The translations under genes were made by a program, and so were the position numbers. This document shows positions 1-43,299 of a DNA stretch of 43,299 bases, one piece after another; the first letter of the stretch is position 1, and each line of letters opens with the position of its first letter. Source of the DNA: Tannerella sp. (lineage in GTDB: Bacteria > Bacteroidota > Bacteroidia > Bacteroidales > Tannerellaceae); contig JAISCL010000103.1 in the NCBI GenBank assembly GCA_031265585.1, positions 1 to 43,299 on the forward strand. The letters run 5' to 3'. Under the pieces are notes generated by a model, which saw only the letters and a program-made list of their open reading frames with translations, was not told where the DNA came from and did no database searches.

Positions 1-2
1 TT

Positions 3-1433
3 GATTACGAGCCGCGTTTCACGTATCACGGATTCCGTTTCGTGGAAGTGGACGGCCTGACGCAGGCGCCCCGGCCCGGCAATATCCTCGGTAAAATGAT
101 CGCCTCCTCATCCCCCGAAGCCGGGACTTTTGTCACTTCCAACAAAGACCTCAACAACCTGTGGGAAAACATCCTCCGGACGCAGCTGGGCAACATGACT
201 TCCGTACCGACCGACTGTCCGCAGCGCGACGAACGTCTGGGCTGGACGGGCGATGCGCAGGTGTTTTCGCAGACGGCCATCTACAACCTCGACATGGCCG
301 GCTTCTATACGAAATGGATGCGCGACATCCGCGACGACCAGTTGCCCGACGGTCGCCTGCCGGACATTTCGCCGAACGACGGCGGATGGATGTCCTTCTA
401 CAACGCGCCGGGCTGGTCCGACGGCGGCGTCATCATCCCCTGGCGGATGTATCAGAATTACAACGATACCGACCTCCTGGCCAGACAGTACGACGCCATG
501 AAGCGTTTCATTGATTTCATCCACCGGCACAACCCCGATTTGCTGTGGCGTTCCGAACGTGGAAACATGTACGGCGACTGGCTGAACGGAAACACCATCG
601 TCTCGGACGATTATCCGAAAACGGGAGGAAAAGTGCCCGACGGCGTCTATTCCACCATCTACTTCGCCTATTCCACCGGCATACTCGCCAAAACAGCCAA
701 ACTGCTGGGCAAAGAAAGCGACTGTGCACATTACAGCGCTTTGGCAGACAGTATAAGACAGGCCTTTGCCGCTGCGTACATTTTGCCCGACGGCAGGATC
801 GAAGGCGACACGCAGGCCGGCTACGCCATGGCGCTGGAATGGGACATGATCCCCGAATCGTTGCGCACGCAGGCCGCCGCACACATGGCCGAAGCCGTCC
901 GCGCCTATGATTACCGCATCTCCACCGGCATTCATTCCACCATTCGCCTGATGAATCAGTTGAGTGACTGCGGCTATGCCGACATCGCCTACCGTCTTCT
1001 GATGAGCCGCCGTTTTCCCTCGTGGCTCTACTCGATCGACCAGGGTGCAACCACGATTTGGGAACGCTGGGACGGTTACGTCGCCGGACGCGGTTTTCAG
1101 GATGCCGGAATGAACTCGTTCAACCATGTAGCTTTCGGCGCCGTAGGCGAATGGATGTACAGCCATATCCTCGGCATCCGGCCCGACGAAAGCCGTCCGG
1201 GGTACCGCCATTTCACCGTCAACCCCCTGCCGGGCGGAGGACTGGAACGGGTCAAGGGCAGCTATCACGCCATTACGGGCGTCATCGAAGTGTCCTGGAC
1301 AGACCGCAACCGGACATTTACTTTGGATGTAACCGTGCCGCCCAACACGGAAGCGACCGTTGTGATGCCCTTCGACGGCAAAACGCACCGCGTCGGTTCC
1401 GGGAAACACCGTTTTAGCGTAAAAACATATTAA
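3..1433 (+). CDS. Alpha-L-rhamnosidase, GH78 (5'-truncated by the window edge)
   Basis: This is the C-terminal part of a GH78 enzyme that releases terminal alpha-L-rhamnose from plant or microbial glycans. The frame is open from base 3 and its first residues (YEPRFTYHGFRFVEV) match the end of the N-terminal Bac_rhamnosid region, so the start lies outside the window and the in-frame GTG at 42 is not the true start. The (alpha/alpha)6 catalytic domain is present. It carries the acidic block DCPQRDERLGWTGDAQ (about bases 213-260), which holds active-site acids of the family, and a later GATTIWERWDGY that holds another conserved Glu. The C-terminus is a beta-sandwich with GYRHFTVNPLPGG and a VPPNTEATV strand. 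About 476 residues are visible. No partner genes can be seen upstream. A hairpin terminator lies about 160 bp downstream. Confidence 0.93.
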   Translation, partial: DYEPRFTYHGFRFVEVDGLTQAPRPGNILGKMIASSSPEAGTFVTSNKDLNNLWENILRTQLGNMTSVPTDCPQRDERLGWTGDAQVFSQTAIYNLDMAGFYTKWMRDIRDDQLPDGRLPDISPNDGGWMSFYNAPGWSDGGVIIPWRMYQNYNDTDLLARQYDAMKRFIDFIHRHNPDLLWRSERGNMYGDWLNGNTIVSDDYPKTGGKVPDGVYSTIYFAYSTGILAKTAKLLGKESDCAHYSALADSIRQAFAAAYILPDGRIEGDTQAGYAMALEWDMIPESLRTQAAAHMAEAVRAYDYRISTGIHSTIRLMNQLSDCGYADIAYRLLMSRRFPSWLYSIDQGATTIWERWDGYVAGRGFQDAGMNSFNHVAFGAVGEWMYSHILGIRPDESRPGYRHFTVNPLPGGGLERVKGSYHAITGVIEVSWTDRNRTFTLDVTVPPNTEATVVMPFDGKTHRVGSGKHRFSVKTY

Positions 1434-1572
1434 GTTTATCAAGGCGGATGCGATCGGATATGAATGGACTTACGTCGCCACACAGATCAACGAAGGTTTG
1501 GGAGGCGACCGGATAGAGATCTTCGTGTCCGACACGCCCGGCAATGTGACGCATGAAGAACGCGGGTTATAA
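1432..1572 (+). pseudogene. Possible C-terminal coding remnant
   Basis: The stretch just after the GH78 stop is open and reads KFIKADAIGYEWTYVATQ, continuing to GDRIEIFVSDTPGN before a TAA at 1570-1572. There is no start codon or ribosome-binding site. The residue mix (aromatic and acidic, ending in a short hydrophilic tail) looks like a real protein end rather than a random frame. I do not recognise the parent family. It may be the orphan tail of a deleted carbohydrate-related gene. This is inference from appearance only. Confidence 0.3.
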
Positions 1573-1590
1573 GCGTTCACGGAAAGAAAG

Positions 1591-1627
1591 AAAAGGGCAG
1601 GCTCTGCAGAGGGTTTGCCCTTTTTGT
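1591..1627 (+). terminator. Rho-independent terminator
   Basis: AAAGGGCA (1592-1599) pairs with TGCCCTTT (1616-1623) across a purine-rich loop, and a T-run follows. It sits about 160 bp after the GH78 stop and probably ends that transcript. Confidence 0.65.
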
Positions 1628-1631
1628 TTGA

Positions 1632-1708
1632 AGTATGGAATGAGTATATCCGGAGTATATGTGAAGTATATCCGGAGTAGATATGAAGTAGGGGATGAGT
1701 CTATGTTA
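1632..1708. repeat. Tandem repeat array, 22-bp period, about 3 units
   Basis: AGTATATCCGGAGTA occurs exactly at 1643-1657 and again at 1665-1679, giving a 22-bp period. More diverged units follow at 1687 (AGTAGGGGATGAGT) and precede at about 1632 (AGTATGGAATG). Each good unit is centred on the palindrome TCCGGA with A/T flanks that are themselves nearly symmetrical. It lies between the terminator and a decayed coding fragment. Its geometry resembles the arrays at 6968, 32363 and 40323. Confidence 0.6.
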
Positions 1709-1869
1709 TCTACGTGTTTGGCGGACGGTATGTCGCCGACAATCTCAACGGGCCGTGGTCTTACGGCAAATCGTATAATGCTCGAAAATATCCCGTACGA
1801 CATCCGGATCGGCAAATTACCGGGCGGGATTCGCGGTGTTTGGGCGGTTCAGGGTTCTCTTTTTATTGA
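1699..1869 (+). pseudogene. Decayed fragment of a secreted or glycan-related protein
   Basis: This frame reads YVFGGRYVADNLNGPW and then SYGKSYNARKYPVRHP before TGA at 1867-1869. The GGRYVAD...NGPW pattern looks like beta-propeller or GH43-type sequence, but that similarity is weak and I would not assign a family. There is no start; a stop at 1696-1698 lies just upstream. Its last bases overlap the 3' end of the kinase gene on the other strand. It is probably a leftover of a gene lost between the rhamnosidase and the two-component system. Confidence 0.3.
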
Positions 1870-3288
1870 AAAAACAAATTCGAGGCCTCCTCCGGGACGC
1901 TGTTTGGCTCTGATGGTTCCACCATGACGGAGGATCGCGTTTTTTACGACGGAAAGTCCCAGGCCGGTGCCTCCGGCTTTACGCGAACGGCCTTTATCAA
2001 CCCGGTAAAAACGTTCGAAAAGCCGGTCCAGGTGCTCTTCGGTGACACCTGCCCCGTTATCGCTGTATGAGAAATAATAATAATCGGGATCTTCCGTATT
2101 GCACTCGATATAAATGTTTGTCCCTTCTCCGGCATAGGCGAGCGTATTGTCTACCAGGTTGCGGAAAACGGAGTAGAGTAACGTCTGACTCCCGATACAG
2201 ACAAGGGACATCCCCTCAGTCCGGTTATAAGCCGTGATGTTCTTTTCAGACAGCGACAATGAGACGTCATACAGCAGGACGGTGATCAGTTCTGCCAGGT
2301 CTACCCGCTCCTTTGCAATCATTCCGGGCGCTTCGTCCATCCGGTTAAGTATGGATATGTCATGTAACAGAGCGGAAAGACGGGTGCTCTGCTTATAACA
2401 TTTTTCGATGAAACTGATCAGGACATCCTCCGGAAGTTCCTTTACATTTAGAATCGTTTCGAGATACCCCTGTATGCTGCTTACGGGTGTTTTCAATTCA
2501 TGCGCCAGGTTCTGGGTTACCTGCCGCTTGATACGCGCCTGTTCCTCCTTTTCTTCCAGCACCCTCTCCTGCTCCACGACGAGTGCGCGTTTTGCTTCCT
2601 GGAAGCGGTTATAAATCTTTATGATATGCCGCGCAATGTCCCCGACCTCGTCATTCGAGAAATAATCCGGATATTTGTCTATATTTTCATGTTCCGCCTT
2701 GTCGGTAAAATCGTTCAGGCGGTTGATATTCTGTCCGAGGTGTTTCATCCTGTTATAAAAGATAGCCACAAAGACGATCATGACCGCAATGGAAACAAGA
2801 AAGTAAACGGAATCGATTTTCAGGGCCTCGTCCAGGTCATGGTTGTAGGGAACGGCGGAACGGATGAAAAAGCGGTCATATTTTTTTGCCGAGAAAAAGA
2901 ACTCTTCTCCCGTGAAAGCGGAGGTTCTGATGTCATACCCGACTCCATTCTTCACCGCATCCCTGATTTCCCTGCGGGAGGAAAAGTCCCAGTCTTCATC
3001 CGTCTCCGGAAGCAGCGAATCATAGATCAGCCTGCCCGAAAGGTCGATAATCGAAACACGGGACAGGTCATTTAACACCGCTTCTTCCACCGGAATGCCC
3101 CGCTGCATCTGCAAATAAATATAGTCATTATATCCTGTGATCTTCGTATTCAGCAGATCCTTTTTATACTTTTTCTCCCGGGTATACTGGAATGCCAGAA
3201 AACAGCAGCAGATCAGGAAAAATGCAATCAGCACCGACCAGAAAAGGCGCAGATGAAATTTGACGTATTTTTTTGAAGAAACTTTCAT
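1849..3288 (-). CDS. Membrane sensor histidine kinase
   Basis: This 479-residue two-component sensor kinase sits in the inner membrane. Transmembrane segment 1 is at about residues 12-33, an extracytoplasmic sensor domain spans about 35-160, and transmembrane segment 2 is at about 161-178 (VYFLVSIAVMIVFVAIFY). A HAMP-like linker and coiled coil run to about 255. The HisKA dimerisation domain follows, with the phospho-accepting His at about 263 in LAHELKTPVSS. The C-terminal ATPase domain has an N box (RNLVDNTLAYA), DNGAGV and the G box GTGLGLSVVKNAI. It lies 12 nt downstream of its response regulator in the same operon. The stimulus cannot be read from the sequence. The next gene on the opposite side is a phosphate-transporter fragment, so a PhoR-like role is possible. 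RprX-type kinases of Bacteroides have the same architecture. Confidence 0.93.
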   Translation of the reverse strand: MKVSSKKYVKFHLRLFWSVLIAFFLICCCFLAFQYTREKKYKKDLLNTKITGYNDYIYLQMQRGIPVEEAVLNDLSRVSIIDLSGRLIYDSLLPETDEDWDFSSRREIRDAVKNGVGYDIRTSAFTGEEFFFSAKKYDRFFIRSAVPYNHDLDEALKIDSVYFLVSIAVMIVFVAIFYNRMKHLGQNINRLNDFTDKAEHENIDKYPDYFSNDEVGDIARHIIKIYNRFQEAKRALVVEQERVLEEKEEQARIKRQVTQNLAHELKTPVSSIQGYLETILNVKELPEDVLISFIEKCYKQSTRLSALLHDISILNRMDEAPGMIAKERVDLAELITVLLYDVSLSLSEKNITAYNRTEGMSLVCIGSQTLLYSVFRNLVDNTLAYAGEGTNIYIECNTEDPDYYYFSYSDNGAGVTEEHLDRLFERFYRVDKGRSRKAGGTGLGLSVVKNAILRHGGTIRAKQRPGGGLEFVFSIKREP

Positions 3289-3300
3289 AAAAGCAGAAGA

Positions 3301-3990
3301 CTAAACCTCGAAGCAATAACCGTAACCGAGCCGTGTCACAACATTTTTGTCATACGGTATGATTTTTTTCCGCAGGCGTGTGATGTGAACATCTACGGTG
3401 CGGTCCGTGACGAGCACATTATCCGGCCATACGGTCTTAAGCAGTTCATCCCGTGAGAATACCCGTCCGGGCTTTTGCAGCAGCAGGAATAAGATTTCAA
3501 ACTCTTTTTTTGTGAGAGACAGGTCTTCGCCGTCAACGGAAGCCCTTTTGGTAACCGTATCGAGCACCAGTTTATCAAAAAAGAGTGACGTATCCGGCAT
3601 TTCATCCGCACCGGCACGGATACACCGCCTCATCACCGCTTCTACGCGTGCAATTACTTCCTTTACGGAAAAGGGCTTTAAGATGTAATCGTCCGCTCCC
3701 AGGTTAAGCCCGTGAACGGTATCTTCCTCAGAATCCTTTGCCGTACAGAAAATGATGGGAATAGAGGATGTGTTCCTGTTCTTTTTTACAATATCCGCTA
3801 ACTGAAACCCGGAAATATCCCGCATCATGACATCAAAAATCAACAGTTGATAGACAGAGAGATCCATGCTCAAAGCTTCTTCTGCAGAAAGCGCCGTATC
3901 AACTTCATACCCGGCATTTTCAAGGTTAAACTTTAAGATCTCACAAAGGCTGTCTTCGTCGTCTACTACTAAAACATGTTTTTTTTCCAT
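3301..3990 (-). CDS. OmpR/PhoB-family response regulator
   Basis: This is a 229-residue DNA-binding response regulator and the partner of the kinase encoded directly after it. The receiver domain (about 1-120) has the acidic pair DDE at 10-12, the phospho-acceptor Asp53 in IFDVMM, a Thr near 83 in FCTAKD and Lys105 in ILKPF. The C-terminal winged helix (about 130-229) has the OmpR-family signatures LTKKEFEIL, VFSRDELLKTVW and RTVDVHITRLRKKI. The start is supported by a strong Shine-Dalgarno (AGGAGG, complement of 3998-4003) seven bases upstream, which is unusual here. A TATATTTG box (4014-4021, minus strand) may be its -7 element. Its targets are not known. Confidence 0.95.
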   Translation of the reverse strand: MEKKHVLVVDDEDSLCEILKFNLENAGYEVDTALSAEEALSMDLSVYQLLIFDVMMRDISGFQLADIVKKNRNTSSIPIIFCTAKDSEEDTVHGLNLGADDYILKPFSVKEVIARVEAVMRRCIRAGADEMPDTSLFFDKLVLDTVTKRASVDGEDLSLTKKEFEILFLLLQKPGRVFSRDELLKTVWPDNVLVTDRTVDVHITRLRKKIIPYDKNVVTRLGYGYCFEV

Positions 3991-3997
3991 TTTGTTA

Positions 3998-4003
3998 CCT
4001 CCT
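3998..4003 (-). promoter_or_regulatory. Strong Shine-Dalgarno of the response regulator gene
   Basis: On the minus strand AGGAGG lies about seven bases before the ATG at 3990. Most starts in this window lack any such motif, as is usual in Bacteroidetes, so this one stands out and fixes the start. Confidence 0.65.
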
Positions 4004-4013
4004 GTTTATGACG

Positions 4014-4021
4014 CAAATATA
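4014..4021 (-). promoter_or_regulatory. Bacteroidetes-type -7 box upstream of the two-component operon
   Basis: TATATTTG on the minus strand matches TAnnTTTG and lies 24 bp before the start codon. No clear TTTG is found at the expected -33 spacing, so the call rests on the -7 box alone. Confidence 0.45.
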
Positions 4022-4155
4022 ATTTAAATATACCGGTTTTTAGCCGCTTAACACAAATGTAATAATTATGTCATGCGCATGTAACAAAAATAAACAAATT
4101 TTGTAAAATCAAAGTGATGTTCTAAAGTTTAATTATAACGCCTTTTCATATTATT

Positions 4156-5040
4156 ATGTTCAAATTTGCGGTTTTCAATCTTTTCTTTGCCGGTACGGGC
4201 TATAAAGCGTCCGGCTTTATTCGATATGCGGCAGAGATAGAAACAGTATCCATTTCATATCACAGCCTGATCACAGTCATCGCAGTCCTGATCTGCCTGG
4301 CGCTGTTGACGCTCGTCTATATCAACCGGAACCATCAAAAAAGGAGCAAAGCCGATGAGATATTTAACGAAATAACCTTGTCGCGCAATCCGGACAAAAC
4401 CTGGATGTTGCTGAAAAAACATGCAAGCGAGACCTTATCCGGTATGATTGATTTTATAAACGTATCGTATTCCGAAACAATTGAGGGGATGCTCAACAGG
4501 GACATACGGACGCTGCAGAAAATAAATTCCACACTCGACAGGCAAACAGGCAAACAAAAGAAAATACAGCAGCGGGAATCGCAGGTATTGCAGCGTATAG
4601 ACAGGAATATTACACTGGAAAAAAGCACCTGGCTGCATCTGACAAACAGTTGCGCCGAGCAAATGATTTATTGTGTGAAACGTATCACGGTACCCTGTAT
4701 TGAGCATACAGGCGATACCCCCGGATACATGGAACGGTCTGCTGCGGAAATCACAGCAACCATAGATTTGCTCAAATCGTTCATGTCACGTATAAAAAAG
4801 GCCATTGAGACGTCCGATTACAGTGAGTATGAACAGCTCTTTTTCATGGGAACCCATATATCCGAAGAATTTTCACGCCTGCGTCTCCGTTTGATAGACT
4901 GTTTGAGGAAAGATGTGGAAAAAGACCTGAACAGCTTTAATTTTTATCTGCATATCCTGCAGGAATCGGAGGAGCTGGTATGCATACTGCGCCTCCTGTT
5001 CCGGGCAAGCCGCAAGCTTCAATCCGATCAGCGGTTCTGA
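4156..5040 (+). CDS. Orphan C-terminal (PhoU-like) tail of a PiT phosphate transporter
   Basis: The protein has 294 residues. After an unremarkable first 30 there is a single membrane segment at about 36-56 (SLITVIAVLICLALLTLVYI). The rest is a helical cytoplasmic domain. The helical part resembles, from memory, the C-terminal extension of the long (about 740-residue) Bacteroidetes inorganic phosphate transporters: HASETLSGMIDFIN, a Leu-Arg-rich helix, RIDRNITLEKSTWLHL, MIYCVKRITVPCIEH and the ending LHILQESEELV...RASRK. The multi-pass permease is absent, and no coding potential for it lies in the 165 bp upstream. It may be a truncated remnant or a stand-alone regulatory domain beside the two-component pair. 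The 885-bp frame is intact. Its 3' end overlaps the typA gene by 13 bp (convergent). The start is uncertain, with no Shine-Dalgarno seen. Confidence 0.6.
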   Translation: MFKFAVFNLFFAGTGYKASGFIRYAAEIETVSISYHSLITVIAVLICLALLTLVYINRNHQKRSKADEIFNEITLSRNPDKTWMLLKKHASETLSGMIDFINVSYSETIEGMLNRDIRTLQKINSTLDRQTGKQKKIQQRESQVLQRIDRNITLEKSTWLHLTNSCAEQMIYCVKRITVPCIEHTGDTPGYMERSAAEITATIDLLKSFMSRIKKAIETSDYSEYEQLFFMGTHISEEFSRLRLRLIDCLRKDVEKDLNSFNFYLHILQESEELVCILRLLFRASRKLQSDQRF

Positions 5041-6824
5041 CGCTTGCGCTCTGTTTCGTCCAGTGTGATTTTACGCATGCGCATGAAACGGGGGGTCACC
5101 TCTACGTATTCATCCGCTTTAATATATTCAAGCGCATCTTCGAGACTGAAGAGGAGAGGAGGAGCGAGGGACGTTTTTTCGTCCGACCCGGAAGCGCGCA
5201 TATTGGTCAGTTTCTTCGATTTGGTGACATTGACGACCAGGTCGCCTTCTTTGGTATGCTCGCCGACTACCTGCCCGGCATAGACTTCTTCACCCGGCGC
5301 AATAAAAAAACGTCCGCGCGACTGCAGGTTATTTAACGAATAGGCAAAAGCCGAACCTGTTTCCATAGCAATGATTGAGCCGTTCTGGCGACGCTCGATT
5401 TCACCTTTCCAGGGTTGAAACTCCAGGAAGCGGTGCGCCATGATCGCTTCTCCGGCCGAGAGTGTCAGTATCAGATTATTAATTCCGATGATTCCGCGCG
5501 ACGGTATCGTAAATTCCAGGAAAGTACGTCCGCTTTTACTTTCCATCACCGTCATTTCTCCCTTCCGTTTTGTTACGACATCGATGATGCGGCTGGCACA
5601 TTCGTCGGGGAGATTAATTGTCAAACTCTCCACCGGTTCACATGTAACGCCGCCGATCTCTTTGATGATCACCTGCGGCTGTCCGACCTGCAGTTCATAC
5701 CCTTCACGGCGCATCGTCTCAATCAGCACGGATAAATGCAGCACGCCACGGCCAAACACATTCCACGAATCGGCAGCGCCTGTCGGCTCCACACGCAATG
5801 CCAGGTTTTTGTCCAGCTCTTTTTCCAGACGCTCGAAGACGTGGCGCGAAGTAACGTATTTACCGTCTTTTCCGAAGAAGGGCGAATTGTTTATCGTAAA
5901 AAGCATCGACATTGTCGGTTCATCAATCGCAATTGTCGGTAACGGTTCCGGCGTATTCACATCGGCAACCGTTTCCCCGATTTCAAACCCTTCAATCCCA
6001 ATCAGGGCGCAGATATCACCGGAAGGCACCGCATCCATCTTTTTCCGCCCCAGCCCTTCGAAGACGTCTATTTCCTTTATTTTTGTACGCACCTGCGCAC
6101 CGTCACGCTTGCACAGCATGACATCCTGCCCTTCACAAAGCGTTCCGCGATGTACACGTCCGACAGCGATCCGCCCGACATATTTTGAGTAATCAAGCGA
6201 CGTGACAAGCATCTGTGCCGGCCCTTCAAGCGTTTCGGGTTCCGGTATAAATTCGATGATATCATCCAGTAATGCATAGATATTATCCGTCGGCTGCTGC
6301 CAGTCCCGCGACATCCAGCCCTGCTTGGCCGAGCCGTAGACCGTCGGGAAATCAAGCTGTTCTTCCGTCGCGTCCAGGCTGAACATCAAGTCGAAAACCA
6401 TCTCCTGCACCTCCGAGGGGCGGCAATTCGGCTTATCTACCTTGTTGATGACAACAATCGGCTTCAATCCTATCCGGATGGCCTTCTGTAAAACAAAACG
6501 CGTTTGCGGCATCGGGCCTTCAAACGCGTCAACAAGCAGGAGGCAACCGTCCGCCATATTGAGCACACGTTCCACTTCACCGCCGAAATCAGCATGTCCG
6601 GGGGTGTCAATAATATTAATTTTATACTCCTTATAATTGATTGAAACATTCTTGGCCAGAATAGTGATCCCCCGTTCACGTTCCAGATCACTGCTGTCCA
6701 AAAACTGATCCGGCTCCGCCTGTCCCTCACGGAAAAGCTTTCCGGCTAAAAGCATCTTGTCAACCAAGGTCGTCTTGCCGTGGTCAACATGTGCAATAAT
6801 TGCAATATTCCTGATTTTCTGCAT
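5028..6824 (-). CDS. typA: Ribosome-associated GTPase TypA/BipA
   Basis: TypA is a translational GTPase related to EF-G that binds ribosomes and helps 50S assembly and stress or cold adaptation. The 598-residue protein starts MQKIRNIAIIAHVDHGKTTL. G1 is AHVDHGKT (11-18), the switch region is ERERGITI (about 48-55), G3 is DTPGH (73-77) and G4 is NKVD (127-130). Domain II and the EF-G-like domains III and V follow, with the TypA-specific C-terminal domain (TIPSRGIIGIN, SRGRFFIAPGE, TNMRASGSDEK). The frame is open 114 bp further upstream, but the start at 6824 gives the family N-terminus and lies downstream of a good promoter at 6848-6878. It is convergent with the phosphate-transporter-tail gene. 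Confidence 0.97.
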   Translation of the reverse strand: MQKIRNIAIIAHVDHGKTTLVDKMLLAGKLFREGQAEPDQFLDSSDLERERGITILAKNVSINYKEYKINIIDTPGHADFGGEVERVLNMADGCLLLVDAFEGPMPQTRFVLQKAIRIGLKPIVVINKVDKPNCRPSEVQEMVFDLMFSLDATEEQLDFPTVYGSAKQGWMSRDWQQPTDNIYALLDDIIEFIPEPETLEGPAQMLVTSLDYSKYVGRIAVGRVHRGTLCEGQDVMLCKRDGAQVRTKIKEIDVFEGLGRKKMDAVPSGDICALIGIEGFEIGETVADVNTPEPLPTIAIDEPTMSMLFTINNSPFFGKDGKYVTSRHVFERLEKELDKNLALRVEPTGAADSWNVFGRGVLHLSVLIETMRREGYELQVGQPQVIIKEIGGVTCEPVESLTINLPDECASRIIDVVTKRKGEMTVMESKSGRTFLEFTIPSRGIIGINNLILTLSAGEAIMAHRFLEFQPWKGEIERRQNGSIIAMETGSAFAYSLNNLQSRGRFFIAPGEEVYAGQVVGEHTKEGDLVVNVTKSKKLTNMRASGSDEKTSLAPPLLFSLEDALEYIKADEYVEVTPRFMRMRKITLDETERKRQNR

Positions 6825-6847
6825 ACAATTAAATGATTTTCGGAGGA

Positions 6848-6878
6848 CAAAAGTAGTGCAAATCGGATACAATACAAA
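6848..6878 (-). promoter_or_regulatory. Promoter of typA (TTTG-N19-TACTTTTG)
   Basis: On the minus strand TTTG (6875-6878) is followed after 19 bp by TACTTTTG (6848-6855). This is the Bacteroidetes sigma-ABfr consensus with ideal spacing. The predicted start is about 6842, giving a leader under 20 nt and excluding the upstream-extended reading frame. Confidence 0.75.
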
Positions 6879-6900
6879 ATAAGCCGGCTTATTTTTACAG

Positions 6901-6930
6901 TTATACTGCGCGCGGGATGGTTTTATGCAT
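6901..6930 (+). repeat. Dispersed ~30-bp intergenic repeat, copy A
   Basis: The core runs TTATACTGCGCGCGGGAT followed by GGTTTTATGCAT. Close copies occur at 23801-23830 and 40201-40230 (both inverted), and a more diverged one at 40280-40309. The palindrome array at 6968 starts about 38 bp downstream in the same orientation as at 40280. The typA-to-GH172 gap (6825-7215) is otherwise filled by the two promoters and this composite. Confidence 0.65.
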
Positions 6931-6967
6931 GGATTCATGCCTGTGAAATGAAGTGATTCTTTATTTT

Positions 6968-7076
6968 GTAACGAGGCTCGTTACTTACCATTAACGAGGC
7001 TCGTTACTTACCTGTAACGAGGCTCGTTACTTACCGTTAACGAGGCTCGTTACTTAGCTGTAACGAGGCTCGTTAC
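6968..7076. repeat. Array of five 23-bp tandem units, each a palindrome
   Basis: The 15-bp core TAACGAGGCTCGTTA starts at 6969, 6992, 7015, 7038 and 7061, an exact 23-bp period with no change in the core. Copies 1, 3 and 5 extend to GTAACGAGGCTCGTTAC. The 8-bp spacers are CTTACCAT, CTTACCTG, CTTACCGT and CTTAGCTG. A 23-bp period is not a multiple of three, so the array is not coding. It lies in the divergent gap between typA and the fructan operon, about 110 bp upstream of the operon's -7 box. It could be a multi-site operator, a recombination hot spot or a structured RNA. Confidence 0.9.
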
Positions 7077-7182
7077 AAAAACAGTCCGTTTGTTGGATGA
7101 ATTATGCCGCACAAAATAGAGGTATATGACATTTGTGATAGTTTTTGTCTTATTTGTTATCGACGGAAGGGATGCCTTTGCC

Positions 7183-7190
7183 TATCTTTG
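7183..7190 (+). promoter_or_regulatory. -7 box of the GH172-GH32-fructokinase-MFS operon
   Basis: TATCTTTG matches TAnnTTTG and sits 25 bp before the ATG at 7216. No well-spaced TTTG is visible at -33 (the nearest, 7153-7156, is 26 bp away). This suggests either a weak -33 or an activator-dependent promoter. Confidence 0.5.
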
Positions 7191-7215
7191 CGGTTCAATT
7201 AAAATGAACAGGATC

Positions 7216-8808
7216 ATGAAATCGAATCTTTTGTATATGGGAATCCTTTTCCTGCTGGCCGGTTGTGCGAAGAATACCGTCGCGGATGTAATTACGCTGG
7301 AAACGCTGCTGGATGAAATGGTGAATGTCGAAGAACTGGCCTGTTTCCCGGATCCGTCGTATATCTGTTTGCAGGAAAGCAGTTACGACCGCCGGTCCGT
7401 TTCCCCGGATTCACCGGGATGGTTTGCCAACAGCGACGGCTTTGGCATTGTCCGGGCAGATACGGCGGCAGACGGCCGGATTGAAAAGGTCATGTTCGAT
7501 GAAACCGGCCCCGGCGTGATTACCCGGATCTGGATTACGACGCTGGATAAAAGAGGCGTCTGGCGCTTTTATTTCGACGGATCCGAAACGGCCGGCTTGA
7601 CGGTTCTCGCCTACGACCTGATGCAGCTGCACCTCCCCGGGCTGGGGAAAGGGCTTGTACAGCCGCATACCAGTTATACGCCGGAAGGAAAGGGCGGCAA
7701 CACCTCCTTTCTTCCCGTTCCCTATTCAAAAGCCTGCAAAATCACGTTTGAAGATGCGCCCGGCGTTGCCCCCACGCCCAAGTATTACCAGATCAATTAC
7801 CGTAAATACCCCGGAGGCACCGGGATAGAAACCTTTTCCACCGGAGTAGCTCAAAGGGCGGAAAAGAAAATCTCGGAAGTAAACGATATCCTGCTGCATC
7901 CGTCCGTCCGTAAAAAAGGCCGGCTGCTGGCAGAAACAAAATCGATAGCCCCCTCGGATTCGCTTGTGATAACGCTCCCGGAAGGAGAACATGCGGTTTA
8001 TGAGGTGTTGTTTGATATTGAGACCGTCGATCCCGGTCAATACGGGCCGCTGATGCGTGAACTTGTTTTTGCGGCGGAGTTTGACGGGAAGCAAACCGTC
8101 CGGGCGCCTTTAGGCGACTATTCGGGCGGCGGCATGGGGGCGCCCCGCGTCGACAGCTGGTTTCTGTCGTCGGACGGAAAAGGGAAGGTGACAAGCCGCT
8201 GGCTGATGCCCTACCGGAAGGCGGCCCGGATAAAACTGCTGAACAGCTCGGCAGCCCGGATACAGGCCAGCATGCAGGTGCGGGTAGCTCCGCTGAAATG
8301 GCATGAACGGTCGCTGTATTTTCATGCGTCATGGAAGCAGGAAAACGGGATCTACCTGCATCACAACCCCGATGAAGACGCCCGCTGCGTCGAATGGAAC
8401 TTTGCGACCCTCCGGGGGAGGGGCGTTTACAGGGGCGACGTGCTGTCCCTCTTTAACCATGCCCCGTGCTGGTACGGGGAGGGAGATGAAAAGATTTGGG
8501 TGGATGGCGATGCGTTTCCTTCCCATTTCGGAACCGGTACGGAAGATTACTATAACAGCTCCTGGGCGCCGGTTGTCCCATTCCATACGCCGTTCGGAGG
8601 CGCTCCCCGCGCCGATACGGAAAGCTCCCACGGATACAACGCCTTTTTCCGTACCAGGAACCTGGACGGGATTCCGTTTCATGAGCAATTCCGGTTTGAC
8701 ATTGAAATGCTGGGATGGGACAGCGGGTTTGCCGATTATGCAACGACCGTTTACTGGTATGGGGATTACGCCGCATCCGCTACCGGAATAAAGGAAATTT
8801 TTAAATAA
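7216..8808 (+). CDS. GH172 family (formerly DUF2961) glycoside hydrolase, lipoprotein
   Basis: This 530-residue exported enzyme begins MKSNLLYMGILFLLAGC with a lipobox Cys at 17, so it should be anchored to the outer membrane or periplasmic face. It has typical DUF2961/GH172 features: the N-terminal WFANSDGFGI and GPGVITRIWITTLD, a central jelly-roll region, and FGTGTEDYYNSSWAP with the conserved Glu at about 443. Founding members of GH172 make or split alpha-linked difructose dianhydride I. Other Bacteroidetes members are exo-alpha-D-arabinofuranosidases. Here the next genes are GH32, a fructokinase and a permease, so a fructose-containing substrate is more likely. The frame is open back to 7126, but the -7 box at 7183-7190 and the signal peptide favour 7216 (7204 is possible). 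It heads a four-gene operon. Confidence 0.85.
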   Translation: MKSNLLYMGILFLLAGCAKNTVADVITLETLLDEMVNVEELACFPDPSYICLQESSYDRRSVSPDSPGWFANSDGFGIVRADTAADGRIEKVMFDETGPGVITRIWITTLDKRGVWRFYFDGSETAGLTVLAYDLMQLHLPGLGKGLVQPHTSYTPEGKGGNTSFLPVPYSKACKITFEDAPGVAPTPKYYQINYRKYPGGTGIETFSTGVAQRAEKKISEVNDILLHPSVRKKGRLLAETKSIAPSDSLVITLPEGEHAVYEVLFDIETVDPGQYGPLMRELVFAAEFDGKQTVRAPLGDYSGGGMGAPRVDSWFLSSDGKGKVTSRWLMPYRKAARIKLLNSSAARIQASMQVRVAPLKWHERSLYFHASWKQENGIYLHHNPDEDARCVEWNFATLRGRGVYRGDVLSLFNHAPCWYGEGDEKIWVDGDAFPSHFGTGTEDYYNSSWAPVVPFHTPFGGAPRADTESSHGYNAFFRTRNLDGIPFHEQFRFDIEMLGWDSGFADYATTVYWYGDYAASATGIKEIFK

Positions 8809-8815
8809 TACAGAT

Positions 8816-10465
8816 ATGAACAACAAACTTTTATTTTTGTCCGCATGTCTTCTTGCCATGATGACCTCACAGACCGGGGCGAAAGATATTTCGCTTAAAA
8901 TAACGGAGAAATATCTGAATCTGCCCGTTTCGCATCAGGTAGACCGCGCAGTGATGACGTTTGAAATCGATGGCCGGACAGAGCGTTCTTTCGAGATCCG
9001 CCTGGCTCCGGGCGCGGCGGATTACTGGGTATTTTGCGATGTGTCCGCCTTCAGGGGGAAAGAACTTAAAATATCCTGTGACGGGGAGGCCGGCGGACTG
9101 CAACAGATCTACCAGGCCGGTGAAATCGCCGGCCAGGAGCTTTTATACAGGGAAACCAACCGTCCGCAGCTTCATTTCACCCCGAAAAGAGGCTGGCATA
9201 ATGACCCGAACGGACTGATTTGGTATGAAGGGGAATATCACCTTTTCTATCAGCATAACCCTTACGAATCCGAATGGGGGAATATGCACTGGGGACATGC
9301 CGTCAGCACGGATCTGATTCACTGGGAAGAATTGCCGCCGGCCCTCTATCCCGATATGCATGGAACGATGTTCTCCGGTTCTGCCGTCGTGGACTATAAA
9401 AATACAGCCGGCTTCAACAGCGGCAAAACGCCGGCAATGGTGGCCGTCTATACCGCAGACAGTCCGGAAAAAGAGGTTCAGTGCCTTGCCTATAGCCTCG
9501 ACAGGGGCCGGACATGGACAAAATATGAAGGCAATCCGGTCATCGATTCCCGGGCGAAATGGAACAGCAAGGATACGCGCGACCCGAAAGTGTTCCGCTA
9601 TGAACCGAATAACGAATGGGTGATGGTGCTCAACGAGCGGGACGGACATTCGATCTATACGTCCGCCAACCTGAAAGAGTGGCGGTACGAAAGCCATGTC
9701 ACCGGATTCTGGGAATGTCCCGACCTGTTCGAACTGCCGGTGGACGGAGATGAAAAAAATAAGAAATGGGTGATGTACGGCGCTTCGGGCACCTATATGA
9801 CCGGCGCCTTCGACGGAAAGAAGTTCACACCCGAATCGGGAAAACACTATTACACAACCGGAACGGTCTATGCGGCCCAAACCTTTACGGACATCCCCGC
9901 ATCGGACGGACGGCGTATCCAGATCGGCTGGGGGCGCGTGACACATCCCGGAATGCCGTTCAAAAGCCTGATGCTCCTGCCTACGGAACTGACCCTGCGC
10001 ACTACGAAAGACGGCATCCGCCTGTTCAGCCGTCCCGTCCGGGAGGTAGACCGGTTACAGACCCTTCTTTTTCAGAAGACCGCCCTGACCGCCGGAGAAG
10101 CTGGTGAAATCCTCCATCCGTACAGTGATGCCGACTGTTTCAGGGTGCAGTTTACCCTGAAGCTGTCGCACGCTACGGACGCCGGACTGAACCTCTACGG
10201 TCAGCAGCTGATGCGGTACGATCTGAATTTCAACCGGGTCAACGGCGTCTTCTATTCCCCGGAGGATATGACGGGCATGGAGATCTCCGCCGATATCATT
10301 ATTGATAAAACGTCGGTCGAGGTCTTTATCGATAACGGCGCCTATTCCTTTTCGATGGAACGGAGGCCCGATGCGGATAATCGCGAAGGCTTTCATTTCT
10401 GGGGAAACAATATTGAGATCAAAGAGTTGAAAGCGTATACAATGAAATCTATCTGGAATCAATGA
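8816..10465 (+). CDS. GH32 beta-fructosidase (levanase/inulinase/invertase type)
   Basis: This 549-residue secreted GH32 enzyme cleaves beta-fructosyl linkages in sucrose, inulin or levan. An N-terminal signal peptide (about 1-22) is followed by a small beta domain of the type found ahead of Bacteroidetes GH32 enzymes. The five-bladed propeller begins at LHFTPKRGWHNDPNG. The three catalytic acids are visible: Asp130 in WHNDPNG (nucleophile), Asp256 in RDPKVF (transition-state stabiliser) and Glu300 in ECPD (acid/base). The C-terminal beta-sandwich includes the strand TSVEVFIDNG. The start is 7 nt after the GH172 stop, and the end overlaps the fructokinase start by 4 nt (ATGA). Whether it prefers inulin, levan or short oligosaccharides cannot be told from sequence. 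Confidence 0.95.
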   Translation: MNNKLLFLSACLLAMMTSQTGAKDISLKITEKYLNLPVSHQVDRAVMTFEIDGRTERSFEIRLAPGAADYWVFCDVSAFRGKELKISCDGEAGGLQQIYQAGEIAGQELLYRETNRPQLHFTPKRGWHNDPNGLIWYEGEYHLFYQHNPYESEWGNMHWGHAVSTDLIHWEELPPALYPDMHGTMFSGSAVVDYKNTAGFNSGKTPAMVAVYTADSPEKEVQCLAYSLDRGRTWTKYEGNPVIDSRAKWNSKDTRDPKVFRYEPNNEWVMVLNERDGHSIYTSANLKEWRYESHVTGFWECPDLFELPVDGDEKNKKWVMYGASGTYMTGAFDGKKFTPESGKHYYTTGTVYAAQTFTDIPASDGRRIQIGWGRVTHPGMPFKSLMLLPTELTLRTTKDGIRLFSRPVREVDRLQTLLFQKTALTAGEAGEILHPYSDADCFRVQFTLKLSHATDAGLNLYGQQLMRYDLNFNRVNGVFYSPEDMTGMEISADIIIDKTSVEVFIDNGAYSFSMERRPDADNREGFHFWGNNIEIKELKAYTMKSIWNQ

Positions 10466-11331
10466 AAGACAGGAAACCTCTCATAGCAGGAATCGGGGAA
10501 TTACTCTGGGACGTGTTCCCCGACCGGAAAAAAGCCGGCGGCGCACCCGTTAACTTTGTTTATCATGCGACGCAGATGGGGGCCGAAGGCTGTGCCATCA
10601 GCGCTGTCGGAAACGATGCCGCCGGCAGGGAAATTATCCGTGAACTGGAAAAGAACGGAATCCGTCACTGCACAGCGTTGACGGAACATCCGACGGGCCG
10701 TGTCCTGGTCGAGCTGGACAACGGTTCGCCCACATATACCATTACCGAAGGGGTTGCCTGGGATTATCTGCCATTGACGCAGCAGGCGATGGATCTGGTG
10801 AAGGAGGCGGATGCCGTCTGTTTCGGAACGCTGGCGCAGCGTTCGCCTGTTTCACGTGAGACCGTCGGCGCCCTGCTGGCCTGTGCGCCGGAGCGTGCGC
10901 TGCGCGTTTTTGACGTCAACCTGCGTCAGCATTATTATTCCCGGGAGCTGATCAGCGACTCGCTGGAAAAATCAAATGTATTTAAACTGAACGATGAAGA
11001 GCTGAACATCCTCCGTCCGATGTTTGAACTGGAAGGAGATGACAGTGAGGTATGCCGCGCCCTGATGGAAAAATATAACCTGCGCTACCTGGCGCTGACC
11101 GCGGGAAGCCGGTCGAGCGCCGTCTACTCGCAAACGGAGGTTTCCACGATCCCGACCCCTCAGGTGACGGTCGCCGATACGGTGGGAGCCGGTGATGCCT
11201 TTTCGGGAGCGTTTATCTATTCGATCCTGACCGGTAAACCGTTGAGGGAAGCACACCGGAAAGCCGTTGAAATCGCCGCTTTCGTGTGCAGTCAGTATGG
11301 AGCATGGCCGTCTTACCGGCTCAACAGATAA
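10462..11331 (+). CDS. Fructokinase, PfkB family
   Basis: This 289-residue cytoplasmic ribokinase-fold sugar kinase probably makes fructose-6-phosphate from fructose and ATP. The N-terminus IGELLWDVFPDRKKAGGAP is typical of bacterial fructokinases, with the GGAP(V)N substrate loop. The C-terminal signature DTVGAGDAFSGAF includes the catalytic base Asp245 and the anion hole. It overlaps the GH32 gene by 4 nt and is followed 11 nt later by the permease, so translation is probably coupled. Released fructose is its natural substrate in this operon. Another ketose is possible but less likely. Confidence 0.92.
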   Translation: MKDRKPLIAGIGELLWDVFPDRKKAGGAPVNFVYHATQMGAEGCAISAVGNDAAGREIIRELEKNGIRHCTALTEHPTGRVLVELDNGSPTYTITEGVAWDYLPLTQQAMDLVKEADAVCFGTLAQRSPVSRETVGALLACAPERALRVFDVNLRQHYYSRELISDSLEKSNVFKLNDEELNILRPMFELEGDDSEVCRALMEKYNLRYLALTAGSRSSAVYSQTEVSTIPTPQVTVADTVGAGDAFSGAFIYSILTGKPLREAHRKAVEIAAFVCSQYGAWPSYRLNR

Positions 11332-11342
11332 ACAACAGAAAA

Positions 11343-12491
11343 ATGAAACAGAAAAACAGATTATTCAAGCTGCTCCCGGTTATGCTGGCCTTCTTTGTGA
11401 TGGGCTTTGTAGACCTTGTGGGAGCTATTACAAATTTCGTAAAGGAAGATTTCGGCCTCTCGGATTCAATTGCCAAAGTATTGCCGGCGATGGCCTTTTT
11501 CTGGTTTTTTATCCTGTCGGTGCCGACGGGGATGCTGATTAACCGCATCGGACGGCGCAAAACCATTGTGTTAAGCCTTGCCGTTACATCGCTGGCATTA
11601 CTTGTTCCCCTGTTCGGGTATAGCTTTCCCGTCATGCTGGTTTCGTTCAGCCTGCTGGGAATCGGGAATACCCTGATACAGGTATCGATTAATCCGTTAA
11701 TCTCCGGCATGATCAGTGAAAAGAGGCTGGCCAGCACGATGACTTTCGGTCAGTTTGTAAAAGCGATCGCTTCGTTCCTCGGCCCGGTAGTCGCGATATG
11801 GGTTTCCCTTGCATTTAATAACTGGAAGATCCTGTTCCCTGTATTCATGACGGTTTCGATCCTTGCAACCCTCTGGCTGGGCATGACCCGGATAGAAGAA
11901 GAAAAGGAATCCGCCGGCGGTTCGGGCTTTTGGGAGTGCCTGAAACTGCTGGGGAATCCCCTGATCCTGCTATCCTTCATCGGGATCATGTGCCATGTGG
12001 GAATCGATGTAGGAATAAATACAACCATGCCCGAAATCATGAAAGAATACTTTGGCATGTCACGCGAAGACGCCGGATTTGCATCAAGCGTCTACTTCCT
12101 GTTCCGCCTGGCGGGCTGCCTGGCCGGCGCCTTTGTGCTGGCACGCTGGTCCGGCAGGAAAGTTTTTACCGTAAGCGTACTGTTGATGGCCGTGGCCATT
12201 GCCGGCCTGATCTTCTTTCACAGCCGGGAAACCGTTTATGCCTGCATTGCCCTCGCCGGCCTCGGAAACGCCAACATTTTCCCCGTTATCGTATCACAGG
12301 CGCTGCTTCACCTGCCCGGCCGCAGGAACGAAGTATCCGCCCTCATGATCATGGGCCTGATCGGGGGAACCGTTTTCCCGTTATTAATGGGCAAAGCGTC
12401 CGACCTGATGGCCACCCAGACCGGCTCCCTGCTCATCCTGGGAATAACCGTCCTGTACCTGCTCCTCTTTTCCCCAAAACTGAAAAAATAA
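11343..12491 (+). CDS. MFS sugar permease (probable fructose or fructo-oligosaccharide importer)
   Basis: This 382-residue inner-membrane transporter has about 12 hydrophobic segments, for example LLPVMLAFFVMGFVDLVGAI near the N-terminus. The MFS loop signature NRIGRRKTIV lies between segments 2 and 3. The start at 11343 (MKQKNRLFKL) lies 11 nt after the kinase stop; an upstream in-frame extension lies inside the kinase gene and is rejected. The general shape fits Bacteroidetes FucP/hexose-type permeases. Its place last in a GH172-GH32-fructokinase operon suggests fructose or short fructans as substrate. No SusC/SusD pair is present, so outer-membrane passage must use other proteins or porins. 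Confidence 0.88.
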   Translation: MKQKNRLFKLLPVMLAFFVMGFVDLVGAITNFVKEDFGLSDSIAKVLPAMAFFWFFILSVPTGMLINRIGRRKTIVLSLAVTSLALLVPLFGYSFPVMLVSFSLLGIGNTLIQVSINPLISGMISEKRLASTMTFGQFVKAIASFLGPVVAIWVSLAFNNWKILFPVFMTVSILATLWLGMTRIEEEKESAGGSGFWECLKLLGNPLILLSFIGIMCHVGIDVGINTTMPEIMKEYFGMSREDAGFASSVYFLFRLAGCLAGAFVLARWSGRKVFTVSVLLMAVAIAGLIFFHSRETVYACIALAGLGNANIFPVIVSQALLHLPGRRNEVSALMIMGLIGGTVFPLLMGKASDLMATQTGSLLILGITVLYLLLFSPKLKK

Positions 12492-12516
12492 ATTCCGCCA
12501 ATTGCAATCTTTTATT

Positions 12517-12524
12517 TATTTTTG
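12517..12524 (+). promoter_or_regulatory. -7 box of glf
   Basis: TATTTTTG, 23 bp before the glf ATG, matches TAnnTTTG. No good TTTG lies at the -33 position. It is the only promoter-like signal in the 56-bp gap after the permease gene. Confidence 0.45.
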
Positions 12525-12547
12525 CGGTTGCATTAAAATTGAAAATC

Positions 12548-13651
12548 ATGTACAACTACTTAATTGTTGGCTCCGGACTGTTTGGGGCGGTTTTTGCCCG
12601 GATCATGAACGAAAACGGAAAAAGCAGCCTCGTTATCGACAAACGCAGTCATACCGGCGGTAATATCTACTCAAAGGAAGATCACGGTATAAAGGTGCAT
12701 TTGTACGGGCCGCATATTTTTCATACGGATAACGAAGAAGTGTGGAGTTTTATGAACAGGTTTACCCGTTTTAATCATTACCGTAATTCACCGCTTGCCT
12801 GTTACAAAGGAATACTGTATAATCTTCCTTTTAACATGAATACATTCAACAAACTGTGGAATGTGAATACGCCGGAAGAAGCTGAAAATAAAATCCGGGA
12901 ACAGTGCGACCGATATAAAAACATAACCTGTCCGTCCAATCTGGAAGAACAGGCGCTAAAGCTTTGCGGTGATGACATCTATTATACGTTTATAAAGGAA
13001 TATACGGAAAAACAGTGGGGACGTCCGGCTAAAGAGTTGCCGGCTTCTATCATCAAACGGATACCGGTTCGTTTCACATACGATAATAATTATTTTAACG
13101 ATCCTTACCAGGGAATCCCCACAGATGGATATAATGCATTAATTGACAATCTATTCATGAATATATGCGTCAAAACAGGCACGGACTATTTTGAGAACCG
13201 CAGCTATTTCCATCGCATTGCAGAAAAAGTGATCTTCACGGGATGCATTGATGAATATTTTGATTATCAACTCGGCAAACTGGAATACAGAAGCCTGAGG
13301 TTTGAACATATTCATCTGGATACGGATAATTATCAGGGGAATGCCATTATCAATTACAGTGAGGTGGAAGTGCCCTATACACGGACCATCGAGCATAAGC
13401 ATTTTGAGTTTGGCAAACAGGCCTCCACGATCATAACAAAAGAGTATCCCCTGGAATATGGTCTGTCGGAAGAACCTTACTATCCCATTAATGACGGCAA
13501 AAATTCAAAGCGTTATCTTGAATATAAAAAACTTGCGGCAACCTGTCCCGACGTTCTCTTCGGAGGACGGTTAGGTCAGTATGCCTATTTCGATATGGAC
13601 GATACGGTTGCCGCCGCCATAGCGCTTGCAAAAAAGGAATTATCTTTATAA
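12548..13651 (+). CDS. glf: UDP-galactopyranose mutase
   Basis: This 367-residue FAD enzyme interconverts UDP-galactopyranose and UDP-galactofuranose, a precursor for surface polysaccharides. The Rossmann FAD site is at the N-terminus (YLIVGSGLFGAVFA), followed by DKRSHTGGNIYS and YGPHIFHT, which are typical of bacterial Glf. FIKEYTEKQWG and the C-terminal FGGRLGQYAYFDMDDTV complete the family pattern. The frame runs open from 11930 through the permease gene, but the family N-terminus and the upstream -7 box fix the start at 12548. No other polysaccharide genes adjoin it. It is convergent with the next gene, 7 nt apart. Confidence 0.96.
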   Translation: MYNYLIVGSGLFGAVFARIMNENGKSSLVIDKRSHTGGNIYSKEDHGIKVHLYGPHIFHTDNEEVWSFMNRFTRFNHYRNSPLACYKGILYNLPFNMNTFNKLWNVNTPEEAENKIREQCDRYKNITCPSNLEEQALKLCGDDIYYTFIKEYTEKQWGRPAKELPASIIKRIPVRFTYDNNYFNDPYQGIPTDGYNALIDNLFMNICVKTGTDYFENRSYFHRIAEKVIFTGCIDEYFDYQLGKLEYRSLRFEHIHLDTDNYQGNAIINYSEVEVPYTRTIEHKHFEFGKQASTIITKEYPLEYGLSEEPYYPINDGKNSKRYLEYKKLAATCPDVLFGGRLGQYAYFDMDDTVAAAIALAKKELSL

Positions 13652-13658
13652 CAGACAG

Positions 13659-14228
13659 CTAAAACTTTAATCCGGGCATCAGCAGTCCCAGCATAAATTC
13701 GAGCACAAGCGGAGTCGCCACAATGATAACCGTTGCAAAACTCACAAATGTAAGCTGCTCCGACTCTTTCACTTCCATATAGGGAATTGCTCCTTCCCAT
13801 ACAATATAAATGGTGTATAAGACAAAAAAACGAAGAAAGAAAAATTCCGGCAATAAACTTAACAGGATATTCAGGGAAAACATTAATACCGAAGAATAAC
13901 CGACAAAATGCTGGCAAAGATTCATGTTTTTTTCCCGCTTGAACAAAGAGCGCCATACTTCATTAAGCAAATACGAAGCAAGAAAGAAACCTCCGAAAGC
14001 CGATAATAAAGCAAGTATGGCAGCCCGAAGCGCTATTTGTATATCAAATTCCTTGCGTGTAAACAGAATACCCAGAAATGCGACCATGGTAACCAATCCG
14101 ATAAAAGGATAGACAAAGCCGGACAGAAATTTTTCATGATCATCCGTCCGCTTTTCACTCAATCTCCCCCAGGCCTCTGAAGGCTTGAGGAGCAGTGATA
14201 TCGTTGTGTTAAATAAATCTTTGAACAT
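13659..14228 (-). CDS. Yip1-domain integral membrane protein
   Basis: The protein has 189 residues with about five hydrophobic segments (about 40-60, 70-90, 110-130, 135-150 and 165-185). The N-terminus MFKDLFNTTISLLLKPSEAW has the KP.EAW pattern typical of bacterial Yip1-like proteins. Their role is poorly known; eukaryotic relatives act in membrane trafficking. The start is placed at 14228 because it gives this N-terminus and lies below a TATATTTG box; the open frame continues further upstream without meaning. It is divergent from the beta-propeller lipoprotein gene. Confidence 0.75.
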   Translation of the reverse strand: MFKDLFNTTISLLLKPSEAWGRLSEKRTDDHEKFLSGFVYPFIGLVTMVAFLGILFTRKEFDIQIALRAAILALLSAFGGFFLASYLLNEVWRSLFKREKNMNLCQHFVGYSSVLMFSLNILLSLLPEFFFLRFFVLYTIYIVWEGAIPYMEVKESEQLTFVSFATVIIVATPLVLEFMLGLLMPGLKF

Positions 14229-14246
14229 AATTTTCCTTTGAGATGG

Positions 14247-14254
14247 CAAATATA
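14247..14254 (-). promoter_or_regulatory. -7 box of the Yip1-like gene
   Basis: TATATTTG on the minus strand lies 18 bp before the start codon. A well-spaced -33 TTTG is not seen. It forms a compact divergent promoter region with the box at 14300-14307. Confidence 0.5.
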
Positions 14255-14278
14255 ATGCAAATCGAAAAGAAAACAGGC

Positions 14279-14307
14279 TTTGAAAACAAAAAAAAATTGT
14301 ACTTTTG
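14279..14307 (+). promoter_or_regulatory. Promoter of the beta-propeller lipoprotein gene
   Basis: TTTG (14279-14282) and TACTTTTG (14300-14307) are separated by 17 bp, slightly short of the usual 19-21. The predicted transcription start (about 14314) supports the ATG at 14335 and rules out the upstream in-frame codons. Confidence 0.6.
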
Positions 14308-14334
14308 CAGCAAAACAGTAAACGATACAGAAAA

Positions 14335-15210
14335 ATGATGAAGAAGCATTTCGTTTTATTCGCAGCCATCTTATGCTTTTGTGGCAGTTCCTGTAAGAAA
14401 GAAAAATTGGCAATTGCCGGCAGCGGCTGGCAGGAGGTAGCGATTGTTGATAAAACATCCGGCGCTATCGAATGGAAGCACCCGCTTGAAGAGGGCGACG
14501 AATGTAATGACATTGAAGTGACTCCCGACGGTCATATCTTATTTGCCTACTCAAAAGGCGCCAAACTGATAAACCGTAACCATGAACTGATCTGGGATTA
14601 TAAAGCAGGGGAAAAGGAAGAAATCCATACAGCGACACGCCTGAAAGACGGAGGTTATATGCTTGCGGTATGCGGTGAACCCGCACGAATCGTCGAGCTT
14701 GACAAAGACGGTAAAGAAACCCGGGAAATACCATTTCATACCGTAATATTTGATATACACAATCAATTTCGTCAGGTAGCAAAAACAGATGACGGATTAT
14801 ACCTTGTGCCGCTTATTGAAAAACGGAAAATTTTACAGATCTCACCCGAAGGCCGTAACAGGGGCAGTATATATATAGGATATGATGTCTTCTCCGTGAA
14901 ACCGCTGGAAAATAAAGACATGCTCGTTTCATGCGGCAGAGACGGCAGATTTATAAGAATAAATCCGGCAAGGCAACAGTCAGACAGCACGGTTGTCACA
15001 AACAGTATCAAAGGCGCATCCCTTCTCTATGTAGGGGAACTGTTTTTATATGAAAACGGAAATAAGCTAATTGCCAATTCAAACATGTACAGCGACGATA
15101 AATCCCAGCCGTTATTGATAGAAATAGACGAAAATAACGAAGTTATATGGAGTCTTCCGTTCAATAAAGAAATAAAAAACATCACGGCTGTCTATTCATT
15201 CCGGCAATAA
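14335..15210 (+). CDS. PQQ-like beta-propeller lipoprotein
   Basis: This 291-residue exported protein starts MMKKHFVLFAAILCFCGSSC. The signal peptide ends in a Cys-containing region, although the lipobox is weak (GSSC). The remainder is made of repeating beta-propeller blades with motifs such as EVAIVDKTSGAIEWKHPL, NHELIWDYKAG, RIVELDKDGKE and PLLIEIDENNEVIWSLPF, typical of PQQ-like/arylsulfotransferase-like propellers. No catalytic residues can be named. It may be a binding or scaffold protein. It stands alone between two promoters. ATG 14338 is an equally possible start. Confidence 0.75.
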   Translation: MMKKHFVLFAAILCFCGSSCKKEKLAIAGSGWQEVAIVDKTSGAIEWKHPLEEGDECNDIEVTPDGHILFAYSKGAKLINRNHELIWDYKAGEKEEIHTATRLKDGGYMLAVCGEPARIVELDKDGKETREIPFHTVIFDIHNQFRQVAKTDDGLYLVPLIEKRKILQISPEGRNRGSIYIGYDVFSVKPLENKDMLVSCGRDGRFIRINPARQQSDSTVVTNSIKGASLLYVGELFLYENGNKLIANSNMYSDDKSQPLLIEIDENNEVIWSLPFNKEIKNITAVYSFRQ

Positions 15211-15211
15211 T

Positions 15212-15233
15212 AAAAGAAAATACGTTTTCTTTT
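15212..15233 (+). terminator. Weak A/T hairpin terminator
   Basis: AAAAGAAAA pairs with TTTTCTTTT across the loop TACG just after the lipoprotein stop, and more T residues follow. The stem is almost all A/T, so strength is doubtful. Its 3' end overlaps the -33 element of the next promoter. Confidence 0.4.
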
Positions 15234-15263
15234 TGTTATTACGTCTGATTTCCACTATATTTG
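15232..15263 (+). promoter_or_regulatory. Promoter of the cardiolipin synthase gene
   Basis: TTTG (15232-15235) and TATATTTG (15256-15263) are spaced by 20 bp, a close match to the Bacteroidetes consensus. The start codon is 27 bp beyond the -7 box. Confidence 0.65.
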
Positions 15264-15290
15264 CCTGAAGTATAAAATTAGAAACCCGGC

Positions 15291-16727
15291 ATGTTTGCAA
15301 GTTTAGGCATTTCAACACTTATAGGCGCTATAATCGTCATACTGTACTGTATTACGATTATAGGATTGGTACTTCTTGTTTTACTGGAAAACCGTAACCC
15401 GTTAAAAACGATCCCATGGGTGATCGTACTTGTTTTCGTACCGGGCATCGGACTGGTATTCTATTATTTTTTCGGACAGGAACATCGCCGTCTGCGAATC
15501 ATTACCCGGCGGATATACAAACGTTTTCTGAAGCAGACAAAAGTATATGAACAGCCTAAAAACATAAAAGAAATACCTCCAAACTACGCCCCTCTTGCAC
15601 ACCTTTTAAATAACAGCAGTTATTCCGCCATTTTTAAGGGAAGTGAAATTTCCGTTTACACAAACGGCAGGGATAAACTCAATGCATTACTGAAGGATAT
15701 TAAAAACGCCCGTAATCACATTCACCTCCAGTACTATATATTCAGGGACGACAAAACCGGAAACAAAATCCGGAAAGCGCTCATTGAAAAGGCTCACGAA
15801 GGGCTAAAGATCCGTATCCTGTATGATGATGTCGGGTGCTGGAAGACGAAGAACCGTTTTTTTGAACAAATGAAAAAGGAAGGAATAGAGGTATACCCGT
15901 TTCTGAAAGTTGTGTTCCCGATATTGACAAGCAAGGTTAATTACCGCAATCACCGGAAAATTGTAGTCATTGACGGTGAAGTGGGATACATGGGGGGCAT
16001 GAATATTGCCGACCGTTATGTGGAAGGCGATAAATTAGGGCCCTGGCGGGATACTCATTTCAGGATTACAGGCCCTGGGGTTCACGGACTGCAGGCGTCA
16101 TTTTTATTAGACTGGTATGCCATAAGCAGCACCCTGATAAAAGGCAGGGAATATTATCCCGAGGTAAAAATAATGTCCGACATGAAAATGCAGATTGTCA
16201 TGAATGGCCCGGCAAGTCAATGGCGCACCCTCATGCAGGCTTTCATTTTTTGCATATCCAATGCAAAAAAACGCATTTACATTCAAACGCCGTATTTCCT
16301 CCCGACAGAAGCGCTCAATCAGGCGCTTCAGATGGCCGCCCTGGGAGGCATTGATGTTCGCCTGATGATACCGAAATGCTCTGATACGAAATCCGCACAA
16401 ATGGCCTCCTTCTCGTATGTAGACAAAATGCTCAAATCGGGAGCCAAAGTCTACTTATATGCCAAAGGATTTCTTCACTCTAAATTATTACTGGTAGATG
16501 ATATGCTGACCTGTATCGGATCTTCTAATTTTGATTTTCGCAGCTTCGAGCATAATTTCGAAATAAACGCCTTCGTCTATCAGGAAAACTTTGCTGTAAA
16601 AATAAAAGATATATTTATGCAGGATTTACGTGACTGTGAGGAGATTTTATATCCGGAATGGCGCAAGCGTCCCATAACCGGGCGTCTTGCGGAATCATTC
16701 ATGCGACTGTTTGCGCCGTTATTATAA
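15291..16727 (+). CDS. cls: Cardiolipin synthase (phospholipase D type)
   Basis: This 478-residue inner-membrane enzyme joins two phosphatidylglycerol molecules, or related lipids, into cardiolipin. Two N-terminal membrane segments (about 5-30 and 40-60) are followed by a cytoplasmic region with two phospholipase D HKD motifs. The first is NHRKIVVIDGEVGYMGG (His at about 221) and the second is HSKLLLVDDMLTCIGSSNFD (His at about 396). The downstream FEINAFVY matches ClsA-type enzymes, and the length is normal for them. It has its own promoter. The last 29 bp overlap the convergent rsmD gene. Confidence 0.95.
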   Translation: MFASLGISTLIGAIIVILYCITIIGLVLLVLLENRNPLKTIPWVIVLVFVPGIGLVFYYFFGQEHRRLRIITRRIYKRFLKQTKVYEQPKNIKEIPPNYAPLAHLLNNSSYSAIFKGSEISVYTNGRDKLNALLKDIKNARNHIHLQYYIFRDDKTGNKIRKALIEKAHEGLKIRILYDDVGCWKTKNRFFEQMKKEGIEVYPFLKVVFPILTSKVNYRNHRKIVVIDGEVGYMGGMNIADRYVEGDKLGPWRDTHFRITGPGVHGLQASFLLDWYAISSTLIKGREYYPEVKIMSDMKMQIVMNGPASQWRTLMQAFIFCISNAKKRIYIQTPYFLPTEALNQALQMAALGGIDVRLMIPKCSDTKSAQMASFSYVDKMLKSGAKVYLYAKGFLHSKLLLVDDMLTCIGSSNFDFRSFEHNFEINAFVYQENFAVKIKDIFMQDLRDCEEILYPEWRKRPITGRLAESFMRLFAPLL

Positions 16728-17253
16728 AAATACTGAAATTCACCGCTCCGTAAACACGACGCCGGCTAAAAAAGGGAAGGCCTGAGAAATCATGATCCCG
16801 TGAATGTTCCATAACAAAAATACCGTCTTCACGCAGAATCTTTTTTTCAATAATAATACGCGGTATATCACGCAACGAATCCAGGGAATAGGGAGGATCG
16901 GCAAATATAAAATCGAAAGATTTTTCTTTGGCCGTGTCCAGAAAACGAAACGCATCGCCACAGATCAGGGAGAGCGCATCTGTTTTCAGTTCCCGGCCTA
17001 CTTTCCGGATAAAATCGGCGTGCGCGCGGTTTTGCTCCACCGCAGTAACCGAACGGCATCCCCTCGAAAGCATTTCAAACGAGATACTGCCCGTACCGGC
17101 AAACAGATCAAGCGCATCCATCCCCTCCCAGTCGATCAGGTTGGACAATACATTAAACAGATTCTCTTTCGCAAAATCCGTTGTAGGACGGGCTTTAAAC
17201 GATGAAGGCACGCTGAATCTGCGATGACCGTATATGCCGCTTATAATCCGCAT
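16699..17253 (-). CDS. rsmD: 16S rRNA (guanine966-N2)-methyltransferase RsmD
   Basis: This 184-residue cytoplasmic enzyme methylates G966 of 16S rRNA using SAM. The N-terminus MRIISGIYGHRRF is the family form. A Rossmann SAM motif is at 48-60 (LDLFAGTGSISFE), AVEQN at about 71-75 and the catalytic DPPY at 119-122. Its start overlaps the end of the DUF3822 gene by 13 bp, so it is the third gene of a minus-strand operon (18716 to 16699). Its 3' end overlaps the convergent cls gene by 29 bp. Confidence 0.95.
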   Translation of the reverse strand: MRIISGIYGHRRFSVPSSFKARPTTDFAKENLFNVLSNLIDWEGMDALDLFAGTGSISFEMLSRGCRSVTAVEQNRAHADFIRKVGRELKTDALSLICGDAFRFLDTAKEKSFDFIFADPPYSLDSLRDIPRIIIEKKILREDGIFVMEHSRDHDFSGLPFFSRRRVYGAVNFSIFIITAQTVA

Positions 17254-18071
17254 TCAACCCATGTTACGATATCCATAAACAGATCCTGGTCAACGGCAAC
17301 CTGATATTTCCTGATTTTAGGAGTCACGAAATCAACCTGTTCCATATAATTTTTGATGACGGGCAGTACATTCCGGCAGATCGCCTTATCGCCATAGAAA
17401 AAAACAGGATCTTCAAGCTGGTTCACCGATAGCTGTTTACAGACATACATGATAAAATAAATGATATCATTCCCGGTTTCATAGCCGAAAGAATTCAGAA
17501 ACAACAGTTCTCCCTGTTCAAAGCAAACGATATGCAGCATCGTATCCTGTATGACAATATAAATCTGTTTAGGGTAACAGCCCAAACTCTTTTTACGCCA
17601 GTCAACCAGCATCGGAGACAAAAAATGAATGAAATGGGGGTTAATAAGCGAGCGCACCATAAATTCATACGTTTCATTGTCCATACAGAACAACAGGGAT
17701 GAATAAAAATCGGTTAATGGCTGTGCCAGCACCTTTGAATCTTTATCTACCGGGAAACAATAAGAAAACAGCTGATTCTTATCTTTTTCGGAAAAAACAC
17801 TGTCGGGAACCAGGGTATATTTATCCGAAACAGAAATCACCTGCAAAGCATTGTAGGCATAAGATAAACAGGCATTCTCAAAAAAGATATCCTTCAGCGA
17901 CTGAACTAACGAAACCTCCGGATCCAGGGAAACGGTCTCCGAGAAAAAGCTATCTTTCTCCGATGGAATATAGCCGGAAAAAGAAAGTCCATCCGGCCAT
18001 AGCCGGATGGATACATTATATTTTTCCGAATTAGTTACATTCAGCAGCGTGTCAGGAACACGGATTATCAT
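17241..18071 (-). CDS. DUF3822 family protein
   Basis: This 276-residue protein of unknown function is conserved in Bacteroidetes and commonly found beside rsmD. It has no signal peptide or membrane segment. The alternating beta-strand and helix pattern (YKQ-like PKQIYIVIQDTMLHIVCFEQGELLFLNSFGY) suggests an ASKHA/PilM-like fold, but no ATP-binding residues can be named with confidence. It is 9 nt downstream of a membrane-anchored protein gene and overlaps rsmD by 13 bp, which points to coupled translation. Confidence 0.8.
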   Translation of the reverse strand: MIIRVPDTLLNVTNSEKYNVSIRLWPDGLSFSGYIPSEKDSFFSETVSLDPEVSLVQSLKDIFFENACLSYAYNALQVISVSDKYTLVPDSVFSEKDKNQLFSYCFPVDKDSKVLAQPLTDFYSSLLFCMDNETYEFMVRSLINPHFIHFLSPMLVDWRKKSLGCYPKQIYIVIQDTMLHIVCFEQGELLFLNSFGYETGNDIIYFIMYVCKQLSVNQLEDPVFFYGDKAICRNVLPVIKNYMEQVDFVTPKIRKYQVAVDQDLFMDIVTWVECGL

Positions 18072-18080
18072 GATAATTTC

Positions 18081-18716
18081 TTAAAATTGCTCCCAGTTTC
18101 CCGCATTGTTATTGATTTCCGTTATGGAACCTACGCGAAGCCCGAGGTAACGGTTCATTTTTTTCATTTTATCTTTCAGATTAAAGAGCAGCTGCGGGTC
18201 AAGGTCGCCGAGATATACATCATAAGGAACGCAGGCCTCAAACACCGGAACCGTATAACCGGATGAGGAAGAGATCGTCGCCGTATCCAGTAAAAACGTA
18301 CTGTTTTCAAATCCCGGAACTTTATTGATCGAAACCACATCAAAATTCGGCCCGAGAAGCGTATCTTTAGACAGAACCCAGTTCGTGTCACGCTTAATAA
18401 TACCTTTCTTCACGGCTTCCTGTTCGGTCATACCTGCTTTTAATTGCTCATCGGTCAACTCACCTTCCTTAATAAGAAACGGAAGTTTTTTCTCACTCAG
18501 AAATTTTTTCAGTTCATCAAAATTTCCGGCATAAACACCGTACACATTCTTATACCCAATCTGGGCGTCACGAATGTTAATCAAACGTTCTACAATTGCC
18601 TCTCGACGGATCTTTTCCTGTTTTTCAAAATTAATACTCGTCAGAATACTTTGTATGCACATGTAAACAAGAACGAAAACAATCACTACCAGTAAAATTC
18701 TAAATACGACTTTCAT
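18081..18716 (-). CDS. Conserved membrane-anchored protein of unknown function
   Basis: The protein has 211 residues. One N-terminal membrane helix (about 5-25, FRILLVVIVFVLVYMCI) leaves the rest outside or in the periplasm. The body contains RLINIRDAQIGYKNVYGVYAGNF, a pattern seen in Bacteroidales proteins resembling pilin-like or periplasmic domains, and a Gly/Ser-rich middle. The function is unknown. It heads the operon with DUF3822 and rsmD. A TATATTTG box lies at 18758-18765. Confidence 0.7.
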   Translation of the reverse strand: MKVVFRILLVVIVFVLVYMCIQSILTSINFEKQEKIRREAIVERLINIRDAQIGYKNVYGVYAGNFDELKKFLSEKKLPFLIKEGELTDEQLKAGMTEQEAVKKGIIKRDTNWVLSKDTLLGPNFDVVSINKVPGFENSTFLLDTATISSSSGYTVPVFEACVPYDVYLGDLDPQLLFNLKDKMKKMNRYLGLRVGSITEINNNAGNWEQF

Positions 18717-18757
18717 AATAATTATATATTGTTTTTTTTAAAATTTAATTCACCCTG

Positions 18758-18765
18758 CAAATATA
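18758..18765 (-). promoter_or_regulatory. -7 box of the membrane protein-DUF3822-rsmD operon
   Basis: TATATTTG on the minus strand lies 41 bp before the first start codon. No TTTG is seen at the expected -33 distance. A weaker TACCTTTA (18787-18794) on the plus strand may serve the divergent helicase gene. Confidence 0.45.
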
Positions 18766-18816
18766 AAAAAGAATATTTTAAATCACTACCTTTATCACCA
18801 AAATAATTTCATTTTT

Positions 18817-20220
18817 ATGATAAATCATTTTGTACTACATAAAATAACCGACATTTTTCCATTCAAGCCGACTCCCGAACAGAGCTCGGCGCTGCAGATC
18901 CTGTCGGAATTTTTAGTATCTCCCGACAGTGACGGCATCCTGCTCCTGAAAGGATATGCAGGAACCGGCAAGACGACTCTGCTGGGCGCAACGGTAAAAA
19001 TGATGGATTCGCTGCTCTGGAAAACCATCCTGATGGCCCCGACCGGCCGGGCGGCAAAAGTCTTTTCGGAATATGCATGCCACGGCGCCTGTACGATCCA
19101 TAAAAAGATCTACCGGCAACAAAGTTTCTCCAATGAGTTTTCCGGCTTTTCCCTTACGGATAACTTGCATAAAGATACGGTTTTTATCGTAGACGAGGCT
19201 TCCATGATCTCAAACGAACACGCCGGAACAGCTGTTTTCGGAAGCGGCTGCCTGCTGGATGACCTGATACACTATGTATATTCCGGGGAGAACTGCCGGC
19301 TGATCCTGACGGGAGATTCGGCACAGCTCCCCCCCGTCTCCCTTGCGTACAGCCCCGCCCTGAATGCCGGGTATCTTACAAGATACAATTTAAAAGTCAA
19401 CGAGATACAGCTCACGCAAGTCGTCCGTCAACAACACGGTTCGGGTATCCTCCTGAACGCAACCAACATACGGGAAGCCCTCCGCAAAGGGAAAGTTGAT
19501 ATTTATCCAAAAGTCCTGACAGAAGATTTTACCGATATAAAAAAAATCGATGGCAACGAACTCATCGAAGAAATATCATCGGCATACAGCCGGGACGGGG
19601 TAGATGATACCATGATCATCTGCCGCTCCAATAAAAACGCTAACATCTATAATAATGGCATTCGCAACCAGATTCTGTACTGCGAGAAAGAAATATCATC
19701 CGGAGACCGCCTGATGGTAGTTAAAAACAATTATTTCTGGAGTAAAACGCACAAAGATCATGACTTTATTGCAAACGGGGAAATAGTGCAGGTCCTGCGC
19801 GTAAGGCGTACGGAAGAAATGCACGGATTCCGCTTTTGTACTGTTTGGGTGCGTTTTGAAGACTACGATACGGAGATGGAACTGAAAATCCTGCTGGATA
19901 CGCTTCAAAGCGAATCTCCGGCCCTGTCAAAAGAGCAAAACGACAAGCTGTTCTTCTCTGTCGCCGAAGATTATGCGGATATACGTACGAAACCCGAACG
20001 CATGAAAAAAATAAAGGAAGACCCTTATTTCAATGCCGTGCAGGTAAAATACGCTTATGCCGTCACATGTCACAAGGCACAGGGTGGACAGTGGAGCAAT
20101 GTCTTTCTGGATATAGGATATGTCACAGAAGAAATGATGGGGGAAGACTTCTACCGATGGCTGTATACCGCTTTCACGCGTGCGATCAAACGCCTTTACC
20201 TCGTAAACTGGAGAAAATAA
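18817..20220 (+). CDS. RecD-like ATP-dependent DNA helicase
   Basis: This 467-residue superfamily 1B helicase probably acts in DNA repair or recombination. Walker A is GYAGTGKTT (46-54, Lys52), motif Ia lies in MAPTGRAAKVF, Walker B is VFIVDEASM (Asp126, Glu127), motif III is LTGDSAQLPPV, and the C-terminal UvrD_C_2-type motif is YAVTCHKAQGGQW with LYTAFTRAI at the end. It is far shorter than RecD2 and lacks its N-terminal region, matching the compact RecD-like helicases common in Bacteroidales. It is divergent from the rsmD operon. Confidence 0.9.
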   Translation: MINHFVLHKITDIFPFKPTPEQSSALQILSEFLVSPDSDGILLLKGYAGTGKTTLLGATVKMMDSLLWKTILMAPTGRAAKVFSEYACHGACTIHKKIYRQQSFSNEFSGFSLTDNLHKDTVFIVDEASMISNEHAGTAVFGSGCLLDDLIHYVYSGENCRLILTGDSAQLPPVSLAYSPALNAGYLTRYNLKVNEIQLTQVVRQQHGSGILLNATNIREALRKGKVDIYPKVLTEDFTDIKKIDGNELIEEISSAYSRDGVDDTMIICRSNKNANIYNNGIRNQILYCEKEISSGDRLMVVKNNYFWSKTHKDHDFIANGEIVQVLRVRRTEEMHGFRFCTVWVRFEDYDTEMELKILLDTLQSESPALSKEQNDKLFFSVAEDYADIRTKPERMKKIKEDPYFNAVQVKYAYAVTCHKAQGGQWSNVFLDIGYVTEEMMGEDFYRWLYTAFTRAIKRLYLVNWRK

Positions 20221-20344
20221 AAAGAGCGATTAATACACCACAAACCGGACATGATCCGGCGGACAGGCCGTATTTCCTCTCGTCATTTACACTTTCCTTT
20301 GGGATAAAAATTTGTTTTTTAGAGGGTCGAAAAGAAATTTTTCG

Positions 20345-20352
20345 TACTTTTG
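20345..20352 (+). promoter_or_regulatory. -7 box of the rsmI operon
   Basis: TACTTTTG matches TAnnTTTG. It predicts a start near 20359 and supports ATG 20411 over the upstream in-frame ATG at 20360. No clear -33 element is seen. Confidence 0.5.
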
Positions 20353-20410
20353 CGGATAAGTGTGCGTGACACATCCTATTTTTTATACTACGGCAAAATA
20401 CTTTAAGATT

Positions 20411-21481
20411 ATGGCGAATAATGATAAACTGCGACAAATCATATCTAATATTCAGTTATTAAATGATTTAACAAAAAACATGATCGATTCGGAAATATAT
20501 CCCGTCTCGTTCTTCAGTCAGGCGTTCGATCTGATGCATAAGATACAAAGCGATTTTCATACGCTGGAAGCGGACCAGGTAGAACTGTTTGCTTCACAAA
20601 TGAAAAAGCACCAGGCTTTGATTTTATCCATACACCGGCAAATGCGTCACATAGAAGAGGCTCAGCCGGCCGGTGCCGTTATGCCGGAAACAGTGCAACA
20701 ACCGGTAGCGAATCCGGCCCCTCCTAAAAAAGTGGAGATCGCCAGACAACCGGAAGACAAACAAAAAAAGGGTTCATTCCTTAATCGCCTGGGCATTTCC
20801 AGGGAACCGGCAGTAAATAAAGAACAGAAACCGGCAGCAAATGCGGAATCCGCTACAAATGCCCCTTCTCCCGTAATGACAAAGGACGCTCCCGGCGAAA
20901 CTTCGTCGAAAACAATTCCGGCCGGAGCCCCGGTTTTCCCGCCGGATCCCCGGGGATTTTCCGGGACGCCTCCCGTCAAAGAACAAACAGACACTCCTCC
21001 CATAAAGCCGGCATCCGATATCATAGAAGCCCCGATTGAGCCGCTGGCGGAAAAGAGACCGCCGAGACCTGCCCCGAAGGAGAAATCTACCATTACTCTC
21101 CCTGAAATGCCGGTTGAAAAAACGATACGTACGCCGCCACGTCCGGTCGCGCCGGAAATTGCGGGAACAGGCAAAGCCCCGGAAGCCAAAAGATCAAATG
21201 GAATCCCGGCGGAAGGCAGCGCTCCCCCGTCTGTAAACGATGTAATAGAAAAGCGAAAACTGTCGGACTTGCGGAAAGCGTTCAGCCTGAACGACCGTTT
21301 CCGTTACCGCCGCGAACTGTTCGGAGGCAGTGAAGAGATAATGAATAAAGTCATTACGACGCTGAACAACAAAACTTCATACAAGGAATCCATGCTGTTC
21401 CTGGAAGAAAAACTGCATTGGGATTTCACGGATCCGACCGTAAAGGATTTTATTAAAGTATTAGAGATAAGATTTTTGTAA
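20411..21481 (+). CDS. Bacteroidetes protein with disordered proline-rich linker
   Basis: The protein has 356 residues. A helical N-terminal domain (about 1-85, ANNDKLRQIISNIQLLNDL onward) is joined by a long Pro/Ala/Lys-rich, probably disordered linker (about 90-270) to a conserved helical C-terminal domain (about 275-356) with LRKAFSLNDRFRYRRELFGG, LNNKTSYKESMLFLEEK and an aromatic FTDPTVKDFIKVLE end. The C-terminal domain recurs in Bacteroidetes proteins of unknown function. Its gene end overlaps the rsmI start by one base (TAATG), so it is the first gene of a four-gene operon. No signal peptide or membrane helix is seen. Confidence 0.75.
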   Translation: MANNDKLRQIISNIQLLNDLTKNMIDSEIYPVSFFSQAFDLMHKIQSDFHTLEADQVELFASQMKKHQALILSIHRQMRHIEEAQPAGAVMPETVQQPVANPAPPKKVEIARQPEDKQKKGSFLNRLGISREPAVNKEQKPAANAESATNAPSPVMTKDAPGETSSKTIPAGAPVFPPDPRGFSGTPPVKEQTDTPPIKPASDIIEAPIEPLAEKRPPRPAPKEKSTITLPEMPVEKTIRTPPRPVAPEIAGTGKAPEAKRSNGIPAEGSAPPSVNDVIEKRKLSDLRKAFSLNDRFRYRRELFGGSEEIMNKVITTLNNKTSYKESMLFLEEKLHWDFTDPTVKDFIKVLEIRFL

Positions 21482-22179
21482 TGATGGCAAAACTTATTGT
21501 TGTCCCGACCCCGGTAGGGAATCTTGAAGACATGACGTTCAGAGCTGTCCGCGTACTCAGGGACGCGGATCTCATCCTGGCGGAAGACACGCGGACAACA
21601 AGCGTTTTACTCAAGCATTACGAGATCCGGAACCGGCTGCAGCCGCACCATAAATTCAACGAGCACAAAACCGTTGAACAGTTGGCCGAACGCATAAAGG
21701 CCGGGGAAAATATAGCGCTGGTATCGGATGCCGGAACGCCGGCTCTCTCGGATCCCGGTTTTTTACTCGTGCGCGCATGCGTACAAAAGGGAGTTGAAGT
21801 AGAATGTCTCCCGGGAGCAACCGCTTTTATCCCGGCACTAGTAGTATCCGGATTACCAACCGACCGGTTCTGCTTTGAAGGATTCCTGCCGGTAAAAAAA
21901 GGCCGGCAGGCGCGTATGCAGGCGATAGCGGAAGAAGAACGGACGGTCATCCTCTACGAGTCTCCGTTCCGGCTGCTAAAAACGCTCACCGGGTTATCCG
22001 AAGCATGTGGCAAAGAGCGCCCGGTTTCCATCTCCCGCGAGATCTCCAAGCGCTTTGAAGAAACAGTACGCGGAAGCCTGGAAGAAACGATCCGTTATTT
22101 TTCAGCAAAAGAACCGAAAGGTGAATTTGTGATTATTCTCGAAGGCAGGAAACGCCCCGGGAAAACAATAAAACAATAA
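21481..22179 (+). CDS. rsmI: 16S rRNA (cytidine1402-2'-O)-methyltransferase RsmI
   Basis: This 232-residue SAM-dependent enzyme of the tetrapyrrole-methylase fold methylates C1402 of 16S rRNA. Family motifs are VVPTPVGNLEDMTFRA, LAEDTRTTSVLLKHY, ALVSDAGTPALSDPGFLLVR, CLPGATAFIPALVVSGL and FCFEGFLP. Start MM at 21481 or 21484; the first overlaps the preceding stop. The length is normal. The next gene begins 19 nt downstream. Confidence 0.96.
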   Translation: MMAKLIVVPTPVGNLEDMTFRAVRVLRDADLILAEDTRTTSVLLKHYEIRNRLQPHHKFNEHKTVEQLAERIKAGENIALVSDAGTPALSDPGFLLVRACVQKGVEVECLPGATAFIPALVVSGLPTDRFCFEGFLPVKKGRQARMQAIAEEERTVILYESPFRLLKTLTGLSEACGKERPVSISREISKRFEETVRGSLEETIRYFSAKEPKGEFVIILEGRKRPGKTIKQ

Positions 22180-22198
22180 ACTGTTAAAACAATTAATT

Positions 22199-23065
22199 AT
22201 GAAAAAGATTTTAGCCGCACTTGCATGCATCATACTATTTACGGCATGCGCAGAAAATTCCGCAGAATATAAAAAAATGAAAGCGGAAAACGATTCCCTG
22301 AGACTTCATATAAAGAAAAGTGAAGTAGAAATGGATGATATGCTGGGGATTCTCAATGCAATCGAAAATGATATAAAATCCATCCGTGAGACCGAGAAAT
22401 ACCTTGACATACAAAAAGACACGGAGTTATCAGGTACCAGGCGCGAGCAGATGCAAAACAGCATGGCCCTGGTGGTAGAAGCGTTAAAGAAGAACAAGCA
22501 GCAATTAGCCGAACTTCAGGAAAAGCTGAATACAAGCAATCTGCGTTCATCCGCCTTGCAAAAGACCATCGACCGCCTGACGAAAGACATCAATGAAAAG
22601 GCGGAATTTATCGTCCGGTTACAGCAGGATCTGAACCGGAAAGACCGGCAAATAGCAGAGCTATCCGGACAGGTAGAAGAATTAAATACGGATATGGAGG
22701 CACTCAAGGAACTCAGCGAAAGTCAGAACGAACGCATCAGCGACCAGGATAAGTCCCTGAATACGGTATACTATTGCTTCGGAACAAAAAAGGAACTGAA
22801 AGAACAGCAAATCCTTACCGGAGGCGGACTGTTCTCCAAATCAAAAGCGCTACAGGGTGATTTCAATAAGGAATACTTTATTACGGTAGACAAACGCCAG
22901 GTAACGGCGATCCCGCTCTATGCATCAAAAGCCAAAATAAAAACCAACCACCCCGAAGGCTCCTATAACTTTTTTAAGGATTCCGATGGAAACCTGACAC
23001 TGGAAATAGGCAATCCGGACAGCTTCTGGAGTTTAAGCAAATACCTGGTGATCGAAGTCGGATGA
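22199..23065 (+). CDS. Coiled-coil lipoprotein
   Basis: This 288-residue lipoprotein has signal MKKILAALACIILFTAC with the lipidated Cys at 17. A long coiled coil (about 20-185, many ELxxxL/KxxI heptads) leads to a compact C-terminal beta domain with VYYCFGTKKELKEQQ, GGGLF and the ending PDSFWSLSKYLVIEVG. Such proteins are conserved in Bacteroidales but have no assigned function; an envelope scaffold role is plausible. The stop overlaps the next gene's start by 4 nt (ATGA). Confidence 0.78.
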   Translation: MKKILAALACIILFTACAENSAEYKKMKAENDSLRLHIKKSEVEMDDMLGILNAIENDIKSIRETEKYLDIQKDTELSGTRREQMQNSMALVVEALKKNKQQLAELQEKLNTSNLRSSALQKTIDRLTKDINEKAEFIVRLQQDLNRKDRQIAELSGQVEELNTDMEALKELSESQNERISDQDKSLNTVYYCFGTKKELKEQQILTGGGLFSKSKALQGDFNKEYFITVDKRQVTAIPLYASKAKIKTNHPEGSYNFFKDSDGNLTLEIGNPDSFWSLSKYLVIEVG

Positions 23066-23772
23066 CGCGCAACAGGACAAAATACAAATCCCTGTTTTTC
23101 GACCTCGACGACACGTTGTGGGATACCGGCCACAACAACAGAGAATGTCTCGAAGAAATCTACGATGAATATCATTTCGGACGGTACTACCCTTCTTTCG
23201 AGACATTTTTCAATACCTACATGCCCCATAACCTGTTATTATGGGAACAGTACCGGAATCACGAAATAGACCGGCAGACGCTTATTCTTGAGCGTTTGCT
23301 GCATGTCTTGCGTCCCATGGGCATAGACGACAAAGGGTACGCCCTGAACCTGAATAAAGACTTCCTGCAGCGGACTACCCAAAAAACACGCACGATTGCA
23401 GGTGCAAAAGAGCTGCTTGCATACTTGCACGCCGGAGGATACCGTCTTTTCATCATATCCAACGGATTCCGCGAAATACAGTCGTTAAAGTTGCAAAACT
23501 GCGGTCTCGCGTCCTATTTTGAGCGGATCGTCCTGTCCGAAGATGCCTCCGTCCGGAAACCGCACAGGGGGATTTTCGACTTTGCCCTGATAAACACCAA
23601 CTCCTGCCGCTCCGAATCCCTGATGATCGGCGACAGTTGGGAGGCCGATATTGCCGGCGCTCAAAAGGCCAAAATAGACCAGGTCTGGTTTAACCCCGGC
23701 AACTTACCCCCTCTAAATTTCGAACCGACCTACAGCGTCTCCTCCCTGTCCGAAATAAAGGAGATCTTATAA
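23062..23772 (+). CDS. HAD-family YjjG-type nucleotidase
   Basis: This 236-residue HAD hydrolase resembles YjjG, which dephosphorylates non-canonical pyrimidine nucleotides. Motif I is FFDLDDTLWDT (Asp14 nucleophile, Asp16), motif II is IISNGF, the motif III Lys is in VRKPH, and motif IV is MIGDSWEADIAGA. A helical cap lies between motifs I and II. It is the last gene of the rsmI operon, overlapping the lipoprotein gene by 4 nt. A bidirectional terminator is shared with the convergent surface-protein gene. Other small phosphomonoesters are possible substrates. Confidence 0.85.
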   Translation: MTRNRTKYKSLFFDLDDTLWDTGHNNRECLEEIYDEYHFGRYYPSFETFFNTYMPHNLLLWEQYRNHEIDRQTLILERLLHVLRPMGIDDKGYALNLNKDFLQRTTQKTRTIAGAKELLAYLHAGGYRLFIISNGFREIQSLKLQNCGLASYFERIVLSEDASVRKPHRGIFDFALINTNSCRSESLMIGDSWEADIAGAQKAKIDQVWFNPGNLPPLNFEPTYSVSSLSEIKEIL

Positions 23773-23800
23773 ACCTGAATTTGGGATAAGAAATAGGGGA

Positions 23801-23830
23801 ATGCACAAAACTGTCCCGCGCGCAGTATAA
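23801..23830 (-). repeat. Dispersed ~30-bp intergenic repeat, copy B
   Basis: Read on the minus strand it is TTATACTGCGCGCGGGAC followed by AGTTTTGTGCAT, with TCCCC just beyond. It differs from copy A at 6901 at only three or four positions. It lies 28 bp after the HAD stop. No palindrome array adjoins it. Confidence 0.6.
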
Positions 23831-23943
23831 CGAAGCGAAGAATCCTGCACCTTCATCCTGTAAGGATCTCCTAAGGATCCTATAAGCTTTTTTTCTATAA
23901 GCTCGCCTGTCACACTCCACCTGCAGGGCATCCATATCAATAG

Positions 23944-23979
23944 AAAAGTCCCGAAGCTGCCTGAGCCTCGGGACTTTTT
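23944..23979. terminator. Bidirectional terminator
   Basis: AAAAGTCCCGA (23944-23954) pairs perfectly with TCGGGACTTTT (23968-23978), with an A-run on one side and a T-run on the other. It can stop both the rsmI operon (plus) and the surface-protein gene (minus). Confidence 0.8.
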
Positions 23980-24003
23980 CTTTTTATCCTGTTTAACGGA
24001 TCG

Positions 24004-27000
24004 CTATTTAATAACGATCTTGTGTACCGATCCGTCTTTCAGCGTCACGATGTACATGCCGCGTTCCAGCGTGAACTTGTTCGTACCCGCAGGAATTTCC
24101 ACCTTTTGGTACAGCACGCCCGTCAGGTTGTAAATACTTACGATATCGTCCATTGCAACATTGATATACAGCGTATTCTTGTATGTCCAGATGCGCTGGC
24201 CCGGGAGACCCTCATTTGAAACGTCGGACCGGGGATCCGGACCGATATAAACCGTCCAGGGTTCTACCACCTGGTAGATTGTATACTGGTAACTGCCGTC
24301 GTCCAGGAGCCTGCTGGTATGGTCAAGGTCAACGATATTGCCCGAGTAAAAACCTTTGGCGCTTATCTTCAGCGGGCTGCCGGAATACCTGGCGGTGAAC
24401 GTAAAGTTCTGGTGGCCGAAGACATGGCTGCGACCGAAGCCCGGTACGGTCGTCACACCCGGCACTTCAAGGATATCAATCCAGCGCTGTACTTCCGGGA
24501 TCGGGTACGACGTTACGCATAAGTATACTTTCCCGCGTTCGCCGAAGTAAAGGCTAAAATAGTAATCCCCGTAACGGATTTCCTTCAGTACAAAGTTCTT
24601 CACATATTCCTGGCTTACCCCTGTGGAGTCGCCGTAGACCATGAACAGGTAACAGCCCGGATCCAGCGTTTCCGTTTCCGGCAGTATGACGACCGGCACC
24701 CTGCCGTCCGTGAAGTACACCGTATCCTGTACGACGATCGTATCGGTCTGGGTACAGTAGATGGGGCCGTCGGGACTGTCTATGCAGTTCCGGTTGCTGA
24801 TTGAGAGACGGAGGACGGCGTCCTTTTCCATCTGAAGGTTGTGTACCGTCAACTTGCCCTGTGTGTTCGGGGTCTGGCAGTCGCCTTCCATCAGGGAGGC
24901 AAAACCCGGAGCCAGGATCCCGTTCGCTTTCACCATTACATTCTCATGAATATTTCCATAACCGCCTACGACGGTTGTCGGGATCACGGTCAGGGAATCT
25001 TCGCCCGGGAGGCTCAGTTCACTGCCGCGTTCAAGGTGGAGGTGACGCGTGTACATACCCGGATCTACCATCTTGTCATCCATCTGGACGGGTGTCGCCA
25101 TAACGAACTTACCCTTGCGGTCGTTCGGGGCAGTCGGATCCGTATAAAATTCCACTTTGTTCCGGATCCGGAGGAGGTCGGTGCGGATAAAGGCATCGAC
25201 AAATTCACCTCCCGACATATTATCCAGCGAGTCGGTGATAAACGAAATCCGCGCATGGTTTGCTACTACCGTATTGAACATCGGCATCGCGTAACCGTAC
25301 TTGAACGCTACGATCACATCGCCACCGACTGTCGGCGTCTGTTCCTTACCGGCCAGCGAACGTATATTCGGAGCGCTGTGAGGCGCCGAGTTCGGCTCGT
25401 TGCAACGCTGGTAACCCAGTTCCAGTACGGGAAGACTGCGGTCTTCCATTTCGATCGCGGGACCGTAGAAGCTGTAGTTCGCACGGTTGCGGCCTTTGTC
25501 GTTGATCACGCCGTAACGCATGTCATTGGCGCGTTGCGTTGCATCCGTCGTAAACGGCTTCAATTCAACGCTATGACCGGCAAAGATCACGCTGTCGTGG
25601 AAGATCAGGCTGTCCGCCTTCAATGTTATATTGGTCTTAGTCCCCTTGTTTGTTTCTGCATCTATCTCGGCATGACCGAAGAACTCAATCACAGGAGCTT
25701 CCAGCAGGGATTTCTGACGGTGCGTGTGGATACGCGCGTCGTCATGGAATCCGATGTACGTCATTTCAGGGATTGCCCGACTGCTCTCGCCCTCCATCGG
25801 GAACGAACTGAACTCGCCGCAGCCTTCACACGTGGCGCGACGTTTTTCCGGGTAGTTATAGCCTGTCCCGTTAAACTGGGATTTCATATAGAGACCGTAA
25901 CCGGCTACGGATTCGCCATGAAGTGATCCCATTCCGGGAACAGCGCCCATTGCACTGCCTTCACCACCATAATAGGTAAACCCGGTAAATATATCTATAT
26001 AATTGGAAGCAACCGAAGCGAAACCGCCCGACTGGACTTTGTTTCCGTTAATATCTTCATAGAAGTTCAATTCGATGTCACGCGCGCCGTTGGAAGTTGT
26101 CACACAGTCGCCTGTATATCCCGAGCAATCAGCACTACCTTGTTTGCAACCACGGTATAACAGATGGGATTTACGTTTCGGGTCGTAAAAAGAGTTCCTG
26201 TAGAACATATAGCCATCCACATTCACATCAAAGGTTGCAGTCGCCAGACCATCAATATATCCTTCATAAGAGGTATAATAATACGGATTCGCATCGCGGT
26301 ACATGTTTATACTGTCACGCAACGGAGACGCATACGATGTTTGAAGTTTGGTTACATCGTAATTACCCGGATATCCCATACCGGTCTGACCATAATTGTT
26401 ATACTCTAAATTGCTGTTCCCGTAGTTCAGCATGATATTGTCATCCGCGCCGAAGAAGACGCTTCCGCTTTCTTTCACCGGAGTATACTGGAAATCACGT
26501 TCACTTACGTCTCCCCAGTTATTCCGCAAACCTTGTGTACGGTTGTCCATCGCTGCATATTTAAGCAGGTCGCCCCCCATACTGTCTACGGTAAACGCGT
26601 CATACGTATCAATGAAACCCTCACGCGTACGGAAAACGGCATTTCCGGTTCCGACCGTATTGGTCGTCGGATTGCCGAAGTTCAGGTTCGCACCTTTCAT
26701 CATGATATTTCCGGTACGCCACAATGACGTGTCGCCACAATTGTCAGGCACATTTGTATTCAGCAGGTATTCGCTTGCACCAAGGCATGTTACGTTTCCC
26801 CAGCGGATAGCCATTGAATCATCTACAGAACCGAGGCCTGCGTCTACCAGGAAGTTTCCGTTAATACCATGATACAGGATTGAATCTTTACCCCAGATAT
26901 TTCCGTTCGGCGTACGGATTTCCGTATAACCGCCTGCGGTTCCGGCGCCAGTCGGCATATAAAATTCCATATAGTCGAACGTAATGTTTCCGCCGAATGC

Positions 27001-30000
27001 TTTTCCTTTACCTTTGTCTATCCCATAAATATCATCAAAGAACAGCTTGGGATTCTTCTTTCCGGTTATCCGGTTTTCTTCAAAGCCTTCGAAACCGGCC
27101 AGGATATGGATATTTCCGCCTAAAACCGTACTGTTGGTTGCACCGCTGTTATAGTCGAAGATGATACTGTCGTGCACATTGGTAGCGCCAAAGTCCGCTC
27201 CGTAACCCAGTACAATATGTCCCTGGTGAATGCCGGGGCCGCCCTCGGCACAATTATAAGGCACGTCACAGTCAGCGCCTGCCTTATATTTGGCAGTTGT
27301 GATAAACACGCTTCCCGTATCGGTACTGTTTACATATTTAATTTTACGGGTCAGGATCGAATCATAAGCATTGATAGACAACTGACCGTTCTTCAACTGA
27401 GCGGTTTTTTGCATAGCCTCATAATATAATTTGTCATGCAGTTTGATATCAATGGCTTTCATCTGGGTAAGACCCGTACCGTAATGGTTGAACAGGATCG
27501 GAGCATTATGCTCGTCATTCAATTCATCATATCCCACATTCAATTTATGCAGATACGGATCATTCTCAATATTTCCATTATATGCAAACAGTGAAATCGT
27601 GCTATCCCCATAATAATTAAATACTAATGTATCGAACAGCAGGATACTGCCGTTACCGCGACCATCTTGAGAAAAAGCGCTGCCTGTTCCGTCTGTTCCG
27701 GGACGATAAGCGATACCTGCAGGAGCTAAATAACTACCTTCTTCAATCGTTTTACACAATGCATCCGTACAGGCCCAATTACTAAGACCCAATCCGCCCG
27801 GATGATCCATCTTACCGGCCCATAATGTAATACTGCCATCTGTTGCTGTATGATCATAATCGAACTTCATGGTCGCATGTGTTTCGATGTGACGGCCGGC
27901 CACAAGTAATGTAGCGGTGTCGGAAAGCGTATTACCTGAAACATTTGCGTGTGTGAATGTCGCCGGAGCATCAATTTGTGTTTCGATATCACGATGTGCC
28001 TGCAGGATCGTAAAGCCCGAACCATTATTAGTTACATTCAAGGGTTTATTGAACAGGATATTTCCATGATTCTGGTCAAACAAGTCATTACAATTGGGAA
28101 CACACAAATAAGGGCCTGCCTGGATACGGATATCGCCGTTATTATTCGAAGCAGCATTTACTGTGATATTAACCGTATCTTTCACACTGGAATCCTCATC
28201 TTCAACAGCCTCCACATTTCCTGTTTCGGCATACATCAAAAGATTTCCTGCTGTCATCGGATGAACATGATGATCTATCCTGTGATTTTCAGCTTGAATT
28301 GTTGAATTTGTAAGATAATCAAATTTATTATTCACATATATAGTTCTATAAGCATTGATAACCGTAGCTACCGTATCTGATGCAGCAGAATTATTTGAAT
28401 AATCAATAAGGACATTCCCATTAAAGATAATGTTTCCACTATCACTGCCACAAAGTACATTTCCGGCGTATTCTGTAAGATTTCCTGCTGTTTGCGCATA
28501 TACGGTATCGGTAAATCCTTTACCATAACAGGGATCCCAATTAGCCTTATATCCGGCCTTCATCGTAAACTCTCCATTATTCGGAGTTTTGTGGTTTACT
28601 TTCAACGAATCCCAAATTACAATATCCCGGTGGGCTTCCATGATAATCTGGCGGTCTCCCCAATGATCTATTGTAAATGTAGAATTTGAATTAGATACAG
28701 TTCCAGTCCCTTGATCTGCATATATATCACGTCCGGCCTGTATCATCAACAATCCACTTTCATCCATATTATCTGTATTTGTATAATAAACAGTATCTTT
28801 AAAGTTTACATTATCATTTACAGACTGAATCTGAGTCAGACCGGGTGAAGAAGCAGCATAAGTAATTTTCGTTGCTCCATCGAAAGAAATATTTCCATAA
28901 GTATTTGCAGGAGCAGAGCCACTTAGTGTTCCACCCTGATTTGTTGTTCCTTCAGCCAAAACAACTAACGGGCCATTCTTACCGTCATAAATAAAAGCGC
29001 CACCCTGTGTGACCCATCCGGCAGGAGACCATATTTTCGCATAATCAGGTGTAGCGTTTGATACCATATCAATAGTATCATCTCCTATATTATAAACATA
29101 CTTATCACCAAATACAAGATAATGCCCTTCGGCGCCTTGTGTATGTTTATTATATCCATGAAAAGTCGTACCGCCTGTTTCTGCCGCAATATTGGAACTT
29201 CCTGTAGCATTCGCATCGTGTGTCGTAATAACCGGACCATAAAGGTCTACATTTGTACGTCCACTGATCAACAGATTTCCGGAAGCGTATCCGTTATATA
29301 CCTGCGCTTCATTTCCTGTTCCATTACCAAGTTTCACATAACTCCTGAATGATTGGATAACGGCATCACCTTTCCCCTGATAACCGGAGAAATCAATTTT
29401 AGTGCTATCCCATACATTCACAGAATCTTTTGCCTGTACTAATAAACCGGCATCTTTACCCGTAAAATAAAGATGTTTTCTAAGACTGACCGCATTACTG
29501 TCAGCACGTATTACTGTCTGGAACGTATCCAGAACAGTACCTGTTCCGCCATAATTACCGATGGACAAATAATCAGCACAATCATCACCCTGTAATGTTT
29601 TAACTACAGCAGCGCTTCCTGTTGTTCCCTGATTGGGAATATTATATGTACCCCAGGTATAATAAGGATAGGTATTAATATTGGAACCGGTTATTGTTGC
29701 AACAGTAGTCAAATATGAATTTTGAGAACCCTGCTGATCTATAATTACAGGACCAACAACTGTAATATCTCCATCACAGGAATATGTATTATCATGATCA
29801 GCATGTGTATTCATTGCAAACAATCCGTACGTTGATTTATATGCAACCGAATCATCCGCCGTGATATAACTGTTATCAGAATATAGATATACACTGTTAC
29901 TGTCCGTGTTTGCTTTCAGACTCATCGGTTCTGCGAGATAGATTCTACCACCATTAGCATTTACAAGAACAGACCCTTTTCCTGTCGCATTAGCTAATGC

Positions 30001-31749
30001 ATCAACAAGAACACCGGCGCCGCCGGTAGCATTAAAATTAATCTCAGCATCACAACATAGCCCATCATTAATTATAGATAATTGCTGAGTATCATCATTA
30101 ATCCACAATTTAGGAAATACTTGCGCGGTACTGATATTCATAGCTTCACAATCCCACCAGCATCCTGACGAATTTCTCAAATAACCACCTGAAAAAATAT
30201 TAAACAAAAGTTGTCCATTTTGAGCTGCAGTCGGACCAATATTTGATGTGCCGGCATGATTAGCTACACCGGCAACCGTACCGGGTCCTACTTCTATCAT
30301 ACCATTATCGTCTGTCGTCCCGTTATTTTCTGTATATACCAATGCATTTTTAGGATCATATGTTCCCCTGACACCCAACACCGACCCATCATACAAATAT
30401 GCGATATCTTCGGATTGCGAATTTGTTACGGCATCCGAAGTAGAATAATCCTGACGGGTCACTGTTGCATTCTGATATATATTGATTGGATTAATATTAC
30501 CCTGCACTCTTAATGCAAACGGGCCATTACCTAATGAAGGTAAATCAAGACCTGCATCTGTTCCGGCATTACCACCATCTACAGATCCCCAACTTTGTAG
30601 CTTTTCAGTTATATCCGAAACATCCGTAAGCACGCATACATTTGCATTTTGCAATAACTGCACGATACCGTCCACATAACCTCCGGCTGCATGCTCTGAT
30701 GTCCAGTATACATCTGTAACCTGATGCCAGGTTCTTGTGCCAATAGCAGTTCCCGTTTCATTCGGACTTGACGATATAGTTGGACATGCACCATGTTCAT
30801 GATGATAATCAGCTCTACCAGTTGAAAATGCAGCATTTCCTGCTTGCCATCTTCTATAAAACCATTGATTATTATCAAATGTAATACTATCTAAGGTCCA
30901 TATAGTATTATGATCTATGCTTACACTTTTAACAGCTACTGTTGTAGGACGCACATACCATTCTAAATTTCCATTACCATTTGTATTCCCGTCATATATT
31001 AAAGCTTGACCTGCGTTAGTATATGTAGAAAGATTATTAATAGCAGTCCCTGTTTTTTGAATCAATGATACACCATCATCATAACCTCCACTCTGATTCC
31101 TTGTATAGGGTACTGTCATAACATATTGAGGTGAATTTATTTCTAAACCAGAATTATTTGTTGCAGGTTCACCATGAGGCCACTTTCCTGAAGTCTCAGC
31201 TACTGAGCCGGTAAATCCTGTACCTGATATAGAACCAAGAGTACCTGCGTCATTCCCCGGAAAATCATGGCACGTATATGGCCCACCAGTCCAAGAAAAC
31301 CCTCCTCCTGGCTGCCAACCTATAGAAGAGCTACCATCTGCTTGAATCCAAGTCCAAGAATAATCATAAGTCCAGGTTCTATACCATCCCCGAATCTGTC
31401 CATCGGCATTATAGGAGTTTATAACATAGTTTTTATTTGATAAAGAATTATTGTTACCACCGATTGTTAATTTCTCAGTCGGAGTAGCCTCATATCCCTG
31501 ACCTAACAATGGACTATATGGAGGAGATGTTGCACCATTATCAACAGTTCCAGTCGTTACAGTTGCATTTTCTCCGGCTCCAAAATAGTTATTGATACCA
31601 TCCTGTTTTCCGAAAACACTTTGAGTCCTGGGCTGAGAAACAGGAGTATTACCTTCGGCCCCAATATACTTAGCCTGCCCCCAAGCCGTTCCAATGCTGA
31701 GCATCAGGAGTGCTGAGCAGGTGATTAAAAGTGTAAATCTTTTTTTCAT
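24004..31749 (-). CDS. Giant T9SS-secreted surface protein (2581 aa)
   Basis: The signal peptide is MKKRFTLLITCSALLMLSIGTAWGQ; the frame is open 16 codons further upstream, but this ATG is the clear start. The long body is Asn/Gly/Thr/Asp-rich with repeated short beta-strand patterns such as GNILFN, GNISFDG, ILQAHRDIET, IMEAHRDIVI and IQAGRDIYAD. It looks like a right-handed beta-helix or adhesin stalk with units of roughly 100 residues. The last 80 or so residues form a type A T9SS sorting domain (LYINVAMDDIVSIYNLTGVL, GTNKFTLERGMYIVTL, HKIVIK end), so it is exported through T9SS and attached to the cell surface. The 5' half of the gene (about 27000-31700) is visibly more A/T-rich than the 3' half. 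It is monocistronic. Its role in adhesion is inferred. Confidence 0.88.
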   Translation of the reverse strand: MKKRFTLLITCSALLMLSIGTAWGQAKYIGAEGNTPVSQPRTQSVFGKQDGINNYFGAGENATVTTGTVDNGATSPPYSPLLGQGYEATPTEKLTIGGNNNSLSNKNYVINSYNADGQIRGWYRTWTYDYSWTWIQADGSSSIGWQPGGGFSWTGGPYTCHDFPGNDAGTLGSISGTGFTGSVAETSGKWPHGEPATNNSGLEINSPQYVMTVPYTRNQSGGYDDGVSLIQKTGTAINNLSTYTNAGQALIYDGNTNGNGNLEWYVRPTTVAVKSVSIDHNTIWTLDSITFDNNQWFYRRWQAGNAAFSTGRADYHHEHGACPTISSSPNETGTAIGTRTWHQVTDVYWTSEHAAGGYVDGIVQLLQNANVCVLTDVSDITEKLQSWGSVDGGNAGTDAGLDLPSLGNGPFALRVQGNINPINIYQNATVTRQDYSTSDAVTNSQSEDIAYLYDGSVLGVRGTYDPKNALVYTENNGTTDDNGMIEVGPGTVAGVANHAGTSNIGPTAAQNGQLLFNIFSGGYLRNSSGCWWDCEAMNISTAQVFPKLWINDDTQQLSIINDGLCCDAEINFNATGGAGVLVDALANATGKGSVLVNANGGRIYLAEPMSLKANTDSNSVYLYSDNSYITADDSVAYKSTYGLFAMNTHADHDNTYSCDGDITVVGPVIIDQQGSQNSYLTTVATITGSNINTYPYYTWGTYNIPNQGTTGSAAVVKTLQGDDCADYLSIGNYGGTGTVLDTFQTVIRADSNAVSLRKHLYFTGKDAGLLVQAKDSVNVWDSTKIDFSGYQGKGDAVIQSFRSYVKLGNGTGNEAQVYNGYASGNLLISGRTNVDLYGPVITTHDANATGSSNIAAETGGTTFHGYNKHTQGAEGHYLVFGDKYVYNIGDDTIDMVSNATPDYAKIWSPAGWVTQGGAFIYDGKNGPLVVLAEGTTNQGGTLSGSAPANTYGNISFDGATKITYAASSPGLTQIQSVNDNVNFKDTVYYTNTDNMDESGLLMIQAGRDIYADQGTGTVSNSNSTFTIDHWGDRQIIMEAHRDIVIWDSLKVNHKTPNNGEFTMKAGYKANWDPCYGKGFTDTVYAQTAGNLTEYAGNVLCGSDSGNIIFNGNVLIDYSNNSAASDTVATVINAYRTIYVNNKFDYLTNSTIQAENHRIDHHVHPMTAGNLLMYAETGNVEAVEDEDSSVKDTVNITVNAASNNNGDIRIQAGPYLCVPNCNDLFDQNHGNILFNKPLNVTNNGSGFTILQAHRDIETQIDAPATFTHANVSGNTLSDTATLLVAGRHIETHATMKFDYDHTATDGSITLWAGKMDHPGGLGLSNWACTDALCKTIEEGSYLAPAGIAYRPGTDGTGSAFSQDGRGNGSILLFDTLVFNYYGDSTISLFAYNGNIENDPYLHKLNVGYDELNDEHNAPILFNHYGTGLTQMKAIDIKLHDKLYYEAMQKTAQLKNGQLSINAYDSILTRKIKYVNSTDTGSVFITTAKYKAGADCDVPYNCAEGGPGIHQGHIVLGYGADFGATNVHDSIIFDYNSGATNSTVLGGNIHILAGFEGFEENRITGKKNPKLFFDDIYGIDKGKGKAFGGNITFDYMEFYMPTGAGTAGGYTEIRTPNGNIWGKDSILYHGINGNFLVDAGLGSVDDSMAIRWGNVTCLGASEYLLNTNVPDNCGDTSLWRTGNIMMKGANLNFGNPTTNTVGTGNAVFRTREGFIDTYDAFTVDSMGGDLLKYAAMDNRTQGLRNNWGDVSERDFQYTPVKESGSVFFGADDNIMLNYGNSNLEYNNYGQTGMGYPGNYDVTKLQTSYASPLRDSINMYRDANPYYYTSYEGYIDGLATATFDVNVDGYMFYRNSFYDPKRKSHLLYRGCKQGSADCSGYTGDCVTTSNGARDIELNFYEDINGNKVQSGGFASVASNYIDIFTGFTYYGGEGSAMGAVPGMGSLHGESVAGYGLYMKSQFNGTGYNYPEKRRATCEGCGEFSSFPMEGESSRAIPEMTYIGFHDDARIHTHRQKSLLEAPVIEFFGHAEIDAETNKGTKTNITLKADSLIFHDSVIFAGHSVELKPFTTDATQRANDMRYGVINDKGRNRANYSFYGPAIEMEDRSLPVLELGYQRCNEPNSAPHSAPNIRSLAGKEQTPTVGGDVIVAFKYGYAMPMFNTVVANHARISFITDSLDNMSGGEFVDAFIRTDLLRIRNKVEFYTDPTAPNDRKGKFVMATPVQMDDKMVDPGMYTRHLHLERGSELSLPGEDSLTVIPTTVVGGYGNIHENVMVKANGILAPGFASLMEGDCQTPNTQGKLTVHNLQMEKDAVLRLSISNRNCIDSPDGPIYCTQTDTIVVQDTVYFTDGRVPVVILPETETLDPGCYLFMVYGDSTGVSQEYVKNFVLKEIRYGDYYFSLYFGERGKVYLCVTSYPIPEVQRWIDILEVPGVTTVPGFGRSHVFGHQNFTFTARYSGSPLKISAKGFYSGNIVDLDHTSRLLDDGSYQYTIYQVVEPWTVYIGPDPRSDVSNEGLPGQRIWTYKNTLYINVAMDDIVSIYNLTGVLYQKVEIPAGTNKFTLERGMYIVTLKDGSVHKIVIK

Positions 31750-31960
31750 AAATTCTGATTTTTGAGTTATATTTGGTTTATATTTATTTGTTTGCATGTT
31801 TTTTCGTATTAGTTAAGCGAAATTAAAGCTATCATAAAGAAGGTAGATAAAGACATAAAAAAACCCGGATACTATCGTACAAATACCCGTTCCCTTATCA
31901 TCACCCGCATGAATAGTTGTATAACCCACTTTGTTTTACGTAAAATAACTAATTCGACGG

Positions 31961-31990
31961 TAAAAGTACATTATTTTTTTTGATTTCAAA
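31961..31990 (-). promoter_or_regulatory. Possible promoter of the giant surface-protein gene
   Basis: On the minus strand TTTG (31987-31990) precedes TACTTTTA (31961-31968) by 18 bp, one mismatch from the consensus. It would give a leader of about 205 nt, long for this window. Confidence 0.4.
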
Positions 31991-32185
31991 CAAACTTTTT
32001 CATGGATTTTTATTTTATTTTTTTATTAAAAAAACCGAAATTCCCGTACTTCCATGCATACAAAAGGAATTAGGCCCCCATCCAATACCCGAAAAAAATC
32101 CCGAAGCGTTCGATCCGGGATCCTCTCTTTCGGTTTGTGCAGCTAATTCAAAGTACTGAAAGGATTCCATTCTCCTAACCGCAGT

Positions 32186-32226
32186 CCCCCCCCCCCCCGT
32201 AGAGACGCGATGCATCGCGTCTCTAC
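32186..32226. repeat. 13-C run next to a perfect 28-bp palindrome
   Basis: Thirteen consecutive C residues (32186-32198) abut a perfect inverted repeat (32199-32226). The left arm is GTAGAGACGCGATG and the right arm its exact reverse complement. This arm sequence resembles a short dispersed palindrome I recall from other bacterial genomes. It lies in the 937-bp gap 31798-32734, which also holds a decayed Ig-like coding remnant, a tandem palindrome array and the promoter of the uxu operon. Confidence 0.85.
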
Positions 32227-32622
32227 ACATTCAGATATGGGGCGGGTATCGTCACCGTCATTGCACGTGTGGCTGTCTTATTTCCGTCTTCTGTTGTTAC
32301 TGTTATTGTAGCCGTACCTGCGGCATTGGCTGTAACCAGCCCGGACGTTGACGACCACAAAAGAGAGAGGTTCTCCCGTCCTTCCTTGAGAGGCGTTCTC
32401 GCCCTTCCTTGAGAGAGTCTCTTGCCCTTCTTTGAGAGACTCTCTCGTCCTTCCTCGAGAGACCTTTTGTCCGGGCGAACAAAGACTGTTTGTCCGCCTT
32501 ACTCTACCGTAAGGGGGTTGTCGGACAATGACGGCGTCCGTGTTGGCTACGCCGGGGATTTCGACTGTTACATTATGAGAAACATTCAAATTTATTGCAG
32601 GTTTGCCAATCCTCACATGCAA
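32223..32622 (-). pseudogene. Remnant of a surface protein with a BIG2-type Ig-like domain
   Basis: On the minus strand, 32225-32357 in one frame reads WSSTSGLVTANAAGTATITV then TTEDGNKTATRAMTV and ends at a TAG. This is the C-terminal half of a BIG2 domain. Further upstream (about 32500-32610), in another frame, it reads HNVTVEIPGVANTDAVIV. The two parts are separated by the array at 32363-32469. There is no intact start. It looks like a broken secreted protein. Confidence 0.55.
32363..32469. repeat. Array of five ~23-bp tandem units, each a palindrome
   Basis: Cores begin at 32363, 32388, 32411, 32434 and 32457: GAGAGAGGTTCTC, GAGAGGCGTTCTC, GAGAGAGTCTCTT, GAGAGACTCTCTC and GAGAGACCTTTTG. 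Periods are 25, 23, 23 and 23 bp. Spacers are C/T-rich (CCCTTCCTT-like). The geometry equals that of the array at 6968 although the sequence differs. It splits the BIG2-domain remnant. An adjacent hairpin (GGCGAACAAA with TTTGTCCGCC, about 32474-32498) follows. Confidence 0.8.
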
Positions 32623-32638
32623 ATTTTACTTCATTATA

Positions 32639-32657
32639 TGCAAAAATAATATTTGCA
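32639..32657. promoter_or_regulatory. Candidate operator over the uxu-operon -33 box
   Basis: TGCAAAAATAATATTTGCA is a 19-bp inverted repeat with one mismatched pair, centred at 32648 and covering the TTTG at 32652-32655. A further TGCAAAT lies at 32618-32624. The placement suits a repressor. Confidence 0.4.
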
Positions 32658-32683
32658 CAAACCGATTTATAATTATATTTTTG
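32652..32683 (+). promoter_or_regulatory. Promoter of the uxu/oxidoreductase operon
   Basis: TTTG (32652-32655) and TATTTTTG (32676-32683) are 20 bp apart, a near-ideal match. The predicted leader to ATG 32735 is about 45 nt. Confidence 0.72.
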
Positions 32684-32734
32684 CACCCATAATTTATGAT
32701 TATGCATATTTTAATCCGATAAACATACAAATCC

Positions 32735-34099
32735 ATGGTTACGCGAAGAAACTTTATTAAAAGAACAGTCACTGCAGGAGCGGGCTTTATAATAGCTCCG
32801 ACTATTGTTCCGGCATCGGTTTTCGGGCCGAATGCTCCATCCAACCGTATTAACATTGGCGCGATCGGCACCGGACGCATTTCCCGGGAGCATGATATGC
32901 CGGGGGTCTGGAAATATGACGACGCCCGTATTGTGGCCGTATCCGACCTGGACGCAAACCGGGCCGCAGACGCAAAGAAACTGGTAGAAGAGTATTACTC
33001 CAAAAAACTGGGGAAACCCTATACCGGAGTCAGTACATACGAACATTACGAAGACCTGCTGGCAAACAAAGAGGTGGATGCCGTCTTAATCAGCACCCCC
33101 GACCACTGGCATGCTAAAAATGCAATTGATGCCGTCCGTGCCGGCAAGCACGTTTATTTGCAGAAACCGACCTCCCTGACCATTGAGGAAGGCCGTAAAA
33201 TGAGCGATGCGGTAAACGCTTCGGGACGGATCCTGCAAATCGGCAGCCAGCAACGTTCGATGGAACAGTTCCGCGTAGCCTGCGAACTGGTGCGTAACGG
33301 ACGTATCGGACAGCTGCAAAAAATAGAAATCCGTTTACCCGGTGATCCTCCGGGCGGCCGTACGGAAGAAATGCCGGTGCCGAAACACTTCAATTACGAC
33401 AAGTGGCTGGGACAGACGCCTTACGTATATTATACGGTAGACCGGGTTCATCCCCAACAGGGATACGACCGTCCGGGATGGTTGCGCTGTGAACAGTTCG
33501 GCGCCGGAATGATCACGGGATGGGGCGCCCATCATTTTGACATTGCACACTGGGCCATGGACAGGGAATATTCCGGGCCGGTCGAAATATACGGGAAAGC
33601 GACGTTTGCAACCGGAGGGTTATGGGATGTGCACGGTCCGTACGAGACGGAAATGGTTTATGACAACGGCGTAGTTGTAACAGGCACCACCGACGGCAAG
33701 GAAAAGCCTAACGGCTTATTATTTACGGGAACGGACGGCTGGCTTTTTGTCAGTCGCGGCTCTTATGCGGCTTCGGCCAATGAACCGATCAGTACGACCT
33801 CCAAGGCGCTGCAGGCCTCCGATCCGAAGATCCTGTCGCCGCTAACCGACAATGACCCGGTACGCCTCTATGTAAGCACGGATCATCATGGGAACTGGCT
33901 GGAAAGCATCCGGACAGGCCGGAAGAATATTACGCCTGCCGAAGTCGCTCACCGTTCATGTACCGCCTGTCTCCTGCAACATATCGCGATGAAACTGAAC
34001 CGGAGGCTCTACTGGGATCCGATACAGGAACGTTTCAAAAACGACGATGAAGCAAATTCCATGGTGTCACGCCCGCACAGGCCGCCCTATAATTTTTAA
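32735..34099 (+). CDS. Tat-exported Gfo/Idh/MocA oxidoreductase
   Basis: This 454-residue NAD(P)-dependent oxidoreductase carries a twin-arginine signal (VTRRNFIKRTVTAGAGFIIAP), so it is folded with its cofactor before export to the periplasm. The Rossmann motif is GAIGTGRIS (42-50). STPDHWHAKNA is followed by YLQKP (Lys144; the family norm is EKP). The C-terminal domain has GAGMITGWGAHHFDIAHWAM, a His-rich substrate or metal site. Related Tat-exported proteins of Bacteroides oxidise or reduce C3 of glycosides in a 3-keto pathway. It is the first gene of a six-gene operon with uxuA. The substrate is not known. Confidence 0.88.
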   Translation: MVTRRNFIKRTVTAGAGFIIAPTIVPASVFGPNAPSNRINIGAIGTGRISREHDMPGVWKYDDARIVAVSDLDANRAADAKKLVEEYYSKKLGKPYTGVSTYEHYEDLLANKEVDAVLISTPDHWHAKNAIDAVRAGKHVYLQKPTSLTIEEGRKMSDAVNASGRILQIGSQQRSMEQFRVACELVRNGRIGQLQKIEIRLPGDPPGGRTEEMPVPKHFNYDKWLGQTPYVYYTVDRVHPQQGYDRPGWLRCEQFGAGMITGWGAHHFDIAHWAMDREYSGPVEIYGKATFATGGLWDVHGPYETEMVYDNGVVVTGTTDGKEKPNGLLFTGTDGWLFVSRGSYAASANEPISTTSKALQASDPKILSPLTDNDPVRLYVSTDHHGNWLESIRTGRKNITPAEVAHRSCTACLLQHIAMKLNRRLYWDPIQERFKNDDEANSMVSRPHRPPYNF

Positions 34100-34118
34100 T
34101 TCCGGACAGGCATACACA

Positions 34119-35354
34119 ATGAGAACTTTTATCTTTTCGCTGATCATAGCGCTTGCCGCAAACACGTACGCGGCAGGAAAAATTAAAATAACGGTACAGG
34201 CCGGGCCGTATGAGAGGGTTGACTGTGTTGTTTCGGCGGATGTGTCCGGTCTTCAACTCAAGGAATCGTCGGCGGTTGAGCTGTACGAAATGACCGGCAA
34301 GCAAAAAACGCCCGTACCCTGCCAGCTCCTGACCGAAAAAGGAAAGGCGCCGGTTTTATACTGGATCCTGGAAGGAAAGACCGGAGCCGGCGTCGCACGC
34401 ACTTTCTTTGCTGAAAAAATAAAGAAAAAGCCGGCCGGAGCATCCGCCATGAAAGTAGAGGATAATAAAAAGGCGCTGATTCTGAAGAAAGACGGCAAGA
34501 AGATCCTTCAGTACAACTATGCGCACGTGGAACCTCCCAAAGGAATCGATCCTTCTTACGGAAGAAGCGGTTTTATTCATCCCGCCTATTCACCGGAGGG
34601 GAACATCCTGACCGCCATACAGCCGAAAGACCATTATCATCATTACGGGATCTGGAATCCGTGGACAAAAATCCTGTATGACGGAAAAATGTATGACCTC
34701 TGGAATATCGGGGAAAAACAGGGAACCGTGAGGGCGAAAGAGATTGAAAACACCTGTAGCGGAGACATCTTCGCCGGATATACGGCCGGTTTGGATCATT
34801 TTATTTTTACGCCGGGGGAAGAAAAGGTGATCATGCACGAGTGGTGGAACATAAAAGCCTGGAACCTGTCCGGCGGGTTCCTTTGGGATTTTGAATCACA
34901 TCTCCATCCCTCCACCTCACTGCCCGTACTGTTAAAGGAATACCGCTATGCCGGTTTCGGATACCGGGCGACGGAAGACTGGACAAAGGAAAACTGTGAA
35001 ATGTTTACCTCCGAAGGCAAAACACGTCAGCAAATAGACGGTTCGACCGCCCGCTGGATTTATATTACCGGAGCTACAAAAACCGGCCGTTCCGGGCTGC
35101 TTTTTATGGGGCATCCGGAGAACTATAACGCACCGGAGCCGCTGCGCATCTGGGATGAAAATGCAAATGGCGGCAGGGGAGATGCGTTCATCAATTTTGC
35201 GCCTACCAAAAACAAAGACTGGGAGCTGAAGCCCGGAAATCAGTACCTGCTAAGATACCGGATCCTGTCATACGAAGGAGAGATGACAAAAGAAAAGGCC
35301 GACAGGTACTGGAATGACTTTGCACATCCTCCCGTAATTATCATTGACAACTAA
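34119..35354 (+). CDS. DUF6807 (PmoA-like) secreted protein, first copy
   Basis: This 411-residue exported protein has signal MRTFIFSLIIALAANTYAAG. The core has IHPAYSPEGNILTAIQPKDHYHHYGIWNPW, the His-rich family pattern, then HEWWNIKAW and GLLFMGHPENYNAPEPLRIW. The function is not established; members often sit in sugar-oxidoreductase operons. The chosen ATG (34119) is 19 nt after the preceding stop; the frame's upstream extension lies within the oxidoreductase gene. It has a paralogue immediately downstream. Confidence 0.82.
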   Translation: MRTFIFSLIIALAANTYAAGKIKITVQAGPYERVDCVVSADVSGLQLKESSAVELYEMTGKQKTPVPCQLLTEKGKAPVLYWILEGKTGAGVARTFFAEKIKKKPAGASAMKVEDNKKALILKKDGKKILQYNYAHVEPPKGIDPSYGRSGFIHPAYSPEGNILTAIQPKDHYHHYGIWNPWTKILYDGKMYDLWNIGEKQGTVRAKEIENTCSGDIFAGYTAGLDHFIFTPGEEKVIMHEWWNIKAWNLSGGFLWDFESHLHPSTSLPVLLKEYRYAGFGYRATEDWTKENCEMFTSEGKTRQQIDGSTARWIYITGATKTGRSGLLFMGHPENYNAPEPLRIWDENANGGRGDAFINFAPTKNKDWELKPGNQYLLRYRILSYEGEMTKEKADRYWNDFAHPPVIIIDN

Positions 35355-35382
35355 CTATAATCTCCTCATAAATTAAACGATT

Positions 35383-36273
35383 ATGAAATACTTATTAATT
35401 ACTCTATCTCTCGGCTTCTGCAGCCTGTACGCTCAGAAAGCGACTGTTTCCGCAACGCAAACGGGAAACCGGATTGATGTCACCATAGGAAACAGCTTTT
35501 TCACCAGTTACCATTTCCCGGACAATGAAAAATATCCCTTCTTTTATCCGGTAAACGGCCCTGTTTCCGGCGGCAGTGTGACCTCCATGCGGAATGGCGA
35601 ATATCCGCATCACAGTTCCCTGTTTTTCGCCTGTGACCGGGTCAATGGCGGAAACTACTGGCAGGAAGGGCTGGAGCGCGGCCGTATCATTTCAATCGGA
35701 GCGCGTATCCTGGAAGAAAAGGGAGAACGCGTGGTGATCGCGGATGAATGTATATGGAAGCGTCCGGACGCGGCATCTCCGATTATAGACAGGAGAAAAA
35801 TAACGGTCTCGGCCCCTTCCGCGAATAGCTATCAGATAGATTTTGACATTGAAATGGAAATGTTGATGGATGTGACGATCCTGAAAACAAACCATTCGCT
35901 GTTCAGCGCCCGCATAGACCCCGACTTAACCGTAAAACAGGGAGGGGTTATGATCAATTCGGAAGGGCTGGAAGGTGAAAAGGCTACCTTTGGAGCAGCA
36001 TCCCCGTGGATAGACTGCTACGGCGCCCGCAAAACAGGCGTGGAAGGAATCGTTATCATGCAACACCCGTCCAACAAATGGTATCCTTCTCCCTGGTTTA
36101 CGCGCGACTACGGTTTTATTTCTCCTACCCCCATGTTCTGGCCGGAAAACGACAAGGAAACACAGCTGAAAAAAGGGGAAGTCGTAAAACTCCGTTATCG
36201 TGTGCTGTTGCATGCAGGTGATACAAAACAGGCCGGCATTGCCGCTGAATTTGAAAAATATAAAAGTGAATAA
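35383..36273 (+). CDS. DUF6807 (PmoA-like) secreted protein, second copy
   Basis: The protein has 296 residues and signal MKYLLITLSLGFCSLYAQ. The core shares the layout of the upstream paralogue but is shorter: YPFFYPVNGPVSGGSVTSM, GEYPHHSSLFFACDRVNG, then GIVIMQHPSNKWYPSPWFTRDYGFISPTP. The paired His (PHH) matches HHYG in the first copy. It lacks about 100 N-terminal residues relative to the first copy. Its stop directly abuts the SDR start (TAA ATG). The function is unknown. Confidence 0.8.
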   Translation: MKYLLITLSLGFCSLYAQKATVSATQTGNRIDVTIGNSFFTSYHFPDNEKYPFFYPVNGPVSGGSVTSMRNGEYPHHSSLFFACDRVNGGNYWQEGLERGRIISIGARILEEKGERVVIADECIWKRPDAASPIIDRRKITVSAPSANSYQIDFDIEMEMLMDVTILKTNHSLFSARIDPDLTVKQGGVMINSEGLEGEKATFGAASPWIDCYGARKTGVEGIVIMQHPSNKWYPSPWFTRDYGFISPTPMFWPENDKETQLKKGEVVKLRYRVLLHAGDTKQAGIAAEFEKYKSE

Positions 36274-37080
36274 ATGAAGCTGGATCTAAAAGGCAAAGTG
36301 GCCGTCGTGACAGGCGGTACGGGAGTTCTGGGAGGCAGCATCTCCGCAAGTCTGGTAGAAAACGGAGTAAAAGTGGTACTGCTGGATATTGCGGACACAG
36401 CTCTGGAAAAGAAAACAAAGGAACTGGGAGCGTACGGAGACGTGACGGGATTAAATTGTAACGTATTGGATAAGGACAGCCTGGAAAATGCCAGGGAACA
36501 GATCCTCCGCCAATGGGGAAGCATTGATATCCTTATCAACGTAGCCGGAGGTAACCTCCCGGGAGCTACGCTGGCGGAAGACCAGACGGTTTTTGACATG
36601 AAGATAGAAGACTTCAACCGGGTGACGGATCTGAATATGAACGGCACCGTTTATCCGTGCCTCATCTTCGGTAAAGCGATGGCGGAAAAGGGAGAAGGAA
36701 GCATCATCAATATAGCTTCCATGGCGATCTATTCGGCCATCACAAGAGTGCCCGGCTATTCGGTGGCGAAGAGCGGAGTCGGCATTTTCACCAAATGGCT
36801 GGCTATGGAAATGGCGCTGAAGTTCAGCGAAAAGATCCGGGTAAATGCGCTGGCCCCGGGCTTTTTTATCGGGAACCAGAACCGTGCGGTACTGATAAAT
36901 CCGGACGGCAGCTATACGGAAAGAAGTAAAAAAGTACTGGCCCGCACGCCGATGAAGCGCTTCGGTGATATTACCGAACTGAACGGAATCGTCCATTTCC
37001 TGTGTTCGGAACAGGCAAGTTTCATTACCGGCGCCATTATCCCGGTAGACGGCGGTTTCAGTTCGTTCAGCGGAGTATAA
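36274..37080 (+). CDS. SDR-family D-mannonate oxidoreductase (fructuronate reductase)
   Basis: This 268-residue short-chain dehydrogenase has NAD site TGGTGVLG (13-20), NVAGG at about 89-93, and catalytic Ser149, Tyr162 and Lys166 (PGYSVAKSG). The C-terminus GAIIPVDGGFSSFSGV matches Bacteroidetes mannonate-type SDRs. It probably interconverts D-fructuronate and D-mannonate, the step before uxuA, which begins 13 nt downstream. This SDR is not homologous to the E. coli UxuB polyol dehydrogenase. Cytoplasmic. Confidence 0.85.
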   Translation: MKLDLKGKVAVVTGGTGVLGGSISASLVENGVKVVLLDIADTALEKKTKELGAYGDVTGLNCNVLDKDSLENAREQILRQWGSIDILINVAGGNLPGATLAEDQTVFDMKIEDFNRVTDLNMNGTVYPCLIFGKAMAEKGEGSIINIASMAIYSAITRVPGYSVAKSGVGIFTKWLAMEMALKFSEKIRVNALAPGFFIGNQNRAVLINPDGSYTERSKKVLARTPMKRFGDITELNGIVHFLCSEQASFITGAIIPVDGGFSSFSGV

Positions 37081-37093
37081 AACCGTACACCCG

Positions 37094-38314
37094 ATGGCAC
37101 TGGAAAAAACATGGCGATGGTTCGGAAAAAATGATTCCGTATCCCTGGCATATATTCAACAAATGGGCGTTGAGGGGATTGTAACGGCCCTGCATCAGAT
37201 AAATCCCGGTGAAATCTGGCCGGTGGACGAAATCCGTACCGTCAAAGCAGAGATCGAAAAGCATGACATGCGATGGAGCGTCGTGGAAAGTTTACCCGTT
37301 TCCGAAGGGATTAAAATACATGACGCCGGTTACCCCCGGCTGATAGAAAACTATAAACAGTCGCTAAAAAACCTGGGCGAGTGCGGCATCGACACGGTTT
37401 GCTATAACTTCATGCCGGTGCTGGACTGGGCGCGTACGGATCTGCATTTCAGGAACCGGCGCGGCGGCGAATCCATGCTCTTCGATTATCCGACATTCGC
37501 CGCATTCGATATCCATATCCTGAAACGGAAAAACGCTTCGGAAGACTATGACAACACCATCCTTCGCAAAGCAGAGGAGAGGATCGCCGCGATGACCGGT
37601 GAACAGAAAGAAGAACTGGCACATACGATCATCATTGTCACCCAGGCGTTCATTAACGGCGCGGTAGACAAAAACGCCCCGGACTACAGGCAGCAGTTCC
37701 TCCATTACCTGGAAACCTATCAGGATATCGGCAAAGAGGGATTAAGAAAAAACTTATCCGCCTTTTTAAACGATGTGATACCGGTGGCCGAAGAAGCGGG
37801 AATAAATTTATGTATCCATCCGGACGATCCTCCCTTTCCGTTATTGGGATTGCCCCGCATAGCCGGCACACTGGACGACTTGCTGTGGATTATCCGTCAG
37901 CACGACTCCCTGTCGAACGGCCTGACATTCTGCACCGGCTCCCTTTCCGGAAGGGAAGATAATGACCTGGTGGCAATGGCAAACGCATTATCTTCACAAA
38001 TTCATTTTGTACATTTAAGAAATACCGTATCTTTGCAGAACCGTAGCTTTTACGAATCCGATCACCTCCACGGGAGTGTAGACATGTATTCCGTTATAAA
38101 GGTCTTACTGGAAGAACAGGCCGGCAGAATCAGGAAAGGACGAAAAGACATACGCATGCCGTTCCGTCCCGATCACGGGATCCGCATCCTGGACGATTAC
38201 AGCCGGACGGCAAACCCGGGATATCCGCTCTATGGAAGGCTCAAGGGGCTGGCAGAAATAGACGGGATGCAGCAGGCGATCGGACGTATGATAAGCGGGC
38301 GCCCCCCCGGTTAA
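37094..38314 (+). CDS. uxuA: Mannonate dehydratase
   Basis: This 406-residue cytoplasmic enzyme dehydrates D-mannonate to 2-keto-3-deoxy-D-gluconate in hexuronate breakdown. It has a TIM barrel with WRWFGKND, GVEGIVTALHQ, CYNFMPVLDWARTDL, the metal-site NLCIHPDDPPFPLLGLPRI, FCTGSLSG, IHFVHLRN and PFRPDHGIRILDD. Metal ligands are the conserved Cys, His and Asp residues in those motifs. The length is normal. Neither uxaC nor KDG kinase/aldolase is in the window, so those steps must lie elsewhere. Confidence 0.95.
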   Translation: MALEKTWRWFGKNDSVSLAYIQQMGVEGIVTALHQINPGEIWPVDEIRTVKAEIEKHDMRWSVVESLPVSEGIKIHDAGYPRLIENYKQSLKNLGECGIDTVCYNFMPVLDWARTDLHFRNRRGGESMLFDYPTFAAFDIHILKRKNASEDYDNTILRKAEERIAAMTGEQKEELAHTIIIVTQAFINGAVDKNAPDYRQQFLHYLETYQDIGKEGLRKNLSAFLNDVIPVAEEAGINLCIHPDDPPFPLLGLPRIAGTLDDLLWIIRQHDSLSNGLTFCTGSLSGREDNDLVAMANALSSQIHFVHLRNTVSLQNRSFYESDHLHGSVDMYSVIKVLLEEQAGRIRKGRKDIRMPFRPDHGIRILDDYSRTANPGYPLYGRLKGLAEIDGMQQAIGRMISGRPPG

Positions 38315-38349
38315 AAATGTTTGAGAAGCAACTATTAATACAAATAACT

Positions 38350-39744
38350 ATGAAGTACTGTTTTTTTGCCCTTGCCGGCCTGTTTTTACTGAATGTATCC
38401 TGTACAATGAAAAAATCTTCCGGTTCCAGCCAAAGCGAAAGCGAAGTAAAGCTGATTACACTCGATCCCGGACATTTCCATGCCGCACTGGTACAGAAAA
38501 CGTCCTACCCCGGTGTTAGCCGGGATGTATATGTCTATTCCCCCGGAGGCGCCGACCTGGAAGAACATCTAAAAAAAATCGAAGGATATAATACCCGGCC
38601 CGGCGATCCGACCGACTGGAACGGGATTGTATATACCGGAGCCGACTTCCTGGACAGGATGCTGGCTGAAAAGAAAGGAAACGTAATGGTAACAGCCGGC
38701 AATAACGGGAAAAAAACAGCGTATATCCGGCAGACGCTTTCGGCCGGCATAAACGTTCTCGCCGACAAGCCGATGGCGATCAATACCCCGGACTTTGAGC
38801 AACTGAAGGAATGTTTCCGCATCGCGGAACAGAAAGGCCTGCTGCTTTATGACATTATGACCGAACGTTTCGAAATAACCACGATGCTGCAAAAAGAATT
38901 TTCCCGCCTTCCCGCCCTGTATGGCGAACAGCAGAAAGGCACACCCGAAGACCCGGGGATCGTAAAGGAAAGTGTTCATCACTTCTTCAAAACCGTATCC
39001 GGCAAGCCGCTCATCCGCCCGGCATGGTTCTTCGACGTCAATCAGCAGGGTGAAGGAGTGGTGGACGTGACCACCCACCTGGTAGACCTTGTCCAGTGGG
39101 AATGTTTTCCGGAACAAAGCATCGATTATCGGACGGACATCGAACTGCTGGACGCCAGCCACTGGACAACCGCCCTGTCTGCCGCCCAGTTCAGAGAAGC
39201 AACCGGACTGGAAACGTATCCGGACTACCTGAAGCAGGCCGTCTCCAACGACACTTTATATGTATACGCCAATGGAGATATCTATTATAAAATACGCGGA
39301 GTCAACGCCAAAGTATCCGTGATCTGGAATTACACCTATCCCGAAGGCGGAGGCGATACGCATTACTCCATCATGAAAGGCAGCAACGCCCACCTGATTA
39401 TCGAACAGGGAAAAGAACAGAATTACAAGCCGGCCCTGTTCATCAAAGCGATCCGTCCGGATACGGAAGCCTTTGAAAAGGAACTGCAAAACGCCCTGAA
39501 AACAGTCGCCGCCAAATACCCCGGCATAGACCTGAAAAAAACAGAAAAAGACAAATGGGAAGTTCTCGTCCCGGCCAGCTACCACAACGGCCACGAAGCC
39601 CATTTCGGACAGGTCACCGAAAACTTCCTGAAATATCTGAAAGAAGGTTCCCTGCCCGCCTGGGAAATCCCCAACATGATCGCCAAATATTACGTAACAA
39701 CAAAAGCGCTGGAACTGGCCAAATCAAAATCAAAATCAAACTGA
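38350..39744 (+). CDS. Gfo/Idh/MocA oxidoreductase, lipoprotein
   Basis: This 464-residue exported protein has signal MKYCFFALAGLFLLNVSC with the lipid Cys at 18. The frame is open 33 bp upstream, but this ATG gives the signal peptide. The Rossmann-like region starts at KLITLDPGHFHAALV; the usual GxGxxG is replaced by DPGHFH, which is characteristic of a subfamily with a large C-terminal domain. NVLADKPMAI holds the conserved Lys-Pro. The C-terminal domain has VDVTTHLVDLVQWECFP. It is the last gene of the operon. An oxidoreductive step on the outer-membrane face is inferred. The substrate is unknown. Confidence 0.85.
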   Translation: MKYCFFALAGLFLLNVSCTMKKSSGSSQSESEVKLITLDPGHFHAALVQKTSYPGVSRDVYVYSPGGADLEEHLKKIEGYNTRPGDPTDWNGIVYTGADFLDRMLAEKKGNVMVTAGNNGKKTAYIRQTLSAGINVLADKPMAINTPDFEQLKECFRIAEQKGLLLYDIMTERFEITTMLQKEFSRLPALYGEQQKGTPEDPGIVKESVHHFFKTVSGKPLIRPAWFFDVNQQGEGVVDVTTHLVDLVQWECFPEQSIDYRTDIELLDASHWTTALSAAQFREATGLETYPDYLKQAVSNDTLYVYANGDIYYKIRGVNAKVSVIWNYTYPEGGGDTHYSIMKGSNAHLIIEQGKEQNYKPALFIKAIRPDTEAFEKELQNALKTVAAKYPGIDLKKTEKDKWEVLVPASYHNGHEAHFGQVTENFLKYLKEGSLPAWEIPNMIAKYYVTTKALELAKSKSKSN

Positions 39745-39943
39745 ACAGCAACGCCGGCAAATAAGAGGCCAACGCATCGAAAGGCGTCCGGTTTGGATCC
39801 TCCGTGCAAGCGGAGTGCAAAGAGGAGGTCACCAAAAGTCAGGGTGTCCTTGATAATTGAAAGGACCGTATCATGAAGCGTCCTGAATGAACCTTATTTT
39901 CAAAAGTTCCCTTCTATATTGCAATCCAAAATACAAAGTAATA

Positions 39944-40177
39944 TTATTGACTGTTTCGATCTATTTCAAAACAAAGTATTGTCTTTGCCGTCGAAGTTGA
40001 AAAGGAAACAGGTTCTGCCGGGAGGCAATCTGTCAGTAATAAACTTCCCGTGTTACGCTGTAACCTGTGTTCGGGAGAGAGATCATTAACATCACAAAGG
40101 CATTCCTTTTTATTTTCTTTACAAAGTGCAAATCTAAGGTATGGGGAATAACAGGTGAGCAGTGCACGTTTTTCCAT
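39944..40177 (-). CDS. Small hypothetical ORF
   Basis: This 77-residue frame begins MEKRALLTCYSPYLRF and contains three Cys in its first half. It has no signal, membrane helix or known motif. No ribosome-binding site is seen. It lies just downstream, on the minus strand, of repeat copy C, so it could be part of that mobile or repeated segment. Low certainty that it is a gene. Confidence 0.25.
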   Translation of the reverse strand: MEKRALLTCYSPYLRFALCKENKKECLCDVNDLSPEHRLQRNTGSLLLTDCLPAEPVSFSTSTAKTILCFEIDRNSQ

Positions 40178-40200
40178 TGACAGGGTTCTCCTGACGGGGT

Positions 40201-40309
40201 ATGTACGAAACCATCCCGCACGCAGTATAATAACAGGATCGAAAAAGCCCGCTTTTCCTTTGCCGGAATCGCGGGACTGTTATGCCGTGCCTGATATGGT
40301 TTTGTGCAT
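40201..40309. repeat. Inverted pair of dispersed ~30-bp repeats (copies C and D)
   Basis: Copy C (40201-40230, minus strand) reads TTATACTGCGTGCGGGAT then GGTTTCGTACAT. Copy D (40280-40309, plus) is more diverged: TTATGCCGTGCCTGATAT then GGTTTTGTGCAT. They face away from each other round a 49-bp centre, giving a 109-bp imperfect inverted repeat like a small MITE. No target-site duplication is evident. Confidence 0.55.
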
Positions 40310-40322
40310 TCCCCGAACAAAA

Positions 40323-40406
40323 CGGGAACTCCCCCCAGGAAAATGGGGACTTCTCCAACGAAGCGGGGACTTCCCCGAATGAGTTGGAGGTTCTCAAACA
40401 ACGCAC
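40323..40406. repeat. Tandem array of four ~21-bp units with palindromic cores
   Basis: Units carry GGGAACTCCCC, GGGGACTTCTCC, GGGGACTTCCCC and a diverged TTGGAGGTTCTCAA. The period is 20-21 bp. It begins 14 bp after repeat copy D in the same relative order as copy A and the array at 6968. Read as protein it gives 7-residue repeats (NGNSPQE, NGDFSNE, AGTSPNE), but frames on both strands are open, so coding is not proven. Confidence 0.7.
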
Positions 40407-40419
40407 AAAAAATTGAAAC

Positions 40420-41202
40420 TTAAAGCTCCCGGATCCAGATATTCCGGAAACTGACCGGCTTACTCGGATCGCCATGACTTTGCAGGATGAGAGGGCCGGG
40501 ACCGTGCTTTTCCACACGGGGGAATCCGATATACTCCGTCGTCCCGACGATCGCCGTATGATTCTGCACCACAATGCCGTTATGGATCACCGTTACAGTC
40601 GGAGGAACGCGATAGGTGCCGTCTTCTTTAAATACAGGCGCCGTATATATAACATCGTATACGTTCCACTCGCCCGGCTTGCGCATGGAATTGACCAGCG
40701 GCCGCGACTGCTTGTAGATACTCCCGGCCTGCCCGTTCGAATAGGTTTCATTCTGATAACTGTCCAGCACCTGCAATTCATATTTCCCCTGCAGGAAGAT
40801 GCCGCTGTTTCCCCGCGCCTGGCTCTCGCCTGCGATATCGACCGGCACACACCATTCAATATGCAGCTGGAAATTCTCAAATTCCTGTTTCGTCCGGATA
40901 TCTCCATGCTTTTTATCAACCGTGAAGGTACCGTCGCTGTTCACCGTCCATCCGGCCGCGCCTTTTGATCCGGCGCTCTCCCATGCCGACAGATCCTTCC
41001 CGTCAAACAAAACAATCGCGTCCGACGGCGCGGAATTTGTTTTTATATCTCCGGGAGTTATAACGTCCGGTTGAGGCAGCCAGAACTCGGACATGCCGGG
41101 TCTCATTTTTTCGGGTTCGGGATAAGTCTTTTGAGCAAATGATGACAAGCAGGTAAAAGACAGAACAAAAACCGTTACTGATTTTAAAACTTTGTTTTCC
41201 AT
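40420..41202 (-). CDS. DUF1080 / 3-keto-disaccharide hydrolase family protein
   Basis: This 260-residue secreted protein has signal MENKVLKSVTVFVLSFTCLSSFAQ. The jelly-roll DUF1080 domain has IVLFDGKDLSAWE, FENFQLHIEWCVP, GNSGIFLQGKYELQVLDS, PGEWNVYDVIYTAP and FRNIWIREL, the complete family pattern. Family members hydrolyse 3-keto-glycosides made by Gfo/Idh/MocA oxidases. It is 43 nt downstream of the FkbM gene and may be cotranscribed. Two exported Gfo/Idh/MocA proteins lie in the operon on the other strand. Confidence 0.88.
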   Translation of the reverse strand: MENKVLKSVTVFVLSFTCLSSFAQKTYPEPEKMRPGMSEFWLPQPDVITPGDIKTNSAPSDAIVLFDGKDLSAWESAGSKGAAGWTVNSDGTFTVDKKHGDIRTKQEFENFQLHIEWCVPVDIAGESQARGNSGIFLQGKYELQVLDSYQNETYSNGQAGSIYKQSRPLVNSMRKPGEWNVYDVIYTAPVFKEDGTYRVPPTVTVIHNGIVVQNHTAIVGTTEYIGFPRVEKHGPGPLILQSHGDPSKPVSFRNIWIREL

Positions 41203-41245
41203 AATAAAATAATTTTTATGTGAATAAATAAAACTTAAAAGCCTG

Positions 41246-42346
41246 TTATATAATAGCGTACAGTACCGCATCGATCGCTATTTTTTTATGAACCCGGAAA
41301 TGAAACGTATATTCCGGCACAATTTCCTTAATATATGCGGGAATATCAACCAAATCGCGCTCCCGGTGGTAAATGCTGATGCCGAGAACGGGTCTGTTCC
41401 TCCGGATCGTCTGTTCCGCGCCTTTCAGGGCCATCAGTTCCACGCCTTCCACATCCATTTTCAGATACGTAACGGGACGGTCGCCCGCTATACGGTCAAC
41501 CGTATCTACTTCGATCGAACAGTCTGCATGTTCCGAAATCATTGAAAGCATGCTTCCCTTTTCCTGAAAAGGCAACCTCCCGGCAAAACCGTAGATCCCC
41601 CGGTTCACGATCTCCGTACGGGCGAGTTTTTCCTCCCTGACAAACGTCTTCAACTGCTCATAATTCGCCCGGTCAGGCTCTACTGCCCAGATATGACGGT
41701 AGGAACCGCCCGTCGCCCTTAAAAAATCCGCAACCGTATCGCCCGTGAACGCACCGCAATCAAAGTAGGATTCATGACCGGAAAGCTCAAATACGCCCTC
41801 CGGAAAATACTGATTCCTGTCAAATACCGGAGGAAGATATTTCATATCCTGCCGGGTTTTACTCAGCAAATAAGCGACAAGCGAATCTTTCGAACGCTGA
41901 TCCTGCATATTCTCATACAAATCCTCCAGAAACGCCCTGTTCCTGCGGACAAAGGAGAGATCAATCGCCTCCATGTCAAATATCTCCGAGAGATACGCCA
42001 CCTGTTTCACATGCTTGAATTTAGCCGCTATGGCGGAACTGCGCCCGTATCCCTTTACAAATCCAATGATCACATTATAGGACGGAAACCGCTCATCAAG
42101 CGCCTCCGGGCCAAACGTTTCCGCCTCTTTCAACAAAACGGTAGACGCCGTCATCAGCGGGGCGTCTTCATCATGCACCACTCCCGCCACCGGTATCTGA
42201 TTACAGGATAACTTCCTCACAATCTGATCTGCCACATCCGCCGCCGCCCCGTATAAAACAACAGGAATCCCCGACTCCCGGAGGCTTTCCAGAACCGCCC
42301 TGTCACGGGGAGTCTCATCTGTTTCAAACAATGTATTAAAATCCAT
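41246..42346 (-). CDS. FkbM-family methyltransferase
   Basis: This 366-residue cytoplasmic protein has an N-terminal alpha/beta region (IPVVLYGAAADVADQIVRKL, NAD-binding-like) followed by the SAM methyltransferase domain: ESYFDCGAFTGDTVADFL, WAVEPDRANYEQL, and TYLKMDVEGVELMALKGAEQTI, the FkbM signature. It may O-methylate a sugar or other small molecule. The promoter at 42382-42412 is strong. The link to the adjacent DUF1080 gene is unclear. Confidence 0.88.
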   Translation of the reverse strand: MDFNTLFETDETPRDRAVLESLRESGIPVVLYGAAADVADQIVRKLSCNQIPVAGVVHDEDAPLMTASTVLLKEAETFGPEALDERFPSYNVIIGFVKGYGRSSAIAAKFKHVKQVAYLSEIFDMEAIDLSFVRRNRAFLEDLYENMQDQRSKDSLVAYLLSKTRQDMKYLPPVFDRNQYFPEGVFELSGHESYFDCGAFTGDTVADFLRATGGSYRHIWAVEPDRANYEQLKTFVREEKLARTEIVNRGIYGFAGRLPFQEKGSMLSMISEHADCSIEVDTVDRIAGDRPVTYLKMDVEGVELMALKGAEQTIRRNRPVLGISIYHRERDLVDIPAYIKEIVPEYTFHFRVHKKIAIDAVLYAII

Positions 42347-42381
42347 TTGTCTTCTTATTGCATTTATACGATATCAACGCG

Positions 42382-42412
42382 CAAAGATAATGTAAGTTAC
42401 GGGTAATCCAAA
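42382..42412 (-). promoter_or_regulatory. Promoter of the FkbM gene (TTTG-N19-TATCTTTG)
   Basis: On the minus strand TTTG (42409-42412) is followed after 19 bp by TATCTTTG (42382-42389), a full match with ideal spacing. The leader is about 30 nt. Confidence 0.75.
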
Positions 42413-42481
42413 ACAGGAAAGCATCTTTTTTTACACGATCGGGACAGATCCCGTTCAACTCATTTTATCTTCAAATAGACA

Positions 42482-42510
42482 CATTTTTTCTGTCATGACA
42501 GATAAAAATG
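42482..42510. repeat. 29-bp inverted repeat upstream of gdhA
   Basis: A perfect 14-bp palindrome TCTGTCATGACAGA (42489-42502) is extended on both sides by CATTTTT and AAAAATG with one bulged base. It lies 63 bp upstream of the gdhA -33 region and could be a regulator site or a bidirectional terminator-like hairpin. Confidence 0.6.
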
Positions 42511-42572
42511 AGAAAAAGCACCCGTTATGATAGCATTTTTCCTGAAAAAGTAAACTTTTTTGTAATAAAAGG

Positions 42573-42602
42573 CTTGTTTTTTCAAAAAAACAGTTACCTT
42601 TG
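42573..42602 (+). promoter_or_regulatory. Promoter of gdhA
   Basis: CTTG (42573-42576) and TACCTTTG (42595-42602) are 18 bp apart; the -33 has one mismatch. The leader is about 29 nt. Confidence 0.6.
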
Positions 42603-42621
42603 CGATCGCAAATTAATATAA

Positions 42622-43299
<678 letters not shown>

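Follow-up and report, generated by a model that had tools for sequence, protein, structure and literature searches.

The window analyzed here, a stretch of 43,299 nucleotides from the gut bacterium Tannerella sp. (assembly GCA_031265585.1, contig JAISCL010000103.1), contains four intergenic arrays of short tandem units. A preliminary description made from the letters alone had taken them for four arrays of one design, each unit combining a palindromic core with a spacer, while the cores themselves were unrelated. This raises the question of what could produce a common geometry with free sequence. The arrays, none of which has an assigned strand, are:

1643..1690: A1, a short repeat that reads as 22 bp x 2.2 or as 11 bp x 3.5 and whose membership in the set is doubtful.
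6967..7076: A2, 23 bp x 4.8, located between typA (- strand) and a DUF2961 gene (+ strand).
32365..32463: A3, 23 bp x 4.3, with units of 23-25 bp carrying GAGAG..CTCTC dyads.
32464..32505: flank of A3 with the hairpin TCCGGGCGAACAAAGACTGTTTGTCCG; a similar flank lies beside copies of the array on contigs C170 and C180.
40310..40395: A4, diverged and degenerate units of 20-21 bp, with CGGGGACTTCCCCG as the clearest dyad.

Chance tandem repetition was ruled out for A1-A3, as 40 Markov-resampled windows contained no array with a period of at least 15 and a score of at least 60, and the 20-mer of A2 had a chance expectation of 0 occurrences. A2 consists of five 17-bp dyads in steps of 23 bp, three of which are exactly GTAACGAGGCTCGTTAC and two have T as first base; the exact palindrome has the form GTAACGAG-G-CTCGTTAC. 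In a column-permutation test this dyad was significant (p = 0.005), and so was that of A3 (p = 0.002), whose units measure 25, 23, 23, and 23 bp in order and of which the first was trimmed to 23 bp for the test. A1, with a PhoR-type kinase on one side and, on the other, a rhamnosidase-family ORF that lies at the contig start, is a real repeat with a Tandem Repeats Finder score of 82 and only two full 22-bp units, but its dyad did not exceed column permutation (p = 0.41 at 22 bp, 0.53 at 11 bp). A4 was not reported by Tandem Repeats Finder at a score of 30 or 20. Its units 1-3 are 62-71% alike, compared to a 95th percentile of 50% for random pairs, and in a manual alignment its dyad was likewise not significant by column permutation (p = 0.68). 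The shared design was thus significant in A2 and A3 only.

The similar flanks on C170 and C180 indicate that A3 belongs to a dispersed repeat; the hairpin in its flank is terminator-like. The A2 dyad was found nowhere else in the genome of the window, the array being the only match, and A2 was not seen upstream of the DUF2961 homologs in three relatives (0/3; G006, G009, G002). The homolog in G002 is preceded by a different weak repeat of 25 bp with a score of 60, and typA of relatives is adjoined by other arrays, unlike A2.

We surveyed stretches of Tannerella, Parabacteroides, and Porphyromonas genomes, in which 118 non-coding array families were obtained, "non-coding" being defined by our own ORF scoring. 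In 110 of these families the unit length was 20-24, 40-46, 61-70, or 80-87 bp, although these classes comprise only 30 of the 86 possible periods between 15 and 100. A palindrome at p ≤ 0.05 against shuffles was present in 37 of the 118, which is the excess of palindromic cores that the preliminary description had proposed to look for. Perfect arms of at least 7 bp occurred in 39 of 139 families compared to 4.6 expected, with an inner gap of 0 or 1 nt as the commonest form (20/39). Stem columns varied less than the other columns (0.065 versus 0.091; lower in 36/49 arrays), and array families were found dispersed to several loci. For units of 41 bp, the second-best dyad was located at half the period in 25 of 63 families (7.5 expected), but the overall strength of second dyads was not above chance. 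Genome G030, with 67 non-coding arrays per 400 kb of sampled stretches, contains one family with two different dyads arranged in blocks, in which all 59 search-matched dyads were symmetric. The combination of fixed geometry and free sequence therefore extends, with clustered unit lengths and dyads exceeding shuffles, to all three genera. Each unit can be described as a short duplex palindrome, in many cases almost devoid of a loop, that recurs every ~21-23 bp or 41-42 bp.

In the group of other Tannerella there was no excess of dyads (mean z 0.27, p = 0.37). The control group, in which one family of four reached p ≤ 0.01, is too small for a contrast. An initial dyad test with a fixed window of 9 pairs was weak and yielded p ≤ 0.05 for 13/93 arrays in G030, 3/26 in G000, 1/17 in other Tannerella, and 0/9 in the outgroup. 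With an intermediate test, which used a cruder coding filter than the final one, the non-coding families at this threshold numbered 18/44 (G030), 2/19 (G000), 3/12 (other Tannerella), 1/5 (named Tannerella MAGs), 7/18 (named non-Tannerella), and 0/5 (outgroups), and the coding-like families 3/5 (G000), 4/19 (G030), and 0/11 (rest). Compensatory changes within arrays were not above the permutation level (12 versus 10.4), an outcome shared by an earlier version of the covariation test that dropped more arrays.

The arrays might owe their presence to an array-making process, as had been suggested, and a 30-bp element found beside two of them was considered in this respect. Its occurrences in the window, together with two short sequences to the right of the arrays, are:

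6901..6930, - strand: 30-bp element TTATACTGCGCGCGGGATGGTTTTATGCAT, inner end toward A2.
7109..7116, + strand: GCACAAAA to the right of A2, by eye a weak, possible remnant of a second terminal repeat.
23801..23830, + strand: copy with 1 mismatch and no adjoining array.
40201..40230, + strand: copy that matches the pattern without a mismatch and is oriented away from A4.
40280..40309, - strand: diverged copy with 5 mismatches, inner end abutting A4.
40403..40410, + strand: GCACAAAA to the right of A4, by eye a weak, possible remnant of a second terminal repeat.

The element, whose end sequence is TTATACTGCGCGCGG, is present in 53 copies in the genome of the window (control pattern: 0) and in 17 of 41 Tannerella genomes including this one. 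It behaves like a MITE end, the short element being bounded on either side by an inverted terminal repeat: by hand count, 36 of 38 close pairs among the matches listed point inward. A2 and A4 have only one good 30-bp end each. A complete element, a 42-bp array enclosed by two 30-bp ends, was found at locus L337 (1317-1530), and at L338 the array sits outside its element. Within 120 bp, an inner end faced 4 of 16 arrays compared to 129 of 4000 random intergenic places (47 of 3000 in an earlier control with random places anywhere), and in one of the 16 it faced away. Per intergenic gap there was no enrichment (2/15 gaps with and 8/99 without an array; Fisher p 0.39), so that the link to arrays is significant by proximity but not by gap. 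The adjoining terminal repeats and the enclosed array lend partial support to a process that helps to make or spread arrays, whereas the count per gap does not. No clear target-site duplication was recognized by eye in eight elements. No parent transposase was found, nor any inward pair 0.8-3 kb apart among the matches listed for these fragmented assemblies. A flank-versus-flank search revealed mostly mutually neighboring arrays among the best 40 of 141 pairs in G030, and in the Parabacteroides sample no common flank beyond those of neighboring arrays and a single weak match of 47 bp inside one contig.

The statement that no named class fits has to be withdrawn with respect to length. PMC4596501 describes two repeats of P. 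gingivalis, BrickBuilt, a MITE/minisatellite with 23-nt tandem repeats, and MITE464/PgRS, with 41-nt tandem direct repeats within a MITE. A2 and A3 are, like BrickBuilt, intergenic 23-nt tandem repeats without unique spacers, and the likeness to BrickBuilt includes the occurrence at several loci and MITE-type terminal repeats on some copies. A BrickBuilt-like 23-bp unit in G075 also has a dyad, TCTCATATGAGA, just as A2 has one of its own; by eye, the BrickBuilt-like unit AGACCATAGTATCCTCTCATATG differs in sequence from A1-A4. BrickBuilt is one sequence family, but most arrays studied here differ from each other, and its terminal repeats GAGACCTTTGCA and TGCAAAGGTCTC had no exact match in a 527-kb sample of the genome of the window. 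MITE464/PgRS, compared by its published description, shares its unit length with many G030 arrays; its terminal repeat GAGACTGTTGCA had no exact match in the Tannerella samples, although 41-bp arrays do occur in G030 and others. Terminal repeats of the P. gingivalis type were rejected as a general carrier, since they flank only 2 of 90 G030 arrays; any inverted repeat of at least 11 bp flanks 10 of the 90, a count that has no computed chance rate beside it. CRISPR was ruled out because the spacers repeat too instead of being unique. Literature searches found no account of palindromic intergenic tandem repeats in Tannerella, of intergenic tandem repeats with inverted repeats in Parabacteroides, or of helical spacing of palindromic intergenic tandem repeats in bacteria. 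A search for tandem palindromes in bacterial intergenic regions gave, judging by its title, a regulator study alone, a broader search brought up BrickBuilt among the papers listed, and the accessible parts of three Tannerella genome papers (PMC3925233, PMC7014623, PMC5989130) do not mention such arrays.

We tentatively favor, with a probability of about 0.45, the explanation that the arrays are dyad minisatellites which expand in place, spread partly with mobile elements, and retain a symmetric spacing of two helical turns. The locking of unit lengths, the excess of dyads, their lower variation compared to the spacers, and the dispersal of families are observed. Small elements with palindromic interiors might insert between genes, slippage or unequal exchange would then amplify an inner palindrome with its spacer in place, and decay of the terminal repeats would leave the array behind. 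What retains two-fold symmetry and two-turn spacing could be a DNA-binding factor or recombination complex, itself symmetric (dimeric), that acts on duplex DNA with this geometry. The intergenic controls weaken the link between element and arrays, and thereby this explanation, and strengthen a purely mutational origin, in which palindromes that arise by chance form hairpins and so favor slippage, while template switching makes them perfect, with no reading factor and mobile elements being incidental. We consider this origin unlikely, yet a serious competitor. It agrees with the absence of A2 upstream of the three DUF2961 homologs and of its dyad elsewhere in the genome, with the different arrays beside typA, with the lack of enrichment of the 30-bp element per gap, and with gene contexts of arrays that resemble those of all gaps (no formal test). 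Hairpin templating should, however, give loops of a few nucleotides rather than the gaps of 0-1 nt most often seen, and a purely mutational origin gives no reason to expect unit lengths confined to values near 21-23 and 41-42.

A bolder and distinctly less probable proposal is an undescribed symmetric nucleoprotein complex of Tannerellaceae and Porphyromonadaceae that uses a two-helical-turn ruler to duplicate or maintain any intergenic palindrome, giving rise to sequence-free dyad arrays genome-wide. Marginally more doubtful still are operator arrays, on which dimeric regulators or a nucleoid protein would cover one face of the helix. Loop-free dyads of 15-18 bp, their two-turn spacing, and conserved stems would suit such proteins, but one sequence-specific protein cannot read all arrays, since the cores differ and that of A2 is confined to A2; its use as an operator elsewhere was rejected for the same reason, and divergent (promoter) gaps are not visibly preferred. 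That the arrays are transcribed as RNA elements or terminators is very improbable. Folded as a single strand with DNA parameters, A2 greatly surpasses its shuffles (z -10.4), in which the repetition is destroyed too; A1 (z -3.3) and A4 (z -2.5) fold somewhat better than theirs and A3 does not (z -1.3). A terminator-like hairpin adjoins A3. Against transcribed hairpins stand the absence of Rfam matches at the gathering score, arrays in divergent gaps, and the balance of G.T and A.C mismatches (66 versus 57), which gives no sign of wobble tolerance. Least probable, and already disfavored, are REP/BIME-type palindromes mobilized by a RAYT (Y1) transposase. They resemble the arrays in being small, intergenic, and sometimes tandem palindromes (PMC3733652), some arrays are dispersed, and Y1_Tnp had one match each in G000 (partial), G030, G027, and G034. 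According to that source, REPs make up large families that each have a single type of palindrome, whereas here the cores of different arrays mostly bear no relation to each other and the arrays do not need a Y1 transposase. Y1_Tnp had 0 matches in G014, G023, G009, and G033 (completeness 81-99%), yet the first three carry arrays in the sampled stretches.

The examples named so far are few and come from one oral species, with repeats of 23 and 41 nt; the arrays described here appear to form a lineage-wide repeat class with a measurable rule, namely any sequence, two-fold symmetry, and multiples of about two helical turns. Such regularity suggests a physical ruler, and with it the determinant of unit length in bacterial minisatellites becomes a testable question. 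Coding repeats are an unlikely source of the arrays, since 3 divides none of the unit lengths 22, 23, and 41, and the counted arrays lie outside called genes. One family of the 80-87-bp class is an array of tRNA-Asn genes.

The stretch carrying the four arrays is contig 184 in a genome of 4.88 Mb that is broken into 383 contigs. Among named organisms, those with the most closely related TypA protein are Tannerella sp. MAGs and T. forsythia, which places the window in Tannerella. The arrays lie at the following positions:

1643-1690: A1, 2.2 copies of a 22-bp unit, flanked by an ORF of the rhamnosidase family and a gene for a PhoR-type kinase
6967-7076: A2, a 17-bp palindrome (one central base) present five times, spaced every 23 bp, next to typA and a DUF2961 gene
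32365-32463: A3, units of 23-25 bp with GAGAG..CTCTC dyads
40310-40395: A4, a diverged row of units for which TRF gave no report, next to an oxidoreductase gene and a 3-keto-disaccharide hydrolase-like gene

Symmetry of the units was tested by permuting the unit columns identically across all copies of an array, which retains the repetition and destroys the symmetry alone. The dyads of A2, in which three of the five palindromes are exact and two have one end base altered, and of A3 were significant (p = 0.005 and 0.002, respectively). Those of A1 (p = 0.41 and 0.53) and of A4 as aligned (p = 0.68) were not. The preliminary description of four arrays with one common design was thus overstated; it holds for A2 and A3.

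Samples of genomes were scanned by TRF (score ≥ 60, period 15-100), leaving out arrays with ≥ 30% overlap with genes of our own calling and merging similar arrays into families. This yielded 14 non-coding families in the genome of the window (527 kb sampled), 49 in the compared genome G030 (400 kb), 16 in other Tannerella (454 kb), 26 in Parabacteroides (563 kb), 13 in Porphyromonas (175 kb, with array density biased because most loci were retrieved via the BrickBuilt terminal repeat) and four in other Bacteroidales used as controls (654 kb). The units of the 118 families from the three target genera measured 20-24 bp in 54 cases, 40-46 bp in 38, 61-70 bp in two, 80-87 bp in 16 and other lengths in eight; one 80-87-bp family, from Parabacteroides, is made up of tRNA-Asn genes in a row. 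Compared with dinucleotide shuffles of the unit, palindromes reached p ≤ 0.05 in 37 of these 118 families and p ≤ 0.01 in 14. The fixed geometry with free sequence proposed earlier is therefore real, as a locking of unit length combined with free palindromic sequence across the lineage. The proposed genome-wide excess of palindromic cores was borne out in part: in these samples, mean palindrome z was 1.70 in the genome of the window, 1.48 in G030, 1.84 in Parabacteroides and 1.48 in Porphyromonas, but 0.27, i.e., no excess, in the 16 families of other Tannerella. One of the four control families reached p ≤ 0.01, four being too few for a contrast.

Perfect arms of ≥ 7 bp were present in 39 of 139 families, coding-like ones included, versus 4.6 expected. 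In 20 of these 39 no more than one base lies between the arms, and gaps this short fit duplex two-fold symmetry more readily than a hairpin with a loop. Stem columns were less variable than the rest (0.065 vs. 0.091; ratio 0.71, random column sets 0.87-1.11) in the 49 arrays that had three or more units and a clear stem, the difference going this way in 36 of them (sign test p = 0.001). Taken across all arrays, compensatory changes inside an array showed no excess over permutation (12 vs. 10.4), and the balance of G.T and A.C mismatches (66 vs. 57) gave no hint of RNA pairing. In one G030 family, blocks of GGCGAC..GTCGCC units alternate within arrays with blocks of GGCAGA..TCTGCC units, the linker staying unchanged; all 59 search-matched dyads in four arrays were symmetric, and one place in locus L095 was unmatched. 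In 25 of the 63 families with units of 41-42 bp (7.5 expected), the second-best dyad was offset from the first by half the period (20-21 bp); its strength over all 63 did not exceed chance (p ≤ 0.05 in 2/63, mean p 0.56).

The earlier statement that no named class fits had missed named relatives. BrickBuilt is described as a MITE of P. gingivalis built on tandem repeats of 23 nt; the same article ascribes 41-nt repeats to MITE464/PgRS and mentions that repeats of 41, 23 and 22 nt had been noted in strain W83 (PMC4596501). The compared contig G075 (2,354,886 bp) is probably P. gingivalis, as suggested by its 65 copies of BrickBuilt/ISPg1-type ends. Its 23-bp arrays have units including TCTCATATGAGA or a close variant, so BrickBuilt shares the design. 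In the part of the literature covered by our search, no statement of a common array geometry was found.

A 30-bp sequence, ATGYAYRAAACCNNNCCGCNCGCNGTATAA, adjoins A2 and A4. It is a MITE-like terminal repeat that occurs in 17 of 41 Tannerella genomes (≤ 2 mismatches, that of the window counted in) and adjoins some arrays. The genome of the window contains 53 copies (≤ 3 mismatches; reversed control 0). Among the matches listed for this and other genomes, pairs ≤ 600 bp apart on the same contig pointed inward in 36 of 38 cases, counted by hand. Eight elements inspected ranged from 52 bp, with the two ends fused, to 309 bp, several with palindromic interiors and none with a clear target duplication. 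No parent transposase was seen among the matches listed. A2 and A4 have one clear end apiece, and the opposite side keeps just GCACAAAA, a weak match. Among 30 loci retrieved via the element (some overlapping, that of A2 included), one holds a 42-bp array between two ends (L337), three show arrays inward of an end (L346, L352, L357) and one has its array outside the element (L338). A further copy at 23801-23830 (+) lies between two ORFs; a search out to 300 bp revealed no array beside it.

In the sampled genome of the window, the inner end faced 4 of 16 arrays within 120 bp, A4 being additional, and faced away from one. About 0.5 arrays were expected from 129 hits at 4000 random places in array-free intergenic gaps. 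Counted per gap of ≥ 120 bp, however, a whole element was present in 2 of 15 array gaps versus 8 of 99 array-less gaps (Fisher p = 0.39). The link between element and array is thus real for individual loci and unsupported as a general rule. Known mobile ends leave most G030 arrays unexplained, since P. gingivalis MITE239-type ends flank 2 of 90. At L101 6473-6811 in G030, a 42-bp array is framed at about 20 bp by a 17-bp inverted repeat, CAGGGCAACCGCATCAA, so a second MITE-like family may carry arrays there.

Arrays sit in tandem, convergent and divergent gaps at about the proportions of those gaps themselves (no formal test). The A2 dyad had no second occurrence anywhere in its genome, and A2 was not found 5′ of DUF2961 homologs in three relatives, one of which has a different weak repeat there. 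In some other Tannerella species typA is adjoined by different arrays; a diverged 41-bp array adjoins it in genome G014 (dyad p = 0.035, column permutation). A3 belongs to a dispersed repeat: contigs C170 and C180 carry the array again together with 40 bp or more of its flank, hairpin included.

A perfect palindrome adjoining a C run, GTAGAGACGCGATGCATCGCGTCTCTAC, lies at 32199-32226; several Tannerella genomes and some from other Bacteroidales contain scattered, almost identical copies, and a 24-bp pattern derived from it was absent in ten genomes tested. The 2597-aa ORF at 24004-31797 (-) had no Pfam match at E 0.001. In the order outgroup G039, 72-78-bp repeats at L123 14676-17366 resemble a CRISPR array, a candidate by appearance. 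Short sequences related to the segment 5′ of typA at 6847-6898 (GGACAAAAGTAGTGCAAAT...ACAATACAAAATAAG) are found elsewhere in this and other Tannerella genomes; the segment resembles a Bacteroidales -33/-7 promoter.
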